Program-made: the position numbers and the translations under genes
Assembly (NCBI RefSeq): GCF_900129825.1
Contig: NZ_FQWZ01000003.1
Span: forward strand, 364,353 to 428,352
Origin: Hydrocarboniphaga daqingensis
GTDB lineage: Bacteria; Pseudomonadota; Gammaproteobacteria; Nevskiales; Nevskiaceae
Direction of reading: 5' to 3'
Length of the DNA: 64,000 bases
In this document: positions 1 to 64,000 of the stretch, in pieces
How positions within the stretch are numbered: position 1 is the stretch's first letter
Layout of the letters: each line of letters starts with the position of its first letter
Notes under the pieces: generated by a model
Databases searched by the model: none
Told to the model about the DNA's origin: nothing
What the model saw: the letters and a program-made list of their open reading frames with translations, nothing else

Positions 1-1220
1 CCTACGCGCGCACGCCGTCGTTTCACGGTTATCAGCTGCAGGCGCAGGAAAACCTCGCGCTGAAGATGATAGATCACCGCTGCTGGAGCTACTGGCGGCT
101 CGAAAACATCTGGGGCAACTTCAAGACCGACCCCAATCCTTTCATCAAGGACAACATCATGTATTACGGCTGGTATGCGGCCATGCTCGGCCTGCACCAG
201 CTCAACTACGGCGACGATCGCTTCAGCCGGCCAGGCGGCATCCGGCTGGAGCATCCCAACGGCACCGTGTACGAAACCAGCTTTCCGGACATCTGCCAGC
301 TGATCTTCAACAACATGCAGAACTCCGACTTCTGCCTGTTCCCTTGCGAGCCGCGCTGGATCTACCCGATCTGCAACAACTTCGGCGCGCTGGCGCTGCG
401 CTGCCACGATCGCCTCTACGGCACGACGATGTGGGACGCCGTCAAGGATCGCTATCGCACCGGACTGGAACAGGAGTTCATCACGCTGGTCGGACGCATC
501 ACCGCGATTCGTGACGCACACACCGGCGTGACCTTGCCGGCATTGACCGCGACGATGGCCGATGCGATCACGGCGATGTTCATCCACCCGGTTTTTCCGG
601 ATATCGCAGCGCGCAGCTGGGCGATCATCCGCCACGATCTGGTCCGCATCGTCGACGGCGACGTGCGGCTCAAGCTCAACGGCTGGGACAAGATCGACTT
701 CGGCAACTACCGGCCCAGCTTGGTCACCAGCTACGGCCTGATCGCCGTTGCGGCCCGCGAAATGGGCGACGACGAAGTGGCCGACGGGCTGCTGGCTCGG
801 ATCGACCGCGAGTTTCCGAGTCAGACGATCGGCGGCGTTCGGCACTACCCCAAGGCGTCCACCAGCGCGCATGCGGTGATCCATGCGGCGCGCGTGCTGC
901 GCGCGAACACGCTGTATGACCTCGTCAATGTCGGCATGCCGGACGCGTGCAGAACCGGCCCGGTGCTGGCGCATGCCGATTATCCGGACGTGCTGGTCGC
1001 CGGCGCGGTGTCCGATGGTGACGACCTGAAGCTGCACTTGGCGAGCGGCATCGGCGACGGCGAGTACACGATCCGGCTGGCCCGGCTCAAACCCGGCACC
1101 GGGTACCGGATCGCCGACACTGACCCCGTCGCATTCGTTGCCGGGGCCGATGGAGGCGCTAGCTTGCGCGTCGCGCTAGGCGCAGACGTGCGCAGCGTCC
1201 ACATCGTGCCGGTGGGCTGA
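1..1220 (+). CDS. linalool dehydratase/isomerase-like protein, C-terminal part (5' end outside the window)
   Basis: The frame is open from the first bases, so the gene begins upstream; about 406 codons are visible, ending with TGA at 1218-1220. The region encoded by about 150-420 contains DNIMYYGWYAAMLG followed later by PCEPRWIYPICN. The two cysteines (codons 345-347 and 372-374) are nine residues apart and the first is followed by Glu-Pro. This is the arrangement of the active-site cysteines in linalool dehydratase/isomerase of Castellaniella, which interconverts myrcene, linalool and geraniol. The aromatic, Trp-rich helical segments also fit the alpha/alpha-barrel of that family. A C-terminal segment of about 85 residues (from about 960) looks beta-rich and may be a separate domain. 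Substrate unknown; linalool itself is not implied. No terpene pathway genes are adjacent. The family call is fairly firm, the function is not. Confidence 0.72.
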   Translation, partial: YARTPSFHGYQLQAQENLALKMIDHRCWSYWRLENIWGNFKTDPNPFIKDNIMYYGWYAAMLGLHQLNYGDDRFSRPGGIRLEHPNGTVYETSFPDICQLIFNNMQNSDFCLFPCEPRWIYPICNNFGALALRCHDRLYGTTMWDAVKDRYRTGLEQEFITLVGRITAIRDAHTGVTLPALTATMADAITAMFIHPVFPDIAARSWAIIRHDLVRIVDGDVRLKLNGWDKIDFGNYRPSLVTSYGLIAVAAREMGDDEVADGLLARIDREFPSQTIGGVRHYPKASTSAHAVIHAARVLRANTLYDLVNVGMPDACRTGPVLAHADYPDVLVAGAVSDGDDLKLHLASGIGDGEYTIRLARLKPGTGYRIADTDPVAFVAGADGGASLRVALGADVRSVHIVPVG

Positions 1221-1222
1221 CG

Positions 1223-1345
1223 ATGGCCTGCTGCGTCATCGGATCGATGCTGATGGTGGGCGTTGTCGGCCTGGTGCGCGGCATCAAGGAGCGCGTGCTG
1301 CGCCGGCAAGCGGCAGCGCCCGAATCCTGGCGGCTACACGGCTAG
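1223..1345 (+). CDS. possible 40-residue membrane peptide
   Basis: An ATG two bases after the stop of the preceding gene opens a 40-codon frame ending with TAG. The product starts MACCVIGSMLMVGVVGLV, one short hydrophobic stretch, followed by a basic tail with KERVLRRQ. The tight spacing suggests translational coupling. There is no clear Shine-Dalgarno motif and I recognise no family. It could equally be non-coding sequence before the tRNA terminator. Confidence 0.3.
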   Translation: MACCVIGSMLMVGVVGLVRGIKERVLRRQAAAPESWRLHG

Positions 1346-1393
1346 CTGGCGTACGCGGAGGGTCTGGCCTTGATGCCGGCACGCTGCGGGCAC

Positions 1394-1428
1394 AAAAAAG
1401 CCCAGTGTTCTTTAGAAGAACGCTGGGC
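1394..1428 (-). terminator. rho-independent terminator after tRNA-Pro
   Basis: A 13-bp stem (GCCCAGTGTTCTT against AAGAACGCTGGGC, one G-U pair, 3-base loop) is followed on the minus strand by six T residues. It lies about 45 bases beyond the 3' end of tRNA-Pro. On the plus strand the following sequence is only CTTT, so it mainly serves the minus strand. Confidence 0.85.
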
Positions 1429-1472
1429 CTTTGTGCAGGATACGAATTCGGGGAGACACGACTCTTGCGAGT

Positions 1473-1549
1473 TGGTCGGGGCGACAGGATTCGAACCTGC
1501 GACCTCTTGCTCCCGAAGCAAGCGCTCTACCAAGCTGAGCTACGCCCCG
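1473..1549 (-). tRNA. tRNA-Pro (anticodon CGG)
   Basis: A 77-base cloverleaf on the minus strand. The acceptor stem starts CGGGGCG and pairs with CGCCCCG, and CCA is encoded. The D arm contains AGCTCAGCTTGGTAGAGC. The anticodon stem CTTGC/GCAAG encloses loop TTCGGGA, giving anticodon CGG, and the T arm has GGTTCGAAT. It starts 12 bases after the ispB stop on the same strand, so it could be processed from an ispB read-through transcript. Confidence 0.96.
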
Positions 1550-1561
1550 AATGATCGGTTG

Positions 1562-2530
1562 TCAGTTGGCCCGTATCAGGGCAAAAGCAGCCAGATCGAT
1601 CAGCGTTTTCTTGAACGGCGAATCGGGAAGATCGCCCAACGCTGAGGTCGCCGAACCCGAGTAGGCCTCGGCGAGCGCGCGAGTGTACGGGATCGCGCCG
1701 GTGGCTTCAACGGCTTTGAGCACCGGATCGAGTTCCGGCACGCCGGAGCCACTGAGCGCGCTGCGCACCAGCGCCGCTTGTTCGGCGTTGCCGGACCGCA
1801 TCGTGTAGATCAAAGGAAGCGTCGGCTTGCCTTCGGCCAGATCGTTGCCGACCGCCTTGCCGCTGACTTCGGGGTCGGCTGTGTAGTCGAGCACGTCGTC
1901 GATCAGCTGGAAGGCCATGCCCAGGTCGTGGCCGTAGCGGCCAAGCGCCTGCTGCTGCGCCGGGCTGGCGTCGGCGGCGATGGCGCCGGCTTGCATCGCG
2001 GCGCTGAACAGCACGGCGGTCTTCAATTCGATGACCCGCAAGTAGCGGGCTTCATCGACATCGGGATCGCCGGCGTTAAGCAGCTGCAGTACCTCGCCTT
2101 CGGCGATCGCATTGGTGGTGTCGGCCATCAAGCGCATGATCGCCATGCGGCCGCTGTCGACCATCATCTGGAAGCTGCGCGAATACAGGAAGTCGCCCGA
2201 CAACACGGCGGCCTCGTTGCCCCACTGCGCATTGGCGGTGCGACGGCCGCGACGCAGGTCGGAATGGTCGACCACATCGTCATGCAGCAGCGTTGCCGTA
2301 TGGATGAACTCCATGACCGCCGCCAGCAGTCTCGGCTCCTCGCCTTGTGCGCCGAGCGCACGGGCTGCCAGCAACACCAGCGCCGGACGCAAGCGCTTGC
2401 CGCCGGCGGAGACGATATAACCGCCGATCTCGTTGATCAGGGCCACTTCGGACGACAGACGACTGCGAATGATCCGGTCCATGCCGAGCATGTCGTCGGC
2501 GATGGGCGATAGCAGAGTTTTGAGGTCCAT
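1562..2530 (-). CDS. ispB: octaprenyl/polyprenyl diphosphate synthase
   Basis: Trans-polyprenyl diphosphate synthase of 322 residues, the usual length. It elongates farnesyl diphosphate with isopentenyl diphosphate to make the ubiquinone side chain. Visible motifs: GGKRLRP near residue 44 (substrate binding), first Asp-rich motif DDVVDHSDLRRGR near residue 83, and second Asp-rich motif DDVLDYTAD near 212. The chain length (C40 or another) cannot be read from the sequence with confidence. It is divergent from the genes at 2789 onward. Position upstream of rplU-rpmA matches many gammaproteobacteria, although here a long repeat gene lies between. A sigma-70-like promoter sits directly upstream. 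Confidence 0.95.
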   Translation of the reverse strand: MDLKTLLSPIADDMLGMDRIIRSRLSSEVALINEIGGYIVSAGGKRLRPALVLLAARALGAQGEEPRLLAAVMEFIHTATLLHDDVVDHSDLRRGRRTANAQWGNEAAVLSGDFLYSRSFQMMVDSGRMAIMRLMADTTNAIAEGEVLQLLNAGDPDVDEARYLRVIELKTAVLFSAAMQAGAIAADASPAQQQALGRYGHDLGMAFQLIDDVLDYTADPEVSGKAVGNDLAEGKPTLPLIYTMRSGNAEQAALVRSALSGSGVPELDPVLKAVEATGAIPYTRALAEAYSGSATSALGDLPDSPFKKTLIDLAAFALIRAN

Positions 2531-2556
2531 TGAGACGCGCCAAGAATAGGGCGTGG

Positions 2557-2585
2557 ATGCTAGGGGGATGAGCGGGCAGGGTCAA
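2557..2585 (-). promoter_or_regulatory. sigma-70-like promoter of ispB
   Basis: On the minus strand TTGACC (2580-2585) and TAGCAT (2557-2562) are separated by 17 bases. The predicted start lies about 20 bases before the ispB ATG. Confidence 0.55.
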
Positions 2586-2706
2586 ACGAAGCTTTGGCGG
2601 CAAGTTTCTTGCGGTGCGTCACACAACCAGCTCAATTAATGCCGCTGCTCGCCCAATTTCCTAGCTCTACATTTGCTGGCCCCCAAGACCTGTGTCGACA
2701 AGTCTC

Positions 2707-2712
2707 TATAAT
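2707..2712 (+). promoter_or_regulatory. consensus -10 box upstream of the Ig-repeat gene
   Basis: A perfect TATAAT lies 77 bases before the proposed start of the repeat protein. No good -35 hexamer is seen 16-18 bases upstream, so the element may depend on an activator or be fortuitous. The 2531-2788 gap holds nothing else I can support besides the ispB promoter. Confidence 0.35.
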
Positions 2713-2788
2713 CGAACGCGTTGCCCAGGGGGGGCAGCCAACTTCCACTTCTTATCTAGCGCGCGTGTGCCGGCGCAGCGGATCGTCC

Positions 2789-5700
2789 ATGTTCGAATTC
2801 ATTGATCGCGCCCGGTCCCGGGCTGTGCTGGCGGCCACGATGTTGGCCCTGATGACGGCCTGCGGTGGAGGGGGCGGCAGCACCCGGCTCGAAGCCATCG
2901 AAGTAACGCCGGCGGCGAGTTCCACCCCGGCCGGCACCACGGTCCCGTTCGTTGCCACTGCCTTGTATAGTGATGACAGTCGTCAGGACGTCACGGCGAC
3001 CGCGACCTGGACGTCGGGCTCCACCAGCGTGGCCACGATATCGGACGCCGCTGCCGACAAGGGCTTGGCGCAGACGCTGACACCCGGCACCACGGCGATC
3101 AGTGCCAGCTTCGAAGGCAAGGTGGGCACCACGACGCTGACGGTGACCAATGCCGTGATCCGCTCGCTGGCCATCAGCCCAACGACGGCGACCATCGCCA
3201 AGGGCACCACCCGGGCGTTCTCGGCCTTGGCCACGTTCACTGACAATCGCGTGTTCGACGTGACCGCCGATGCCACCTGGTCATCCCAGAATGCGGCGGT
3301 GGCGACGGTGTCCGATGCGCGCCCCGACAAGGGTCTCGCAATCGGTGTCGGAGTCGGCACTGCCAGGCTGCTGGCCGCTTACGAAGGCGTGACCGGGCAG
3401 GCTGACCTGACCGTCAGCGCCGCCGCCGTCACCGGTCTGGCGGTGACGCCGGCCGATCTGAGCAAGCCCAAGGGCACGACCCAGCAGTACACGGCCATGG
3501 CCTCGTTCTCCGACAGCACCACGCAGGACGTGACGGCCGACGCGAACTGGAGCAGTTCCGCCACCGCAGTCGCCAGCGTCAGCAACGAAGCGGCATCTAA
3601 AGGGAAGGCGATCGCCGTCGCTGAGGGCGCGGCTGAAATCGGCGCTGACTACCGCGGATTCGCGGCCAAAACCGGCCTGACGGTGACGCCGGCCGTGCTG
3701 CAGAGCATCCAGATCACGCCGTCGGCCAGTTCGGTCGCCAAGGGACTGGTCCAGGCTTACGTGGCAACCGGCGTCTACACCGACGGCAGCACGGTCGACC
3801 TGACATCCACCGTGACTTGGTCCTCGTCGTCGTCGGCTGTCGCCGACATCAGCAATGCCTCCGGCAGCAATGGCAAAGCCACGACCAATACGGTCGGTGT
3901 GACGACGATCAGCGCGATCGACCCTGCAACGCAGATCGTCAGCAACAGCGCCACGCTGACGGTGACCACCGAGGCTCTGACCCGCATCGAGATCACGCCA
4001 GCGACGCTCAATCTGCCCAAGGGCAATACGCAGTCGTTTACGGCAACCGGCTTTTACACCGACAACAGCCGCCAGGACCTGACCAAGAGCGCGACGTGGG
4101 CGGTCGCGGATGCCGCCATCGCCGACGTCAGCAACTCGGCCAGCACGCGCGGCTTGGTCGCAGCCAAGGCCAGCGGCAGCACCCTGGTGACGGCGAGCTT
4201 CGAGGGCCAGTCGGGTAGTGCGACGCTGACCGTCACCGACGCTGTGCTCAGCAGCATCCAGGTCACGCCGGCCAGTGCGCGCCTGGCGTCGGGCTTCACC
4301 CGCCAATACACGGCCACCGGCGTGTTTAGCGACAACAGCACGCGCGATCTGACCACCAGCGTTACGTGGTCCAGCACCGCCACCGCGTTTGCAACGGTCA
4401 GCAACGCGGCCGACAGCCAGGGTCTGGTCAACGGCGTCAGCGCCGGCACGACCAATATCGTGGCGACCAGCGGGTCCATCAGCGGCTCGACGCCATTGAC
4501 GGTCACCGCCGCCACGCTCAGTTCGATCAGCGTCACGCCGACCAATCCGACGATTCCGCTGGGCACGACGACGCAGTTGACGGCGATCGGCACGTTCTCG
4601 GACAACTCGACGCAGGACCTCAGCACGCAAGCATCGTGGAGTTCCAGCGCCACCGGTGTCGCCACGGTCAGCAACACCAAGGGTACGCAGGGCAAGGTCA
4701 CCTCGCAGTCCACCGGCAATGCGACGATCACGGCTGCGCTCAAGGGCGTCGATGGCGCCACGCGGGTCACGGTCTCGGCCGCGACGCTGACCAAGCTCAC
4801 CGTGACGCCGAACCCGGCCAGCGTCGCCAAGGGGCGCACGCTGCAGATGACGGCCACCGGCACCTACTCCGACAACACCACGGCCGACATCACGGCCGAT
4901 GCAACGTGGTCCTCGTCCGACACCACGATCGCGACGGTCACCAATGACGGCGGCGTGTTCAGCTCGACCGTTGCCGGTCAGGTCAGCGGCGTCAAGGAAG
5001 GCAGCGCGACCGTGTCGGCCGTTCTGGGATCGGTGACCGGCTCTGCGCCGCTGACGGTGACGTCCGCAGTGCTCAATTCGATCGCCGTCACGCCGGCCAC
5101 GCGCTCGGTCGCCCAAGGCGTCAGCGTTCAGTACACCGCCATCGGCACTTATTCCGACAGCACGACGGCCGATATCACCAAGTCGGTCACATGGGCGTCT
5201 GATGCGTCGGCGGTGGCCACCATCAGCAATGCCACCGGCAGCAACGGCCTGGCGTCGACCTCGGCGGTCGGTACGGCTCGCATCACGGCGCAGTCTGCTG
5301 GCGTGACCAGCCCGGCTGCGACGCTGACGGTCACCGCCAAGACGCTGTCGTCGATCACCGTGACGCCGGCAACGCCGACGATTCCGAGCGGCACGACGCA
5401 GCAGTTCACCGCCACCGCGCGTTACTCGGACAACAGCACCGCCGACCTCACGGCGTCGGTCACTTGGGCGTCGAGCAGCACCAGCGTTGCCGATGTCAGC
5501 AATGCGTCGGGTACCAAGGGCTTGGCTACGTCCAAGTCGGCGGGCCAGACCACGATCAGCGCCACCAGCGGCACCGGCAATACCGCGGTGTCCGGATCGA
5601 CCGTGCTGACCGTCAGCAGCGCCGCGCTGCAGCGGATCAACCTGTCGCCGCTCAATGCCAGCGTCGCGCTGGGTTACACCTTGCAGTACCGCGCGGTCGG

Positions 5701-6169
5701 TGAGTACGCCGATGGCAGCAGCAAGGACGTGACCGCCGAGGTGAGCTGGACCGTGTTCAACGATGCGGTCGCCAACATCTCCAACGCCAGCGGCACCAAG
5801 GGCCTGCTGTCGCCGGTTGCCGTGGGCAACACCACGGTCCGCGCGACGCTGGGCTCGGTCGAAAGCGTGACCGGCGTGACGGTCACCAATGCCACGCTGC
5901 GCTCGGTCGACGTGACGCCGAAGAACGCCAGCTTCGGCGCCGGCGACACGCTGCAGTTCAAGGCGGTCGGTACGTTCAGCGACAGCAGCACGCTGGACTT
6001 GACTCGGCAGGTCAGCTGGGCGTCGTCGAACACCAATGCCGCCACGATCGATCAGGCTGGCTTGGCCACGGCCGGTGGTTCGGCACTGACGTCGACGACG
6101 ATCAGCGCAACGCGTGGTACCGGCGTCAATGCGGTTTCAGGCAGCACGACGCTGAGCCGCGGTTTTTGA
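2789..6169 (+). CDS. surface lipoprotein with about twelve bacterial Ig-like (Big_2) repeats
   Basis: I take the ATG at 2789 (1126 residues) because it gives a lipoprotein signal: MFEFIDRARSRAVLAATM, then LALMTAC with Cys as lipidation site and a GGGGGS spacer. Reading could continue upstream to 2594, but that extension has no signal-like character. The rest is about twelve tandem repeats of 88-95 residues. Each opens with a pattern like LxSIxVTPA, has SDNSTxDLTxxVTWSSS in the middle and ends with TLTVT. This is the bacterial Ig-like group 2 type found in intimins and other adhesins. No enzymatic domain or sortase motif is visible, and the protein ends soon after the last repeat (TTLSRGF). 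Likely outer-membrane anchored and exposed; adhesion is inferred. Confidence 0.8.
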   Translation: MFEFIDRARSRAVLAATMLALMTACGGGGGSTRLEAIEVTPAASSTPAGTTVPFVATALYSDDSRQDVTATATWTSGSTSVATISDAAADKGLAQTLTPGTTAISASFEGKVGTTTLTVTNAVIRSLAISPTTATIAKGTTRAFSALATFTDNRVFDVTADATWSSQNAAVATVSDARPDKGLAIGVGVGTARLLAAYEGVTGQADLTVSAAAVTGLAVTPADLSKPKGTTQQYTAMASFSDSTTQDVTADANWSSSATAVASVSNEAASKGKAIAVAEGAAEIGADYRGFAAKTGLTVTPAVLQSIQITPSASSVAKGLVQAYVATGVYTDGSTVDLTSTVTWSSSSSAVADISNASGSNGKATTNTVGVTTISAIDPATQIVSNSATLTVTTEALTRIEITPATLNLPKGNTQSFTATGFYTDNSRQDLTKSATWAVADAAIADVSNSASTRGLVAAKASGSTLVTASFEGQSGSATLTVTDAVLSSIQVTPASARLASGFTRQYTATGVFSDNSTRDLTTSVTWSSTATAFATVSNAADSQGLVNGVSAGTTNIVATSGSISGSTPLTVTAATLSSISVTPTNPTIPLGTTTQLTAIGTFSDNSTQDLSTQASWSSSATGVATVSNTKGTQGKVTSQSTGNATITAALKGVDGATRVTVSAATLTKLTVTPNPASVAKGRTLQMTATGTYSDNTTADITADATWSSSDTTIATVTNDGGVFSSTVAGQVSGVKEGSATVSAVLGSVTGSAPLTVTSAVLNSIAVTPATRSVAQGVSVQYTAIGTYSDSTTADITKSVTWASDASAVATISNATGSNGLASTSAVGTARITAQSAGVTSPAATLTVTAKTLSSITVTPATPTIPSGTTQQFTATARYSDNSTADLTASVTWASSSTSVADVSNASGTKGLATSKSAGQTTISATSGTGNTAVSGSTVLTVSSAALQRINLSPLNASVALGYTLQYRAVGEYADGSSKDVTAEVSWTVFNDAVANISNASGTKGLLSPVAVGNTTVRATLGSVESVTGVTVTNATLRSVDVTPKNASFGAGDTLQFKAVGTFSDSSTLDLTRQVSWASSNTNAATIDQAGLATAGGSALTSTTISATRGTGVNAVSGSTTLSRGF
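2870..6169 (+). repeat. tandem ~270-bp coding repeats (Ig-like modules)
   Basis: About twelve diverged direct repeats of roughly 265-285 bp, in frame with the lipoprotein gene. Recurrent words such as CTGACGGTGACC and GTGACGCCGGCC mark the module borders. Divergence is high enough that module duplication looks old, but recombination between modules remains possible. Confidence 0.75.
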
Positions 6170-6184
6170 TGTGATGTGACGCCT

Positions 6185-6218
6185 GGAGCCGGCGCGGATC
6201 GTTTCTCCGCCCGGCTCC
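6185..6218 (+). terminator. possible hairpin terminator after the repeat gene
   Basis: GGAGCCGG (6185-6192) pairs perfectly with CCGGCTCC (6211-6218), 15 bases after the stop codon. No T-run follows, so intrinsic termination is uncertain; a stabilising 3' hairpin is an alternative. Confidence 0.4.
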
Positions 6219-6240
6219 GGCATTCAAACGCTTTCATACA

Positions 6241-6269
6241 TTGACGAGGCGGGCCTCGATCTCTAGAAT
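6241..6269 (+). promoter_or_regulatory. sigma-70 promoter of rplU-rpmA
   Basis: TTGACG (6241-6246) and TAGAAT (6264-6269) are separated by exactly 17 bases, about 65 bases before the rplU ATG. The leader of about 55 bases could carry regulation, but I see no clear structure. Confidence 0.8.
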
Positions 6270-6333
6270 CCCGCCTCCCTAATGGCCGGCCCCTGCGCTC
6301 GCCATCGTTCGGACCCGTCTTTTGGAGCAGCCG

Positions 6334-6645
6334 ATGTACGCCGTCATCAAGACCGGAGGCAAGCAGTATCGCGTTGCCGCTGGCGAACAGCTGAAGATTG
6401 AATCCCTGGTGGCCGAAGTCGGCGCGACCGTTTCCTTTGACCAGGTTCTGCTGGTTGGCGAAGGCGAGACCGTCAAGGTCGGCGCACCGCTGGTCAACGG
6501 TGGCGTGGTCACCGCGGAAGTGCTGCGTCACGGCCGTGGCGACAAGATCCGCATCATCAAGCACCGCCGCCGCAAGCACTATCACAAGGAACAGGGCCAT
6601 CGGCAGAACTTCACGGAAGTGAAGATCACCGGTATCTCAGGCTAA
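6334..6645 (+). CDS. rplU: 50S ribosomal protein L21
   Basis: 103 residues, the usual L21 length, starting [14 protein letters not shown]. The ATG at 6334 is preceded by GGAG at 6324-6327 with 6-base spacing, so the in-frame TTG at 6322 is not needed. The C-terminal half has the basic [16 protein letters not shown] segment that binds 23S rRNA. It is 15 bases upstream of rpmA, the near-universal L21-L27 pair, and shares the promoter at 6241. Confidence 0.97.
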
Positions 6646-6660
6646 GGTTGGAGCAGACTC

Positions 6661-6918
6661 ATGGCACATAAGAAGGCAGGCGGCAGTACTCGTAACGGTC
6701 GCGATTCACAGAGCAAGCGCCTCGGCGTCAAGCTGTTTGGCGGCCAGGCCGTGATCGCCGGCAACATCATCATCCGCCAGCGCGGCACCCAGTATCACCC
6801 GGGCACCGGCGTCGGCATCGGCAAGGATCACACGATCTTTGCCAAGACCGACGGCAAGGTCGTGTTTGCGACCCGCGGTCCGAAGAGCCGTACCTACGTC
6901 GACGTCGTCGCGGCCTGA
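6661..6918 (+). CDS. rpmA: 50S ribosomal protein L27
   Basis: 85 residues starting [16 protein letters not shown], with GVKLFGGQ and [10 protein letters not shown] characteristic of L27. Its N-terminus reaches the peptidyl-transferase centre. The N-terminus starts directly with the gammaproteobacterial sequence and lacks the cleaved extension of Firmicutes. Followed by a strong terminator, so rplU-rpmA form their own unit ahead of obgE. Confidence 0.98.
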
Positions 6919-6938
6919 CCTCGAGTGGTACCCGAAAG

Positions 6939-6963
6939 AGCCCCGTCCAGACGGGGCTTTTTT
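6939..6963 (+). terminator. rho-independent terminator after rpmA
   Basis: AGCCCCGT/ACGGGGCT, an 8-bp stem with CCAG loop, followed by a T-run. It ends about 30 bases before obgE and separates the ribosomal pair from obgE-proB, although read-through is common here. Confidence 0.92.
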
Positions 6964-6971
6964 GTGCATGA

Positions 6972-8096
<1,125 letters not shown>

Positions 8097-8131
8097 GCCC
8101 GCCGAAACCGAACAACCGACACGACGCTTTC

Positions 8132-9256
8132 ATGGAACGTGACAAGCTGACCCGCGCCCGTCGCTGGGTGATCAAGATTGGCAGCTCGCTGGTGACGGCC
8201 AAGGGCCAGGGGCTGGATCGCGAGGCCATCGCCGACTGGTGCTCGCAGATTGCAGCGCTTCGCGCCGAAGGCCGGCAGATCGTGCTGGTGTCCTCGGGCG
8301 CCGTTGCCGAAGGCATGGCGCGACTCGGCTTGAAGAAGCGGCCGACCGATATCCATGAGCTGCAAGCCGCTGCCGCCGTCGGGCAGATGGGCCTGGTGCG
8401 CGCTTGGGAACTGGGTTTCGAGGCGCACGGCACGCGCGCCGCGCAGATTCTGCTGACGCACGAAGATGTCGCCGACCGCGGCCGGTATCTGAATGCGCGT
8501 GGCACCTTGAACACGCTGCTGGAGCTGGGCGTGGTGCCGGTCGTCAACGAGAACGACACGGTGGCGACCGATGAAATCCGCTTGGGCGACAACGACACGC
8601 TCGGCGCGATGACGGCCAATCTGATCGAGGCGGATCTGCTGGTGATCCTGACCGACCAGGATGGCTTGTTCGACGCCGATCCGCGCAGCAACCCCGACGC
8701 CAAGCTGGTCTCCGAAGCCTCGCTGGCCGAGCCGCAACTGGTGGCGATGGCCGGCGACAGCAAGGGTGTGCTCGGCCGCGGCGGTATGCGCACCAAGCTG
8801 TCGGCGGCCCATATTGCCGCGCGCTCCGGCGCGGCGACCGTGATTGCGCATGGCCGCGCGCCGGACGCGCTGCTGCAGATCGGGCGCGGTCAGAGCATCG
8901 GCAGCCTGCTCAAGCCGGCGCAAGGCGTCATGGCGGCGCGCAAGCGCTGGATCGCGGGGCAGCTGCAGGTGCGCGGTCAGTTCCATCTGGACGAGGGCGC
9001 GGCGCAGGTGCTGAAGGCCCAGGGCAAGAGCTTGCTGCCGGTTGGCGTGCGGCAGGCAAGCGGTAACTTCGAGCGCGGCGACTTGGTCGCGTGCATCGCA
9101 CCCGACGGTCGGGAGATCGCGCGCGGCTTGTCGAATTACGGCAGCGGCGATGCCCAGCGCATCCTCGGCGCTCGCGGTGACGAGTTGGCCCAGCGCTTGG
9201 GCCATCCGGCTGAGCCCGAGCTGATTCACCGGGACAATCTGGTGCTGACCGGCTAG
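8132..9256 (+). CDS. proB: glutamate 5-kinase
   Basis: 374 residues, full length. An amino-acid kinase domain (about 1-260) has KIGSSLV near the start, [16 protein letters not shown] and [11 protein letters not shown]-terminal PUA domain (about 280-365) follows, ending [12 protein letters not shown]. It phosphorylates glutamate as the first step of proline synthesis and is normally feedback-inhibited by proline. It starts 35 bases after obgE and probably shares its transcript; proA is not in the window. Confidence 0.97.
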
Positions 9257-9313
9257 CAGCAGCGTCGTGACTGGCCTGCCGGCGCCAGGTTCCCGACAAA
9301 TCGCGCTCAAACA

Positions 9314-9341
9314 AAAACGCGGGCCTTTCGGCCCGCGTTTT
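9314..9341. terminator. bidirectional terminator between proB and rpsT
   Basis: AAAACGCGGGCC (9314-9325), loop TTTC, GGCCCGCGTTTT (9330-9341): a perfect 12-bp stem with A-run and T-run on opposite sides. It can stop both proB (plus) and rpsT (minus) transcripts. Confidence 0.93.
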
Positions 9342-9366
9342 GGTGCAGCGTTACAACCGGATCAGA

Positions 9367-9630
9367 TCAGGCCATCGCCTTGATGTGAGCGGCGAGGCGG
9401 CTCTTGTGACGAGCGGCCTTGTTCTTGTGGATCATGCCGCGGTCGGAGTAACGGTCCAGAACTGGGACCATTTCCTTGTAGGCGGCTTCGGCGGCAGCCT
9501 TGTCCTTGGATTCGACGGCCTTGACCACCTTCTTGACGTAGGTGCGGATCATCGAGCGCTGGCTGGCATTGCGGGCGCGGTGAACTTCGGACTGGCGTGC
9601 GCGCTTGCGGGCACTAGCGGTGTTGGCCAA
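9367..9630 (-). CDS. rpsT: 30S ribosomal protein S20
   Basis: 87 residues, starting [15 protein letters not shown], typical for S20, which binds 16S rRNA. The start codon is TTG (9628-9630 on minus), with TAGGAG upstream as Shine-Dalgarno. E. coli rpsT also uses a UUG start, linked there to autogenous control, so the rare start is probably functional. Monocistronic, with its own promoter at 9681-9709 and terminator at 9314-9341. Confidence 0.97.
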
Positions 9631-9680
9631 GACGGACTCCTAGAACTGCAAAAAATGAGGCGACAAAACGAAGGGGCGCT

Positions 9681-9709
9681 AGTATTGTGATCGACCCCCG
9701 AGTTGTCAA
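9681..9709 (-). promoter_or_regulatory. sigma-70 promoter of rpsT
   Basis: On the minus strand a perfect TTGACA (9704-9709) is 17 bases from AATACT (9681-9686). The predicted leader before the TTG start is about 45 bases. A second TTGACA copy lies ten bases further upstream (9714-9719). Confidence 0.75.
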
Positions 9710-9748
9710 TCTGTCAATCCATCGCTGGCAGGTCTGCCGGCTGCCCGA

Positions 9749-11302
9749 ATGTCCCGATCGTTGCTCAAATCCACCAGCATCGTCAGTGGCCTGACGCTGG
9801 CATCGCGGGTGCTCGGGCTGGTCCGCGAGATCACGCTGGCTCGCGCCTTCGGGGCAGGGCCGATGCTCGACGCGTTCTTCATCGCGCTGATGCTGCCCAA
9901 TCTCGGCCGCCGAATTTTCGCCGAGGGCGCGTTCTCTCAGGCCTTTGTCCCGGTGTTTACCGAGACCCGCACGCAGCAACCGCACGCCGACGTGCGCGAC
10001 CTGACGGCCGTGGTCGCTGGTACCTTGGGCGTCGCGCTGAGTGTGGTCACGCTGATCGGCTGCCTGGCCGCGCCGCTGATGGTCTGGGCGTTCGCCCCCG
10101 GCTTTCGTGACGACCCGGCCCAGGCGGCGCTGGGCGCCGACCTGCTGCGCTGGACCTTTCCGTACCTGATGTTCATCTCGCTGACGTCGATGGCCGGCAG
10201 CATCTTGAACAGTTACGGGCAATTCGCGGTGCCAGCCGCGGCGCCGGTGATCCTGAACCTGTGCATCATCGCCTCGGCGTGGATATCCGCCGATTCGGTG
10301 ATGGTGCTGGCGTATGCGGTGTTCGCCGCCGGCGTGCTGCAGTTGTTATCGCAGCTGCCTTGGCTGATGAGGCTGCGTCTGTTGCCGGCGCCGCGATTTG
10401 CGCCGCGAGACCCCCGCGTCCGACGCATCCTGCGCTTGATGCTGCCGGTGGTGATCGGCTCGTCGGTGGCGCAAGTCAGCCTGCTGCTCAACACCAGCCT
10501 GGCGACGCTGGTCGAAGACGGCGCCGTCAGCTGGCTGAACTTCGGCAGCCGGCTGATGGAATTCCCGACCGGCATCTTCGCGATCGCGGTGGGCACCGTG
10601 ATCCTGCCGGCGCTGTCGTCCCGGCATACCGAGCAGGCGCCCGAGCAGTTTTCGGACACGCTGGATTGGGGCTTGCGGACGATGTTGCTGCTGGGACTGC
10701 CGTCAGCGGTCGGCCTGATCACGCTCGGCGGGCCGCTGACGGCGACGATCTTCGGCCACGGCCGTTTCGGCGCTCACGACATCCAGATGACGACCTGGGT
10801 GGTCTGGGCCTATGGCGCCGGCTTCATGGGCTTTGCACTGGTCAAGGTGCTGGTGCCGGGGTTCTATGCACGCCAGGAAACGCGCTTGCCGGTGCGCTAC
10901 GCGACGATCGGACTGATTGCCGGCATGACGATGAGCTTGCTCAGCTTTGCCGCCGTGCGCGGGCTCGGCATGCCCGGCGCGCATGTCGCGCTGGCGTTGT
11001 CGACGTCGCTGACGGCCTGGGTCAATACCGTGCTGCTGTATCGCCGGCTGCGCCGCGACGGCATCTACCGGCCGGGTCCGGGCTGGGCGGGCTTTGCGCT
11101 GCAATTGCTGATCGCCAACGGGCTGATGGCGGTGGTCGCACTGGCCGGCGCCGGTGATCTGAACGACTGGATCGCGATGGATGCGCTACACCGCGCCGGT
11201 CGCCTGGGCGTGGTGATCGCGGCCTGCGGCCTTGCATACTCGGCGGCGCTGCTGGCGATGGGCCTGCGTCCGCGGCATTTGCTGATGCGCCGGGCGCGTT
11301 GA
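9749..11302 (+). CDS. murJ: lipid II flippase MurJ (MviN)
   Basis: 517 residues of polytopic membrane protein from the MOP exporter superfamily, usual MurJ length with about 14 predicted membrane segments. It starts MSRSLLKSTSIVSGLTLASR, then VLGLVREITLARAFGAG (the conserved RxxGxxRe region). It flips lipid II across the inner membrane for peptidoglycan synthesis. It is divergent from rpsT and followed by ribF after a 54-base gap, the rpsT-murJ-ribF-ileS-lspA-ispH order of many gammaproteobacteria. Confidence 0.96.
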   Translation: MSRSLLKSTSIVSGLTLASRVLGLVREITLARAFGAGPMLDAFFIALMLPNLGRRIFAEGAFSQAFVPVFTETRTQQPHADVRDLTAVVAGTLGVALSVVTLIGCLAAPLMVWAFAPGFRDDPAQAALGADLLRWTFPYLMFISLTSMAGSILNSYGQFAVPAAAPVILNLCIIASAWISADSVMVLAYAVFAAGVLQLLSQLPWLMRLRLLPAPRFAPRDPRVRRILRLMLPVVIGSSVAQVSLLLNTSLATLVEDGAVSWLNFGSRLMEFPTGIFAIAVGTVILPALSSRHTEQAPEQFSDTLDWGLRTMLLLGLPSAVGLITLGGPLTATIFGHGRFGAHDIQMTTWVVWAYGAGFMGFALVKVLVPGFYARQETRLPVRYATIGLIAGMTMSLLSFAAVRGLGMPGAHVALALSTSLTAWVNTVLLYRRLRRDGIYRPGPGWAGFALQLLIANGLMAVVALAGAGDLNDWIAMDALHRAGRLGVVIAACGLAYSAALLAMGLRPRHLLMRRAR

Positions 11303-11312
11303 GCGCAGCGCG

Positions 11313-11318
11313 TATAAT
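11313..11318 (+). promoter_or_regulatory. -10 box upstream of ribF
   Basis: A perfect TATAAT 39 bases before the ribF ATG, with no convincing -35 partner. It may give ribF-ileS-lspA-ispH an additional promoter inside the murJ unit. Confidence 0.35.
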
Positions 11319-11356
11319 TGGGGCTTCCCCCTTCGCCAATGCCAAAAGTGCCACGC

Positions 11357-12313
11357 ATGGAGCTGATCCGCGGTCTGCAGAACCTGCGCGCGCAGCATCG
11401 CGGCTGCGTGCTGACGATCGGTAACTTCGACGGCATGCACCGCGGTCACCAGGCTCTGGTGCAGCGCACGCTGCAGATCGCCGGCCGGCTCGGCTTGCCC
11501 GCGGCGGCGATGACGTTCGAGCCCACGCCGCGTGAATACTTCCGCCGCGCCGACGCGCCGCCGCGCGTGCAGACGCTGCGCAGCAAGCTCGATTCGCTGG
11601 CGCATAGCGGTCTGCAGCGTGTCGTCATCGCGCGTTTCTCCCAGGCGCTGTCGACGATGTCGGCCGAGACCTTCGTCGACGACCTGCTGGTGCGCCAACT
11701 CGGCGTTGCCGCCGTCGTTGTCGGCCACGACTTTCGCTACGGCCGCCAGCGCAGCGGCGACGAAGCGCATTTGCGGGCGGCAGCCGCAGCGCATGGATTC
11801 GAGCTGAGCATCGTCGACAAGGTCTGCGTCGGCGACTTGCGCTGCAGCTCGACGGCGCTGCGCGAAGCACTGGCCGTGCCCGATCTGCCCCGCGTCGGCG
11901 ACTTGCTCGGCCGGCCCTACACGGTGCTGGGGCGCGTGCGTCGCGGCTTGCAGCTCGGCCGCCAGCTCGGCATGCCGACCGCCAACATTGATCTGGTCCG
12001 TCCGCTGGCCGTGCGCCAGGGCGTCTACGCGGTGCGTGCGCGCATCGACGGCGGCCCGGCCTGGGATGGCGTCGCCAGCCTCGGCATACGCCCGACGATC
12101 GGCATCACCCGCTGCTTGCTCGAAACCCATCTGTTCGGCCAGCCCGGCGACATCTACGGGCGCCAGCTCGAAGTCGAGTTCGTGGCCTGGCTGCGTCCGG
12201 AGCTGAAGTTCGCCTCGCTGGACGAGTTGTCCGCGCGGATGCAGCAGGACGCCGACGACGCGCGAGGCATCCTCGCGCGCAACCCGCAACAAAACCCAAG
12301 TGCAACGACGTGA
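11357..12313 (+). CDS. ribF: bifunctional riboflavin kinase / FAD synthetase
   Basis: 318 residues from the ATG at 11357, chosen because MELIRGLQNL matches the conserved family start (a TTG at 11318 would add 13 non-conserved residues). The N-terminal nucleotidyltransferase domain has IGNFDGMHRGHQAL. The C-terminal flavokinase domain has LGRPYTVLGRVRRG and GMPTANID. It makes FMN and then FAD from riboflavin. Its TGA overlaps the GTG start of ileS by four bases. Confidence 0.95.
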   Translation: MELIRGLQNLRAQHRGCVLTIGNFDGMHRGHQALVQRTLQIAGRLGLPAAAMTFEPTPREYFRRADAPPRVQTLRSKLDSLAHSGLQRVVIARFSQALSTMSAETFVDDLLVRQLGVAAVVVGHDFRYGRQRSGDEAHLRAAAAAHGFELSIVDKVCVGDLRCSSTALREALAVPDLPRVGDLLGRPYTVLGRVRRGLQLGRQLGMPTANIDLVRPLAVRQGVYAVRARIDGGPAWDGVASLGIRPTIGITRCLLETHLFGQPGDIYGRQLEVEFVAWLRPELKFASLDELSARMQQDADDARGILARNPQQNPSATT

Positions 12314-15192
12314 ACGACGCCAAGCCCGAAACCGCCCGTGACGCTGCCAGCGATCTCGGCAACGACTACAAGAGCACGGTCAATCTGCCGCAAACGGCGT
12401 TTCCGATGCAGGCCAATCTGGCCAAGCGCGAGCCCGAATGGCTGGCGCGCTGGCAGGCAGGCGACTTGTACGCGCAGGTGATGGCGGCGACCGCTGGCGG
12501 CACGCTGTATCACTTCGTCGACGGCCCGCCGTATGCCAACGGCGATATTCACATCGGCCACGCCGTCAACAAGGTGCTCAAGGACATCGTCGTCAAGAGT
12601 GCGCGCCTCGACGGCCACCACGCGGCGTTCGTGCCGGGCTGGGACTGCCATGGCCTGCCGATCGAACTGCAGGTGGAAAAGAAGTTCGGCAAGGTTGGCG
12701 AAAAGCTCGACGCCGCTGCCTTTCGAGCCGAATGCCGCAAGTACGCGCTCGAACAAGTCGAGCGTCAGCGCGTCGACTTCCAGCGCTTGGGCATCCTCGC
12801 CGACTGGCACAAGCCGTATCTGACGATGCAGCCGGCCTACGAGGCCGAGCAGCTGCGCGTGCTGGCGCGCATCGCCGACAACGGCCATCTGGTGCGCGGC
12901 TTCAAGCCGGTGCACTGGTGTCTGGACTGCGGGTCGTCGCTGGCCGAAGCCGAAGTCGAATATCAGGACAAGCAGTCGTCGGCGATCGACGTCGGCTTTG
13001 TTGCCGACGACAACGCAGCGCTGGCCACCGTGTTCGGCGTGGCGATCGACGAGCCGGTGCGTCTGGTGATCTGGACGACCACGCCGTGGACGCTGCCGGC
13101 GAATCAGGCCATCGCGCTGAACGCCGACCTGGATTACGCACTGGTGCGTTTCGAGTACGCCGGCCTGCTGGTGCTGGCCGCCGACCTGGTCGACAGCGTG
13201 GCGCAGCGTTACCAGCAGAGCGCGGCCGTCGTGGCCACGGCCAAAGGCCAAGCGCTGCGCGACGCGGGCGTGACCGCTCGCCATCCGCTCAAACCCATCA
13301 GCGTGCCGGTGATTCTCGGCGAGCACGTGACCACCGAGGCCGGTACGGGCCTGGTGCATACCGCACCGGCGCATGGTGTCGACGACTATCTGGTCGGCAA
13401 GGCCTATGGGCTGCCGGTGGCCAGCCCGCTGATGTCGTCCGGCAAGTTTCAGGACGACGAGCCGGCCGTCGGTGGCCAACACGTGCGCAAGGCCGAAGAG
13501 CCGATCCTGGCCGCGCTGCGCGATGCCGGCGCGCTGGTGCATCAAGCGACGATCACGCACAGCTACCCGCATTGCTGGCGCCACAAGTCGCCGCTGATTT
13601 TCCGCGCGACGCCGCAGTGGTTCGTGTCGATGGACCAAGCCGGCCTGCGCGACGCGGCGCTGGAGGCGATCGATGCCACGCGCTGGATCCCCGGCTGGGG
13701 TCGCGAACGCATCCGCGGCATGATCGCCGAGCGTCCCGACTGGTGTATCTCGCGCCAGCGCACCTGGGGCGTGCCCTTGGCGCTGTTCGTTCACAAGGCC
13801 ACGCAGGCGCCGCATCCGCGTACCGGTGACTTGCTGCGTGCGGTGGCCGATGCCGTCGAAGCACGCGGGCTCGAAGCCTGGTTCGGTTCGTCGGTGTCTG
13901 ATTGGCTGCCGCAAGCCGAAGCGGCCGATTACGACCGGTGCCCGGACACGCTCGATGTCTGGTTCGACTCGGGCAGCGCCCACCAGTGCACGTTCGTCTC
14001 GACCAACCCGGCGGCGCTCGACGCGCAAGGCCTGGCGCCGATCGCCGACATGTATCTGGAAGGCTCGGACCAGCATCGCGGCTGGTTCCATTCCTCGCTG
14101 CTCACCTGCGTGGCAATGCGCGGTCGTACGCCGTACAAGGCGGTGCTGACGCACGGCTTCACGGTCGACGAGCAGGGCCGCAAGATGAGCAAGTCGCTCG
14201 GCAACGTCGTGGCGCCGCAGCAGGTGACCAAGACGCTGGGCGCCGACGTGCTGCGTCTGTGGGTCAGCGCCAGCGACTACAGCGGCGAGATCGCGATCAG
14301 CGACAACCTGCTCAAGCGCATGGCCGATGCGTATCGCCGCATCCGCAACACGGCGCGCTATCTGCTCGGCAACCTCGACGGCTTCGATCCGGCTCATGAT
14401 GCGGTGCCGCCGGCGCAGATGCTGCTGATCGACCGCTGGGCCGTCGCCCAAGCCGCGCAGTTGCAAGACGAGATCCGCCAGGCCTACGCCGATGCGCAGT
14501 TCCATCTGGTCTACCAGAAGCTGCACAACTACTGCGTAACCGACCTCGGCGGCCTGTATCTGGACGTGCTGAAGGACCGGCTTTACACCAGCGCGCCCAA
14601 GAGCCTGGCGCGGCGCAGCGCGCAGACCGCGCTGCTGCATATCGCCGAGGCGATGGTGCGCTGGATCGCGCCGGTGCTGTCGTTCACCGCCGACGAGATC
14701 TGGCAGCTGCTGCCGGGCGATCGCAGCGCCAGCGTGTTCGCGCAGCGCTGGTACGCGTTGCCGTCGATTGATCTGGCCGCCGATGGCGTTGACTGGGCGT
14801 TGCTGGTGTCGAGCCGCGAAGCGGTGAAGAAGACGCTCGAAGAATTGCGCGCGGTCGGCACGATTGGCTCGGGCTTGAACGCCGTCGTCACGTTGTACGC
14901 CGAGCCGAATCTGGCGGCCGCGCTCGGCACGCCGGGCGATGAGCTGCGCTTCTGGTTCATCACCTCGGGCGCACGTTTGTCGCCACTGGCGGCCAAGCCG
15001 GCCGAAGCGCGCGAGCACACGCTGTCCAGTGGCGAAAACCTGTGGGTCTATGCGGAAGCCTCGCCGTATCCGAAGTGTGAGCGCTGCTGGCACCAAGTGG
15101 CCGACGTCGGAACCGACGCGGCACACCCCGGTCTGTGCGGTCGCTGCCACACCAACATCGATGGCGCCGGTGAAATCCGCCGCGTGATCTAA
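12310..15192 (+). CDS. ileS: isoleucyl-tRNA synthetase
   Basis: 960 residues, class I synthetase. The HIGH motif is at residues 81-84 (PPYANGDIHIGHAVNK) and KMSKSLGN at about 625. The editing domain (CP1) lies between, with WTTTPWTLPANQAI. A C-terminal zinc finger CERCWHQ...CGRC is near 922-943, typical of the bacterial eubacterial-type enzyme. The GTG start overlaps the ribF stop, so translation is probably coupled. Nothing suggests a mupirocin-resistant variant. Confidence 0.97.
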   Translation: MNDAKPETARDAASDLGNDYKSTVNLPQTAFPMQANLAKREPEWLARWQAGDLYAQVMAATAGGTLYHFVDGPPYANGDIHIGHAVNKVLKDIVVKSARLDGHHAAFVPGWDCHGLPIELQVEKKFGKVGEKLDAAAFRAECRKYALEQVERQRVDFQRLGILADWHKPYLTMQPAYEAEQLRVLARIADNGHLVRGFKPVHWCLDCGSSLAEAEVEYQDKQSSAIDVGFVADDNAALATVFGVAIDEPVRLVIWTTTPWTLPANQAIALNADLDYALVRFEYAGLLVLAADLVDSVAQRYQQSAAVVATAKGQALRDAGVTARHPLKPISVPVILGEHVTTEAGTGLVHTAPAHGVDDYLVGKAYGLPVASPLMSSGKFQDDEPAVGGQHVRKAEEPILAALRDAGALVHQATITHSYPHCWRHKSPLIFRATPQWFVSMDQAGLRDAALEAIDATRWIPGWGRERIRGMIAERPDWCISRQRTWGVPLALFVHKATQAPHPRTGDLLRAVADAVEARGLEAWFGSSVSDWLPQAEAADYDRCPDTLDVWFDSGSAHQCTFVSTNPAALDAQGLAPIADMYLEGSDQHRGWFHSSLLTCVAMRGRTPYKAVLTHGFTVDEQGRKMSKSLGNVVAPQQVTKTLGADVLRLWVSASDYSGEIAISDNLLKRMADAYRRIRNTARYLLGNLDGFDPAHDAVPPAQMLLIDRWAVAQAAQLQDEIRQAYADAQFHLVYQKLHNYCVTDLGGLYLDVLKDRLYTSAPKSLARRSAQTALLHIAEAMVRWIAPVLSFTADEIWQLLPGDRSASVFAQRWYALPSIDLAADGVDWALLVSSREAVKKTLEELRAVGTIGSGLNAVVTLYAEPNLAAALGTPGDELRFWFITSGARLSPLAAKPAEAREHTLSSGENLWVYAEASPYPKCERCWHQVADVGTDAAHPGLCGRCHTNIDGAGEIRRVI

Positions 15193-15230
15193 CGCCGGCT
15201 GCCAAGCCGGCCCGGTACCAGGAGTTGTCC

Positions 15231-15731
15231 GTGTCGATGAGTTCGTTCCGCAACGTGCATTGGCTATGGCTCACCGCCGTGGTGATGCTGGTTGATCAGG
15301 TCACCAAGCAGCTGGTGGTCAAGCACATGGCCCTGTTCGAAACGGTGCCACTGATGCCGCACTTGAACCTGACCAGCTTGCGAAATACCGGAGCAGCGTT
15401 TTCGATGTTCAGCGACTCGTCGCCGATCGTGTTCGTGCTGATCGGCGTGGCCGTCAGCATCGGCATCCTGATGTGGATGCGGCGCAATCCGCAGGGTCAG
15501 ACGCGGGTGGCCATCGCGCTGGCCTTGATCATGGGTGGCGCGCTCGGCAATGTGATCGACCGCGTTACGCGCGGCCACGTCGTCGACTTCGTCGACTTCT
15601 ACTGGGGCACCTGGCACTTTGCGGCGTTCAACGTCGCCGATGCGGCGATCAGCATCGGCGCCGCGCTGATGGTGCTCGACTCGCTGATCGAAAGCCTGCG
15701 CAGCTCCTCTGCGCCCAAAGCCGGAGCCTGA
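15231..15731 (+). CDS. lspA: lipoprotein signal peptidase (signal peptidase II)
   Basis: About 166 residues with four membrane helices. Catalytic-region motifs NTGAAFS and [20 protein letters not shown] carry the two active-site aspartates. It cleaves diacylglyceryl prolipoproteins at the lipobox. I use the GTG at 15231, six bases after GGAG (15221-15224); an ATG at 15237 is the alternative. It sits between ileS and ispH as is usual. Confidence 0.95.
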
Positions 15732-15736
15732 TCGAT

Positions 15737-16729
15737 ATGGACATCCTGCTGGCCAATCCGCGCGGGTTCTGCGCGGGTGTTGATCGCGCGATCGAAATCG
15801 TCGAGCGCGCACTCGAACTGCTCGGCGCGCCGATCTACGTGCGCCACGAAGTCGTGCACAACCGCTTCGTCGTCGATGGCCTGCGCGAGAAGGGTGCCGT
15901 GTTCGTCGACGAAGTCGACCAGGTCCCCGAAGGCGCGGTCTGCATCTTCTCGGCGCATGGCGTGCCGCAGTCGGTGCGCGACGATGCAGCGCGGCGCAAG
16001 CTGACCGTGTTCGACGCGACCTGCCCGCTGGTGACCAAGGTGCACATCGAGGTCAAGAGCTACTCTCGCGAAGGCCGCGAAGTGGTGCTGATCGGGCACG
16101 CCGGCCACCCCGAAGTCGAGGGCACGATGGGGCAGTTTGACGAAAGCTACGGCGGCCACATCTATCTGGTCGAAACCCCCGACGACGTGCAGAAGCTGTC
16201 GGTGCCACGGCCGGACCATATCGCGTATGTCACGCAGACCACGCTGTCGATGGACGACACCGCCCGCGTGATCGATGCGCTGCGCCAGCGTTTTCCGATG
16301 ATTAGCGGGCCGCGCAAAGACGACATCTGCTACGCCACGCAGAACCGCCAGGACTCGGTCAAAGAGCTGTCGTCTCAGTGTGACGTTTTGCTGGTGGTGG
16401 GCTCCCGCAACAGCTCCAACTCCAACCGTCTGCGCGAGCTGGCCGAGAGTCGCGGCACCCCGGCTTACTTGATCGACGGGCCCGAGGACATCCAGCCGCA
16501 ATGGCTCGACGCCAAACCGCGCGTCGGTGTCACCGCGGGCGCCAGCGCGCCCGAGATTCTGGTCGAGCAGGTGGTGATGCGGCTCAAGCAGCTCGGCGGT
16601 CAGCTGTCGACGGCACGCGAGCTGCCGGGCCGCGCCGAGCACATCGTGTTTTCGCTGCCGCCGGCTCTGCGTCGAGCCACGTCGGTCCGCAACGCCAGCA
16701 TCGACTCATCCAGCGACACCGCGGACTGA
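15737..16729 (+). CDS. ispH: 4-hydroxy-3-methylbut-2-enyl diphosphate reductase
   Basis: 330 residues from ATG 15737, starting [19 protein letters not shown]. Three conserved cysteines that hold the iron-sulfur cluster are visible: GFCAGV near residue 12, ATCPLV near 96 and ICYATQNRQ near 197. It is the last step of the MEP isoprenoid pathway, giving IPP and DMAPP, which feed ispB nearby. The start is five bases after the lspA stop. A strong hairpin follows. Confidence 0.96.
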
Positions 16730-16738
16730 GTCACAGCG

Positions 16739-16777
16739 GCCAGATGTGGCGCCGATGCGATCGGCGCCACATCTGGC
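16739..16777. terminator. long perfect hairpin between convergent ispH and pilE
   Basis: An 18-bp perfect inverted repeat (GCCAGATGTGGCGCCGAT and its complement) around a GCG loop, lying exactly between two convergent genes. It lacks a T-run on either side, so it may be an unusual bidirectional terminator or transcript-protecting hairpin. Confidence 0.6.
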
Positions 16778-16786
16778 GCGAACCGG

Positions 16787-17272
16787 TCAGCGCGACCAGC
16801 AATCGGCCGGCGTGCTCGCCGACGTCAGTCGTATGCCGGTCGACGTCATGCACAGCGAGCTGCAGCTGTCGGACGCCTGGTTGCCCACCGGAGTGGCGAT
16901 CAGCGTATAGCTGGTGCTGCCGACCGAGCCCGTTGCCGGACAGGTCGACGTATTGTGAGCGGCCATGCTCAGCGAATAGATCGTCGTGTTGCCTTGAGCG
17001 GACGTCATCGTGCTGTCGCGCGACAGAAAGCCGTTGGCGTTGATGTCGCTGAGGCTACTGGCGTAGGCCTTTCGGTCGACGAAATAGGTTTCCTGGCGTG
17101 CTGCCAGATCGACCAGCGCGGCTTTGGCCACCGCGCGGTTCGCGCGCATCGTGTACGTGCGGTACGTCGGCAGCGCGATCGCCGTCAGCAGGCCGACGAT
17201 GCTCACGGCCACGATCAACTCGACCAGCGTGAATCCGCGCTGGCGGTTCGGTTGTCTGGCTGCGCTGGTCAT
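16787..17272 (-). CDS. pilE: type IV pilus minor pilin PilE
   Basis: 161 residues with a class III prepilin signal: short basic leader ending QRG, then FTLVELIVAVSIVGLLTAIALP with Glu at +5. Length, the C-terminal cysteines (CPATG, SCSSLC, DCW) and its place directly after pilY1 indicate PilE of the minor pilin complex rather than the major pilin. Its ATG overlaps the pilY1 stop by four bases. Minor pilins prime pilus assembly and carry PilY1 at the tip. Confidence 0.9.
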   Translation of the reverse strand: MTSAARQPNRQRGFTLVELIVAVSIVGLLTAIALPTYRTYTMRANRAVAKAALVDLAARQETYFVDRKAYASSLSDINANGFLSRDSTMTSAQGNTTIYSLSMAAHNTSTCPATGSVGSTSYTLIATPVGNQASDSCSSLCMTSTGIRLTSASTPADCWSR

Positions 17273-20200
17273 GGTGCGGTCTCCTCATCACTGCGACGTT
17301 CGCGCCAGTAGATCGTATATCGCGGCGTCGACTCGATCTTCTGCGTGCTGGTGTTGACGGCCAGTGCATCGGCCGTCAGCGCGTTGAACTCGCCGGGCAG
17401 GCCCGGCGTCGCCGTCGCCTGACTACGCTGCGTGCCGTCGCCGTCGTTGATGAAGCTGGCGACGGTAGGCCGCGAATTGGTCAGCGACACGCCATAGATC
17501 CGGTTCGTGCCCTCGCTCGGCGTGCAAGTGACCGTGCTGGTGCTGGGTGGCGTGTACGTGCTGAAGAACGTCGTGCCCGATGCGCTCAACGGCTGCGAGA
17601 ACGTCTTTTCGCCGCTGCCGGTCAGCTGGATGCGCCAGCCGGTGCCCAGGTCCAGTGTCGAGCCGCAGCTGGTGCTGCCCGAGGCGCAGGTCGTCGTCAG
17701 ATCGACGAAGTCGGTCTGGCCCTTCAGCGTGCTGTCACTGGTGATGACCTCGCTGGCCGTCCGGTTGCTGACGACGCGGAAATCCCGGTACGAGTACAGG
17801 AAGTTTTGCGTGGCCGTGTTCAACGGATCTTCGCGGTCACCGGAGCCGATCGTGATCACGTCGTAATTGCCGGTGTTACTGCGCAGCGGCGCAAAGTCCG
17901 GCGCTTGGAAGAAGCGCCGGTCGTTGGCGACATTGCTGTTGCGGTGGCGGCCCAGACTCGCCAGCGGCGTCAGCACCCAAGCGCTGCGATCGGCGGCGGG
18001 GAAGTCGGCGCGCCACAAACGGCCACCGGTGTCGCCGACGTAGAGCCGGTCGATCAAGCCGTCGCCGTCGGTATCGATAATGTTGACGTCCGACGGGATG
18101 CTGTCGAGCAACAGCGGATGCTGGAACGCGCGCGTACTGCTGTTGTACGGCGTGCTGCTGCTGAACGTACCCTGCCGCGCTTTCCAGATCAGGTCGCCGG
18201 TCTGCGCATCGACGATGTAGATCGCGTTGCCGACCGTATCGTCGGTGCCCACGCGGTTGTCGCTGCCACGGTTCAAGTCCTTGCCGACCTTGCTGCTGCC
18301 GCTGACGCCGCCGTTGTAGCCGCCGGCGAACACGACGACGGAGCGCGTGGTCGTCGTGCCGCTGTCGGTGACCCGCATCCGCCCGATCTGCGGGTTGCTG
18401 AACGTCATCCCCAACTCGCTGAAAAATCCCGAGGTACCGCTGATCAAGCCGGTGCTGCGATACAAGCCGTCGGGTCCGATGCGCCACAGCAGCGACGGTG
18501 CGTCCGGGTTGGTCAGATTCATGCCGTAGTAGTAACGGCCACTCCGACGCAGACCGAAGTACATCCAGGCCCGGTCGTTGCTGTTGCTCGATTCGATCTT
18601 GCCGTCGGCAGGACCGCCGCTGCTGTTGCGATCCTGCAGCAACACGGCTGGCGCGCCATCGACGCCGTAGGGCAGTGCGCTGCCTGCGGTGTTTTCGCGC
18701 AGCGTGTTCTGCTGTGACATCAGTACGCGTGGCATGAAGCCCCAGGTTTCAACGCCGTCGCTGTTGCGCACCATTCGCAGCAGGCCGTCGTTGGCGCCGT
18801 AGACGACGCGGATGTCGGGACTCGTCGTCGTGGCCGTGCCGCGAGCGCCGTAGTTGATCGCCACCGGCCGCGAATGCAGCACGGCACCGTGCATCCAGCT
18901 ACGAGCCGTGACGCCGGTGACGGTGTCGCCGCTACCGAGCGGTGCTGCTGCGCTGCCGACGTCGAAGCCGCGTGCGTACAGCAGCAGTTCGCGCCGCCGC
19001 TTGTCGTCGGCTGTTGTGGTGCCGGTTACGCCGAGATCGGTCGCCAGTTCGTCGCGCACCGTTTGGGTGTCGGCGTCCAGCCCCGCCAACGCAAAGCTGC
19101 CGCTGGCGATCTTGTCGTAGTACAACGTTCGCTTGCCGTCGCTATTGACGCGGCCGGGATTGCCACCGCCGCCGAACTGGTAGCCCGGGATGTTCTGTCC
19201 GGCGCCACCGAGCGTCACGCTGCGGCCGTCGCGCGTGGACGTGCCGAGCTGGCTGCTGGTTGTCCAGAAGCTCAGCGCCGTGGGTTTGATGCGCCCGTCG
19301 GTGTCGATCGCCAGCGTGCTGTTGGCATCGTAGTACTGGTAGTTGCCACTGCTGTCGGCGGCGACGCGCAGCCGCTTGAGGTTGCCGTTCCAGCGCGGCT
19401 TTTGCAGCGTGTCGGGTTTGAACAAGCCGAAGAACGATTCGGGTCGGACGGCGCTGGGCGTGGTCAGATCCACCGTCAGACTCGGCGTCAGCAGCGAGGC
19501 GTCGATGTCGATCACCGGCTTGAGCAGCGAGGCGGTGGACTTGCCGAGATTCAGCAAGCCTAGCGAGTTGGCATACGTCAGCAACGTGGCGCCGGCATTG
19601 CCCAGTGTCGTGGTGCTGGTCAGCAGGTTCTGAATCAGGAAGTACGAGCGCATATTCACTTGGCGCCCGTTGATGTCGGTGACGCCGACATCGGCGGCTT
19701 GTCGTACGACATCGGCCAGCGTGATCGCGCCGCTGGGCAGCGCCGGCCAGATGCTGCGCAGCCGCGCATCGGACTCACTGTCGCGGATGTTGTTGGTCAA
19801 CATCAGATTGAGAATGTTGGCGGTCGAGCATTCGAGTGCCGGCTTCCGATAGTTGCCGTTGGACAGCTCGATCGACGTGTCCCGCGTGATCAGGCCGGTC
19901 AGGCCGTCCCAGCGTGCCAGCGGTGCATTGAACACTTCCTTGCCGGCCAGGAATTGCGCCAGTTCGGCATAGACTTCCTTGCCTTGGTACGGCGGCAGCA
20001 GACTCGCTGGCGTGGTCAATGCGGTGCCGGCGATCGCCGTCGTTGCATTGAGCAGGTTGGTGGGACTCAGCGCATTGGTCAGCAGATTGCTGACCAGCGA
20101 CACCATCGAGTTGACCGAGCCGACGTCGACCAACTGGGTGAAGCCGGCGATCATATAAGCGCCGTTGCTGCAGCCCGAAGTACTGCGCCGAGTACCGGGT

Positions 20201-21012
20201 ATCGCGGCCAAGTCGCCGAATGCGCAACTGCTGGCTGGCGCACCGAGCAGCGTCGCGCGGTCGGCGTGCGACACCATGATGGCGACGTTGCTGCCGATCA
20301 GATTGTTCAGGATCGACTCCAGCGTGGTGACCAGGCTCTGCTGGCCCAGGTTCAGCACACCGCTGATCGTCGATTGCAGAACACCGAGCAGCACGGATGG
20401 CAGCTGCCCGACCACCGTGCTCAGCAGCGGTGTAATCAAGCCCTGGATCAGGTCACCGACGAAGCTGGCCATGATGCTGTTCAGAATTGTGCCGACCAGC
20501 GGCACGCTGAGCAGAAAGCTCAGTGTTGTACAGCTGAGCGTCGTGACCCCGTTGAGTACCAGCGACAGCAGAAACGAGATGCCGGGGATTGGGATCGCGG
20601 GCGGGATCAGTCCGAGTACGCCATACAGATTGCACAAGCCTTGGGCCTTGGCGCTGCACTGCGCGGGGGTCGATCCCGATGTGCAGCCGTAGGCACCGAA
20701 CAGCAGGTTGTACAGGTAGTCGACTGGATTGGAGGTCACGCCGCCGAGCAAGTCACTCAGGATGATCGAGCTGGTCACGTTCAGACACAGCTGCGGCGAG
20801 TCGGGATTATTCGGGTTACTGGTCTGCGTCAATACGCTGTTGCAGATGCCGAGCAGATTCAGGTCGATCACCAGCACCGTGTAGGGCGCTTGTACCGAGT
20901 TGACCGCTGGGTTGGTGTAGATCTCGGTGTCGTCGGGCAGCGCAGCCGGAATGCAGCAGAACATGCCGATGAACAGCGCGAGCAACCGGTGCCTGAGTTT
21001 ACGAATCGCCAT
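17269..21012 (-). CDS. pilY1: type IV pilus tip adhesin/assembly protein PilY1 (unusual N-terminus)
   Basis: 1247 residues with a signal peptide (FIGMFCCIPAALPD). The C-terminal half is the PilC/PilY1 beta-propeller with GANDGLLRMV, FGLRRSGRYYYGMNL and a calcium-binding loop DTDGDGLIDRLYVGD near residue 980. AGGAG precedes the ATG. The N-terminal half is odd. Where most PilY1 proteins carry a von Willebrand A metal motif of the DxSxS type after VLFVLD, this one has VLVIDLNLLGICNSV (residues 46-60). That is followed by a long hydrophobic, Leu/Val/Gly-rich insert (about 82-230) before SNVAIMVSHADRA. A working MIDAS site therefore looks lost. Confidence 0.93.
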   Translation of the reverse strand: MAIRKLRHRLLALFIGMFCCIPAALPDDTEIYTNPAVNSVQAPYTVLVIDLNLLGICNSVLTQTSNPNNPDSPQLCLNVTSSIILSDLLGGVTSNPVDYLYNLLFGAYGCTSGSTPAQCSAKAQGLCNLYGVLGLIPPAIPIPGISFLLSLVLNGVTTLSCTTLSFLLSVPLVGTILNSIMASFVGDLIQGLITPLLSTVVGQLPSVLLGVLQSTISGVLNLGQQSLVTTLESILNNLIGSNVAIMVSHADRATLLGAPASSCAFGDLAAIPGTRRSTSGCSNGAYMIAGFTQLVDVGSVNSMVSLVSNLLTNALSPTNLLNATTAIAGTALTTPASLLPPYQGKEVYAELAQFLAGKEVFNAPLARWDGLTGLITRDTSIELSNGNYRKPALECSTANILNLMLTNNIRDSESDARLRSIWPALPSGAITLADVVRQAADVGVTDINGRQVNMRSYFLIQNLLTSTTTLGNAGATLLTYANSLGLLNLGKSTASLLKPVIDIDASLLTPSLTVDLTTPSAVRPESFFGLFKPDTLQKPRWNGNLKRLRVAADSSGNYQYYDANSTLAIDTDGRIKPTALSFWTTSSQLGTSTRDGRSVTLGGAGQNIPGYQFGGGGNPGRVNSDGKRTLYYDKIASGSFALAGLDADTQTVRDELATDLGVTGTTTADDKRRRELLLYARGFDVGSAAAPLGSGDTVTGVTARSWMHGAVLHSRPVAINYGARGTATTTSPDIRVVYGANDGLLRMVRNSDGVETWGFMPRVLMSQQNTLRENTAGSALPYGVDGAPAVLLQDRNSSGGPADGKIESSNSNDRAWMYFGLRRSGRYYYGMNLTNPDAPSLLWRIGPDGLYRSTGLISGTSGFFSELGMTFSNPQIGRMRVTDSGTTTTRSVVVFAGGYNGGVSGSSKVGKDLNRGSDNRVGTDDTVGNAIYIVDAQTGDLIWKARQGTFSSSTPYNSSTRAFQHPLLLDSIPSDVNIIDTDGDGLIDRLYVGDTGGRLWRADFPAADRSAWVLTPLASLGRHRNSNVANDRRFFQAPDFAPLRSNTGNYDVITIGSGDREDPLNTATQNFLYSYRDFRVVSNRTASEVITSDSTLKGQTDFVDLTTTCASGSTSCGSTLDLGTGWRIQLTGSGEKTFSQPLSASGTTFFSTYTPPSTSTVTCTPSEGTNRIYGVSLTNSRPTVASFINDGDGTQRSQATATPGLPGEFNALTADALAVNTSTQKIESTPRYTIYWRERRSDEETAP

Positions 21013-21022
21013 CGTGTTGCTC

Positions 21023-21589
21023 CTACTGCTGCGTCAAGCCGCGCACGCGCGCCACCTTGACGTAAACCCCTTGCGCGATCTCGGCACCGCCTTGCGCCAT
21101 CTCATCGTCGGTGGTGGCGACGCGGTCATAGCCGGCGGTGACGGTGAACAACGCGTAGTCATAGCGATCGCCGCTGTCGCCTTCCCGCATCGCCGTGACG
21201 GGAGCGAAATCACCGCCATTGATGGCCTCGCGGCGGACTGATCCGTACAGGTAGCTGCTGTAATGCGTGGCCGGCAGCAGCGCCGTGTCGGCATTGGCGC
21301 TGGGGCAGGAGAAACCTTGCTGCGTCGACAGCTTCGACGCACTCAGGCTGCTGCCGATCACGCAGCTCTGGATGTAGTCGGAACCGGGCAGCACGGTGAA
21401 CGACGCGCTGCGGTTGCTGATCGCTTCGAGCAGCGTTTGCGCGTTCTGCTGGGCGTCGAGTCGGCTTCCTTCGTTCTGTGACAAGCGCAGGCCAATCGTG
21501 CCCGAGCGCATTGCGGCCAAGCCGAGCAGCGTCATGATCACCAGAAAAAGCAGCGACGTCGCCAAGGCGGCGCCGTGTTGGCGTCGCAT
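21023..21589 (-). CDS. pilX: minor pilin PilX
   Basis: 188 residues from the ATG at 21589, which gives a short basic leader MRRQHG followed by AALATSLLFLVIMTLLGLAAM. The +5 residue is not Glu, as is usual for PilX/GspK-like subunits. An upstream ATG at 21628 would overlap pilW by 26 bases and put acidic residues in the leader, so I prefer the shorter start, though neither has a strong Shine-Dalgarno. It lies between pilW and pilY1. Confidence 0.85.
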   Translation of the reverse strand: MRRQHGAALATSLLFLVIMTLLGLAAMRSGTIGLRLSQNEGSRLDAQQNAQTLLEAISNRSASFTVLPGSDYIQSCVIGSSLSASKLSTQQGFSCPSANADTALLPATHYSSYLYGSVRREAINGGDFAPVTAMREGDSGDRYDYALFTVTAGYDRVATTDDEMAQGGAEIAQGVYVKVARVRGLTQQ

Positions 21590-21602
21590 GACTGCGCGAA
21601 GC

Positions 21603-22811
21603 TCAGAGTCGGGACGGATTGCGGACATAAACAGTCGTCGAGTAGATGCGCCGGTAGAAATGCACCGTCTTGTCGGCCTCTGCGGTGCCGGAGGGATCGG
21701 TGATCGAGCTCGGCGTATAGGTGCCGCTGTCGCCGGCGGTGTAGCTCTTCAGGTCGCGATACAGTGGGTCGCTTTGTACCGATCGCATCCGCAAGAATAT
21801 CTGTGCGGTGGTGACGTTCTCGGCGAGTTCCTGCGCGCTGGGCGTGCTGGTGTAGCGGAAGCTGTCCTCGCTGCTGCGGATGCCCCAGACGATCTGCATA
21901 TCCTCGACGCCTTCGGCCAGGCATTCGCTGTAGAAACCGCTTGCCGATGCATTGCCGCCGCCGGCACTGCAACTGCCGTTCTCGCTGTCGCTGCCGGCGC
22001 TGTAGCCGCTGGAGCACAGCTCCTTGCGGCACAGCGTCGGTATGCCATCGCCGGCAGTGCGCGCGTAGTTGCGCACGTAATAGATGCGGGGAACGTAACG
22101 GTAGAAGCCGTAGGGCGCGCTCAGCGGCTCCTCCGTCAGCGTGTCGGACGGCGGCGTCGTTGGCGACGAACCCCAGCGGATCATCGTGCCGACCAGGCCA
22201 TTGGTCTTCAGGTAGTAGTGGTACGGACGGAGCGTTTCCGATGTGGCGCTGGCGCTGCGCGTGGCCGTCACCTGTGCTGCGACGCGACGCATGGCGACCA
22301 CGTCGGTGCCGCTGCGGTGATTGCCGATGCAGCGCCACTGCGAGGCGACCGTGCTGCTGGCGTCCTGATTACGGAATTCAAGGCGACTCGGCCACGTGGT
22401 GACCGTCGTCGTCGTGACGCCGTTGGTGGTCTGTGTCGACGACGCTTTTGCCGTCAGCTCGAAAGCCCAGCGAGTCGTGGCATTGATACCGCAGTCGCTG
22501 CTGGTGCCAAACGCGGTGCTGGCCGTGCTGTCATCGTCGGTGACGATCGTATTGTTCAAGTTCGGGCGGATCAGGCCCGCTGACGACATGCCACCCCAGT
22601 AGCCCGCCATCGTGATGTCGCGCGACAGTTGCGACAGCGCAAAGCGTGCTTGGTCCTGCATGCCGTTCAGCAATTCGCTTTGACGGTTGTTGCGATTGCT
22701 GTAGATGAACAGGGTCGCGACCGCGGTGACCAGAATCAGGCCAAGCGTCAGGCTGATCATCAGTTCGACCAGCGTCAGTCCTCGCTGGTGGTCGGTGAAG
22801 GAGCGCCTCAT
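21603..22811 (-). CDS. pilW: minor pilin PilW
   Basis: 402 residues. Prepilin signal MRRSFTDHQRG then LTLVELMISLTLGLILVTAV, with Glu at +5. The following FALSQLSRDITMAGYWG is characteristic of PilW. The large beta-rich C-terminal domain contains several cysteine pairs. The start overlaps the pilV stop as ATGA. Part of the fimT-pilV-pilW-pilX-pilY1-pilE operon. Confidence 0.93.
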   Translation of the reverse strand: MRRSFTDHQRGLTLVELMISLTLGLILVTAVATLFIYSNRNNRQSELLNGMQDQARFALSQLSRDITMAGYWGGMSSAGLIRPNLNNTIVTDDDSTASTAFGTSSDCGINATTRWAFELTAKASSTQTTNGVTTTTVTTWPSRLEFRNQDASSTVASQWRCIGNHRSGTDVVAMRRVAAQVTATRSASATSETLRPYHYYLKTNGLVGTMIRWGSSPTTPPSDTLTEEPLSAPYGFYRYVPRIYYVRNYARTAGDGIPTLCRKELCSSGYSAGSDSENGSCSAGGGNASASGFYSECLAEGVEDMQIVWGIRSSEDSFRYTSTPSAQELAENVTTAQIFLRMRSVQSDPLYRDLKSYTAGDSGTYTPSSITDPSGTAEADKTVHFYRRIYSTTVYVRNPSRL

Positions 22812-23404
22812 ATGAACTCCACGACGATCAGTCGCCGCATGCGCTCGTCGCTGCCGTTGGTCTGTGGGTCGTCATAGCGACCCAGGCCCTGTCCACAGGT
22901 GCTGCGCAATGGCGAATTGCTTGGAGTGGAACTGGGAATGGCGCCAAGCGCGCTCAGACCGCGCCACGCGACGGCCACTCGATAAACGCCAGATGCGACG
23001 GTGATGCAGCCGGTCGGGTTGAGCAGGCCCCCGGTCAGGTTGCCGGACGCGTCGGTTTCGGCGCTGCCGCTGAGCTTGCGTCCCCACTGGTACAAGTCGT
23101 ACGCGGCCAAGTCGGCCTTGCTGCAGGTTGCGCCGCTGGCACCGCAGTCGGTGCTCAGGCTGACGGCGGTGGCATCACTGGTCAGGTAGGACGTCTTGGC
23201 GCTGGGGTTGGCGCGAATGCGCTCAATCATGTCTTGCGCCAATGCCGTGGCCACGGTGCGCTGCGCGGCTTCGAAGTTCACTTTCTTTGAAGCGGCCTGC
23301 AGGCCGGCAACCGTCAGCAAGCCGATCGCGGTGACGACGATCGTGATCAATACCTCCACCAGCGTGAAGCCCATGGCCGGAGCGCGATGCATGTGGCGCT
23401 CCAT
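22808..23404 (-). CDS. pilV: minor pilin PilV
   Basis: 198 residues. Prepilin signal ends APAMG, then FTLVEVLITIVVTAIGLLTVAGLQ, with ALAQDMIERIRANP downstream, both typical of PilV. The ATG overlaps the fimT stop (TGATG), so the two are probably translationally coupled. Confidence 0.92.
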   Translation of the reverse strand: MERHMHRAPAMGFTLVEVLITIVVTAIGLLTVAGLQAASKKVNFEAAQRTVATALAQDMIERIRANPSAKTSYLTSDATAVSLSTDCGASGATCSKADLAAYDLYQWGRKLSGSAETDASGNLTGGLLNPTGCITVASGVYRVAVAWRGLSALGAIPSSTPSNSPLRSTCGQGLGRYDDPQTNGSDERMRRLIVVEFI

Positions 23405-24006
23405 CAGCCGCAGACGCTGGTCGTGGTCGCCACGTCCAGCGCTTGCAAGCTGACATAACCGCTAAGCGCGACGTCGACGCGGCGCGCCTTGTCGAGTTGC
23501 CGGTTGCTGTCGCACAGCGTGAAGCTCAGGGCCTGGCTCGGGCGACCGTTGCTGCCGAACGCCAGAAAGGCCGGATTGCTGCTCGGCAGCACGTTGAATG
23601 CATTGTCGCCCGATGCCGTGACGCGGCCGATCGGCTCGTAGACCGCCAAGATGTCGCCAGCGGCGTCAGGCTCGCTGGCGTCGACGACGCCGTCGCTGTC
23701 GCGATAGACGATCCAGCCCTGTGCCCAGGTCCCACTGCTGATGCCGCAGGTCGGGTAGCTGCTGCTGGCGAAGTAGTTGCGGCGGCATACGACGACGTTG
23801 CTGTTCTTTTCGATCGCCTCGCTGCGCGCCTGGTTGAATGCGGCGACCAGCTGCGTGCTGCCTTGTGCGCGCGCCGACGACAACATCATCAGGCGGAAAT
23901 GCGGCATCGCCGTCGCCATCAGGATCGCCGCAATGGCCAGCACCACCAGCAGTTCCAGCAGCGTGAATCCAGCCTGGTTGTCGAGGGACGCAAAGGTGTC
24001 GGTCAT
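23404..24006 (-). CDS. fimT: minor pilin FimT/FimU (GspH family), first gene of the pilin operon
   Basis: 200 residues from ATG 24006; an open extension to 24153 has no prepilin character. Signal MTDTFASLDNQAG then FTLLELLVVLAIAAILMATA, and LVAAFNQARSEAIEKN typical of GspH/FimT. It is the promoter-proximal gene of the six-gene minus-strand cluster. Upstream TATAAC (24013-24018) is too close to the start to give a normal leader and has no good -35. Confidence 0.9.
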   Translation of the reverse strand: MTDTFASLDNQAGFTLLELLVVLAIAAILMATAMPHFRLMMLSSARAQGSTQLVAAFNQARSEAIEKNSNVVVCRRNYFASSSYPTCGISSGTWAQGWIVYRDSDGVVDASEPDAAGDILAVYEPIGRVTASGDNAFNVLPSSNPAFLAFGSNGRPSQALSFTLCDSNRQLDKARRVDVALSGYVSLQALDVATTTSVCG

Positions 24007-24128
24007 ACGCCCGTTATACCAACGCTGGCGCGAGCCTCGTTTCAGCGCGGACGGGCGGTGCGGCTTTGCAGGCTGGAGGGAAAGCCCGGAGAATCGCCGG
24101 CCGGCTTGCCCTCCCAAGGAAACGGGTC

Positions 24129-25217
24129 TTGTCATCGTCGTCTGAATCCTCATCTCCGCGGCACTTGATCGTCGTCGGCGCCGGCGTCGTCGGCATGCTC
24201 AGCGCGCTCGAGATGCGTCGTCGCGGCTGGCGTGTTTCTGTATTCGATCGCGGTCAGGCGGCGCAGGAATCGTCCTGGGCCGGCGGCGGTATCTTGAGCC
24301 CAATCCTGCCCTGGCACTATCCGCAAGCGGTCTGGACCTTGGCCCAAGCGAGCTTGCCGCTGTATGCGGCACTGGCCCCGGCGCTGGCGCAGTCGACCGG
24401 TATCGATCCGGAGTTGACGCCGTCCGGTGCCCTGGTGCTCGACCCCGATGCGCTGACGGTCGGTGCGCGTTGGTGCGCCGACGCCGGCCTTACGGCGATG
24501 GAGATGGACGCGATCCTGCGAACGCGCGGGCCCTTGCATCCTGGGCTGTTGCTGCCGTGGATCGGGCAAATCCGCACGCCCCGCTTGGGCCGCGCGCTGG
24601 CGGCGCAGCTGCGTCTCGATGGTGTCCAACTACATGAGCACACGGCCGTGACCGGCTGGTGCGAACACCACGGCCGCATCGTCGGCGTTGTCACGGCAGC
24701 GGGCGAATGCCGCGCCGATGCGGTGTTGTTGACGGCCGGCGCATGGAGCGGCGCGCTGGCTCCGGTCCCGGTTCAGCCGGTGCGCGGCCAGATGCTGGCG
24801 ATACGCGCCGCGCCGAGCCGGCTCAAGCGCATCGTGCTTGACCGCGGCCGTTATCTGATCCCGCGCCGCGACGGCTGCATTCTGGTTGGCAGCACGGTGG
24901 AGCCGGGCTCGTTCGACAAGCACACCACAGCCGAGGCGCGCGACGAGCTGCTGGCCTTCGCTACCGGCCTGCTCGGTGACGAAGGCCTTGCCGATGCGGT
25001 CGAAGCGCACTGGACCGGGCTGCGGCCCGGCTCCGCGGACGGCGTTCCGCTGATCGGCGAGCACCCCGCGCTGCCGGGCTTGTGGGTCAACACCGGGCAT
25101 TTCCGCAATGGCCTCGTTATGGCGCCGGCATCGGCCGTGCTGCTGGCCGACTTGCTGTGCGGCGTGACGCCGGCCATCGACGCGCGTCCGTATGCGCTGG
25201 AGCCCGGACGCTTGTAG
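24129..25217 (+). CDS. thiO: ThiO-like FAD-dependent glycine/D-amino-acid oxidase
   Basis: 362 residues from a TTG at 24129, chosen because AAGGA lies eight bases upstream and the Rossmann motif then sits close to the N-terminus (HLIVVGAGVVGMLSALEM). Other DAO-family marks: SSWAGGGILSPILPW near residue 53, GRYLIPRRDG and a second nucleotide-binding region WTGLRPGSADGVP. Closest in layout to ThiO, which oxidises glycine to iminoglycine for the thiazole of thiamine. No thiS or thiG is nearby, so a general D-amino-acid or imino-acid oxidase role is possible. It separates two divergent minor pilin clusters. Confidence 0.82.
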   Translation: MSSSSESSSPRHLIVVGAGVVGMLSALEMRRRGWRVSVFDRGQAAQESSWAGGGILSPILPWHYPQAVWTLAQASLPLYAALAPALAQSTGIDPELTPSGALVLDPDALTVGARWCADAGLTAMEMDAILRTRGPLHPGLLLPWIGQIRTPRLGRALAAQLRLDGVQLHEHTAVTGWCEHHGRIVGVVTAAGECRADAVLLTAGAWSGALAPVPVQPVRGQMLAIRAAPSRLKRIVLDRGRYLIPRRDGCILVGSTVEPGSFDKHTTAEARDELLAFATGLLGDEGLADAVEAHWTGLRPGSADGVPLIGEHPALPGLWVNTGHFRNGLVMAPASAVLLADLLCGVTPAIDARPYALEPGRL

Positions 25218-25360
25218 GCGGGGCGTCGCAAGCGGTTGCGCGATCGATTTCGCGCGCCGTTTCGCAGTTCGGCGGCCCTGAGTGGGGCAGCAGGTGAACC
25301 GGCGCGCATTTCGTCCGTGATGGCGGGCCTAGATTGGGCCGTCCCGGACGCCGAGCCCCG

Positions 25361-25960
25361 ATGTTCGCCCTCCACGCCCACCATCGTGTAGTCCCCTGTT
25401 GGCGCGGCTATCTGCTGACCGAGATCGCGATCGCGCTGGCGATCGCGGCCTTGCTGCTCACGGCCGCGCTGCCGTCGTTCCAGTCGATGCTGTACCGCGC
25501 CGCGCTCCGGTCGGTCGCCGAACAACTCCGTAGCGATTTAACCGAAGCGCGCGCGCTGGCACGCGAGCGACGCCAGTTCATCTACGTCAGTTTTCAGCGC
25601 AGCAGCGACGGCCAGTACTGGTGTTGGGGTTTGAGCGTGACGGCCGACTGCGACTGCCGCGTGTCCGACCCAAGCGATGCGCGTTTGTGTGCGGTGCAAC
25701 GGCGTGCCGATGACGACATGCCGTTGCCGCGCCGCATCGTCAGCGCGGATTACCAGGGTCGGGTGCGCCTCGACGCACTGCCGTTCTCGGGCCTGCTGCG
25801 GTTGTCGCCGGTCCGTGCCGATCTGATCGCCGGCAGCGCCAGCTTCAGCACGACTCGCACACCGACCGAAGTGCTGCGTGTGTTGGCGAGTCGCCAGGGG
25901 CGTGTACGGCTGTGCTCGCCGTCCGGTGCTCAAGCCGTGGTCGGTGCCGCCGCGTGTTGA
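25361..25960 (+). CDS. GspH/FimT-like pseudopilin, second minor pilin cluster
   Basis: 199 residues from ATG 25361. The leader is long and ends CWRG, then YLLTEIAIALAIAALLLTAALPSFQSML with Glu at +5. EQLRSDLTEARALARERR is typical of the GspH/FimT group. The body is basic and Cys-containing (CWGLSVTADCDC). First of four coupled pilin-like genes on the plus strand. It is not a close copy of fimT at 23404, suggesting an old duplication or separate origin. Confidence 0.8.
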   Translation: MFALHAHHRVVPCWRGYLLTEIAIALAIAALLLTAALPSFQSMLYRAALRSVAEQLRSDLTEARALARERRQFIYVSFQRSSDGQYWCWGLSVTADCDCRVSDPSDARLCAVQRRADDDMPLPRRIVSADYQGRVRLDALPFSGLLRLSPVRADLIAGSASFSTTRTPTEVLRVLASRQGRVRLCSPSGAQAVVGAAAC

Positions 25961-26841
25961 CCTCGCAGCATGGCTTCAGCGTTACCGAAGCGATCATCGG
26001 CCTGGCGCTGGGCCTGCTCGTGATCACGGCCGGGATCGCCTTGCTGACCACGACGCTGACCATGCACGGCAGCGCCGTCCAGCGCACGCGGATGAATCAG
26101 GACATCCGCCAGATCGCCGATGCGCTACAACGCGATGCGGCTCGTGCCGGCAGCTGGGGCTTGGCAGCGGACGTGGCGAGCGTGTCGATGCGCCATCAAC
26201 TGCAACTTAGCGCCGACTCGGGCTCCATCGTGGCCGTGGCGGCCGCGATCGACGGCGCCACTGATACGGCTGCGTTCGCTGAGCCCCTGTCGGCCAGCGT
26301 CCTTGAAGGTCGCAGCTTGACCGCGCTGCTGCGCGATGTCGGCGGATCGACGCGGCCCTACACGATGCAGATCGATCGGCGGCTCGATCCGCAGTCGCTG
26401 CAGATCAGTCTGCCGGCCTCGTCGCCACCGCTGCCGTCACGCTTGATCGCCGCTGGCAGTTGGACTGTGCTCGATCCGTTCGATGGCATGCAGGTGGACG
26501 GTAGTTGTTTGCTGCTCAGCTACGACGAAGACAGCAACGGCCAGCGCAACGACAGCAACGAGCGTTTCGGCTATCGCTATCACAGCGCCGATCGGGTGAT
26601 CCGCGCCGTCAACAACAGCGCCAGTTGCAGCGCCGGCAGTTGGGAAAACATCAGCGACGAGCGCGTGCTCGATGTGCGCTCACTGGCCTTGTCGCTGCGC
26701 TCCGGCATGATCGGCGGCGCGACGCTGTCGTTGCAGCGCCCGTCTTTGTCATGGCGTCTGCAGGTGCGATCGCGACGCGACAGCACAATGGAGCTGCGGC
26801 TGCAGTCGACCGTTGCGATGCGCAACGATGTCCACGACTGA
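25954..26841 (+). CDS. PilW-like pseudopilin, second cluster
   Basis: 295 residues if translation starts at GTG 25954 (TTG 25957 is equally possible, overlapping the upstream TGA). Short leader ending SQHG, then FSVTEAIIGLALGLLVITAGIALL with Glu at +5, then DALQRDAARAGSWG, which matches the PilW hallmark after the helix. About 100 residues shorter than the PilW at 21603. Confidence 0.82.
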   Translation: MLTSQHGFSVTEAIIGLALGLLVITAGIALLTTTLTMHGSAVQRTRMNQDIRQIADALQRDAARAGSWGLAADVASVSMRHQLQLSADSGSIVAVAAAIDGATDTAAFAEPLSASVLEGRSLTALLRDVGGSTRPYTMQIDRRLDPQSLQISLPASSPPLPSRLIAAGSWTVLDPFDGMQVDGSCLLLSYDEDSNGQRNDSNERFGYRYHSADRVIRAVNNSASCSAGSWENISDERVLDVRSLALSLRSGMIGGATLSLQRPSLSWRLQVRSRRDSTMELRLQSTVAMRNDVHD

Positions 26842-28027
26842 AGGCCAAACGGGTGCGATCGCGCTGGCCACGGCATTGATGCTGTTGGTCATGCTGACGC
26901 TGATTGCGCTGAGCGCGGCACAAATCGGTATCGGCGATTTGCGCAGCGTGGCTGCCGAGGTTCATGCACAGCAGGTACAAGCCGCTGCCGAGACCGCCTT
27001 GGCACGCGGTCTGGCCTATGCACGCCGCAACGTCACGACGCTGACCCTTAGTGACGACATCGGCTGGCAGCGCTGCGATGCCGGCGACATCGCCGTGCCC
27101 TGCGGCGATGGCGTCGTCAATCGTTACGGCGCGCACTGGACCGCGTTACGCGATGTCGCCTCCTTACGCTTGCAGGCCGACGGCATCGAATCGCGAGTGC
27201 ATTACCTTGCGTTGGCGACCGATGATCTCAACGCAGCCCCGCAGTACGGCCTGCTGCAGATCGTCGGCGACGGCCGTGGCGGTGACACCGGCGCCGCCGC
27301 GCTGATCCGCCAAGACGTTCGCGTGACACCATTGCTGTATCGCGCGCCCGAGGCGTTGTTGACGGCGCCTTCGGCACGGCTCGGCGGACAGGGACAGCTG
27401 CGGCTGGCGTCATCGCAGTCGATATCGGTCTGGTCATCGGGCGACGCCCAGCTGGCCGACGCGACTCACAGCTGCATCATGCAAGCCGGCGTCTGCGGTG
27501 CGCCGCTGAGTACGGCCGGCATCGACGCCGTCGACATCGTCGATGTCGATGGCGGGCTGGGGGCGCCCGACGGCGTTGTGGCGCCGGGTGACGTCGTCGA
27601 GCGCCTGTTCGGTGTCGGCGCGGCTTATCGTGCGTCGCTGCGCGACGCGATGCAGCGGCTCGACAGTTGCCTGCAGCTCGACTCGCAATCGCACGCGGCC
27701 TACTGGATCGACGGCGATTGCGAACTGCCGGCGGGTGCTTTGCTCGGGCCCTTATTGCTGGTGGTCGCCGACGGCCGGCTGATCAGCCACGTGGCGACGC
27801 TGCGCGGCATCGTCTTGATGCTGTCGCCACCGTCGGACCCGCCCGGTGCGCTACGGCTCGACGGACGCTTGCGGTTGGAAGGCGCGCTGCTTTCCGACGG
27901 CCCGTTGAGGGTCGTTGCCGGTGACTATCAGCTGCAAGCCGATGCCGCCGCGATCGATGCGCTGAGAACGGGCGCGACGGCGTCGTATTGGGTGCTGCCG
28001 ATTCCGGGCAGCTGGCGGGACTACTGA
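26828..28027 (+). CDS. PilX-like pseudopilin with enlarged C-terminal domain, second cluster
   Basis: 399 residues from ATG 26828, overlapping the previous gene by 14 bases. Leader MSTTEGQTG then AIALATALMLLVMLTLIALSAAQ with no Glu at +5, as in PilX/GspK. It is about twice as long as the PilX at 21023. The extra part (after about residue 170) is rich in short hydrophobic strands and glycine. A large GspK-like tip subunit is an alternative reading. Confidence 0.75.
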   Translation: MSTTEGQTGAIALATALMLLVMLTLIALSAAQIGIGDLRSVAAEVHAQQVQAAAETALARGLAYARRNVTTLTLSDDIGWQRCDAGDIAVPCGDGVVNRYGAHWTALRDVASLRLQADGIESRVHYLALATDDLNAAPQYGLLQIVGDGRGGDTGAAALIRQDVRVTPLLYRAPEALLTAPSARLGGQGQLRLASSQSISVWSSGDAQLADATHSCIMQAGVCGAPLSTAGIDAVDIVDVDGGLGAPDGVVAPGDVVERLFGVGAAYRASLRDAMQRLDSCLQLDSQSHAAYWIDGDCELPAGALLGPLLLVVADGRLISHVATLRGIVLMLSPPSDPPGALRLDGRLRLEGALLSDGPLRVVAGDYQLQADAAAIDALRTGATASYWVLPIPGSWRDY

Positions 28028-28584
28028 TGTCATGGCCGATACACCAGCGCGGCGTGGCACTGATCGACGTGCTGATCGCGCTGGTGGTCATCGAAGTCGG
28101 CCTCTGCGCGCTGCTGCATCTGCAGGGCGTGATCGTCGTCAGTGGCGTGGACGCTCGTGCGCGCAGCATCGCGATGCTGCTGGCGCGCGAAAAACTCGAC
28201 GACCTGCGCCAGTACACACAACTGCCGGCCGGGCCGAATGGCGTCTACGGATTCGATGAGATCGGCACCGACCGCGGCGGTGCCGAGGCGGCCGACGGCA
28301 GCTTGCTGGTGCCGGCGGGTAGCGTCGCCTTGTCAGGGTTCGTGTTTGATCGACACTGGCAGACGGCCCCGCTGTCGTGGTGCGAGCTTGGCGCTGGCCC
28401 GTCGCCGGGCGTCTGCACCGATCGCAGCCGGCCTGATCTGATCGAATTGAGCGTGCAACTGCAGTGGGGCGCGTCCGGCGCCGGGCGCCAGCAGCTTGAA
28501 CTGCGGACGGCGATCCCGGTCAGCGACCCGCCGTTGTCGTCTCTGGCGTTGATCCGCGGGCCTTCGCTGCTACCGCCGCGTTGA
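28027..28584 (+). CDS. PilV-like pseudopilin with Asp at +5, second cluster
   Basis: 185 residues; ATG overlaps the preceding stop (TGATG). Leader MSWPIHQRG then VALIDVLIALVVIEVGLCALLHLQG. The residue at +5 of the mature protein is Asp rather than the near-invariant Glu. Then SIAMLLAREKLDDLRQY, comparable to PilV. Last gene of the second cluster; no second pilY1 or pilE follows. Confidence 0.75.
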   Translation: MSWPIHQRGVALIDVLIALVVIEVGLCALLHLQGVIVVSGVDARARSIAMLLAREKLDDLRQYTQLPAGPNGVYGFDEIGTDRGGAEAADGSLLVPAGSVALSGFVFDRHWQTAPLSWCELGAGPSPGVCTDRSRPDLIELSVQLQWGASGAGRQQLELRTAIPVSDPPLSSLALIRGPSLLPPR

Positions 28585-28635
28585 GGGCCGGTGCCGGCAC
28601 GCACGGCGCTGCGAAGGCGCGCTGCGGAAACGAAA

Positions 28636-28657
28636 AAGCCCACGTTTCCGTGGGCTT
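28636..28657. terminator. hairpin terminator between the second pilin cluster and tRNA-Thr
   Basis: A 9-bp stem AAGCCCACG/CGTGGGCTT with TTTC loop. On the minus strand it is followed by a T-run, fitting termination of tRNA-Thr; on the plus strand it lies 52 bases after the last pilin-like gene. Confidence 0.85.
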
Positions 28658-28691
28658 GTAATATTTCCGCAGACGTCTTGAACCGCTTGTT

Positions 28692-28767
<76 letters not shown>

Positions 28768-28777
28768 GCGGCCGCGG

Positions 28778-28806
28778 ATTATAGGGTGCTCGGTCGGGGG
28801 CGACAA
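28778..28806 (-). promoter_or_regulatory. sigma-70 promoter of tRNA-Thr
   Basis: On the minus strand TTGTCG (28801-28806), 17-base spacer, perfect TATAAT (28778-28783); predicted start about 4-6 bases before the mature tRNA 5' end. Confidence 0.78.
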
Positions 28807-28851
28807 TCGGTCTGCGGCTAAACTGCGCCAACTTTTTTGCCGGTATCGGCC

Positions 28852-29763
28852 GTGTCCGAGGTCAAAATCCGTTCGCCCGACGTCAGCCTGCTGTCCGGGC
28901 TCGGCCTGGCGGTGCTGGGCGCCGTGTTCTTTTCGGGCAAGGCCATCGTTGCCAAGCTGTTGTATCAGCATGGGATCGATGCCGTCACGCTGATCGGCCT
29001 GCGGATGCTGCTGTCGATGCCGGTGTTCGTTGGCGTTGCGATCTGGACCTGGCGCCGCCCGCCACGGCTCGGTGCCCGCGATCGGCTGCGGATCGTCGCG
29101 CTGGGGCTGGTCGGCTACTACGGGTCGAGCATGCTCGACTTCATGGGCCTGCAGTACATCAGCGCCGGGCTGGAGCGGCTGATCCTGTTCCTGACGCCGA
29201 GCTTCGTGCTGCTGCTGGGCGTGCTGTTCTATCAGCGGCGCGTCGCTCGCCGGCAACTGGCCTCGCTGCTGTGCGCCTACGCCGGCATCGTGCTGGTGTT
29301 CTGGCACGACCTGGGTGTCGGCGGCCGCGATGTGGCGCTGGGCAGTGCGCTGGTGCTGGCGGCCGCGCTGGCCTATGCGGTCTATCTGCTGCTGTCCGGC
29401 GAGCTGCTGGAGCGAGTCGGCACGCTGCGGCTGGTCGCACTGGCGATGAGCAGCTCGTCGGTCGCTGCGCTGCTGCAGTACGCGCTGCTGCGGCCGCTGC
29501 CCGGCTTGTTCGAGCAGAGCGCGGCGGTCTGGCAGCTGTCGCTGATCAATGCCTCGTTGTGCACCGTGTTGCCAGTGTTCGTGACGATGTTCGCCGTGCG
29601 CCGGATCGGCGCCGGCTTGACCGCGCAGGCCGGCATGGTCGGCCCGGTGTCGACCTTGTTTCTCGGCTGGTGGCTGCTGGCCGAACCGATCACTGCCTTG
29701 CAGCTCGCGGGCACCGGGCTGGTGCTGGGCGGCATTTTTCTGTTGTCGGCGCGCAAGGTTTGA
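28852..29763 (+). CDS. DMT-superfamily (EamA) transporter
   Basis: About 303 residues from GTG 28852 (a TTG at 28837 is also in frame; neither has a strong Shine-Dalgarno). Ten hydrophobic segments arranged as two EamA halves. The first starts [23 protein letters not shown] and the second around [22 protein letters not shown]. Such proteins export or import amino acids, nucleobases or drugs; the substrate cannot be told. Its coding strand overlaps nothing else of note and it is 54 bases before the monooxygenase gene. Confidence 0.88.
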
Positions 29764-29816
29764 TCGAGCGGCGGCGTCCCCATGTTGTCGAGACGCTTGA
29801 TTCGGCAAGGACGCAC

Positions 29817-30824
29817 ATGACGAGCACTCCGTATTCGGTTCTGGACCTGTGCCCGGTGGTCGAAGGCGGCAGCGCCGCCGACACGTTCCGCGACACGGTG
29901 GACCTGGCGCGCCACGCCGAGCGTTGGGGCTACCAGCGCTACTGGCTCGCCGAGCATCACAACATGCCGGGCATCGCGAGCGCGGCCACGGCCGTGGTGA
30001 TCGGCCATGTTGCGGCCGGAACGACGACGATCCGCGTCGGTGCCGGCGGGGTGATGCTGCCGAATCATTCGCCGCTGGTGATCGCCGAGCAGTTCGGCAC
30101 GCTCGAATCGCTGTATCCCGGCCGCATCGATCTGGGCCTGGGCCGCGCGCCCGGCACCGACGGCGTCACTGCGCGGGCGATGCGCCGTGACCTGGCCACG
30201 GCCGGCCAGCAGTTTCCGCAGGACGTGATCGAGTTGCGTCGTTACTTGGGCCAGGCCACCGCGCAGCAGTCGGTGCGCGCCGTGCCCGGCCACGGGCTCG
30301 ATGTGCCGGTCTGGATTCTCGGCTCCAGCACCTTCGGCGCCCAACTGGCGGCGCAGCTGGGCTTGCCCTATGCGTTTGCCTCGCACTTCGCGCCCGACCA
30401 GATCGACGCGGCCGTGTCGATCTACCGCCGCTACTTCGAGCCGTCCGCCGCGCAGCCAAGGCCGCATCTGATGCTGCTGCTGAACGTCTACGCCGCCGAC
30501 ACCGACGAGCGCGCGCAGCAGCTGTTCAGCTCGCTTCAGCTGCAGTTTCTGCGTTTGCGCCAAGGCCGGCCGGGCCTGCTGCCGGCGCCGGTGACGACGA
30601 TGGACGGCCGTTGGTCGCCGCTGGAGGAAGCCGGTGTCGCCCAAGCGCTGCGTTGCTCGGTGGTCGGGTCGCCCGCGACCGTGGAACGCGGCATCCGCGC
30701 GTTCCTCGAGCAGTACCAGCCCGACGAGCTGATGCTGACCGCGATGATCCATGACCATGCTGAGCGCCTGCACTCGTTCGAGATCGCCGCGCAGGTACGC
30801 GATCGGCTGGCGGCCGCCGCCTGA
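29817..30824 (+). CDS. luciferase-like flavin-dependent monooxygenase
   Basis: 335 residues from ATG 29817, six bases after AAGGA. Bacterial luciferase-family TIM barrel with [17 protein letters not shown] near residue 42, [21 protein letters not shown] and [12 protein letters not shown], the pattern of the LLM subgroup that includes E. coli YhbW. These use reduced FMN supplied by a partner reductase. Substrate unknown; no reductase is adjacent. Confidence 0.9.
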
Positions 30825-30923
30825 CGGCGCGCGGCCTTGCCGGCTTGCCCTGGCCGCGACTTGCGCGTATCACGCAGGCCGCGGTCGCAACAAAACCCAA
30901 CTATCCAGGAGAGCGCCCTGCTC

Positions 30924-32294
30924 ATGAAGCACGACGTCGTTGATGCGCGAGTCTCGCCCGAAGGCCGGCTGCGCGTGTTGTCCAAAGCCGAGATCCACAA
31001 GCTGCTCGACCACAGCGCCGGTGGCTTGTACCCGGTATTCCGCAACAGCGCGCTGGCCGTGCTCAACAGCGGCAGCTTTCTCGACGACGGCAAAGAGTTG
31101 CTGGAGCGCTATCCGGACTTCGACATCAAGATCGTGCAGGAACAGCGCGGCATCCAGCTGCAGCTGACCGGTGCCCCGGCGATCGCCTTCGTTGACGGCG
31201 AGATGATCCGCGGCATTCGCGAGCACTTGTTCGCTGTGCTGCGCGACATTCTGTTCGTCAGCAACGACCTGATGGAGAACCCGAGCTTCGATCTCGAAAC
31301 GACCGAAGGTCTGACCGACGCGGTGTTTCATATCCTGCGCAATGCCGGCCTGCTGCTGCCGCGGATCGAGCCGAACCTGGTCGTTTGCTGGGGCGGTCAT
31401 TCGATATCGCGCGAGGAATACGACTACAGCAAGCAGGTCGGCTATCAGATCGGCTTGCGCGGCTTCAACATCTGCACCGGCTGCGGGCCAGGTGCGATGA
31501 AGGGGCCGATGAAGGGCGCCACGATCGCCCACGCCAAGCAGCGCATCAAGACCGGCCGCTACATCGGCATCAGCGAGCCGGGCATCATCGCGGCCGAATC
31601 ACCCAACCCGATCGTCAACGAGTTGGTCGTCTGCCCCGACATCGAAAAGCGGCTAGAAGCGTTCGTGCGCGTCGGCCATGTGGTCGTCGTGTTCCCGGGC
31701 GGCGTCGGCACCGCCGAAGAAATCCTGTACCTGCTCGGCATCCTGCTGCATCCGGACAACGCTGATGTGCCGTTCCCGCTGATCTTCACCGGCCCGGCCA
31801 GCGCAGCGGCGTACTTCGAGCAAATCGACGCCTTCATCGGCACCACGCTCGGCGAGGCGGCGCGTCGCCGCTACACGATCATCCTCGACGACCCGGCCGC
31901 GGTGGCGCAGCGCATCGCCCACGACATGCAGACCGTCAGCGCGTTTCGCAAGCAAAGCAAGGACGCCTACTACTTCAACTGGGCGCTGAAAGTACCGCAC
32001 GATCTGCAGCGGCCGTTCCGACCGACGCACGAGGCGATGCGACAGCTCGATCTGCATCTGGACCAGGACAAGCACAAGCTGGCCGCCAACCTGCGCCGCG
32101 CGTTTTCGGGCGTCGTCGCCGGCAACGTCAAAGCCGACACGATCCAGGCCGTGCAGGATCACGGGCCGTTCGACATCCACGGTGACGAGGCGGTGCTCAA
32201 GCCGCTTGACGCCTTGCTGCAAGCCTTCGTCCGCCAGAACCGGATGAAGCTGCCCGGCAAGGCCTATGTGCCGTGTTATCGGGTCGTGGTCTAG
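30924..32294 (+). CDS. ppnN: nucleotide 5'-monophosphate nucleosidase PpnN (LOG family)
   Basis: 456 residues, matching E. coli PpnN/YgdH. Start ATG 30924 with CAGGAGAG about 12 bases upstream. The N-terminal domain is PpnN-specific. The central LOG (lysine decarboxylase-like) domain has CGPGAMKGPMKGA and PGGVGTAEEILYLLG, the phosphate-binding and catalytic motifs. PpnN cleaves purine and pyrimidine nucleoside monophosphates to base plus ribose 5-phosphate and in E. coli is stimulated by (p)ppGpp. It ends convergently with yciB, overlapping by four bases. Confidence 0.93.
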   Translation: MKHDVVDARVSPEGRLRVLSKAEIHKLLDHSAGGLYPVFRNSALAVLNSGSFLDDGKELLERYPDFDIKIVQEQRGIQLQLTGAPAIAFVDGEMIRGIREHLFAVLRDILFVSNDLMENPSFDLETTEGLTDAVFHILRNAGLLLPRIEPNLVVCWGGHSISREEYDYSKQVGYQIGLRGFNICTGCGPGAMKGPMKGATIAHAKQRIKTGRYIGISEPGIIAAESPNPIVNELVVCPDIEKRLEAFVRVGHVVVVFPGGVGTAEEILYLLGILLHPDNADVPFPLIFTGPASAAAYFEQIDAFIGTTLGEAARRRYTIILDDPAAVAQRIAHDMQTVSAFRKQSKDAYYFNWALKVPHDLQRPFRPTHEAMRQLDLHLDQDKHKLAANLRRAFSGVVAGNVKADTIQAVQDHGPFDIHGDEAVLKPLDALLQAFVRQNRMKLPGKAYVPCYRVVV

Positions 32295-32854
32295 CGCACC
32301 GCAGTCGCCGCGCGGCGGGCTTGGACCGCCGCGCGTAGCGGACCCCAGATCAGTGGCAAGTGCAGCACCGCGAACAGCGCGGTCAGTGCGCCGAAGCCGA
32401 ACACCTTGAAGTAGACCCAGGTTTCGAGGCTGCAGTAGTGCGCGACGGCGATGTTGATCACCGCGTGGGCCGCAAAGTACAGCGCCCACGCCAGATTCAA
32501 GCGGCGCCACAACGGCTCGGGTAGCGTCAGCACGGCGCCGAACATCGTCTGCAGCGCAACGCGCCGGCCGGTCCATTGCGTGGCGCCCAGTGCCAGCGCA
32601 AACGCGCCGAGCACGATCGTCGGCTTGTACTGGATGAAGCGCGGGTCACGCAGCGTCAGCGTCAGCCCGCCGAGCAGCGCCGATACCAGTAACGTGAACA
32701 GCGACAGCCGGCTGTAATGCCCGCTGCGCCAGCGCCCGATCAACACGGCCAGCGTCGACAGCAGCACCATCGCGGCCGTCGCCGCATAGATCCCGGCCGC
32801 GGCATAGACCAGCAGAAAGCCCAGCAGCGGGCCGGCCTCGAGTAGCAGTTTCAT
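32291..32854 (-). CDS. yciB: inner-membrane septation protein YciB
   Basis: 187 residues with about five membrane helices. MKLLLEAGPLLGFLLVY at the start, DPRFIQYKPT and ETWVYFKVFGF later are characteristic of YciB (IspA, septation protein A). In enterobacteria it contributes to envelope biogenesis and division. Convergent with ppnN. Confidence 0.92.
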   Translation of the reverse strand: MKLLLEAGPLLGFLLVYAAAGIYAATAAMVLLSTLAVLIGRWRSGHYSRLSLFTLLVSALLGGLTLTLRDPRFIQYKPTIVLGAFALALGATQWTGRRVALQTMFGAVLTLPEPLWRRLNLAWALYFAAHAVINIAVAHYCSLETWVYFKVFGFGALTALFAVLHLPLIWGPLRAAVQARRAATAVR

Positions 32855-32871
32855 GAGCTTGTCGCACGCAC

Positions 32872-32909
32872 AAAAAGGGCCGCATCGCCGGTTTGGGGGC
32901 GATGCGGCC
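32872..32909 (-). terminator. rho-independent terminator after the M4 peptidase gene
   Basis: A 12-bp stem GGCCGCATCGCC/GGCGATGCGGCC with an 8-base loop, followed on the minus strand by C and five Ts. It lies 48 bases beyond the protease stop, before yciB. Confidence 0.9.
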
Positions 32910-32957
32910 TAAACGTCGCTTTGATTGCCGTGGCGACTTGCGGTGCCGTGGGGCCCG

Positions 32958-34544
32958 TTAGTTGACGCCGACCGCCGCCCAAGCCGCGGCGACCGCCGTG
33001 TAGGCCGCTGACTGGGTGCCGTACAGGTCGGCTGCTGCTTGTAGCGTGGTGCTGCGCGCGCCGGCATAGCCGGTCGACGAGGTCATGTAGACCGTCAGCG
33101 CCCGGTACAGAATCTGGGCGGCTTGGTCGCGCGAGATCGGACGGATTGCGGTGTTGCCGTTGCAGACCAGTGCCGACGGCGCCAGCGTGAAGCCAGGGGG
33201 CGATACCGCACCCTGCGTCAGCAGGTAGAAGAAGTGATTGGCCACGCCGGACGAGTAGTGCACGTCGAGGTTGCCGATGTTGCCGACGTAGCAATCCGGC
33301 GACTTGTTGTCGAGGCTGGGCTTGAACATGTAGCGCAGCGCTTGCGTCGGCGTCGGGCTGCCGTTGTTGGCGGTATAGATGCGTTCGCCGATCAGATAGT
33401 TGGGCGTGCTGATGCTGTTGTTGGCCGCGTACTCGACCAGCGTGCCGAAGATGTCGGACATCGCCTCGTTGAGGCCGCCTGACTCGCCGGAGTAGGTCAG
33501 ATTGGCGGTGCGCGACGTCACGCCATGGGTCATTTCGTGGCCTGCGATATCCACTGCCACCAGCGGCAGATAGCTGCCGCCGTCGCCATCGCCATAGGTC
33601 ATGCAGAAGCAGCCGTTGTCCCAGAACGCGTTGACGTAGTTTCGGCCGTAATGCACCCGCGATGTAGCACCCACGCCATCGTCAGCAATGCCGCGCCGGC
33701 CGAACTGCGCGAGGAAGTAATCCCAGGTCAGCGCGGCGCCGTAGGCCGCGTCGACGCCGACCGTCGCCCGGTCGCTGTTGGTGAAGTCGCCCCAGACGTT
33801 GTCGCTGTCGGTGTAGGCCTTGGCCAGCACCGCCAAGCGCGTGTTGCGCAGGTCGACCGTGGCTTGGCCGCCCCGGCTCGGATCACGCAGCACGTAGCCG
33901 CCGCTGCTTTGGCTGTCGGTGGTCAGGGCGATCACGCCGGACAGCAGGCTGTTGCCGGTCGCGGTGGCGGCAGCGGTCTGGACTTCGTCCCAGCCGTCGA
34001 TCAGCGCCAGCGTGCCGGCGTTGACCAGCCAGTGACGCCGCGTTGGCGTGCCGTCTTCGGTAACGCCCGCCAAGCGCACGTCGTAGGCCAGTACGGCCGG
34101 CGTGCTCCGTGCGTCGATCAGCTTGGACACGATCGCGCGGCCTTCGCGCGTGCCGGTGAATGCCGCTTCGGCAACCCGGATCGCATCGGCTTCGGTGAAC
34201 GCGGCCTTCAGATCGACATTCAGCGGCCGCGTCAGCGTCTGCGACACGCTGGCGAGCCGGCCGGAGGCGTCCTGATGCACGACGAAATCGCCGCCGAGCA
34301 CCGGCAGGCCGCGGTACCGGCGGTCGAAGCGCACATGTTCGGCGCCGCTGCGGTCGACGATCCAATCGCGCGCGGCGTAGGTGTCGGCGCCGCTGCCGTT
34401 GATTCGTTTGGGTTGGGCCGCGATCAGCGCCAAAGCGCGCTTGACCGGCGCGGCATTGAGATCCGGGGCGGCCTGGGCGCCGTTGTTGACGGCCAGCAGA
34501 CTGAGGGCCAAGCCGAGGCTGACCAGAAGCTTGTGGTGTTGCAT
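32958..34544 (-). CDS. secreted M4-family (thermolysin-like) metalloprotease
   Basis: 528 residues from ATG 34544, which gives a clean signal peptide (LLVSLGLALSLLAVNNGAQAA); the frame stays open to 34826 without such character. The FTP propeptide region (about 40-200) contains RFDRRYRGLPVLGGD. The catalytic domain has zinc motif HEMTH near residue 337, GGLNEAMSDIFG about 20 residues later with the third ligand Glu, and DVHYSSGVANHFFYLL with the active-site His. There is no C-terminal PPC domain. Probably secreted by a type II system and self-processed, acting on extracellular protein. Confidence 0.93.
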   Translation of the reverse strand: MQHHKLLVSLGLALSLLAVNNGAQAAPDLNAAPVKRALALIAAQPKRINGSGADTYAARDWIVDRSGAEHVRFDRRYRGLPVLGGDFVVHQDASGRLASVSQTLTRPLNVDLKAAFTEADAIRVAEAAFTGTREGRAIVSKLIDARSTPAVLAYDVRLAGVTEDGTPTRRHWLVNAGTLALIDGWDEVQTAAATATGNSLLSGVIALTTDSQSSGGYVLRDPSRGGQATVDLRNTRLAVLAKAYTDSDNVWGDFTNSDRATVGVDAAYGAALTWDYFLAQFGRRGIADDGVGATSRVHYGRNYVNAFWDNGCFCMTYGDGDGGSYLPLVAVDIAGHEMTHGVTSRTANLTYSGESGGLNEAMSDIFGTLVEYAANNSISTPNYLIGERIYTANNGSPTPTQALRYMFKPSLDNKSPDCYVGNIGNLDVHYSSGVANHFFYLLTQGAVSPPGFTLAPSALVCNGNTAIRPISRDQAAQILYRALTVYMTSSTGYAGARSTTLQAAADLYGTQSAAYTAVAAAWAAVGVN

Positions 34545-34829
34545 GCGCAAAATCCCTTTGATTGAGCGATCGGGGGTGCCGATCCAGTGATGCGTCCCTT
34601 GTGCATCCGTTCTGCGCGCGCGGTGGACGGCGGCCACACACGGCGATGCAATGCCGCGGCGCATCAGGGCTTGTACGCCCTCCGCGAGGTCGGCGCCTGA
34701 GGACTTCACCGGGTATTGGCGGCCGGTGTGTGAGCCTCTGCGCTTGCGACCGACCCCCGGCTGCGCCGACGATGCACGTCCGGCGGTGCCACGGCGCCAC
34801 TGGGACCCGTCATTGCATGCGAGCACACC

Positions 34830-35384
34830 ATGAGTCTGTCCCTACGCGACCAGCTGTTGCAGGCCGGCCTGATCAACGAAAAGCAGGCCAAAGCCGCTAA
34901 TAAGCAGCAGCATCATCAGCGGCGCGATCAAGCCCGCAATCCGGCCGCCGCTGCGGTCGACCCGCAAAAGCTGGCGGCGCAGAAAGCCGCCGAGGCCAAG
35001 GCTGCGCGCGACGCCGAACTCAACCGCATTCAGCGAGAAAAGGCCGAGCATAAGGCACGCCGCGCCCAGGTCAAGCAGCTGGTCGACCAGAACCGGCTGC
35101 CGAAAGTCGAGAGCGACCTGCTGTACAACTTCGTCGACGGCAAGGACGGCAAGCGCATCCGCCGGCTGCCGGTGACGCCGCAGCAGCGCGATCAGTTGAT
35201 CGCCGGCACGATCGCGATCGTCCGTTGCGACGGCCGTTACGAGCTGGTGCCGGCCGCGGTCGCCGAGCGCATCAAGGAGCGAGATCCGCACGCCGTGATC
35301 CCGCCCCGCAACGACGAGCCGGCCCAGGTCGACGAGAACGATCCGTACAAGGACTTCGTCGTTCCCGATGACCTGATGTGGTGA
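34830..35384 (+). CDS. DUF2058 (YaiL-type) nucleoprotein
   Basis: 184 residues. MSLSLRDQLLQAGLINEKQA, a Lys/Ala/Gln-rich helical centre, then LLYNFVDGKDGKRIRRLPVT and a C-terminal NDPYKDFVVPDDLMW. These are the hallmarks of DUF2058, annotated as nucleoprotein/polynucleotide-associated enzyme; its biochemical role is not settled. Divergent from the metalloprotease over a 285-base gap in which I see no feature. Confidence 0.85.
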   Translation: MSLSLRDQLLQAGLINEKQAKAANKQQHHQRRDQARNPAAAAVDPQKLAAQKAAEAKAARDAELNRIQREKAEHKARRAQVKQLVDQNRLPKVESDLLYNFVDGKDGKRIRRLPVTPQQRDQLIAGTIAIVRCDGRYELVPAAVAERIKERDPHAVIPPRNDEPAQVDENDPYKDFVVPDDLMW

Positions 35385-35471
35385 GCGATCGAGTGCGGTG
35401 ATGGACCCCGCGCAAGTCGCATTCGCCTGCTTGAACTCTCTTTGTTGGAAGCCTGCGGCCGGAGCCTGCCG

Positions 35472-36224
35472 ATGACATCACGACCGATTCGCTTGTGGCT
35501 GACCAGCCTGCTGCTCGGCGCGCTCGTTGCCGGCTGCCAGCCCGCTGCCGATCGCCAAACCGAGCAGGCCGCCGCCGAAGCGCTGGCAGCGGAGCAAGCG
35601 GCGCTGGCCAAGGCCAATGCCGAGGCGCTGGCCAAGGCTCAAGCCGAAACGCTGGCGGCGCAGGAACAAGCGCGCTTGGCGCAGCAACAGGCCGAGCAGT
35701 TGAAGGCCGAACAGGCGGCAGCTGCCGCTGCTGCGGCACGTGCCGAGCAGCAACAGAAGGCTGCCGCCGCCAAGCGCGCCCAAGCCGCGCGCGACAAGGC
35801 CGCTGCCGAAGCGCGCGCCGCACAGTTGGCGCAGCAGCAGCAAGCCGCAGTGCCGCAGTACGCGCCACCACCTCCGCCGCAGCCGATGCGCTGCGCCGAC
35901 TGCGGCACCGTCAGCGCAATCGACGAAGTCCGCGAGAAAGGCGAGGGTTCGGGCCTGGGTGCGGTTGCGGGTGCCGTGCTCGGCGGTGTGATCGGCCACC
36001 AGTTCGGCGGCGGCAGGGGCAAGGACGTGGCCACCGGCGTCGGCGCCATTGCCGGCGGCATGGCCGGTCACCAGATCGAGCGCGGCGTGCGCGCCAGCAA
36101 CCTGTACAGCGTCGGCGTGACGATGGATGACGGCAGTTATCGCAGCGTCAAGCTCACCGACCTGCAAGGCATCGCGATCGGCGCCAAGGTGCGCGTCGTC
36201 GGCGACAGCCTGCAACTACGCTGA
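35472..36224 (+). CDS. outer-membrane lipoprotein with coiled coil and glycine zipper
   Basis: 250 residues from ATG 35472. Lipobox LVAGC near residue 20. Residues about 30-125 are an Ala/Gln/Glu/Lys-rich helix likely to form a coiled coil, then a Pro/Gln linker and MRCADCGTV. The glycine zipper (GAVAGAVLGGVIGHQFGGG and GAIAGGMAGHQIE) is of the 2TM/SlyB type. Similar lipoproteins maintain the outer membrane. The fusion of a long coiled coil to the glycine-zipper domain is less common. Confidence 0.78.
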   Translation: MTSRPIRLWLTSLLLGALVAGCQPAADRQTEQAAAEALAAEQAALAKANAEALAKAQAETLAAQEQARLAQQQAEQLKAEQAAAAAAAARAEQQQKAAAAKRAQAARDKAAAEARAAQLAQQQQAAVPQYAPPPPPQPMRCADCGTVSAIDEVREKGEGSGLGAVAGAVLGGVIGHQFGGGRGKDVATGVGAIAGGMAGHQIERGVRASNLYSVGVTMDDGSYRSVKLTDLQGIAIGAKVRVVGDSLQLR

Positions 36225-36251
36225 CCATCTTCCACGGCGGCGCTGCGCGGT

Positions 36252-36497
36252 TCAGCGCCAGCCGGGTTGCCAGCAGGCGCGGTCCTTCAGCACACGCCAG
36301 TCGAGGCGCTGTTCGCGATTCGTCAGCACCGCTTCCAGCACGCAGCCGATGACGTTCTCCTCTTCGTCGAGCAGCAGCTTGGTCACCAGAAAATGCTTCT
36401 CGCGGTTTTGCGGTACCACCGCCGTCCACTTGCTCAGGTAGAGCTTGTCGGGGTTGATCTGGTTGGGCCGCGCCGCTTTGCCCGGAGCCGCGTTCAT
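36252..36497 (-). CDS. small Trp-rich conserved protein (TIGR02450-like)
   Basis: 81 residues. NPDKLYLSKWTAVVPQNREKHF and DWRVLKDRACWQPGWR match a small, widespread, uncharacterised gammaproteobacterial family with invariant tryptophans. Its start overlaps the djlA stop by four bases (ATGA), so it is co-translated with djlA. Confidence 0.82.
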   Translation of the reverse strand: MNAAPGKAARPNQINPDKLYLSKWTAVVPQNREKHFLVTKLLLDEEENVIGCVLEAVLTNREQRLDWRVLKDRACWQPGWR

Positions 36498-37303
36498 CCG
36501 GCGGCTGTGGCCGCCGACGCACGGCGCGAGCGCTCGATGCGATCGTAGGCCGTGGTGATCTGGCGGGTCTTCTGCTCGGCCATTTCACGCATGCTGTCCG
36601 GCAGCCCCTTGGACGCGAGCTTGTCCGGGTGGTTCTGGCTCATCAGCACGCGATAGGCACGTTTGACCTCGCTGTCGCTGGCCGACGGCGACACGCCGAG
36701 CACGCGGTAGGCGTCTTCCAGCGCGCTGGCTTGATGGGCTCGGCCGCTACTGCTGCTGCCCGCATCACCGCCGCCACGCAGCATCGCTTCCAGGCTGAGC
36801 AGCTCTTGTTCGCTCAGGCCCAGCCCGCGCGCGATACGGACCAGCAACGCGTGCTCGGCCGGGTGTACTTGGCCGTCGGCTGCCAGGGCTGACAACTGCA
36901 CCTGAATGAACATCTGATGCAGCATCCGCTGGCCGCGCGATGCGGCGGCGAATCGGGTGACTTCGGCGTCCAGGTCGAAGCCATCGCTCTTGCCGCGGTT
37001 GAACGCCGCGATGGCCGATTCACGCATCGCGGGCGACAAGCGCAGCTGAGCGAACAGCCGCTCGGCGACGTCGATCTCGTTGTGCGTCACCTGGCCGTCG
37101 GCCTTGCACATCGCGCCCATCACGGCGAATGTCGAATCGAGAAACTGGGTCTGAACCTGCTGCAGCTTGCCGGCCGCCGCCTTGAACAGTAGCGGCGGCA
37201 GCACGCGGGCCAGCAGATAGCCAATGGCACCGCCGATCAGCATGCCGCGCCATCCTCCGGACAGCGCGCCGATCAGCGCACCAAGAAACACCAGAACATT
37301 CAT
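36494..37303 (-). CDS. djlA: DnaJ-like membrane co-chaperone DjlA
   Basis: 269 residues from ATG 37303. An N-terminal single membrane segment is rich in glycine (ALIGALSGGWRGMLIGGAIG), as needed for DjlA dimerisation. A TerB-like middle (about 50-175) and a C-terminal J-domain follow, the latter with AYRVLGVSPSASDSEVKRAY and the essential HPD. It recruits DnaK to the inner membrane. Confidence 0.92.
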   Translation of the reverse strand: MNVLVFLGALIGALSGGWRGMLIGGAIGYLLARVLPPLLFKAAAGKLQQVQTQFLDSTFAVMGAMCKADGQVTHNEIDVAERLFAQLRLSPAMRESAIAAFNRGKSDGFDLDAEVTRFAAASRGQRMLHQMFIQVQLSALAADGQVHPAEHALLVRIARGLGLSEQELLSLEAMLRGGGDAGSSSSGRAHQASALEDAYRVLGVSPSASDSEVKRAYRVLMSQNHPDKLASKGLPDSMREMAEQKTRQITTAYDRIERSRRASAATAAG

Positions 37304-37367
37304 CGTCGAAGCATCCGCATGGAGGCGCCGCACCGCGGCGCCGGGTATCGGTCGAACCGGCTTGCGA

Positions 37368-37715
37368 TCAGACGCCGAGCAGTTCGACTTCGAACAGCAG
37401 CGTGGCGTTGGGCGGAATCACGCCGCCAGCGCCGCGCGGGCCGTAGCCGAGATCCGACGGAATCACCAGGCGGCGCGTGCCGCCGACCTTCATGCCTTGC
37501 ACGCCTTCGTCCCAGCCGCGAATCACTTGCCCGGCGCCCAAGCCGAACACGAAAGGCTGCCCGCGATCCTTGCTCGAATCGAACTTGGCGCCCGCCGCGC
37601 CATCCTGATAAAGCCAGCCGGTGTAGTGCACTTTGACGCGCTGCCCGGCGACCGCTTCGGCGCCGGTGCCGACAATGGTGTCTTCGTAGGTCAAGCCGGA
37701 TGCCGTGGTGATCAT
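37368..37715 (-). CDS. FKBP-type peptidyl-prolyl isomerase
   Basis: 115 residues from ATG 37715, giving the single-domain cytoplasmic FKBP start [16 protein letters not shown] at 37769 would add 18 residues that look mildly signal-like, so a periplasmic form cannot be fully excluded. [21 protein letters not shown] and [20 protein letters not shown] are the ligand pocket and Pro-rich loop. Catalyses proline isomerisation in protein folding. Confidence 0.93.
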
Positions 37716-37817
37716 GTTCAAAGCCAAGATGAGGGGAAGGAACGGTAGGCAGTTTACGCGACGCCTCAATAACGGGTCGGCGCAGGAATCGTGCGCGCCT
37801 TCCTCTATGCTCTGGCA

Positions 37818-38365
<548 letters not shown>

Positions 38366-38369
<4 letters not shown>

Positions 38370-39052
38370 TTGACCTCTACACCGCCGCAACCCCGAACGG
38401 CTGGAAGGCCTCGATCCTGCTCGAAGAGCTGGCTGTGCCGTATCAGGTGCATGCCGTGTCGCTGAGTCGCGGCGACCAGAAGCAGCCTGATTATCTGAAG
38501 ATCAATCCCAACGGCCGCATTCCGGCGATTGTCGACCGTGACGCGGGCGACTTTGCGGTGTTCGAGTCGGGCGCGATCCTGATCTATCTGGCCGAAAAAT
38601 ACGGCCGCCTGCTGCCGGCCGACGTCAAAGGCCGGTCGCAAGTGATCCAGTGGCTGATGTTCCAGATGGGCGGCATCGGGCCGATGCAGGGCCAAGCCAA
38701 CGTGTTTTTTCGCTACGCGCCGGAGAAGATTCCGTACGCGATCGACCGCTATCAAGCCGAAACCAAGCGCTTGTATCGCGTGCTCGATACGCAGTTGCAG
38801 GGCCGCGAGTTTCTATGTGGCGACTACTCGATCGCCGATATCGCCAACTGGACCTGGGTATCGCTGCACGACTGGGCGGGCGTGTCGATCGACGATCTGT
38901 CGGCCTTGCAGGCTTGGGTCGAGCGCATCCGCGCCCGCCCGGCGGTGCAGCGCGGCATCGTGATTCCCGAGCCGGTCGACTTTGGCAGCAGCGCGGCCCA
39001 GGTCAAGACCGTCGCGCAGTCCATGCTGGTTACGGCGCCCAAGCCGGGTTAA
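38366..39052 (+). CDS. glutathione S-transferase (YfcG/YghU-like)
   Basis: 228 residues. N-terminal thioredoxin fold starts [22 protein letters not shown]; the TPNGxK motif is typical of the Nu-class YfcG group, which has disulfide reductase activity. [11 protein letters not shown] and [14 protein letters not shown] form the glutathione site, and the helical C-terminal domain has [16 protein letters not shown]. Coupled to the MOSC gene by ATGA. Confidence 0.92.
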
Positions 39053-39124
39053 CGCAGCGGTGGCGGGCGGGCGCTACTTGCTTCGGACGAAGCCGGCGCG
39101 CAGGCAGTGCTCGACGATGGCGTC

Positions 39125-40000
39125 ATGAACAAGACCGCCTTCCTTACCGGCGCCAACGTCGGCCAGTCCAACCTCCTGACCAAGCAACTCGCCGCACGCG
39201 GCTGGCATGTGTTTGCCGGCGTGCTGCCGGGCGCGCCGACCGATCTGGTCAACGGGCCCAACATCACCGTCGTCGAGCAGGACGTCACCAGCACCGAGTC
39301 GGTCAACGCCAGCGCCGAAGTCGTGCGCAAGGCGCTTGGCGGTCGCGGCCTGGATTTGCTGATGAATATCGCCGGCGTCGCCAACGTCGCCGTCGGTGTC
39401 GTCGAGGCGGCGGACTTGAAGGCGATGGAACGGCTGTTCCAGATCAACTTGTTCGGCCAGGTACGTGTCGTGCAGGCCTTCCTGCCGATGCTGCGGCAGA
39501 ACGCGCCAGGCTCGCGCATCGCCAACTACAGCTCGGGCGCGATCTTGTCGAACCCGGTGTCGGCGGGTGCGTACAACATGACCAAGCACGCCATCCACGG
39601 CCTGACAATGACGCTGCGTCACGAGCTGGCGCCGTTCGGCATTCAGGTCACATCGATCATCCCCGGCGGCGTGCTGACCGCGATGTCGGCCAATTCACAC
39701 GCCAATTCCAAGGTCACTTGGAATCAGCAGCCCGAGGCGATCCGCAAGATCTACGAACCCGTGCTCGGCAAGACCGTGCTGCAGGTTTTGCCTGACTTCC
39801 TGGAAGCCAAAGGCAGCTCACCGGAACAGGCCGTCGAACAGACGCTGAAGATTCTCGACCTGAAGAAGTGGAAGCCGATGCATTACGTCGGCAATGACGT
39901 CAAACCGATGGGCATCATGAAGCGCCTGCTGTCGGACGCGCAGCTCGAAACGATCATGCGCAAGACGTTCCAGATTCCGGAGTACAAAGCCGGCCGCTGA
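39125..40000 (+). CDS. short-chain dehydrogenase/reductase
   Basis: 291 residues from ATG 39125. Cofactor motif TGANVGQSN near the N-terminus, MNIAGVAN, NYSSGAI with the catalytic Ser and AYNMTKHA with YxxxK. The C-terminal extension (PEQAVEQTLKILDLKKWKPM) resembles SDRs acting on steroids or retinols. The central Gly pattern (GxxxGxS variation) is slightly unusual. Substrate unknown. Confidence 0.88.
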   Translation: MNKTAFLTGANVGQSNLLTKQLAARGWHVFAGVLPGAPTDLVNGPNITVVEQDVTSTESVNASAEVVRKALGGRGLDLLMNIAGVANVAVGVVEAADLKAMERLFQINLFGQVRVVQAFLPMLRQNAPGSRIANYSSGAILSNPVSAGAYNMTKHAIHGLTMTLRHELAPFGIQVTSIIPGGVLTAMSANSHANSKVTWNQQPEAIRKIYEPVLGKTVLQVLPDFLEAKGSSPEQAVEQTLKILDLKKWKPMHYVGNDVKPMGIMKRLLSDAQLETIMRKTFQIPEYKAGR

Positions 40001-40029
40001 GGCGGCCGCGCCGGCGCTGTGGACGGCGG

Positions 40030-40818
40030 CTAACTCAGGATCATCTTCAGCCCGACGGCGACCAAGATCAGCGAGATGCCCGAGCGCAGCAGCTTCTCTG
40101 GCACCTTTGCGCTGGCAAGAGACCCGATGATGATGCCGGGCACTGAGCCGATCAGCAGGGCTCCCAGCAGATTCACGTTGACGTTGCCCATCAACAGGTG
40201 TCCTGTGCCCGCGAGAATCGTCAGCGGGATCGCATGCACGATGTCCGTACCCACCAAGCTGCTGGCAGTCAGCCGGCGCGGATACAGGTACAGCAACATC
40301 ACCGCGCCCAAAGCGCCGGCGCCGATCGACGTGAACGTGACCAGAAAGCCGAGCACCGCGCCGGCCACCACGGTCATCACGGGCTGAGCCGTTTTGAACT
40401 CGATCGGCTTGCGACTGCGGATGCGTTCGCCGAGCGCATGGAACTTGGTGCGGAAGACCGCTGCAACCGAGGTCAGGATCAGCACGAAGCCCAAGGTCTG
40501 CATCATCAGTTTGCTGTGGCTGGTGCCGGCACCCGAGTAGTGCAGCCACAGTAAGGTCAGTATCGCGGCTGGCAGGCTGCCGTAGAACATACGACGCAGC
40601 ACCTCCCAGTCAATCGTCCCCTTTTTGCCGTGCACCCAGCCGCCCACGATCTTGGTGATGGCGGCGAACCAAAGGTCAGTGCCGACGGCGGTTGCAGGCG
40701 CGACGCCGAACAGCAGCACCATGATCGGCGTCATCAGCGAGCCGCCTCCGACGCCGGTCAGCCCCACCAGGATGCCCACGCCCAAGCCAGCACCGGCGTT
40801 CAGCCAAAGATCGTTCAT
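40030..40818 (-). CDS. TSUP (TauE/SafE) family transporter
   Basis: 262 residues, about seven to eight membrane segments in two repeats: GILVGLTGVGGGSLMTPIMV at the N-terminus and VTFTSIGAGALGAVML in the second half. The family exports sulfite, sulfoacetate or related organosulfur anions. Interesting next to a sulfotransferase-rich locus, but no direct link can be shown. It ends convergently with the SDR gene. Confidence 0.88.
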   Translation of the reverse strand: MNDLWLNAGAGLGVGILVGLTGVGGGSLMTPIMVLLFGVAPATAVGTDLWFAAITKIVGGWVHGKKGTIDWEVLRRMFYGSLPAAILTLLWLHYSGAGTSHSKLMMQTLGFVLILTSVAAVFRTKFHALGERIRSRKPIEFKTAQPVMTVVAGAVLGFLVTFTSIGAGALGAVMLLYLYPRRLTASSLVGTDIVHAIPLTILAGTGHLLMGNVNVNLLGALLIGSVPGIIIGSLASAKVPEKLLRSGISLILVAVGLKMILS

Positions 40819-40885
40819 TGGTTCGTTATTATCGTAGTGATGTTGAAACGACTGCCGGCCCCCTGCCGGGCAGTCTCGAAGCGGA

Positions 40886-41773
40886 TCAGCGTTGGGCTAG
40901 ATCGGCCAGTGCCAGCTCCAGTGTATCGGTCCAGTGCGGCATTTCCAGCCGGTACTGATTGCGGAGCTTGTCGGGACAAAGCACCGAGTATGCCGGCCGG
41001 TGCGCCGGCGTCGGGTATTCCGACGATGCGATTGGATCAACGGGGATCAGGGGACACAGGCCATGCCGAGCGCCCGATTCGATGATGGCCGAGGCGAAGC
41101 CATGCCAGCTGGTCTGACCGCCCGAGGTCAGGTTCAGGGTGTCGGCGACCGGCTCGTCGAGCGTTTTGACGACCAAAGCAGCGGTGGTCTCGGCAATGAG
41201 TCGACTCCAGGTCGGGCTGCCAACCTGGTCGCCCACGACTCGAAGGCGGTCGCGTTCTTTGGCAAGGCGCAGCATCGTCAGCATGAAGTTCTTGCCGCGC
41301 GTTCCGTAGACCCAAGCAGTACGCAGAATCAGGTGGCGCGCACCAGTTTGGCGCACGAGCGCTTCTCCAGCCTCCTTGGATCGTCCATAAGCCGAAACGG
41401 GTGCGACTGCGGCGCCTTCGGTGTAAGGCTCGGACGCACGCCCGTTGAACACATAGTCGGTGGAGTAGTGCACGAACAGCGCGCCGAGTTTCCGGGCTTC
41501 CTCGGCCATGGCGGCCGGTGACGCCGCATTGATCTGATAGGCGAGCGCTTCCTCAGATTCGGCCTTGTCGACCGCTGTATGTGCGGCCGCATTGATGATC
41601 ACGCTGGGTTTCAGACGGCGCACGACATCAGCCGCCATCTCGGGCCGGGACAGATCGATTTGGTGACGGTCGAGCGCCACCACGTTGCCCAGTGCCGCAA
41701 CCGTCCGGCGCAATTCCCAGCCGACCTGCCCGTCTTTCCCGGTGATCAGAATGGTCGGCTTGTTATGGCGCAT
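40886..41773 (-). CDS. rfbD: dTDP-4-dehydrorhamnose reductase
   Basis: 295 residues. TGKDGQVGWELRR cofactor loop, INAAAHTAVDKAE, YSTDYVFNG and YGRSKEAGE with the catalytic YxxxK. Last step of dTDP-L-rhamnose synthesis. Its ATG overlaps the rfbC stop (ATGA), so rfbB-rfbC-rfbD are one unit. Confidence 0.95.
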   Translation of the reverse strand: MRHNKPTILITGKDGQVGWELRRTVAALGNVVALDRHQIDLSRPEMAADVVRRLKPSVIINAAAHTAVDKAESEEALAYQINAASPAAMAEEARKLGALFVHYSTDYVFNGRASEPYTEGAAVAPVSAYGRSKEAGEALVRQTGARHLILRTAWVYGTRGKNFMLTMLRLAKERDRLRVVGDQVGSPTWSRLIAETTAALVVKTLDEPVADTLNLTSGGQTSWHGFASAIIESGARHGLCPLIPVDPIASSEYPTPAHRPAYSVLCPDKLRNQYRLEMPHWTDTLELALADLAQR

Positions 41774-42324
41774 CAGGCGTAAACCTCGGCATCCTTAAAC
41801 CGAACGCCCGCCGCGTCTTTGGCAGACAGCGACGGTGAAAGATCGGCGGGCAACTGCCAATCGATTGCCAGGTCGGGATCGTTCCAGGCGATGCAGCGCT
41901 CATGCGCCGGCGCATAGAAGTCGGTTGTCTTGTACAGAAAATCGGCCGATTCGCTCAGCACCACGAAGCCGTGGCCAAAGCCGGGCGGGACCCAAAGCTG
42001 GCGTTTGTTGTCGCCCGACAGACGAACCGCGACCGAGCGGCCAAACGTGCTGCTGCTGCGCCGGAGATCGACAGCCACGTCGAGCACCTCGCCACTGACC
42101 ACGCGCACCAGTTTTCCCTGGGGCTGCACGATCTGATAGTGGAGCCCGCGGAGTACACCTCGTGTGGATCGAGAATGGTTGTCCTGGACGAACTCGGCGC
42201 TCGTACGCGTCGCCTCCGAGAACACCTTTGCGTTGAAGCTTTCAAAAAAGAATCCGCGGGCGTCGCCGAAAACCTTCGGCTCAAAGATCACGACATCAGG
42301 AATGGCGGTTGGAAGGACGTTCAT
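41773..42324 (-). CDS. rfbC: dTDP-4-dehydrorhamnose 3,5-epimerase
   Basis: 183 residues from ATG 42324. Cupin fold with GDARGFFFESFNAKVF, QDNHSRSTRGVLRGLHYQ (His base), WVPPGFGHGFVVLSE and YKTTDFYAP. Usual length. The gene between rfbB and rfbA in the standard order is replaced here: rfbA lies on the opposite strand 3 kb away. Confidence 0.96.
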   Translation of the reverse strand: MNVLPTAIPDVVIFEPKVFGDARGFFFESFNAKVFSEATRTSAEFVQDNHSRSTRGVLRGLHYQIVQPQGKLVRVVSGEVLDVAVDLRRSSSTFGRSVAVRLSGDNKRQLWVPPGFGHGFVVLSESADFLYKTTDFYAPAHERCIAWNDPDLAIDWQLPADLSPSLSAKDAAGVRFKDAEVYA

Positions 42325-42374
42325 CGAATGGGGTATCAGGGTGGTTGGCGGAGCACGACGAAGTGGGGCGGGCT

Positions 42375-43445
42375 TCAGGCCGCTTGTGTTCGCCCCGCAT
42401 AATTCATCTCGAGCCAGTTTCGATACTCGCCGCTGCGGACCGACTGGACCCACTCCGGATTATCCAGATACCACTGGACCGTTTTACGCAGTCCCGTTTC
42501 GAAGTTTTCCTGGGGCCGCCAGCCGAGTTCGGATTCCAGTTTGGTGAAATTGATCGCGTAGCGCCGATCATGTCCCGGTCGATCGGTTACGTAGGTAATC
42601 AGGCGGTGATGAGGACCGGACTGCGGGTGCAATTCATCCAGAATGTTGCAGAGCGTATCGACGACTTCGATGTTTTTGCGCTCGGCTGCGCCTCCGACGT
42701 TATAGGTCTCGCCAGGGCGGCCCTTTTCCAGTACCAGCCGCAGCGCGCGGGCATGGTCTTCCACGTAGAGCCAGTCGCGCACGTTCTGGCCGTCTCCGTA
42801 AACCGGGAGCGGCTTGCCATCCAAGGCATTCAGAATCATCAGCGGGATCAGTTTTTCCGGGAAGTGGTAAGGCCCGTAGTTGTTGCTGCAGTTGGTCATC
42901 AGCGTCGGCAAACCATACGTATGGTGCCAAGCCCTGACCAGATGATCCGATCCTGCCTTGCTGGCCGAATACGGCGAGTTGGGCTGGTAGGCCGTGGTTT
43001 CCTCGAACGCAGGGTCGGTCGCAGACAGCGAGCCGAACACTTCGTCGGTGCTGATGTGCTGAAACCGGAATTGGCTACGGCGGGGTTCCGGCAGACCGCG
43101 CCAGTAATCGAGCGCAACCTGCAGCAGCGTCAGCGTCCCGACGACGTTCGTGCTGACGAACTCTGCAGGTCCATGAATGGACCGGTCCACGTGGCTTTCG
43201 GCGGCCAGATGAAGGATCGCACGCGGTTGATATTGCTCGAAAATGGCCTGCATCCGAGGCTGGTCTCGAATGTCGGCGTGCTCGAAGCGGTGCTTGGGCG
43301 ATGCTTGCGCATCGCCCAAGGACAGCGGGTTGCCTGCATAGGTCAGCGCATCGACGCTGACCACCAACTCGTCGGTTTCGGCGACCAACTGCCGTACGAC
43401 GCAGGATCCGATAAAGCCGGCGGCGCCGGTCACGATAAGAGTCAT
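42375..43445 (-). CDS. rfbB: dTDP-glucose 4,6-dehydratase
   Basis: 356 residues. [41 protein letters not shown] and the catalytic [12 protein letters not shown]. Converts dTDP-glucose to dTDP-4-keto-6-deoxyglucose. First gene of the rfbBCD unit, 50 bases before rfbC. Confidence 0.97.
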
Positions 43446-43559
43446 GAGGGATAATTCGAGGTGGACGTGGACAGTCTAAGTCGAACAAGCCGACACCGTC
43501 ATGGCTCTCCGCGCCTCTAACGAGACTTAGGCTACATCAGCAAACCTGCTGCGGCACCG

Positions 43560-43877
43560 TTACACGGCAAAGGAGTCCCGGCTTTTGCCGGCTGATTCAG
43601 CTTCTGCCAGCCACTTGGGCGTGCGGCCGCGGCCCGACCAAGTCTCACCCGATGCCGGATTGCGATATTTTGCGGCGACCTTCGCGCCTTTGGACATGCT
43701 TTTCTTAACCGAACGGATTGCGCCACGACCGTCGGTTATGTCGGACATGCTCAGCCCGTACTGATGCATCTTTTGTTTGATTTCGGCGATAACCGCTGCG
43801 ATTTCCTGCTTGCGCAGTTCCTCAGCCTGCTGGGTCAGTGACTCAATTTGCTTCAAAAGATCGTTATAGGAAGGCAT
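43560..43877 (-). CDS. H-NS family nucleoid-associated protein
   Basis: 105 residues from ATG 43877. N-terminal coiled-coil oligomerisation part (LLKQIESLTQQAEELRKQE) and C-terminal DNA-binding motif NPASGETWSGRGRTPKWL, the H-NS/BpH3-type WxGxGRxPxW core. Such proteins silence AT-rich and horizontally acquired genes, often surface-polysaccharide loci. It has a very good sigma-70 promoter in an AT-rich intergenic stretch, so autoregulation is plausible. Confidence 0.93.
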   Translation of the reverse strand: MPSYNDLLKQIESLTQQAEELRKQEIAAVIAEIKQKMHQYGLSMSDITDGRGAIRSVKKSMSKGAKVAAKYRNPASGETWSGRGRTPKWLAEAESAGKSRDSFAV

Positions 43878-44312
43878 TATTAATCCAGTTTTTTGGGAGA
43901 ATGCGTTGGTTTTATTACGGGAATCAATGTCTATTGTCAATTCCCGCCTGATTTTATTCCGGTGTGCTCAACGACCGCCAGTGGGATATCAAATTGGTTA
44001 ACGAATTGTGTCGATTATTGGCTCGGTCCTGCGCCACACTCGATTCGATGTATTTTGTTTCTTCGGTGGTGCACGGCTTGACGATTGGATCGATATCGCA
44101 ACCCCAGCAACAGGCCATGGTGGGTGCCGGTGGCTTGCTAGCCGGTGCAGGGTCGGACGCGCCATGGCGAGAAAGTTGCTAGGTCGTGAGGCGAAAGAGT
44201 GACGGCGTCGTCATAGGTGTGAGTAGGGCGCTCTGCTATCATCGAAGGTGTGACGACTGATGCCTGGGGTCGGCCGCGAACCGGCCGTCGTCGACGATTG
44301 AGGGATTTGGGG
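43878..44312. other. AT-rich intergenic region between the H-NS gene and the WecA-like gene
   Basis: 435 bases with no convincing gene. The part from 43880 to about 44080 is clearly richer in A+T than the rest of the window and holds the H-NS gene promoter. The remainder has GC close to the genome and a TATCAT (44237-44242) without a -35 partner. It may be the regulatory divide of the polysaccharide region. Confidence 0.5.
43912..43940 (-). promoter_or_regulatory. sigma-70 promoter of the H-NS gene
   Basis: On the minus strand a perfect TTGACA (43935-43940), 17-base spacer, TAATAA (43912-43917). The leader is about 30 bases. Confidence 0.8.
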
Positions 44313-45452
44313 GTGGGAGTGGAGCTGCTCATTGGGGCTACCGCAGCGACCGTGCTGGGGATAATCGTCGGCTACGTCACCATCTTGGGCGCTCGTGCGT
44401 TTGGGATCGGCGTCGATTGCAACCAAGCTCAATATAAGAGCCACGATCACTGTGTTCCTCGGCTGGGCGGCATCGCCGTATCGGCTGGATTTTTTTCTGG
44501 TGGGGCGGTGTTGTCTTGGTTGGGCAACTATCAGACCGACGTATTTTTTGTTCTCTCGCTCTCTTTGATGCCTGCGCTGCTGATTGGGCTCCTTGAGGAC
44601 TTTACCCAATCGGTCAGCACCATGATCCGATTGCTGGTGACCATGATCTCTGCCGCGCTCGCGTACTGGTTGCTTGATGTCTCGTTGCTCAGCCTGGGTA
44701 TCGATGCGCTTGATTATCTGCTGCTGCTGCATCCGGCGGTCGGCTTCGGATTCATGCTGGTTGCTGTGGCTGGTGTGTCGCACGCTTTCAACATCATTGA
44801 CGGCTGCAACGGTTTGAGCAGCTTTATCGCCATGATCGTGTTGAGCAGTTTGGCGGCCGTTGCATTTCAGGTCGACGATACGTTCGTCATGTGCGCTGCT
44901 ACCGTGGGCGCTGCCTCGATGTTCGGTTTTTTCGTTTGGAACTTCCCGTTTGGCCGCCTCTTCATGGGTGATGGCGGGGCTTACTTCACCGGCATGTTGA
45001 TAGCCGTGCTGTCGATCATGCTCGTGTCACGAAATCCCGATGTATCCCCTTGGTTCCCGATGCTGCTGGTCATGTATCCGGTGTGGGAGACGGTTTACTC
45101 TGCCTATCGCCGGGTCGTCATTCAAAAAATCTCCCCCGGAACGGCGGACCGGTTACACCTGCACAACTTGGTGTACTTCCGGGTTGTCCCGCGTGTCGAC
45201 GTGACGACCGATCTGGTACGGCGTCAGGTACTGCGTAGTTCGACGACCTCGGCGCATATCTGGCTTCTGGCGATCGCCTGTGCAATTCCTGCGCTGTTGT
45301 TCTGGGATGAATCTCAAAGCCTGATGCTGTGCTGCGGCCTGTTTGCCCTCAGCTATGTCGTCCTCTACCGCTCCCTGGTTCGCTTTCGCTCGGTCTCGCT
45401 TCCGTTGCTTCGTAGCAAGAAAGCCAGCATCGAAGCGCCGTCTGAGGCTTGA
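44313..45452 (+). CDS. WecA/MraY-type undecaprenyl-phosphate sugar-1-phosphate transferase
   Basis: 379 residues from GTG 44313, eight bases after GAGGGA. I prefer this to GTG 44250, because the extra 21 residues are very basic and would sit on the periplasmic side in the WecA topology. About ten to eleven helices. Motifs: CVPRLGGIAV near the N-terminus, NIIDGCNGL, MGDGGAYFTG (catalytic Asp) and PGTADRLHLHNLVY. It starts a lipid-linked glycan by adding HexNAc-1-phosphate (commonly GlcNAc) to undecaprenyl phosphate. Likely initiating enzyme for a glycan of this region; the sugar is not determined. Confidence 0.9.
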   Translation: MGVELLIGATAATVLGIIVGYVTILGARAFGIGVDCNQAQYKSHDHCVPRLGGIAVSAGFFSGGAVLSWLGNYQTDVFFVLSLSLMPALLIGLLEDFTQSVSTMIRLLVTMISAALAYWLLDVSLLSLGIDALDYLLLLHPAVGFGFMLVAVAGVSHAFNIIDGCNGLSSFIAMIVLSSLAAVAFQVDDTFVMCAATVGAASMFGFFVWNFPFGRLFMGDGGAYFTGMLIAVLSIMLVSRNPDVSPWFPMLLVMYPVWETVYSAYRRVVIQKISPGTADRLHLHNLVYFRVVPRVDVTTDLVRRQVLRSSTTSAHIWLLAIACAIPALLFWDESQSLMLCCGLFALSYVVLYRSLVRFRSVSLPLLRSKKASIEAPSEA

Positions 45453-45567
45453 TCGCTGCTACGCAGCACTGCGGTGTTGGCCGTCGCATGCGTTCTAGCG
45501 TCCGAGCGGCCGATTGAACTCTGATCCCTAATCCCGCGTTTTACTGCCAAATCGAATTGGAGAAGAC

Positions 45568-46461
45568 TTGAAGCCGATCGCCTCAACAGTGCCGCCGCGC
45601 AAGGGAATCATCCTCGCGGGTGGTTCCGGTACCCGCTTGCATCCGATGACCATCGCCACCAGCAAGCAGCTGCTGCCGGTCTACGACAAGCCGATGATCT
45701 ACTACCCGCTGAGCGTAATGATGCTCGCGGGCATTCGCGAGGTATTGCTGATCAGCACGCCGCGCGACCGAGTCCACTTCCAGTCCCTGCTCGGCGATGG
45801 CAGTCAGTTTGGGCTGAAAATCGAGTACGCGATTCAGCGACGTCCGAACGGCATCGCTCAGGCCTTCGTCATCGGCCGCGACTTCCTGCAGGGGCAGCCC
45901 TGTGCATTGGTGCTCGGCGACAACCTGTTCTTTGGTCACGGCCTTCAGGAGTTGTTGCTAGAAGGCGCGATGCGTACCACGGGCGCCACGGTCTATGCGT
46001 ACAAAGTGAGAGATCCGGAGCGTTACGGCGTCGTCGAGTTTGATTCCACTGGCCGTGCGGTAAGTCTCGAAGAAAAGCCCAAGCATCCGAAATCCGATTT
46101 CGCGGTCACCGGTTTGTATTTCTACGACGCGGAAGTCACTGAGATCGCGCAAAAGCTCAAGCCCTCGGCCAGAGGCGAGCTGGAAATTACCGATGTGAAC
46201 GCTGTCTACTTGGAGCGGCAACAGCTTTATGTCGAACGGATGGGTCGCGGCTTTGCGTGGCTCGACACCGGAACGCCGGAAGCCCTGCTCGATGCGTCCA
46301 ACTTCATACAGGTGTTCCAGGAGCGTCAGGGCCAGCTGATTTGTTGCCCCGAAGAGATTGCCTACAACATGGGCAATATCGGCCGCGAAGACCTGTTGGC
46401 GCGCGCCGCATCACTCGGCAAAACCCGTTATGGCCGTTATCTCCGCGAGATTGCCGACTAG
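45568..46461 (+). CDS. rfbA: glucose-1-phosphate thymidylyltransferase
   Basis: 297 residues, full length. TTG start at 45568 with GGAG five bases upstream. Signature [45 protein letters not shown] and ITDVNAVYL. First step of dTDP-rhamnose synthesis, feeding rfbB. Same strand as the WecA-like gene, 115 bases downstream, and convergent with the GT2 gene. Confidence 0.95.
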
Positions 46462-46476
46462 GACTCCGATGCATCG

Positions 46477-47448
46477 CTAGTCGCGACGCGTTGCCGCAGC
46501 ACCGCCACCCTGTAGCGGAGGTACTCGAGTCATCAAGCCATCGTAGGTGCCGCGGACCGTCACCTTGAGCTTGGTCCAGCGATCTGGTTCGTACGCGAGT
46601 GACTTGGCGAGCAGCTTCGCGCCTGAGATCAACTCGTAAGCGGCCCAACTCGGAAAGCGTCGGCCGTGTGCCTTCCACAGAAACACTCGGTTTCTTGCGA
46701 GGTAGTAGTGGCGGATCGCTGCATGGTGCGTGGGGTACGCCTTCAGTAGGCCGAGCATCGATCGCCGCTCCATGTTCCCGATCGCATGCTGTAGCTCCGC
46801 GCGGGGAACGGCGATAATCCGTTGATCATGATGGCGAGCGCGCAAGCAGTACTCGGTATCGACCAAGTCCATAAAAAGGCCTTCCCGGAATCCGCCGATC
46901 TCGGCCCAGCTCTTTACGCTCAGCAACATGCCGGAGCTGATGGCCAGATCAACAGCGGTCGGCCCTGTCATTCGGTTTGCGTATGTCAGTTTGAATCGCA
47001 GCCGACAGCGGCCCGATGTAACCGGCCATCGGCATTCGACGTCAGCTAACTGGTACCGCACCCGCGGAACAAAGGCGGCGACGTCGGTGTGTACCGCTTG
47101 ATCGGCTTGGTCAAGCAGTGTGTCGATCATGCTGCCGATCGGCATGCTGTCGTGGTCGAGCGTCAGTGCCCAATGCAGTCCGAGCGATTGCAGATGTCTG
47201 ACACCCTGATTCAGTGCTTTGGCAATGCCCTCATTGCGCGGATTCCGAATCCAAGTGAAGCGGTCGCAGGCAAAGAATGCGTACTCGGCGCCACGTTGCG
47301 CCTGTTCCTCCGCAGGTCCGTTGTCGACCAGTACCAAGTGGGGCGTTTGATCCAGCAGGCGGGAGAGGCGATCGGCGAGATCGGCTGGCGGTCCGTAACA
47401 CACGACCACGATACCGAACGATCTTTCGCTGCGACTGCGATTCAGCAT
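46477..47448 (-). CDS. GT2 glycosyltransferase, probable rhamnosyltransferase
   Basis: 323 residues. GT-A fold of the rhamnosyltransferase group: FGIVVVCYGPPADL, VLVDNGP, RNEGIAKALNQGV and WALTLDHDSMP as the DxD-region, with no membrane anchor. The wbbL/rfbF-like pattern plus the dTDP-rhamnose genes make rhamnose the likely donor sugar; this is inference. Last gene of the long minus-strand operon, overlapping the GT61 gene by seven bases. Confidence 0.85.
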   Translation of the reverse strand: MLNRSRSERSFGIVVVCYGPPADLADRLSRLLDQTPHLVLVDNGPAEEQAQRGAEYAFFACDRFTWIRNPRNEGIAKALNQGVRHLQSLGLHWALTLDHDSMPIGSMIDTLLDQADQAVHTDVAAFVPRVRYQLADVECRWPVTSGRCRLRFKLTYANRMTGPTAVDLAISSGMLLSVKSWAEIGGFREGLFMDLVDTEYCLRARHHDQRIIAVPRAELQHAIGNMERRSMLGLLKAYPTHHAAIRHYYLARNRVFLWKAHGRRFPSWAAYELISGAKLLAKSLAYEPDRWTKLKVTVRGTYDGLMTRVPPLQGGGAAATRRD

Positions 47449-48509
47449 GTTGAGTCCAGGACCTGCTCCAGCACGGAAATGGGCAACTCGAAGTCACTGC
47501 CGGTCGGATTATGTGCGTCGATCGCGCGGCCAAAGATCAGATCGATGTCGACTGATAAGTGGTGCGCCAGATCCCAGTAGAACAGCGCAGGCATCGTGGA
47601 CGGGCACAGCACGATGAATCGCTTCAGACTGTGACTGAATAGGGCATTGGTCAGCGAAGCTCCCAAAATTCCCACGACGATATCGGCACCGACAAAGGTA
47701 TCGATCTGATCGCTGATCGACATCGAACCACAGTTGACTCGGGTGAATCCTCGCTTCTCCAGCGCCGTCCACACCGCGTCGTCATTGGTCAGCCGTCGAT
47801 TGCCGACATCATCGCGTCCGACAAACAGGCGCCGGGGCGATGCAGACCTGCGAGCCCAACCAGCGAAGGCACGCCGCAGATCAGGAACGCTGGCCGGACT
47901 GTGAACGGCCGGTGGATCGCTGCAAAGCGCCGGCCACCACAACTGAGCAAACCGTACGCTATCGGCGAGGGGCCTGACGGCGACCCCAGGCGCGATCATT
48001 TGGAGCGTTCGCTGCGCAAGATCCAGATTGCGAGGATGGACCCACACCGCGTCAAGCTCGGGTAATGCACGCTGTGCCGCGATGAATCGGGGCAGCGCAT
48101 CCATCAACCAGTGTCCGTAGTTGCCAGCGCCGACTTGACGCAGTAACAGGGCAGGGCGCTCGCTGGTGATGGCTTGTGTGCTCGCCCGCAATCGATCGAA
48201 TTGCTCGTGTGCAGCGCGTTGGTTGGTGGGCCACGGCGCGTGAGGCCCACCAGGGATCGAATCGCTGATCAGTGTGCCGTCGGACGTGAACAGATACCCG
48301 TCGCCGACGACGGTGGCCTCGCTGAACCTCACTAAGCCTTGCCAGCCCAGCACCGCGTCGAGTTGGCCGTAGCGCGCCGCGAACTGGGGTGCAATCGCTT
48401 GGTTCCAGAGCCTTGCAGGGCGGCGTCGATAGGACTGCGACGTCGCATACGTCGTGATTGGCCCGCCGGTGGCGCGCACGTAATCCAAGGCGGAGCTGAT
48501 CGGCGTCAT
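47442..48509 (-). CDS. GT61-family glycosyltransferase
   Basis: 355 residues from ATG 48509. The GT61 (DUF563) motif GNYGHWLMDALPRF lies near residue 128, then RRLFVGRDD, RRLTNDD and the C-terminal VGILGASLTNALFS. Bacterial GT61 members occur in capsule and LPS loci and include xylosyl- and GlcNAc-transferases. The donor is unknown. Confidence 0.85.
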   Translation of the reverse strand: MTPISSALDYVRATGGPITTYATSQSYRRRPARLWNQAIAPQFAARYGQLDAVLGWQGLVRFSEATVVGDGYLFTSDGTLISDSIPGGPHAPWPTNQRAAHEQFDRLRASTQAITSERPALLLRQVGAGNYGHWLMDALPRFIAAQRALPELDAVWVHPRNLDLAQRTLQMIAPGVAVRPLADSVRFAQLWWPALCSDPPAVHSPASVPDLRRAFAGWARRSASPRRLFVGRDDVGNRRLTNDDAVWTALEKRGFTRVNCGSMSISDQIDTFVGADIVVGILGASLTNALFSHSLKRFIVLCPSTMPALFYWDLAHHLSVDIDLIFGRAIDAHNPTGSDFELPISVLEQVLDSTC

Positions 48510-48526
48510 CCGTGACAGTTTAGTGG

Positions 48527-49393
48527 CTAAACGTCGTAGCCCATCGCCGCGATATCCGACGCGAACGACAGAAACAGCGCGCGGTCTTGGTCGTCCGCCT
48601 CGGTCTGCCATCGCCCGATCGACTGCTCTGCGGATTCGGTGGTGCTGTGATGCTCGGTCAGTGGATCGCGCTCGAGAGCCTGTCTGAGCATCTGCCGCAG
48701 ATACGGTAAGTCGTTACGGACGCCGAGCCATTCGAACAAGCGCTGAAAGTAGGCCGCACGCCCTGCCGTGATCGATTCGTAGTTGCACCGGTAGATGCGC
48801 CCAGGAAATGCTTGGCGCAATTGCGTGAACCGGCGCCACGAATACACGATGCTGCGAAACATGGCCTCGTTGCCGTTCGTCTCGCCAAAGCCGGAGGAGT
48901 ACGGCGCCTTGCGGTTGAAAGCCTTCATGGAAAAGTAAACGTCGCGCGGGTCGCGGAACAGAAACAGAGCGCGGCACTGCGGGTCGGTTTCCAGCAGGTG
49001 CGTGCTGAGTTTGATCCCGATGGCCTTCTCGGCGATCCATCTCGGCGTGGTCTTGTCCTGTGCGTCGGCGAGGTGCTTGTAAAAAGCCAGGGCGGCGCCG
49101 GCTGAAGGTGCGTGCCGGGCACCCTGTTCCCGAATCCATTCAATTGCCTCTTGGTCTTCACCCTGGCACGGGGCGTAGGCCACCGGACCATGCGGTTCGG
49201 GCGCCTGGCTGACGCTGACGCTGCCGTTGAGTGCGCCTGCTTCGGCGTATTGGCGAAATCGTGTTTCGTATGGGAAGCGATCACGCACCATGACATCCTG
49301 GTGCTGCGACAGAATCCGCATCGTCAGCGTGCTGCCGGCGCGCCCGGTCGAGCAAAGCAACAGAAACGATGGTGGTTGCGGCAACTCAGACAT
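48527..49393 (-). CDS. sulfotransferase (PAPS-dependent)
   Basis: 288 residues. 5'-phosphosulfate loop LLLCSTGRAGSTLTMRIL at the N-terminus, and 3'-phosphate-binding region ALFLFRDPRDVYFSMKAF near residue 147. It probably transfers sulfate from PAPS to a sugar hydroxyl of the glycan made here. One of four sulfotransferase-like genes in the locus. PAPS synthesis genes (cysDNC) are not in the window. Confidence 0.85.
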   Translation of the reverse strand: MSELPQPPSFLLLCSTGRAGSTLTMRILSQHQDVMVRDRFPYETRFRQYAEAGALNGSVSVSQAPEPHGPVAYAPCQGEDQEAIEWIREQGARHAPSAGAALAFYKHLADAQDKTTPRWIAEKAIGIKLSTHLLETDPQCRALFLFRDPRDVYFSMKAFNRKAPYSSGFGETNGNEAMFRSIVYSWRRFTQLRQAFPGRIYRCNYESITAGRAAYFQRLFEWLGVRNDLPYLRQMLRQALERDPLTEHHSTTESAEQSIGRWQTEADDQDRALFLSFASDIAAMGYDV

Positions 49394-49456
49394 GGCCTTT
49401 CTCAGACAGGGATATCGTTGCCAGCGCTACGTCGTGCGTGCGCCGTGGGCGCTAGC

Positions 49457-50431
49457 CTAGGCCTTGCCGACGTAGGTTCGGGGGCTGTTGTTGACGTCCT
49501 TAACCTCGCCCTTGATGCGCACGCGGACCACGTCACCTTCCTTGAGTCGACGGTCGTCGGGCAACACCAGCCGAAAGCCGCATTCGCCGGTGGGGTGAGC
49601 TTTCTGTGCCAAGTCTTTGCGAAACTGGTTTGCGAGCACCGTTCCCGCGTGTTGGTCATTGATCCAGACGTCGATCGACACGGGTTCCGTGGTGCCTCGC
49701 ATCATGGCCCATCCTGATACGAAGCTGGCTTCTGCGCGGTCTAGGAAGCCGTATCCTCCCCAGGTGCGCGACGTCATCAGATAATCGGCCGGTGTTTCGC
49801 GGACGAAGCGGCGTGCGGCTCGAATGTGTTTCTGGTCGGAAACACCCGCATAGGCGGCCAACTGCCCCACGAAGCGTCCCGGATTCAGCATCGCCTTCTC
49901 ATAGGAGATCAACGCCATTCGCTCGTTGCTCTTGGAGATGATGGCCATCAATTGACGGTACTGCTCTACCGTGTGAGCCATGTTGGCCAGAAGATCGCTG
50001 CGCACCGAGATTCGGTTGCGGTTCGCGATGGCGAAGACGTCCCGGAAAATCACGAGAAACTCGGGATTGCGGAACTGACGCTTGACGCGCTCGATGTGCT
50101 CATAGGCCGATGGGCGCTTCCAGCCCCAAACCTTCCTTTCAGCGTTCTTCTGTGCGATTAGAGATTTGAGGCGGTTCGTGTCCTTGCCTTCTACCGCCTC
50201 GCTCAGCGCGACGTCCTCGTAGACGGTATTGGGCTTACCGCCCATGCCCATATCGATGCCGAGGTGATGGAGAGCGCCCGATACCATCGTCGTGCCGCTG
50301 CGCGCCACGCCGAGCACGATCAGCGTCCGTTCGGCGGGCGGCGGGCCGGGCCAGTTGATGCGAAGAAAGCCCGTGTTATCGAGCTTGGAGAGGTCGAGCT
50401 CGGGTGGAGCTTGGGTGGTTTGGGCGGTCAA
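49457..50431 (-). CDS. sulfotransferase with C-terminal GWA-type module
   Basis: 324 residues. PAPS loop LIVLGVARSGTTMVSGAL at 38-55, a KVWGWKRPSAYEHI region near 100, and FLVIFRDVFAIANRNR near 125-140 as the second phosphate site. From about residue 230 a separate beta-rich module begins: SGWAMMRGTTEPVSIDVW, later KAHPTGECGFRLVLP. The same module forms the N-terminus of the ABC permease at 56642 in this operon. Similar modules occur in other glycan enzymes and may bind substrate or anchor the protein; function unproven. Eight bases separate it from the GT2 gene. Confidence 0.85.
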   Translation of the reverse strand: MTAQTTQAPPELDLSKLDNTGFLRINWPGPPPAERTLIVLGVARSGTTMVSGALHHLGIDMGMGGKPNTVYEDVALSEAVEGKDTNRLKSLIAQKNAERKVWGWKRPSAYEHIERVKRQFRNPEFLVIFRDVFAIANRNRISVRSDLLANMAHTVEQYRQLMAIISKSNERMALISYEKAMLNPGRFVGQLAAYAGVSDQKHIRAARRFVRETPADYLMTSRTWGGYGFLDRAEASFVSGWAMMRGTTEPVSIDVWINDQHAGTVLANQFRKDLAQKAHPTGECGFRLVLPDDRRLKEGDVVRVRIKGEVKDVNNSPRTYVGKA

Positions 50432-50438
50432 GTTGGGA

Positions 50439-52811
50439 TCAGCGTGCGTCGAGTTGCAGGTAATGGGGCGCTTCCAAAGACAGTGACAAGTCTTCGTGCT
50501 CCAGCGTCAGGCACGGGTTGTAGCTCCGGTCATGCAGCAGCAGATCACGCCAACGGGTTTTCATGTACTGAACTTCGGCGGCGAAGCGCAGCCGCTTTTC
50601 GGGAGTGTCCTCCTGCCCTCTGGACAGAGACTCAAAATGCAGGAGTTCGGCGTAAGGGGTCCACACGGTCCGTAGCTTGCGTTCTGCCAACCGCAAGCAA
50701 AAGTCCACGTCATTGAACGCCACCGCCAGATTGACTTCGTCCAGGCCCCCCAACGCTAGATAGTCGGCCTTCTTCACTAGCAAACAGGCGCCCGTTACGG
50801 CGGAGACGGTCTGTGGCAGGACCAGCCGGCCGAAGTAACCCAAATGGTGGCGCGGATAGTACTTGTGGCTGTGGCCGGCGACGCCGCCGACCCCAAGGAT
50901 GACGCCTGCATGTTGAATGCGTCCATCGGGGTACATCAGCTTGGCACCGACAGCGCCGACACCGGGCTGGTAAAGCCGCGGAACCATCTCGTTGAGCCAG
51001 TCACCTGTCAGAACTTCGACGTCATCATTGAGCATCAATAGGACGTCGCCTATCGCTTCCTTTGCTCCGAGATTGTTGACCGCGGAAAAATTGAACGGAG
51101 CGTCGTAGCTAATCACGCGAACACGACGATCCAGCTGATAGCGCGACAACAACGACAGCGTGCGGGGGTCCGCGCACTGGTTATCGATGATCAGAATCTC
51201 GTAAGCCGGGTACAGCGTGCGCCTCAGGATGCTGTCGATGCAGCGCTCAAGCGCATCACCCCCGTCGCGCGTCGGAATCATGATGGACACGAGGGGGGCG
51301 GGCGACGGCATTGGGTACCGAACCCGATAACTGGTCGGAAACGGCCCGTCAGAAACGTGGGCACCGATCGGCGCCATGTGCTCACTCAGCGCAGCGATCC
51401 CGCTCGGATGTGCGCCGGCTTTGGCTCCGAGGACTTGGGCGGTCGAGCCGTGTGACTTTCGCCAGTGATAGAGCACACCGGGTACATGAACAATCTGATC
51501 CGGTCTTATGGCATCAACGCAGCGCAGTACGAGGTCGTAGTCTTGACTGCCATCGAATCCGGCTCTGAAGCCGCCGACCGCTTCGACCACGTCGCGTCGC
51601 ACCACCAGCATATGACCGAAGTAGTTGATTGAGTGCAGTAAGTCCGGATTCCACGCCGGCTTGAAATGCGGCTCGCAGCGCTGACCGTTCTCGTCGATCT
51701 TATCCTCGTCGGAGTAGAGCAACGCGGCTTCAGGAAACTGTCGAAGCGCACGGGCCATACGGTCCAGTGCCCAGCGCGCAAGGGTGTCGTCTTGGTCGAG
51801 GAACGCGATGTAGTCCCCGGTCGCCGATGTCAGCGCGGCGGATGAAGCACGCGCAATACCACCGTTGACGACATGGCGCTGAACTTTGAGCCGGGGCTCC
51901 CGCTCCGCCAGCTCGGAAATCTGGGTCCAGACATCGGGTTCGGTTGATGCGTCATCGCAGATACACAGTTCCCAGTGGGGATAGGTCTGTGCCATCACCG
52001 ACGCGATGGCCTCGATCAGCTGCGCAAGCTCTGGGTTATAGACCGGCATTACGATCGAGAATGTAGGACCTTCCTCTTTGGCCGCCTTCATCGCCATCCG
52101 ATCGCAATCGTCTTCGGTGGGCTCGACAGAATTCACCCAATCGCGGTAGTCAACGATGCGCTGATAGGGCTGCAGCAGGGGGCGATTGGCCACACCACGA
52201 AGCTGCCAGTAAAGAGGTGAAAGACGGTGACGTGTGCGGCGGTAGATGCCACGTAGCGTCAGGATGAATTGGTCCGCGAGGCCTAGAGAGGTAATCGAAA
52301 GGCAGCCCAAGCTAAACGGGCCAGCGTGCTCGGTCGGATCTAAACGCAGCCGGCGCAAGCCCAGCGGCATGAAGCAGACGCATTCGATTTCGCCGCGGTG
52401 TCCTGCGATACCCAACAACACCTGAGTGCGCTCGCTGAACCCCCCGCGGCTGTCTCGATACAGCTTCACGCAGCCGCTGCCTCGTAGCGCATCGACCGAC
52501 ACCCGAACGCGACACCAGCCCCGTGGGAGGCGCCACCATGGCAGCGCGACGGCAAAACATGGATCGGCATCGATGGCGACCCAGGCCGACCCGACTGGTT
52601 CCAGTGGCAGCCCTTCTTCGTACTCGGGATGTTCTTCCAGACCGCGTAACGGGCGCAGGGGCAAGGCGCCCGATCGGGCAAACGGCTTGAACAACAGAAT
52701 AATCAGCCCAACCCACCACCGGACAATAAAACCAAGCGCCCCGTGATCGAGGCGGGCGAGGCTATGCCGAAGTACGGAGCGTAAGGAGGGCGCGATCCCC
52801 GATAGCGGCAT
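50439..52811 (-). CDS. large two-domain GT2 glycosyltransferase
   Basis: 790 residues. The N-terminal ~220 residues contain one membrane-like segment (ALGFIVRWWVGLIILLF) and a beta-rich region. Two GT-A domains follow. The first has FSIVMPVYNPELAQLIEAI, YIAFLDQDDTLARWAL and YSDEDKID. The second has VSIMIPTRDGGDALERCI, LMLNDDVEVL and a GACLLVKKADY acceptor region ending FNDVDFCLRL. Architecture resembles O-antigen enzymes of the WsaE/RfbC type that build alternating linkages, so it may make most of the backbone. Sugars unknown. Confidence 0.9.
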   Translation of the reverse strand: MPLSGIAPSLRSVLRHSLARLDHGALGFIVRWWVGLIILLFKPFARSGALPLRPLRGLEEHPEYEEGLPLEPVGSAWVAIDADPCFAVALPWWRLPRGWCRVRVSVDALRGSGCVKLYRDSRGGFSERTQVLLGIAGHRGEIECVCFMPLGLRRLRLDPTEHAGPFSLGCLSITSLGLADQFILTLRGIYRRTRHRLSPLYWQLRGVANRPLLQPYQRIVDYRDWVNSVEPTEDDCDRMAMKAAKEEGPTFSIVMPVYNPELAQLIEAIASVMAQTYPHWELCICDDASTEPDVWTQISELAEREPRLKVQRHVVNGGIARASSAALTSATGDYIAFLDQDDTLARWALDRMARALRQFPEAALLYSDEDKIDENGQRCEPHFKPAWNPDLLHSINYFGHMLVVRRDVVEAVGGFRAGFDGSQDYDLVLRCVDAIRPDQIVHVPGVLYHWRKSHGSTAQVLGAKAGAHPSGIAALSEHMAPIGAHVSDGPFPTSYRVRYPMPSPAPLVSIMIPTRDGGDALERCIDSILRRTLYPAYEILIIDNQCADPRTLSLLSRYQLDRRVRVISYDAPFNFSAVNNLGAKEAIGDVLLMLNDDVEVLTGDWLNEMVPRLYQPGVGAVGAKLMYPDGRIQHAGVILGVGGVAGHSHKYYPRHHLGYFGRLVLPQTVSAVTGACLLVKKADYLALGGLDEVNLAVAFNDVDFCLRLAERKLRTVWTPYAELLHFESLSRGQEDTPEKRLRFAAEVQYMKTRWRDLLLHDRSYNPCLTLEHEDLSLSLEAPHYLQLDAR

Positions 52812-52873
52812 CCCCTACCAGCCTGTACAGCCGTCGCCCGTTGGTTGGCAACTCAGGCCACTGCGAAGTCGGG

Positions 52874-53074
52874 TCACTTCTGTCCGGAGATACGCCGGTG
52901 TTCGTTGAAAACGGCGTCGTGGATCAGCGTGAACGCGCGGGCGATCTGGGCTGCATCATGATCCAGCGTGTTCTGCCGCACGCGGGGGTCGGGCTGCAAA
53001 GACAGCGTCTTCGACTCAAGCGCCGCGACCACGATCTTGCAGGCGATGTCCATCGTGCTGGACTGAGTTTCCAT
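52874..53074 (-). CDS. small protein of unknown function inside the capsule operon
   Basis: 66 residues from ATG 53074, preceded by the strong Shine-Dalgarno AAGAAGGGA at good spacing. The sequence METQSSTMDIACKIVVAALE, later DHDAAQIARAFTLIHDAVF, looks helical and soluble, with no signal peptide or membrane segment. It lies between kpsD and the GT2 gene on the same strand. I do not recognise a family; position and RBS argue that it is real. Confidence 0.6.
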   Translation of the reverse strand: METQSSTMDIACKIVVAALESKTLSLQPDPRVRQNTLDHDAAQIARAFTLIHDAVFNEHRRISGQK

Positions 53075-53116
53075 CAATTGATCCCTTCTTATTTGATTGT
53101 AGATTGGCGGTCGATA

Positions 53117-54838
53117 TTACAGCCTAGCTACGACACCGGCCGCAATCGCGATTTGGTAGATGACTTGGATGATGTCCTTCGAGAACTGGAACTTCTTGCT
53201 GTCAACGGTCGGCAGCACCAGTACTTCGTCTCCCGGATTGACCAGAGTGCCGGAGCCCTGCGTGATCTCACCTGATGGACTGATCACGAGGATTCTATCG
53301 CTCGACGACCTCTGGAGCACACCGCCGGCTTGCTCAACGTAATCACCCGCATCCTGCCGCTTGCGCCAGATGAACGAGTTGGGCAAATACACCTCGCCGT
53401 GGACCTGCACCACGTTGCTGACGCGTGGAATGCGCAGCACGTCGCCGTCTTCGAGCGCAATCGTGCTGGGGTCGACGCCCGCATACAACACAACTTGGCC
53501 CTTGGGCTGGATCAACTTCGCGCGCTCGACGAACTGCAGCACGAGCGCCGCCTCCTTGGACCGGAGTTCTGCTTCCTCCGGCGTCCAGGATCTGGCGTTG
53601 AGCACGGATTGCTCCAGCTTCTGCAGTGTCTCATCGAGAACCTGCTTCTGACGCTCGGCAACCGTCTTTCTAAACAGTTGTAGGCCGGCGCTGTTGGACT
53701 GGGCGGAATACTGGATCTGCTTCAGCAGGTCGGCCAGCGTGGCCTCGTAGGGCAAAACGTAAAAACCAGCGCTCTCATGTTCACCTTCTACCGCGACGGC
53801 AATTTGCTTTACCAGCCGGTCGGCCGTCACTTCGATCTCGTCGCCGGTCTTGGCCTCGGTATCGAGAAATGGATCGTTGACCGGGACGTAGAACGCGTCG
53901 CGCTTGGGGCCGACGTTGCGAGCAAGGCGTACGTGAGTGGCGCGCCCGCTGATGCCGGCAATCGATAGCAAGTCGCGGATCACGGTCCCGGGTTTGAACT
54001 CGAACTGAGCCGTGTTGGTGACGAGGCCCGATATCTTCACGCTCGGCCCAGACGGCCCGACGAACACGCTGTCGCCATCCTTGAGCTGGGGGGCCGGCAG
54101 GAAGCCTTCGGTCATGAACCGATACAGATCGACTTGGCTGACGACCTGACCGCCGCGCAGCAGGCGGACGTCCAGGTAACTGCCCGTCTTTGGATTGATG
54201 CCGCCGGCGCGATCGAGAAAAGTCAGGATCGAATCCGATGCAAAGCCTGGGTAGAGGCCAGGGCGTTGCACGAAGCCCGACACGAATACCTTGACCGGTA
54301 CGGCGGCTGCCAGCGTCGCGTAAACGCCGACGTCCGCCTTGAATACCGAGCGAATGCGGTTTTCCACCGTCTCGTTGAGCCGTTCGTTGGGGACGTTGGC
54401 AACTTGAACCGGGCCTACTTTGGGCACAAATACATTGCCTTGGGCGTCGACCGTCAATTCCAGTTGGTTTTCGACGGCACCCCACATCCGCAGCGCAATC
54501 GTATCGCCGACGCTGATGATGTAGTTGGGATTGAAGCCTTTGAACGACTCCCGCGCAAAATTGCCTTGGAACAAGACCTGGCCAAAGACCGGATTCGTAC
54601 TGAGCGTGGTCTCGACGATCTGAGAGGCGGTCGTCACCCCCGTCGTCGTTGCGAAGTCATCGAAGTCAGACGGCGTTGGCAGATTGACGGTGCCGGCCCG
54701 AGGAGCGACACCGGCCGGCGCTGGCGCTGCACTGCTACTTGAGGCAGGCGCAAGGCGTGCAGGGGCAGTCTGAGCCCATGCCGGGTTGCCCAACATGGCC
54801 GCAAGGCTCGCGATGAAAACCAAATGGCGGGTACGCAT
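53117..54838 (-). CDS. kpsD: polysaccharide export outer-membrane protein (KpsD/Wza type, SLBB domains)
   Basis: 573 residues with signal peptide (FIASLAAMLGNPAWAQ), no lipobox. Poly_export domain from about 100 (YIISVGDTIALRMWG), followed by several SLBB-like repeats, and VVQVHGEVYLPNSFIW and a C-terminal segment DIIQVIYQIAIAAGVV. Length equals KpsD rather than lipoprotein Wza. It forms the periplasmic/outer-membrane channel for ABC-exported capsule and follows kpsE closely. Confidence 0.9.
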   Translation of the reverse strand: MRTRHLVFIASLAAMLGNPAWAQTAPARLAPASSSSAAPAPAGVAPRAGTVNLPTPSDFDDFATTTGVTTASQIVETTLSTNPVFGQVLFQGNFARESFKGFNPNYIISVGDTIALRMWGAVENQLELTVDAQGNVFVPKVGPVQVANVPNERLNETVENRIRSVFKADVGVYATLAAAVPVKVFVSGFVQRPGLYPGFASDSILTFLDRAGGINPKTGSYLDVRLLRGGQVVSQVDLYRFMTEGFLPAPQLKDGDSVFVGPSGPSVKISGLVTNTAQFEFKPGTVIRDLLSIAGISGRATHVRLARNVGPKRDAFYVPVNDPFLDTEAKTGDEIEVTADRLVKQIAVAVEGEHESAGFYVLPYEATLADLLKQIQYSAQSNSAGLQLFRKTVAERQKQVLDETLQKLEQSVLNARSWTPEEAELRSKEAALVLQFVERAKLIQPKGQVVLYAGVDPSTIALEDGDVLRIPRVSNVVQVHGEVYLPNSFIWRKRQDAGDYVEQAGGVLQRSSSDRILVISPSGEITQGSGTLVNPGDEVLVLPTVDSKKFQFSKDIIQVIYQIAIAAGVVARL

Positions 54839-54843
54839 GCTTC

Positions 54844-55980
54844 TTATTCCTGATGGTCGCGAATCGTGGCAATGATCAGGCCGCCGATCGCATAGAGCAG
54901 ATTCAACACAATGAAAATCGTCGCCACGTTGTACAGCGATTCCGGCTCCGTCGACTTGTCCGGCATCGTCGGCGGAGAGATCAGCACCAGGAACTTGACC
55001 TTGCGGGTCGCATCAATGCGTGCTGTTTCCAGTGTACGCACACCCGTCTGGTAGATATCGGCGGCGATCTGCTGATTCAGTTTGACTTCCTGAAAGTCCA
55101 GCATCTGTTGATTGATCTTCTTGTCCTCGAGTCCACCGACCTGCTTGTCGCGCTCCTGGGCAATCTGCCGTTCCAGGGCTGCGATTTTGGTCTTGGTGGC
55201 AACAACCTCGGCCGCTGACTCGCTCAGGTAGGTGGTCAGTGCCTTCAGCGTGGTTCGCTCGCGCGCCAGGTCGCCTTGAAGCGAACCGATAATGCGGGTC
55301 AGCGTTTCGTTCTCGACCTCCGCACTGAACATGTTCCGTTTGTCTTGAATGTCAATGACATCCGCGGATGCCTTCTTAAGCCGCTCGTAGACCGATTCCA
55401 ATTCGCGCTGAGCGAAGTCGATTTGCTCGCGGGCCAAGGCTTGGCTCACTTCGTTTACAAACTGTTCCGAGCGTTTGACGATTGCGGACGCGACTTTCTG
55501 GGCGTACTCACGAGAACTCCCTTGCACCGCCAACTCGATGGTCATCGACTCTTCATTGATTTCCGTCGTAACGCGGTCGAGATAGAAGGCAAGGAAGTCT
55601 TCCTTCGATGCCGTCGGCGACATCCTGGAAAACCAGTCGGATGCATCGCTTGAATAATGCGCGCGTAATTGAACCTCACTTTCGAGGTAATCCAACATCG
55701 CCGGCGACTCGATAAAGCGTTGGATCAGCAGGGCGTCCTGCAGGGCATTGCCACCACCGAGTCCTAGCACATTGAGTGCGATCGACGGAGCCGTCGAGGC
55801 CGATCCATTCTGAACCAGTACCGAAGCCTCACTCACGTACCGATCGGTGCTGATGAACCCGTAATAAATCGCGAACAAAAAGCAGGGCAACAGGACGAGT
55901 GTCGAATATGCCCGGTGTCCGCGAATATAATCAACGATGCTTTTCAGCAGTCGCATTGGTGCTTCAATAAGGCCCTTCAC
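54844..55980 (-). CDS. kpsE: capsule export inner-membrane protein (KpsE/BexC type)
   Basis: 378 residues. N-terminal helix STLVLLPCFLFAIYYGF, a periplasmic Wzz-type domain with a long coiled coil (about 170-300), and C-terminal helix NVATIFIVLNLLYAIGGLIIATI; the PCP-3 layout without a kinase. Links KpsMT with KpsD. Overlaps kpsT by four bases. Confidence 0.92.
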   Translation of the reverse strand: MKGLIEAPMRLLKSIVDYIRGHRAYSTLVLLPCFLFAIYYGFISTDRYVSEASVLVQNGSASTAPSIALNVLGLGGGNALQDALLIQRFIESPAMLDYLESEVQLRAHYSSDASDWFSRMSPTASKEDFLAFYLDRVTTEINEESMTIELAVQGSSREYAQKVASAIVKRSEQFVNEVSQALAREQIDFAQRELESVYERLKKASADVIDIQDKRNMFSAEVENETLTRIIGSLQGDLARERTTLKALTTYLSESAAEVVATKTKIAALERQIAQERDKQVGGLEDKKINQQMLDFQEVKLNQQIAADIYQTGVRTLETARIDATRKVKFLVLISPPTMPDKSTEPESLYNVATIFIVLNLLYAIGGLIIATIRDHQE

Positions 55981-56642
55981 GCGGTTTCCTTCTTGTATTC
56001 AGTAATTGCCTGATTGATGTCATTGAAGTACTTCACAGTACCGTTGTGAACATACAGCCCGACATCACACCACTGGCGAAGCGTTTCAAGACTGTGGCTG
56101 ATCAGGATAATGCTAGACCGACCGCGTTTGCTTTGAAAAATAGCATCAGATCGGAGTCTGAAAGACTCATCACCGACACCGGTGAGCTCGTCGATCAGGT
56201 AATACTCGTAGTCGTAGGCCATGCTGATCGCAAAGGCCAAGCGCGCACGCATGCCGGTTGAATAGGATTGCGTGGGCTGGTCGAAGAAGGGGCCGATATC
56301 AGCCAGTGCGCGGATGTACTCGACTCGCGCTGCCTGCGTCTTGTAGTCATCGCCGCGGATGCGGCAGATAAACCGAGCTGAGTCGCGCCCCGACAACTGC
56401 GGTAAAAAGCCGGATTGCAAGCCGATCGGCGGCGATATCAAGCCTTCGCAGGTGATGCGACCCTGGTCAGGCTGATCCATTTTTGAAAGCAAGCGGACCA
56501 GCGTGCTCTTGCCGGCACCATTTCGACCCACGATTCCGATGTTGGTCTTGCCCGGCAGCGTCAGCCATAGATCACGGTAGACGTGATGCCGCTTGCCGTT
56601 CGGCAGTTTGTACGACTTGTATACGCCCTCGACTTTGATCAT
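55977..56642 (-). CDS. kpsT: capsule ABC transporter ATPase (KpsT/CtrD type)
   Basis: 221 residues from ATG 56642. Walker A GRNGAGKSTL near 43, signature YSTGMRARLAFAI and Walker B YYLIDELTGVGD. The short length, with no C-terminal carbohydrate-binding domain, separates it from O-antigen Wzt proteins and places it with group 2/3 capsule exporters. The TAATG junction with the permease means translational coupling. Confidence 0.95.
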   Translation of the reverse strand: MIKVEGVYKSYKLPNGKRHHVYRDLWLTLPGKTNIGIVGRNGAGKSTLVRLLSKMDQPDQGRITCEGLISPPIGLQSGFLPQLSGRDSARFICRIRGDDYKTQAARVEYIRALADIGPFFDQPTQSYSTGMRARLAFAISMAYDYEYYLIDELTGVGDESFRLRSDAIFQSKRGRSSIILISHSLETLRQWCDVGLYVHNGTVKYFNDINQAITEYKKETA

Positions 56643-57877
56643 TAGTTGGTCAAATGAGAAAGGTGTTTGCGGTAGGCGACAAAGCCGATCCACAGCGAAA
56701 ACAGTGTCCACAATCCGATGTAAACCCAACTCCCCGGTGAATCATATGCGGACAGCATTTCTCCGCGAGCAAGATCGACACCGTGCAGAATCGGATTCCA
56801 GATGATGTAGGGCGCGATCAGATCCGGAATCTGTTCCATTGTAAAAAAGGCACCCGACAGAAAAAGCAATGGCCTGTTCATCATGTCGACAAATCGGCGG
56901 ATTTCTTGGTTCTTGGTGATGTAGACGTCAGCCCACAAACCAAGTCCGAGCGCCAGAGAAAAGAGTAGACCGATGGCGGCGAAGAATCCGAGCAGATTAT
57001 CCGCCTCGACAGGACGTCCAATCCACAGTAATACGAATACGATGACAAACTTGAGTGCCAGCATCATCATCAACTCAATGACTGCGGCAACCAAAACTGC
57101 ATCGATAGGACGAACCTGACGATAGCTAAAGATGCCCTTTGCTGCCGAAATCGATCCCATGCAGCTATTGAATACGCGGATGAAGATAAAGAACGAGATC
57201 ACGCCGATGGAGTGATAATAAAACCCATCTACGCCGCCTTCCTCTCCTCCGAACTTGCCGCCCCCTCGGCCGGCCAGCATGCGTGAGCCACGCAGCAAGG
57301 CCATATAAAACAGGGGCTCGGCGATCGCCAGAAAGTACCCGAAGCGCTGGCTGCCATAACGCAGCTTCATTTGCCGCAGGAACAACGCCGTGAATGAGTC
57401 CGCGAAAATCCGCAAGCTGTTGCGTTGCGGTGGAGGCGGCAGCGGCGGCAACTCCGGCAAAGTCAGTACAGCGGAGCTGATCTTGGGCTGGCCTGTCTCG
57501 GTGGCCGCTGCCGTTGCAGCGGGAGGCGAAGGAGTGGGCGACTGCGGCGGTGGAGCCGGTGTCTGATGCTCCGCGCCTTTGCACAAGGCCGGGCTACCCG
57601 AAAGATCGCGCTCTGCCCCAACGGGCCGAACCGACACAAGATCAGAAGCCTGGAGTTGCTCGCCCTCGGGGATGGCTAAAAAGAAGCCACACAGCCCTGT
57701 CGGATGGAGTCCCTTCGCTTTAACGTCGGCCCGTAGACGATCCGCCAGAATCGTCTTGTAGGGCACACCGTTGATCTTGACGTCGAGACTGAGCGGCGCG
57801 CCGTCGCCCTCGGCGTCCATCGCCCAGCCGCGGATTTCGCGGGGGCTGACACGATCCAGGTGTCCAATTACGCGCAT
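56642..57877 (-). CDS. kpsM: capsule ABC transporter permease (KpsM type) with extra N-terminal module
   Basis: 411 residues against about 260 for usual KpsM. Residues 1-100 form an extra module: RVSPREIRGWAMDAEGDG, then GLHPTGLCGFFLAIPEG. It matches the C-terminus of the sulfotransferase at 49457. A Pro/Ala-rich linker follows (about 103-150, TPAPPPQSPTPSPPAA). The ABC-2 permease domain starts at about 152 with six helices, RQMKLRYGSQRFGYFLAIAEP and NPILHGVDLARG. It also has a Gly-rich loop (GRGGGKFGGEEGG) in the first periplasmic part. First gene of the export operon. Confidence 0.92.
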   Translation of the reverse strand: MRVIGHLDRVSPREIRGWAMDAEGDGAPLSLDVKINGVPYKTILADRLRADVKAKGLHPTGLCGFFLAIPEGEQLQASDLVSVRPVGAERDLSGSPALCKGAEHQTPAPPPQSPTPSPPAATAAATETGQPKISSAVLTLPELPPLPPPPQRNSLRIFADSFTALFLRQMKLRYGSQRFGYFLAIAEPLFYMALLRGSRMLAGRGGGKFGGEEGGVDGFYYHSIGVISFFIFIRVFNSCMGSISAAKGIFSYRQVRPIDAVLVAAVIELMMMLALKFVIVFVLLWIGRPVEADNLLGFFAAIGLLFSLALGLGLWADVYITKNQEIRRFVDMMNRPLLFLSGAFFTMEQIPDLIAPYIIWNPILHGVDLARGEMLSAYDSPGSWVYIGLWTLFSLWIGFVAYRKHLSHLTN

Positions 57878-57978
57878 AAAAGTCTATACACCGAGGCTGA
57901 TTACGAGCGCACCATTGGCATTGCCGCCGCCGCAAGCAGCATCACAAGCGCCGGCTGCCGAGGTGTGCTGCCGGGTGG

Positions 57979-58500
57979 TCAGCGAGACTTTTTCGACTTT
58001 GATTTCTTCGGCGCTCGGAAGGTAGATGTACCTTCGGCGCTGGCGGCGGCTGCGCTGGCGGACTCCGTCGCCGCGGGCGCTTTTGCCGGTACGCCGGCCT
58101 GTTCAGCCGGCTTGCTGTCCGTTTTTTCCTTAATGGTCAGAAGGTTCTGAGAACGCAACTGGCGAATCAACTTGTTCGCCGAGCTCGCAACGTCCTGCGC
58201 TAAGGCTTTTGCGTCGGCGCTGGTACCTTGCGTTTTAAACCATGCGCGAGCCTGTGCAAGCTGTTCGGTCAGAGTGCGCGCGGCGTACTCCCGCGCGAGG
58301 TTGGTTTGGGCGTTCCGCGATGCCAGCCATGCGACGACCTGCTTCTTCTCGTCGTCCGTCAACTGACTCTTGAGGTCGGCCGACAATTCCGGATTCTTGA
58401 CTGCCATGTGCCCGACGAGCACGGCGCGTCCCTTCTTCGACTCGTTGTCGTACACAGTGCGAATCAGTTGGATGACCTTGTTCCGCTGCCGGATATGCAT
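57979..58500 (-). CDS. unrecognised protein with basic C-terminal tail
   Basis: 173 residues from ATG 58500, chosen because MHIRQRNKVIQLIRTVYD looks like a conserved N-terminus; an ATG at 58608 would add 36 residues of little character. A helical core (SADLKSQLTDDEKKQVVAWL; LAQDVASSANKLIRQL) is followed by an Ala/Lys-rich tail ending FRAPKKSKSKKSR. A DNA- or RNA-binding tail is suggested by composition only. Upstream of kpsM on the same strand, 101 bases away. Confidence 0.65.
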   Translation of the reverse strand: MHIRQRNKVIQLIRTVYDNESKKGRAVLVGHMAVKNPELSADLKSQLTDDEKKQVVAWLASRNAQTNLAREYAARTLTEQLAQARAWFKTQGTSADAKALAQDVASSANKLIRQLRSQNLLTIKEKTDSKPAEQAGVPAKAPAATESASAAAASAEGTSTFRAPKKSKSKKSR

Positions 58501-58892
58501 GGGCGTTAGCTCTACGTGATGTGGGATGTGCAGCAAAGTCGATGCCGCTGGGGCCGATAACGGGCAATATATTGCCTGCGCCGCTTTCGTTGCGTCAACG
58601 GCGTTCATTTCATGCGCCGCCCAGCCGATACCGGTCGAGCGTCCAGTTGGCTCTGCTCAAACAAATCAATAAAGTTACAATTTGGTCAAGCACTTGACGA
58701 TGCCGGGCGAGATGTTCGGAGGTCTGTGGTGTCCAGCGAACCGCGGTGCGTGCGCCTCGCCACTGGCACAGCAGCGTGTCGTCAAAGCAAACCGCGCCAC
58801 CGATGGGAGGCATTTTTGAGTTGCAGAGATTTCACTTGGGCCACTCGTCAACCCGTGACCCCGAGTCTGGTATCCGGGGCCGAGGTTCGGTG
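58501..58892. other. divergent intergenic region of the two capsule operons
   Basis: 392 bases between the minus-strand gene at 58500 and the plus-strand operon at 58893. Around 58655-58700 it is locally AT-rich and has TTGACC on minus (58684-58689) and TTGACG on plus, but neither has a convincing -10 at 16-18 bases. A 67-codon minus-strand frame here has no Shine-Dalgarno and is not called. Confidence 0.4.
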
Positions 58893-59816
58893 ATGGCTGA
58901 CCATTCCGTGGTGCTTCACCTCGGGGCGCATAAGACCGCCACGACCTACCTCCAGCGGCTGTTTTTCAAAAATCGGCAGCTGCTCGAATCAGATCTCGGT
59001 TTTGGCTACGTGCCCATGTTCCGCCTTCGAGCTGACGTCACCACGCGTCTGGATCGCGCCGATTCGCAGCCGGAGCGGTCGCAGATGGTCGAGGCGCTGC
59101 GCGGCTATGGCGTCGGCCTCGCATCCGACGGCCGCAGAGTTCTGCTTTCCGACGAAAACCTTATTGGCGACTGCGCCGAGATCATGCGCTCCGGGAAGTT
59201 GTATCCGCGCGTGCTGACTCGGCTACGGCGCCTACGTGAGTTGCTGGGCCAGGAGCCGCGCGAGATCTGGTTTGCCGTCCGGGCCTATGACCACTTTTTG
59301 GCCTCTGCTTATGTCGAAGCAAACCGACATGCCAAAGAGTTTTTGTCATGGGATGCAACGGCGGCCCGAGTCGATCTGTCGCGTCGACGTTGGCCTCAAG
59401 TTCTGGCCGATGTCCGAACCGTGTTTCCCGGCGCCCGTGTCAGGGTTTGGGCGTTTGAACAGTTCGTCGCTGACGACCGGTCGGTAATACGCCATCTGAT
59501 CGGCGAGGGGGCCGCCCGGCTTGTATACATCGAAGAGGCCGTTCGTGCCTCATCGTCGGCTGACGCCATGCGAGTCGCCGAACTGTTGAGTCAAACGCTC
59601 GGACCTGCGGCAGCGGCGTCGGTGTTTGCCGAGCTAGATGCGCTGTTGCCCAAATCGGCAACGCGGTTGGGCTTCAGTCCCTGGTCGGATGACGACAAAG
59701 CCGCGTTTCGCCGATTGTACGAGGCCGATCTTCAGCAGCTTGGACAAGCTGGCGGCCTAGAGTTGATCTCGGTTGCCGACCAGGTTGCTGCACCTCGCCC
59801 GACCGCCGCGATATGA
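58893..59816 (+). CDS. sulfotransferase-like protein (HxGxHKTATT type)
   Basis: 307 residues from ATG 58893 with GAGG seven bases upstream. N-terminal VVLHLGAHKTATTYLQRLFF is the phosphosulfate-binding loop of a subgroup common in polysaccharide loci. LLSDENLIGDCAEIM and EIWFAVRAYDHFLASAYVE, the latter with the second phosphate site, follow. First gene of the plus-strand operon; overlaps the next by four bases. Confidence 0.78.
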   Translation: MADHSVVLHLGAHKTATTYLQRLFFKNRQLLESDLGFGYVPMFRLRADVTTRLDRADSQPERSQMVEALRGYGVGLASDGRRVLLSDENLIGDCAEIMRSGKLYPRVLTRLRRLRELLGQEPREIWFAVRAYDHFLASAYVEANRHAKEFLSWDATAARVDLSRRRWPQVLADVRTVFPGARVRVWAFEQFVADDRSVIRHLIGEGAARLVYIEEAVRASSSADAMRVAELLSQTLGPAAAASVFAELDALLPKSATRLGFSPWSDDDKAAFRRLYEADLQQLGQAGGLELISVADQVAAPRPTAAI

Positions 59817-60703
59817 GTACTGGTTATCTATTGCTGGTTCACGACCAGCCTGCACAGGTCCGTCGGCTGGTTTCGGCGCTGCAGGGCCCGGGTGTTAGCT
59901 TCATCGTTCATGTCGATGCCAAGGCCGACAGGGCTTCGTTTGTAGTGGCATTGCGTGGGCTTTCGGGTGTGCACGTGCTGCCGCCGTCGGCGAGTGTCGC
60001 GGTCAACTGGGGCGGATATAGCCAGACGCAGGCCATGCTCAATCTTTGCGCAGCAGGGCTTGAGCAATGTACCGACGCTCATCGCTTTACGTTGCTAAGT
60101 GGCGCCTGCTATCCGGTCGCCAGCAACGCGCGGCTGCAGGCGCTGGCGTCATCTCCTGCCCTGATGATCGACCTGAAGCTGACGCCGCCCGAACTGCCCC
60201 GCTACGAGCGGGTTCGGCACTATCACCTGTCGGACCATCCGTTGACCAACCGGCGCGGCAGCACCGACCGGAGTCCGCGCGAGCGCAGTTACATTCGTTA
60301 TATCAAGGACTTCGTGTCATCACTGCCGCCACGGCCACCGTTCCCGGTGCCGCTTTACTACGGGCCTACGTGGTGGTCATTGACTCGCCCGGCACTGGAG
60401 TACGTGATGCGACACTGCCGAGAGCACCCCGAACTGCTAACGGAGTTCCGTTACTCCGCCCACGCTGACGAGCATCTGGTCCATACCATTCTCGGCAATT
60501 CGCATTGGGCCGAGGCGAGTATCGGCTGTGGCCACTACTATGTCTGGGAGGAGCACCCCAAGCGACACTGCCGAACGCTCGACATCAGCGATCTCGATCG
60601 CATCCCGCCGACGGCGTTGTTCGTAAGAAAGGTCGATCCTGCAGGTTCGGCTGAGCTGCTCGAGCGGCTCGACCAAGCGCGCGCCCCAACAGAGGCGCCT
60701 TGA
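59813..60703 (+). CDS. GT14-family (core-2/I-branching type) glycosyltransferase, copy 1
   Basis: 296 residues. GYLLLVHDQPAQVRRLVSAL, VHVDAKAD, VAVNWGGYSQTQAML, LLSGACYPVAS and YGPTWWSLTRPALEYVM are the hallmarks of the Branch/GT14 family (animal core-2 beta-1,6-GlcNAc transferases and xylosyltransferases). No membrane anchor. In bacteria it probably adds branches to the capsule or O-chain. Coupled to the sulfotransferase upstream. Confidence 0.87.
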   Translation: MSTGYLLLVHDQPAQVRRLVSALQGPGVSFIVHVDAKADRASFVVALRGLSGVHVLPPSASVAVNWGGYSQTQAMLNLCAAGLEQCTDAHRFTLLSGACYPVASNARLQALASSPALMIDLKLTPPELPRYERVRHYHLSDHPLTNRRGSTDRSPRERSYIRYIKDFVSSLPPRPPFPVPLYYGPTWWSLTRPALEYVMRHCREHPELLTEFRYSAHADEHLVHTILGNSHWAEASIGCGHYYVWEEHPKRHCRTLDISDLDRIPPTALFVRKVDPAGSAELLERLDQARAPTEAP

Positions 60704-60715
60704 TAGCGCATCCAA

Positions 60716-61642
60716 ATGAAACTTATCTATCTCCTGCTCGCGCACGATCAGCCGAAACAATTGCGACGTCTGGTTTCTGCGCTCAATTGCGACGATGTGG
60801 CGTTCTGCATTCATATCGACCAGAAGGCGAGCCTCGCTCCATTCATGATCGAGCTTGCCGGGATGCCGAACGTTCAGTTCGTCGATGACCGGGTATCGGT
60901 CAACTGGGGTGGGTTCAGTCAGACCGAAGCCATCATGCGATTAATGCGCACGGCGCTGGCCTGTTGGCCTGATTCGAAGCGTATGTACCTGATCAGCGGC
61001 TCGTGCTATCCCCTGGCGTCCAATACGCAGTTGCTAGCGACCTGCGACACCGACGATCAGCTGATCAAGGCCAAGTTTTTCAAGCCGGGTACGCCGCGCG
61101 CTGAGCGTGCCAGTCGCTACAACATCTCCGACCACCCGTACCTCAACAAGCGGTGGGTGAACATGGCGCGTGAGCGCACCGACCGAAACGTGCTGCTGGA
61201 ACTACAGCAATACATCGGCGAGTTCCTCGAAAAGCTCCCGCCCAAGCCCGACTTGGGTATGCCGTTTCACGGTGGTGCGACATGGTGGGGTCTGACCGCG
61301 GATGCCGTTCGCTATGTGCTCGATTATTGCGATCAGCACCCTGCATTTGTCGACTACTTCAGGTTTTCGCTGCACGCCGACGAATCCATGGTCCATACCT
61401 TAATCGCCAACTCCTCATTTCCAATCAAGAAGGGTATGAAGGCGTTCCACTACGTTGACTGGTCACCGGCCAGCATCGCCAGGAAAAAGTATCTGGATGT
61501 CGACTCGCTCGACAAAGTGGACTGGGTGTCGCAGCTGTTTATCCGAAAAGTGCACCCTGATTTGTCGTCGGCGTTGATGGACCGTATCGACGAGCGCCGT
61601 GCTGCTCCGGATCAGGTCGTCTGGGGTACCTATGGCGATTGA
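60716..61642 (+). CDS. GT14-family (core-2/I-branching type) glycosyltransferase, copy 2
   Basis: 308 residues, a clear paralogue of the previous gene: LIYLLLAHDQPKQLRRLVSA, IHIDQKAS, VSVNWGGFSQTEAIM, LISGSCYPLAS, GGATWWGLTADAVRYVL and SLHADESMVHTLI. The two copies diverge enough to suggest different acceptors. It overlaps the following gene by 11 bases. Confidence 0.87.
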   Translation: MKLIYLLLAHDQPKQLRRLVSALNCDDVAFCIHIDQKASLAPFMIELAGMPNVQFVDDRVSVNWGGFSQTEAIMRLMRTALACWPDSKRMYLISGSCYPLASNTQLLATCDTDDQLIKAKFFKPGTPRAERASRYNISDHPYLNKRWVNMARERTDRNVLLELQQYIGEFLEKLPPKPDLGMPFHGGATWWGLTADAVRYVLDYCDQHPAFVDYFRFSLHADESMVHTLIANSSFPIKKGMKAFHYVDWSPASIARKKYLDVDSLDKVDWVSQLFIRKVHPDLSSALMDRIDERRAAPDQVVWGTYGD

Positions 61643-62351
61643 GCGTCGGTTCGTCATCTTTACGGCGGCGCGAACCGGATCCAATGCCCTGGTTTCATCT
61701 CTGGCCGCCAGCAGCGAGATCCACTGTGATTACGAGCTGTTTCACCCGGAGCAGATTTACTGCACAGCCGGTCTGACGCAGAAGACCATCCAGCAACGCA
61801 ATCGTGACCCTAAGGCGTTTCTCGACGACCTAATTCTAAATGCGTCGAAACACAAGCCGTCGGCTCGCGTTTACGGCTTCAAGATTTTCTTCACGCACAA
61901 CCGCAAAGCGCGGGAGTACCTGCTCAACGATCGTTCCTGGGCCAAGGTCATCCTCCAACGCGAGAATGTGTTGGATCAGTTCATATCTCACAAAATCGCC
62001 GCGGGCTCGGAGATGTGGGACACGACCAATGTCGCCGTCAAAAGCGTGTCGCGGATCCGATTTGTGCCGGCACAGTTTGATCTGTTCGTCGAGCGGCTCG
62101 AGCGTCAAGGCAGCGAAACCCGCGCTTTTCTGCAGCAGACGCAGCAACCGTTTTTCGAGATTGGATATTCCGACGTAGAGGCGAATCGGTACGAACCGCT
62201 GTGTCATTACTTGCAGGTTCAGCCGACTGACAATATGGCGCCGCGGATCGGCAAGCAAAACAAGCGTCAAACGGCTCTCAAGTTGGTCAATCCCGAGGTC
62301 GCCCGGGCGCATCTTGCCACTCGAGGCCTCGGCCACCTCTGGGTGGATTGA
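61632..62351 (+). CDS. sulfotransferase-like protein (NodH/Stf0-like)
   Basis: 239 residues from ATG 61632. RRFVIFTAARTGSNALVSSL is the NodH/Stf0-type PAPS loop, FHPEQIYC follows in the conserved place, and KVILQRENVLDQFISHKIA is the second phosphate site. NodH-type enzymes sulfate glycolipids or oligosaccharides. Fourth sulfotransferase-like gene of the locus. Confidence 0.8.
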   Translation: MAIERRFVIFTAARTGSNALVSSLAASSEIHCDYELFHPEQIYCTAGLTQKTIQQRNRDPKAFLDDLILNASKHKPSARVYGFKIFFTHNRKAREYLLNDRSWAKVILQRENVLDQFISHKIAAGSEMWDTTNVAVKSVSRIRFVPAQFDLFVERLERQGSETRAFLQQTQQPFFEIGYSDVEANRYEPLCHYLQVQPTDNMAPRIGKQNKRQTALKLVNPEVARAHLATRGLGHLWVD

Positions 62352-62418
62352 GTTTCGCAGTACGATTCATAGACCGGTCAGACAACATCGGCCGCCTCCA
62401 ATAATAACGATAGAACCC

Positions 62419-63447
62419 ATGCACCTTCAGATCGACCAAACCCAACTCGCCCGCCTCGCGGCAATGCCCGAGACTCTCAAGTACGAAGGCGAATTCGGCG
62501 CGGAACTGGTCACCTTCATCCCGTTCGTTTACTGGTGCCATTGCATCGGCCTGTTCAAAGGACGCAAGGTGTCGACCTACAAGGGCATGCGCCCTCTCTA
62601 TTACTTTCTAGGCGACGACCAGGTTATCGAGCGGGACGACACTCGGCATTGGGTCCCGTTTGCTCAGCGCAAATCGCCGGATCAGTGGCTGGTGCTGCCC
62701 AATGCCAACGAACACACGTCGGTGCGCAGCCCGATGGAATACTTCCCTGATTATCGGTCTGCTTTTTCAACCGGGGAGCTGACGTTTGATAAGCCGCTGG
62801 TTGTCATTCACAACAAATACAATCTTGAGTGGAACAACGAACCGCCACGCAACTTTTTCTCGCTCGAGGACCTCGAGGAGATGTTCAATCTACTGAAGGG
62901 CGGATATCAGGTGGTGTACATCCGCCACGGCATGGGCGGCGTTTCGCAGGGATACAGCCTGGACCACAATCAGTTGATGGATTTCGGCGATGCCGATCTG
63001 CTGACGCGTCATCCCGAAGTATTATCGTTCAACGCGCTCCACGAACGCTTCAAAGATCGCTTCTCGGTCAACGCCTTCAAGGCGGCGCTTTATGCCAAAA
63101 GCTATCGGTTCATATCGGTACAGGGCGGCGGCGCCTACCAATGCGCAATGTATTCTGGGTCGGGACTGCTGATCTATCACAAGGACGGCCCTGAGATTCA
63201 TCATTCGTATTCCAAGGGATTCTTCACGCGAACCGCCAATCCAGCGCCGTTGTTGCTGGTAGCAACCAACCGCGCTGAGTTAATGGCAGGTGTGCAGGCT
63301 ATCGGTAGTGGCTTCGTGTTCAGCGGACGGTTCATTCCCGGATCAAAGCACATCAACCGAATGAAGCGTCTGTCGCCGCACCGGTTCAAGCCCAAGCGGC
63401 CAGCGAAGTACGGCATGGCGGAGTTGCCAGTTCACCTTGTTCAATAA
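62419..63447 (+). CDS. unrecognised protein family, tandem copy 1
   Basis: 342 residues from ATG 62419. Not recognised. Marked segments: EFGAELVTFIPFVYWCHCIG, RKVSTYKGMRPLYYFLGDDQ, FDKPLVVIHNKYNLEWN, YQVVYIRHGMGG and RFISVQGGGAYQCAMYSGSG. The last resembles the donor-side strand-loop of some GT-B type glycosyltransferases (GT61 and fucosyltransferase-like), so a transferase is possible but unproven. No signal peptide. The neighbour at 63470 is a close paralogue. Confidence 0.75.
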   Translation: MHLQIDQTQLARLAAMPETLKYEGEFGAELVTFIPFVYWCHCIGLFKGRKVSTYKGMRPLYYFLGDDQVIERDDTRHWVPFAQRKSPDQWLVLPNANEHTSVRSPMEYFPDYRSAFSTGELTFDKPLVVIHNKYNLEWNNEPPRNFFSLEDLEEMFNLLKGGYQVVYIRHGMGGVSQGYSLDHNQLMDFGDADLLTRHPEVLSFNALHERFKDRFSVNAFKAALYAKSYRFISVQGGGAYQCAMYSGSGLLIYHKDGPEIHHSYSKGFFTRTANPAPLLLVATNRAELMAGVQAIGSGFVFSGRFIPGSKHINRMKRLSPHRFKPKRPAKYGMAELPVHLVQ

Positions 63448-63469
63448 ATCGCGGGTTGGGGATGCGCGC

Positions 63470-64000
63470 ATGAGTCACGACAACAAAACGGCTGCCTATT
63501 TCGGTGCGCGCGATTTGCCGGACGTGATTGACTACGTCGGCGAATTTGGGGCGGAGCTGGTTACGTTTCTGCCCTTCGTCTATTGGCTATATCGCGCCGG
63601 CCAACTAGGTGACCGCAAAGTGTCGACCTATCGCGGTATGCGCCCGCTTTATTTTTTTCTGAGCGATGATCAGTTGATCGAAAAAGACGAGCCGCGTCGA
63701 TTCGTTGGCTACCAAAAGCGCACTGATCCTTCGATATGGGGATTCATTCCCAATCCGAACGAACTGATCGCAACCCGGAACGCCTATGAGGCCTTTCCGA
63801 ATTATCGCAAGCAATTTCAGTCGACGCGTTTTTCGTTCGATAAACCTTTGCTCGTGGTTCACAACAAGTTCAACCGCGAATGGAACTCCGATACGCCAGT
63901 CAACTTCTTCTCCATTGATCAATTGGAGCAGATGTTCTCGCGGCTGAAAGGGTACTACCAGATCGTTTATCTCCGACATGGTCGCAGCGGTAGCGTAGAC
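63470..64000 (+). CDS. unrecognised protein family, tandem copy 2 (3' end outside the window)
   Basis: An ATG at 63470, preceded by GGGGA, opens a frame that runs to the last base (177 codons). It repeats the segments of the gene before it: EFGAELVTFLPFVYWLYRAG, RKVSTYRGMRPLYFFLSDDQ, FDKPLLVVHNKFNREWN and YQIVYLRHGRSG. The operon evidently continues beyond the window. Confidence 0.8.
   Translation, partial: MSHDNKTAAYFGARDLPDVIDYVGEFGAELVTFLPFVYWLYRAGQLGDRKVSTYRGMRPLYFFLSDDQLIEKDEPRRFVGYQKRTDPSIWGFIPNPNELIATRNAYEAFPNYRKQFQSTRFSFDKPLLVVHNKFNREWNSDTPVNFFSIDQLEQMFSRLKGYYQIVYLRHGRSGSVD

Follow-up and report, generated by a model that had tools for sequence, protein, structure and literature searches.

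Sulfated polysaccharides of bacteria are similar to heparan-type and algal polymers and are sought after for use as materials and drugs, but the sulfotransferases behind them are little characterised. NMR established that Vibrio sp. KMM 8419 has a sulfated capsule, and its cluster carries three sulfotransferase genes, an internal cysCND, and kpsS (PMC11641403). The capsule of Cobetia marina KMM 1449 contains sulfated rhamnose; according to the available text, this strain has kpsSC and a wcb operon (PMC11766843). The Synechan xss cluster of Synechocystis 6803 encodes a sulfated extracellular polysaccharide, has two sulfotransferases of different subfamilies and is Wzx/Wzy-dependent rather than ABC-dependent (PMC8205485). 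A preliminary description of the DNA analysed here called sulfated capsules rare, which needs qualifying given the gene clusters published for Vibrio and Cobetia.

The window (the whole stretch of 64,000 nucleotides that was analysed) comes from a Nevskiaceae-family bacterium and takes in the first half of an extensive gene cluster, which starts with rmlDCB at 40886 and ends at about C5:466234 in the same genome, ~38 kb beyond base 64000 (genome-wide statements are from searches across the genome contigs). Two divergent operons are split between 58608 and 58746, and the G+C content of the locus is 0.58, compared with 0.66 and 0.65 in the flanks. The gene inventory reported earlier (KpsMTED, two GT2, one GT61 and two GT14-type genes in divergent operons) was recovered in place. 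The content of that locus stands, with one correction: the window cuts the locus, and the ~38 kb of flanking DNA bring nine further sulfotransferase-like genes.

By analogy of gene content, Vibrio sp. KMM 8419, with its sulfated capsule, offers the closest chemically proven parallel. Both clusters include kpsMTED, wecA, rhamnose genes, GT2, GT61, and several sulfotransferases, with no kpsC in either as far as the available text goes (PMC11641403). In contrast to the Vibrio cluster, our locus has 13 sulfotransferase-like genes, PAPS genes that lie outside, no kpsS that we could find, and a shared module, GW, on KpsM and on the sulfotransferase ST2. With C. marina KMM 1449 it shares the kpsETMD exporter, rhamnose, and sulfotransferase genes, again judged from the accessible text, but not a KpsC/KpsS pair (PMC11766843). 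The locus probably produces a surface polysaccharide that contains rhamnose, receives its sulfate in the cytoplasm, and leaves through KpsMTED, with GW presumably holding enzymes and exporter on one glycan. Sequence directly shows the families of the genes, the similarity of KpsMTE to the solved exporter, the lack of a KpsC/KpsS pair, and the shared module; sulfation itself, the lipid carrier, the sugar order, and the function of the module are what we infer.

Genes for sugar precursors and chain building occupy both strands, and all four rmlABCD genes score above their NCBIfam cut-offs:

40886..41773, minus strand, rmlD, dTDP-4-dehydrorhamnose reductase (TIGR01214, 313 bits; cut-off 224)
41773..42453, minus strand, rmlC, dTDP-4-dehydrorhamnose 3,5-epimerase (TIGR01221, 255 bits; cut-off 156)
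42375..43445, minus strand, rmlB, dTDP-glucose 4,6-dehydratase (TIGR01181, 477 bits; cut-off 365)
44250..45452, plus strand, WecA-type undecaprenyl-phosphate sugar-phosphate transferase, probable chain initiator (PF00953, 95 bits; TIGR02380, 64 bits, below the cut-off of 326)
45568..46461, plus strand, rmlA, glucose-1-phosphate thymidylyltransferase (TIGR01207, 469 bits; cut-off 361)
46477..47448, minus strand, GT2, probable rhamnosyltransferase (PF00535; TIGR01556, E=1.3e-40, 139 bits, below the cut-off of 201)
47442..48611, minus strand, GT61 glycosyltransferase (PF04577, 69 bits)
50439..52811, minus strand, glycosyltransferase with two GT2 domains (PF00535, 149 bits, two stretches)
59813..60703, plus strand, GT14-type (core-2/I-branching) glycosyltransferase (PF02485, 79.7 bits)
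60716..61642, plus strand, GT14-type glycosyltransferase, paralogue (PF02485, 78.1 bits)
62314..63447, plus strand, tandem pair member a, no assigned family, 47% identical to neighbouring member b
63437..64000, on to w64510, plus strand, tandem pair member b (ORF list, pair comparison)

The WecA-type enzyme would load a sugar phosphate onto undecaprenyl phosphate, and the chain would then be built by the rhamnosyltransferase together with the GT2, GT61, GT14, GT4, and WbsX enzymes. The tandem pair (62314-64510) has nothing over cut-off in Pfam or NCBIfam and no match in plasmids; its best hit among PDB sequences (E=0.14) is not credible.

The exporter genes lie together, as in an ABC-dependent (Kps group 2/3) capsule, downstream of a hypothetical ORF:

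53117..54838, minus strand, KpsD-type outer-membrane polysaccharide export protein, OPX (PF02563, PF22461, and PF10531 over cut-off)
54844..55980, minus strand, KpsE, BexC/CtrB/KpsE family (8tsh_E, E=4.6e-62; TIGR01010, 284 bits, below the cut-off of 438)
55977..56729, minus strand, KpsT ABC ATPase, likely start near 56642 (PF00005; 8tsi_A, E=8.3e-59)
56642..57877, minus strand, KpsM permease with N-terminal GW module (PF01061, 43 bits; 8tsh_C, E=5e-24, residues 151-405)
57979..58608, minus strand, hypothetical 209-aa ORF upstream of KpsM, without Pfam match

KpsM, KpsT, and KpsE match a solved capsule exporter, PDB 8tsh/8tsi, which we take to be KpsMTE of Schlegelella thermodepolymerans, and by sequence they belong to the same family. 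KpsT (221 aa from its likely start) aligns to 8tsi over positions 1-217 with one single-residue gap. TarH/TagH, aligned with KpsT, are longer by ~18 residues ahead of the P-loop, a segment that KpsT lacks, and the alignment to 8tsi shows that the Wzt gate-helix segment and C-terminal binding domain are absent as well. KpsM and KpsT would take the chain across the inner membrane, with KpsE and KpsD carrying it outwards. The earlier label of a Kps-type capsule locus holds for KpsMTED, but this is not a textbook Kdo-linked group 2 locus, as a whole-genome PF05159 search did not find the KpsC/KpsS pair. The sole PF05159 match (39 bits, profile positions 146-267 of 310) is in a 1423-aa protein 19 kb from kpsM, which may contain a divergent Kdo-transferase.

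Along the whole locus we count 13 sulfotransferase-like genes in five sequence groups, four of them in the window:

48527-49393, minus strand, ST1, sulfotransferase, loop STGRAGST, R-x7-S (PF13469, 51.1 bits, cut-off 27; PF00685, 22.6 bits; both over cut-off)
49457-50431, minus strand, ST2, sulfotransferase, loop GVARSGTT, C-terminal GW module (PF13469, 36.6 bits; cut-off 27)
58746-59816, plus strand, ST3, HKTGT-group sulfotransferase-like, loop HLGAHKTATT, likely start near 58890 (leave-one-out group profile, E=1.4e-16)
61599-62351, plus strand, ST4, Stf0/NodH-type sulfotransferase, loop TAARTGSN, likely start near 61632 (PF09037, 22.2 bits; cut-off 22)

PAPS-dependent sulfotransferases are marked by a 5' P-loop and a 3' motif, R-x7/8-S. 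The P-loop is visible in all 13 genes and the second motif in 12, the exception being ST2, which is without the usual Ser at R+8. Six genes reach a Pfam cut-off (ST1, ST2, ST4, ST8, ST10, and ST12). Profiles extend the assignments: the HKTGT group retrieves the solved sulfotransferases 3rnl and SULT1A1, a joint ST4 and ST10 profile matches 9vki, "LPS sulfotransferase NodH" (E=2.5e-9), and another group profile matches heparan sulfate 6-O-, 3-O-, and 2-O-sulfotransferases. The ST2 profile found nothing better than E=0.14 in the PDB. All four loops of the preliminary description are in open frames in their places, and its reading of these genes as sulfotransferases is supported by PF13469, PF09037 or, for ST3, a group tied to sulfotransferases. 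Its suggestion of sulfation at several positions does not follow, as gene number does not imply it.

ST3 is the weakest of the four, with no Pfam match and a poor AlphaFold2 model built from three sequences (mean pLDDT 51.7). Searched alone against the PDB, it found no sulfotransferase; its single match was to a quinolinate phosphoribosyltransferase (E=2.8e-4), and that match does not cover the P-loop. Fold matches of its model were mostly kinases and ATPases, which we set aside as meaningless. Four of five genome-wide HKTGT-group matches fall inside the locus. In hhalign comparisons, based on thin alignments of 2-8 rows, the sole support between sulfotransferase groups is a short match of ST7/8 to ST11-13. 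As a compact source of enzymes, the locus offers 13 candidates in five groups, some of which match heparan sulfate sulfotransferases by profile.

Genes for PAPS synthesis are not within the locus; ATP sulfurylase and APS kinase were found elsewhere in the genome, at C5:521-523 kb, 93 kb past the window, with a second APS kinase on C13. PAPS can thus be made, and the P-loop sulfotransferases would move sulfate from it to sugars. Since 60 of the 61 genomes in this lineage, the present one included, encode an APS kinase, PAPS supply does not discriminate, and we rejected these genes as proof of sulfation. Support for the earlier proposal of a probable sulfated polysaccharide comes from the gene families, the presence of PAPS genes in the genome, and the locus of the same plan in Vibrio KMM 8419, whose capsule is chemically proven to be sulfated (PMC11641403).

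GW is a ~100-residue beta-sandwich module common to KpsM, ST2, and a WbsX-GT4 glycosyltransferase at the far end of the locus. Profiles built without sequences from this genome detect both copies in the window:

49460-49762, minus strand, C-terminal GW module of ST2 (E=8.5e-26)
57563-57877, minus strand, N-terminal GW module of KpsM (E=3.1e-28)

Judged by sequence, GW is a new element of the locus: its members had no credible match in Pfam or NCBIfam, nor did its profile among PDB sequences, and literature searches around KpsM, sulfotransferases, and related terms returned no description of a similar module. The GW model (pLDDT 91.9) gave no Foldseek match with E<=0.001; in VIA the best Z was 8.2, and CBM56 reached Z 6.8 alongside numerous Ig/FnIII-like rows. 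No known carbohydrate-binding family was found for GW, the CBM56 and FnIII rows being tied with unrelated sandwiches. In O-antigen ABC export, Wzt carries a C-terminal carbohydrate-binding domain on its ATPase. The shared idea would be an exporter with a glycan-reading beta-sandwich, which is at the ATPase C-terminus in Wzt but at the permease N-terminus in our KpsM, with no such domain on KpsT. In the solved KpsMTE, an amphipathic helix forms the start of KpsM and the Kdo glycolipid is credited with recognition (PMC11041684), whereas here KpsM has the added GW module and the KpsC/KpsS pair was not found. We propose that GW, presumably cytosolic on KpsM, ST2, and WbsX-GT4, tethers the enzymes and the exporter to one glycan; export might then require that the chain be complete and sulfated.

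How far this proposal should be taken depends on the alternatives. There is close to an even chance, if slightly short of it, that GW only serves to stabilise or dimerise glycan enzymes in a generic way, with no role in glycan recognition or export, which would affect only the module part of our explanation. Ig/FnIII-like sandwiches such as this one are common (best Z about 8), and glycosyltransferases encoded in unrelated loci carry weaker copies, e.g., at C6:70-78 kb of the same genome. Against a generic domain, GW is joined to the permease in four of the 13 KpsM proteins found and is elsewhere fused to sulfotransferases of two Pfam families. It also occurs at E<=1e-6 in 7/13 kpsM genomes vs 3/133 others, a count that is only indicative because it includes this genome and the genomes are related. 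In the most far-reaching version, GW would be a cytosolic domain of a new kind that recognises glycans or serves for docking, links sulfotransferases, glycosyltransferases, and permease on one chain, and, in a KpsMT system lacking KpsC/KpsS, replaces recognition through the Kdo glycolipid. We regard this as quite unlikely; if true, export would be sulfation-gated, and only finished, sulfated chains would leave. With the module shared in this way, chain selection by a KpsMT exporter that lacks the Kdo linker enzymes becomes testable.

The single-glycan reading must also be set against two or more glycans sharing the island, with a KpsMTED capsule near the window operons, a second product (e.g., O-antigen-like or glycolipid) from the far end with ST11-ST13, GT4, and GT2, and fewer sulfates on each. 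The locus has several operons on either strand, with an IS3-family transposase in between, and its G+C ranges from 0.49 to 0.64; this would suit such an arrangement, as would the comparable 95-kb locus of Vibrio KMM 8419, which its authors divide into capsule and O-antigen parts with sulfotransferase genes in each (accessible part of PMC11641403). We find it somewhat unlikely, however, as the annotated locus genes include no second exporter (Wzx or second ABC pair) and the GW module of the far-end WbsX-GT4 is also on KpsM and ST2. Seven of the 13 P-loop genes fall below every Pfam cut-off, hhalign does not link the HKTGT group to the PF13469 group (probability 0.2%) or to the PF03567 group (1.7%), and the ST3 model is uninformative, which could mean that some or most of these genes have lipids, proteins, or small molecules as their targets, or another P-loop function altogether. 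That they do not sulfate sugars is nonetheless improbable: the group profiles retrieve solved carbohydrate sulfotransferases, among others, the genes are interleaved with glycosyltransferases, and in G001, G019, and G060 the strong HKTGT-group matches (E<1e-40) share a contig with the capsule locus.

Parts of the locus recur elsewhere. The two-GT2-domain glycosyltransferase adjoins ST2 here and in several relatives, and a cassette of this enzyme, ST2-GW, and capsule ABC genes is also found in Sinimarinibacterium, with S. flocculans DSM 104150 as a carrier of the ST2-GW cassette, and in Ramlibacter, with a divergent form in a Flavobacteriales MAG; the genome-contig scan gave three loci only. 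Four plasmids with ST2 relatives were found, and on the two inspected these relatives lie next to capsule ABC genes. Sulfotransferases in the relatives' loci were counted by phmmer from our own sequences, which missed some; PF13469 matches at G019:C39:22644, G004:C1:2246923, G060:C2:195226, and G064:C5:7901 add one sulfotransferase each.

The window (bases 364353-428352 of contig C5) belongs to a host genome of 3.79 Mb in 13 contigs (99.3% complete, 0.01% contamination), and every gene listed in the preliminary description was found in an open reading frame. The capsule genes form two operons, in which the sulfotransferase-like genes are numbered ST1 to ST4:

Minus strand, read in the direction of transcription: a 209-aa open reading frame, KpsM, KpsT, KpsE, a KpsD-type OPX protein, a two-domain GT2 protein, ST2, ST1, GT61, and GT2
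Plus strand, in order: ST3, two PF02485 proteins, ST4, and two tandem proteins of no known family

Upstream of these operons, rmlD, rmlC, rmlB, and rmlA score above NCBIfam cut-offs, with a WecA-type gene placed between them, and the GT2 at 46477 has rhamnosyltransferases as its nearest NCBIfam match. The tandem proteins (62314-63447 and 63437-64510) are 47% identical and are flanked by sulfotransferase genes; a glycosyltransferase role for them is a guess. Following the flanking DNA, as the preliminary description had advised, traced the locus on to C5:466234, after which come a gene that we take to be miaB and then high-G+C genes. This extension carries nine further sulfotransferase-like genes, ST5 to ST13 (C5:428927, 430400, 435094, 436106, 436946, 451229, 456928, 458118, and 459044), as well as GT2, GT4, and WbsX-GT4 genes, an esterase-like gene, and a gene for a 1423-aa protein. 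An IS3-family transposase sits mid-locus, at about C5:449930-450490 within the stretch C5:449077-450490 (L017:4077-5490), where locus G+C is lowest (0.49). The G+C of the locus (0.581) is below that of both outer sides (0.659 and 0.652), which would fit an origin outside this genome.

We consider this a real sulfated-capsule locus, of a kind already known and unusually rich, with sulfation itself predicted from the gene content. Six of the 13 sulfotransferase-like proteins (ST1, ST2, ST4, ST8, ST10, and ST12) pass a Pfam cut-off, while ST7, ST11, and ST13 have sub-cut-off scores to PF03567, PF00685, or PF06990. The remaining four (ST3, ST5, ST6, and ST9) have no Pfam match and form one sequence group, HKTGT; when ST3 was left out, a profile made from the seven remaining members recovered it at E=1.4e-16. 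Against PDB sequences, the HKTGT profile matched 3rnl (E=1.6e-4) and SULT1A1 (E=4e-3), the ST11-13 profile matched heparan sulfate 6-O-sulfotransferase (E=2e-9) and the 3-O- and 2-O-sulfotransferases (E between 1e-5 and 1e-4), and the ST4/ST10 profile matched NodH (9vki; E=2.5e-9). The ST2 profile yielded nothing better than E=0.14, and hhalign did not link the HKTGT group to two other sulfotransferase groups. ST3 searched by itself matched only a quinolinate phosphoribosyltransferase in the PDB, aligned outside the ST3 P-loop, and its predicted structure is of poor quality. A P-loop is visible in all 13 proteins and the R-x7/8-S motif in all except ST2, which lacks the serine. Thirteen genes need not mean 13 sulfation positions, since some may act on another glycan or be inactive.

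The preliminary description called the capsule Kps-type, and this holds for the exporter: in PDB sequence comparison, the solved capsule exporter is matched by KpsT (E=8.3e-59), KpsE (E=4.6e-62), and KpsM (E=5e-24), and the alignment of KpsT to the KpsT of 8tsi runs over its full length. However, a whole-genome Capsule_synth search found no KpsC/KpsS pair and only one partial domain, inside the 1423-aa protein, so by gene content this is not a textbook group 2 capsule. That protein (L016:13782-18053; C5:439781-444052) also has a weak GT4-type end and may represent a diverged transferase of the initiating or Kdo type. A KpsM relative (E<=1e-20) occurs in 13 of 146 genomes, ours included, and G058 is the only one of the other 12 in which Capsule_synth genes lie on the kpsM contig at a distance of up to 40 kb; WecA-type genes occur in 6 of 10 relatives' loci, in the stretches examined. 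On these grounds, the chain would more likely start on an undecaprenyl-linked sugar than on the Kdo glycolipid. The latter is credited with recognition in the studied KpsMT system, where the gate helix found in Wzt/TarH is missing from KpsT (PMC11041684).

Related arrangements have been published. The capsule of Vibrio sp. KMM 8419 is proven to be sulfated; its genes include kpsMTED, wecA, rhamnose genes, GT61, and three for sulfotransferases, and kpsC is absent (PMC11641403). In Cobetia marina KMM 1449, whose capsule is also sulfated, kpsETMD, kpsSC, and PAPS genes are present (PMC11766843). Synechan, which has two sulfotransferases, depends on Wzx/Wzy (PMC8205485).

PAPS-synthesis genes, whose absence would refute sulfation according to the preliminary description, are present elsewhere in the genome, which removes that objection. 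APS kinase and ATP sulfurylase lie side by side at C5:521-523 kb, immediately followed by a DHH-family gene (L018:10017-10985), and a second APS kinase is on C13. Since APS kinase occurs in 60 of the 61 genomes examined, ours included, these genes lend weak support to sulfation.

One feature of the locus, a module common to exporter and sulfotransferase, is one for which we found no earlier description. The KpsM N-terminus and ST2 C-terminus share 42% identity over 92 residues (BLASTP, E=7e-23), and a third copy of this ~100-residue module, GW, starts the WbsX-GT4 protein. A GW profile built without own-genome sequences found the three copies among 43 locus proteins (E=3e-28, 9e-26, and 1e-11). 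GW has no credible match in Pfam, NCBIfam, or PDB sequences. Its AlphaFold2 model is a confident all-beta sandwich (pLDDT 91.9, pTM 0.82); Foldseek returned nothing with E<=0.001, and VIA-align 2 gave a best Z of 8.2 amid many Ig/FnIII-like domains, with CBM56 at Z 6.8. At E<=1e-6, GW occurs in 10 of 146 genomes: 7 of the 13 with kpsM versus 3 of the 133 others (Fisher p=7.6e-7, or 6.0e-6 with our genome left out; the genomes are related). All ten matches with E<1e-25 come from those seven kpsM genomes and share a contig with the capsule locus, except in G070, where the contig is not that of kpsM. KpsM itself carries GW in 4 of 13.

Gene families, exporter type, the missing KpsC/KpsS pair, and the shared module can be read directly from sequence. 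From these, we infer that a WecA-type enzyme would start a rhamnose-containing chain, which would be sulfated in the cytosol with PAPS as donor and exported by KpsMTED. Most speculatively, GW on KpsM might read the chain in place of Kdo-based recognition.

The same locus is present in G048, a relative assigned to the host's family. A scan of genome contigs found three loci. Two of them, from Sinimarinibacterium and a Ramlibacter MAG, have ST2-GW next to the two-domain GT2 and KpsMTED homologues. The third, from a Flavobacteriales MAG, groups the two-domain GT2 with two ST2-like proteins, another sulfotransferase, an ABC pair, and a GW-bearing P-loop protein without a Pfam match. Relatives' loci hold 0 to 3 sulfotransferases by phmmer, plus one each in four genomes by PF13469, versus 13 here, a rough comparison of unequal stretches, two of them <12 kb. 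Among 72,556 plasmid records, 4 carry a weak ST2 relative, and all of these come from genera that we take to be Alphaproteobacteria. On both plasmids inspected (NZ_CP081048.1 and NZ_CP033220.1; Leisingera and Parasedimentitalea), the relative has capsule ABC genes and further sugar genes around it, which suggests that sulfated-polysaccharide loci may be mobile.

GW is also fused to PF13469 sulfotransferases (L081 and one Flavobacteriales protein) and to PF03567 sulfotransferases (L083 and L085). The Flavobacteriales protein L069:10004-11668 has two sulfotransferase domains in one chain (PF13469-GW-PF03567); further downstream lie genes that, by their sequence, resemble MBOAT and AlgX genes. 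In a 398-genome phylum sample, 12 genomes have GW at E<=1e-10; its carriers there are glycosyltransferases, sulfotransferases, and, next to GT4-like genes, small proteins with ends that appear membrane-anchored. A 621-aa protein of G064 (L053:1543-3405) apparently combines, in a single chain, GW, an ST2-type sulfotransferase, and another sulfotransferase, judging from phmmer and our own GW profile only. Our genome has a second glycan-related locus (C6:60000-95000; L064 and L065), with HlyB/HlyD-like genes, GSCFA-like proteins, and GT2/GT4 proteins bearing one or two GW modules apiece, all of them named by reading the sequence.

Follow-up and report, generated by a model that had tools for sequence, protein, structure and literature searches.

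The KpsM-type capsule permease encoded in the window, a 64,000-nucleotide stretch of Hydrocarboniphaga daqingensis DNA, carries at its N-terminus an uncatalogued module that is homologous to the C-terminus of a nearby sulfotransferase. The module's entry into KpsM by way of a sulfotransferase-module-KpsM fusion is fairly well supported, and a related species carries such a fusion. The permease (56642-57877) and the sulfotransferase (49457-50431) are both encoded on the minus strand. BLASTP aligned residues 5-96 of KpsM with residues 228-317 of the sulfotransferase at 42% identity (39 of 92 positions identical, 54 positive, 2 gap positions), with 73 bits and an E-value of 8e-19 for this single comparison. 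The local BLOSUM62 score of the module pair was 174, whereas the scores of 5000 shuffles averaged 25 and never exceeded 54. The E-value and the shuffle scores rule out chance similarity, and homology of the two copies is thus shown at the sequence level. A previous sequence-only reading had matched the two protein ends at these coordinates, and it was right. The motifs that it named (GWAM, HPTG.CGF, D.V.VR and an SP ahead of a G-K/G-A end) are all present, and the Pro-rich linker that it described is indeed followed by a normal permease, with the PF01061 match starting at residue 162 (43.3 bits; cut-off 26.9).

Three codons before the KpsM ATG there is a TAG in the same frame. Because this stop bounds the annotated start, the module is not a product of upstream mis-annotation, and a wrong start codon or strand artefact is excluded for that start, although the ORF contains internal start codons. 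The features of the locus are collected in Table 1.

Table 1. Features of the export operon in the window and of the related fusion frame in Hydrocarboniphaga sp. RYN_594.
Feature	Position	Strand	Basis or remark
KpsM FN3/Ig-like accessory module, residues 1-100	57578..57877	-	alignment, predicted fold; cytosolic by position
KpsM Pro-rich linker, residues 101-151 (29% Pro over residues 98-152)	57425..57577	-	joins module to permease
KpsM-type ABC-2 permease, interface helix and transmembrane domain	56642..57424	-	PF01061
KpsT ATPase	55977..56642	-	PF00005
KpsE-like co-polymerase	54844..55980	-	TIGR01010, 284 bits, below cut-off of 437.5
KpsD-like outer-membrane export protein	53117..54838	-	Poly_export and SLBB
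Bimodular GT2 glycosyltransferase	50439..52811	-	domain match and synteny
Sulfotransferase domain, PAPS motif GVARSGTT intact	49754..50431	-	PF13469, 36.6 bits, cut-off 27
Sulfotransferase C-terminal module copy, residues 227-324	49457..49753	-	alignment to KpsM module
Second operon sulfotransferase, without module	48527..49393	-	PF13469, 51 bits
RYN_594 fusion frame	L014 10546-12465 = L065 9233-11152	minus (L014)	single open frame

The permease shares its operon with the ATPase, KpsE-like and KpsD-like genes, and the KpsT ATG overlaps the KpsM stop (TGATG). Because it scores 87.6 bits against the NCBIfam equivalog NF050053 (cut-off 300), the window protein is, by sequence, a divergent KpsM-like permease. 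KpsT has no Wzt-type C-terminal binding domain; it is at most 250 residues long and its match fills the ATPase domain. The module-bearing sulfotransferase passes the Sulfotransfer_3 cut-off with an intact P-loop and is predicted to be PAPS-dependent. PAPS can be made in this organism, since the genome encodes two APS kinases. Neither KpsC nor KpsS, the Kdo-linker enzymes of group 2/3 systems, was found near the locus, and the sole PF05159 match of the genome is weak and lies about 19 kb from KpsM. The KpsMTED-type operon (53117-57877) is instead accompanied by a WecA-like gene and rhamnose genes, which suggests that a lipid carrier different from the Kdo-linked one is used. Beside the operon lies a divergent cluster (58746-62351) with two Core-2/I-branching-type glycosyltransferases and two more putative sulfotransferases.

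The module is confidently predicted to be a FN3/Ig-like β-sandwich of about 95 residues. The AlphaFold2 model of the window copy (eight rows) has a mean pLDDT of 93.8 and a pTM of 0.84 and consists of six strands and a single short helix. Among PDB structures it most resembles sandwiches of the FN3, Ig-like and CBM56 types, at Z values that reach 8.4 but single out no family; CBM56, at Z 6.9, is level with FN3 and Ig domains. Z values of 6 to 8 can come from a common strand arrangement alone, and FN3-like folds serve protein contacts too. The predicted fold fits binding without demonstrating it. Sequence and profile searches gave no Pfam, NCBIfam, PHROG or PDB sequence family that covers the module. 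Scans of 14 module copies at loose cut-offs found no relevant Pfam or NCBIfam family, carbohydrate-binding families included, and literature searches turned up no description of such a module. By sequence, it is an uncatalogued domain to which neither Pfam nor NCBIfam devotes a family.

The module is not private to the operon. Five more copies are present on other proteins of the same genome, including a GT2/GT4 protein, a TPR protein (two in tandem) and a WbsX/GT4 protein, and 30 of 398 sampled Pseudomonadota genomes (about 8%) have it at an E-value of 1e-5 or better. The bearers in the phylum include sulfotransferases, glycosyltransferases, WbsX, a TPR protein, a Hint/AIDA protein and an APH-like kinase; Sulfotransfer_2 proteins among them carry the module at the C-terminus. 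This range of bearers marks the module as a mobile general accessory of surface-glycan enzymes. Its presence on many bacterial sulfotransferases and glycosyltransferases also means that knowledge of its ligand would aid the annotation of surface-glycan loci.

The fusion is found in Hydrocarboniphaga sp. RYN_594 and is known from this one MAG. A single open frame of 640 residues encodes a degenerate sulfotransferase domain, one module, a linker and KpsM, and KpsT follows directly. The likely start is codon 63 of the frame. The gene just upstream encodes a sulfotransferase-like product with a P-loop visible by eye and no Pfam match, and its stop abuts the ATG of the fusion. The N-terminal domain of the fusion is collinear with the window's sulfotransferase, and hhalign against the profile of that sulfotransferase family gave a probability of 95.3 and an E-value of 2.4e-8; in the controls, 60 shuffles reached at most 3.1 and unrelated proteins, other sulfotransferases included, at most 1.3. 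Two-sequence BLAST of this domain against the window's sulfotransferase returned no match, so that the kinship is visible to profiles only. The predicted structure of the domain is poor (pLDDT 66.6) and its PDB matches are uninformative; the absence of a sulfotransferase among the PDB matches of such a model is not evidence against kinship. Because the PAPS motifs are gone (GVARSGTT has become GRHEHAVA), the sulfotransferase domain of the fusion is very probably inactive.

We propose that a KpsM gene fused with a neighbouring sulfotransferase-module gene, which would have brought the module to KpsM, and that the sulfotransferase part may then have decayed, as in RYN_594, or disappeared, as in the window and in Panacagrimonas. 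The module tree, with 95 columns and low resolution, contains a supported set (95/80) made up of the KpsM-borne copies from the window and RYN_594, two sulfotransferase modules and one outside row. A single group that unites eight modules from KpsM and sulfotransferases was not rejected (p-AU 0.27), nor was a single origin of module-bearing KpsM in the permease tree (p-AU 0.29). It is also conceivable that KpsM and the sulfotransferases acquired a freely moving glycan-enzyme module separately, and the sharing would then be uninformative on sulfation. The wide spread of the module over many proteins agrees with such independent gains, as does the position of the two Panacagrimonas KpsM modules (G031, G032), which fall apart from the sulfotransferase modules in a tree whose 95 columns resolve little. 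However, the window and RYN_594 copies on KpsM have both the supported set and the HP[TS]G.CGF signature in common with sulfotransferase modules, and a sulfotransferase-module-KpsM fusion exists. We therefore regard separate acquisition as improbable and retain origin by fusion.

The module is present on KpsM in 4 of the 12 Nevskiales genomes that have this permease, namely the window's genome, RYN_594 (G003) and two Panacagrimonas MAGs, and it precedes the interface helix each time. A survey of 369 genomes of the class gave no further KpsM with the module. In six of the eight module-less KpsM loci, a sulfotransferase gene lies no more than about 17 kb away; of the other two, one (G004) has no sulfotransferase and one (G067) lies on a contig that is too short. 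Four genomes (G040, G044, G065, G066) carry the module on a sulfotransferase and not on KpsM, and the window carries it on both. Overall, 9 of the 12 Nevskiales genomes with this KpsM have the module vs. 2 of 73 others, a comparison not corrected for shared ancestry. Because eight of the twelve permeases lack the module, six of them near a sulfotransferase gene, export in general can proceed without it; the idea that it is required for sulfated export is rejected, since most sulfotransferase-containing KpsM loci do without it.

This patchy distribution, the existence of export loci without the module and the degenerate sulfotransferase of RYN_594 would all suit a vestige, that is, a remnant of the sulfotransferase-KpsM fusion that itself contributes nothing to export. 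But the KpsM modules of different lineages are 23-38% identical, close to the 30-40% of the permease itself, and three of the four copies keep HP[TS]G.CGF, whereas alignment of the linker is poor and uneven. Such conservation makes a functionless remnant unlikely in our judgement.

We infer instead that the module acts as a glycan-binding adaptor on tailoring enzymes and on KpsM. Our preferred explanation, offered tentatively and with slightly less than even confidence, is a cytosolic, probably glycan-binding adaptor that reached KpsM through the sulfotransferase fusion and would play a role comparable to that of the Wzt carbohydrate-binding domain, which reads chemically capped O antigen (PMC9445017). 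A solved KpsMT complex has a cytosolic interface helix at the start of KpsM and no gate helix in KpsT (PMC11041684). Because KpsM starts with this helix there, a module placed before it should be cytosolic, and the cytosol is the compartment of PAPS and of the sulfotransferase. On the cytosolic face, the module would bind the glycan as it is made, perhaps through its sulfated or terminal units; the sulfotransferase-borne copy may hold the enzyme on the chain, and the KpsM-borne copy may present or check the chain for loading. The absence of any sequence match between the module and carbohydrate-binding families counts against this glycan-binding reading.

The neighbourhood of the sulfotransferase-module genes agrees with this reading and also bears on a different proposal. 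These genes adjoin a bimodular GT2 gene in eight genomes (G000, G044, G040, G065, G446, G825, G778 and G745), and in a ninth (G571) the two are about 0.9 kb apart. Apart from G000, the GT2 neighbours in these genomes are 38-57% identical to the window's GT2. The same bimodular GT2 precedes the module-bearing KpsM in one Panacagrimonas MAG (G032) and, at a distance of about 1 kb, in RYN_594. The adjacency holds in distant genomes and across two sulfotransferase families, which implies that module-bearing sulfotransferases are tied to one polymer-making enzyme. The module may thus be a docking device that binds GT2, another module copy or the sulfotransferase, so that synthesis, sulfation and export proceed in one complex while the glycan itself is left untouched. 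The conserved GT2 adjacency and the real fusion of sulfotransferase, module and KpsM both agree with docking, and a degenerate sulfotransferase domain could survive as a mere structural part. WbsX, the TPR protein and the Hint/AIDA protein, however, have no evident partner in common, and we consider docking rather unlikely. The sequence-only reading had suggested a common binding function, either glycan recognition or docking of the sulfotransferase on the exporter. An accessory binding role is still the best reading, but sharing the module does not by itself imply docking, because it is widespread on surface-glycan enzymes.

The suggested link between sulfation and export fared similarly. The RYN_594 fusion supports physical linkage independently, and together with the shared module it hints, at the level of sequence, at such a link; module-less KpsM in sulfotransferase-containing loci speaks against a general one. 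It is possible, although we hold it to be doubtful, that sulfation and export are physically coupled, with a sulfotransferase-derived reader in the permease that gates or recruits the sulfated chain as the permease counterpart of Wzt end-recognition. In one species, this reader would very probably include a catalytically dead sulfotransferase domain.

An accessory domain on an ABC glycan exporter is already known from Wzt; what is new here is an uncatalogued module, and its place on the permease. Like Wzm/Wzt (PMC9445017), the window system is an ABC polysaccharide exporter with an extra cytosolic β domain and a chain modified in the cytosol before export (both predicted here). Unlike Wzt's, the extra domain is N-terminal on the permease, unrelated in sequence and common to a tailoring enzyme, and KpsT has no Wzt domain. 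The group 2/3 KpsMT-KpsE-KpsD exporters (PMC11041684) likewise have permease, ATPase, KpsE-like and KpsD-like genes in a single operon, but in the published KpsM the interface helix comes first, with no module before it, and the window locus has no nearby KpsC/KpsS. The sulfated capsule locus of Vibrio sp. KMM 8419 (PMC11641403), in the accessible part of its description, resembles the window in KpsMTED-type export, rhamnose genes, a WecA-like initiator and sulfotransferases, whereas neither a module nor a sulfotransferase-permease fusion is described in that part. FN3-like and CBM56-like β-sandwich modules are alike in predicted fold (Z 6-8), but a sequence relation to the module was not found. 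The shared module and the natural sulfotransferase-module-permease fusion make it directly testable how correct chain tailoring is sensed in KpsMT systems, which lack the Wzt reader domain.

Three module-bearing frames outside the window also deserve mention. On L007 (13441-15801, plus strand), a TPR protein has two tandem copies at its N-terminus. On L054 (1543-3405, minus strand), one frame combines the module, a Sulfotransfer_2-like stretch recognised by eye and a Sulfotransfer_3 domain, and thus appears to place two sulfotransferases in one polypeptide. On L167 (14298-15512, plus strand), the module forms a fusion with an APH-like kinase, possibly a chain-capping kinase, beside a sulfotransferase-module gene and the bimodular GT2.
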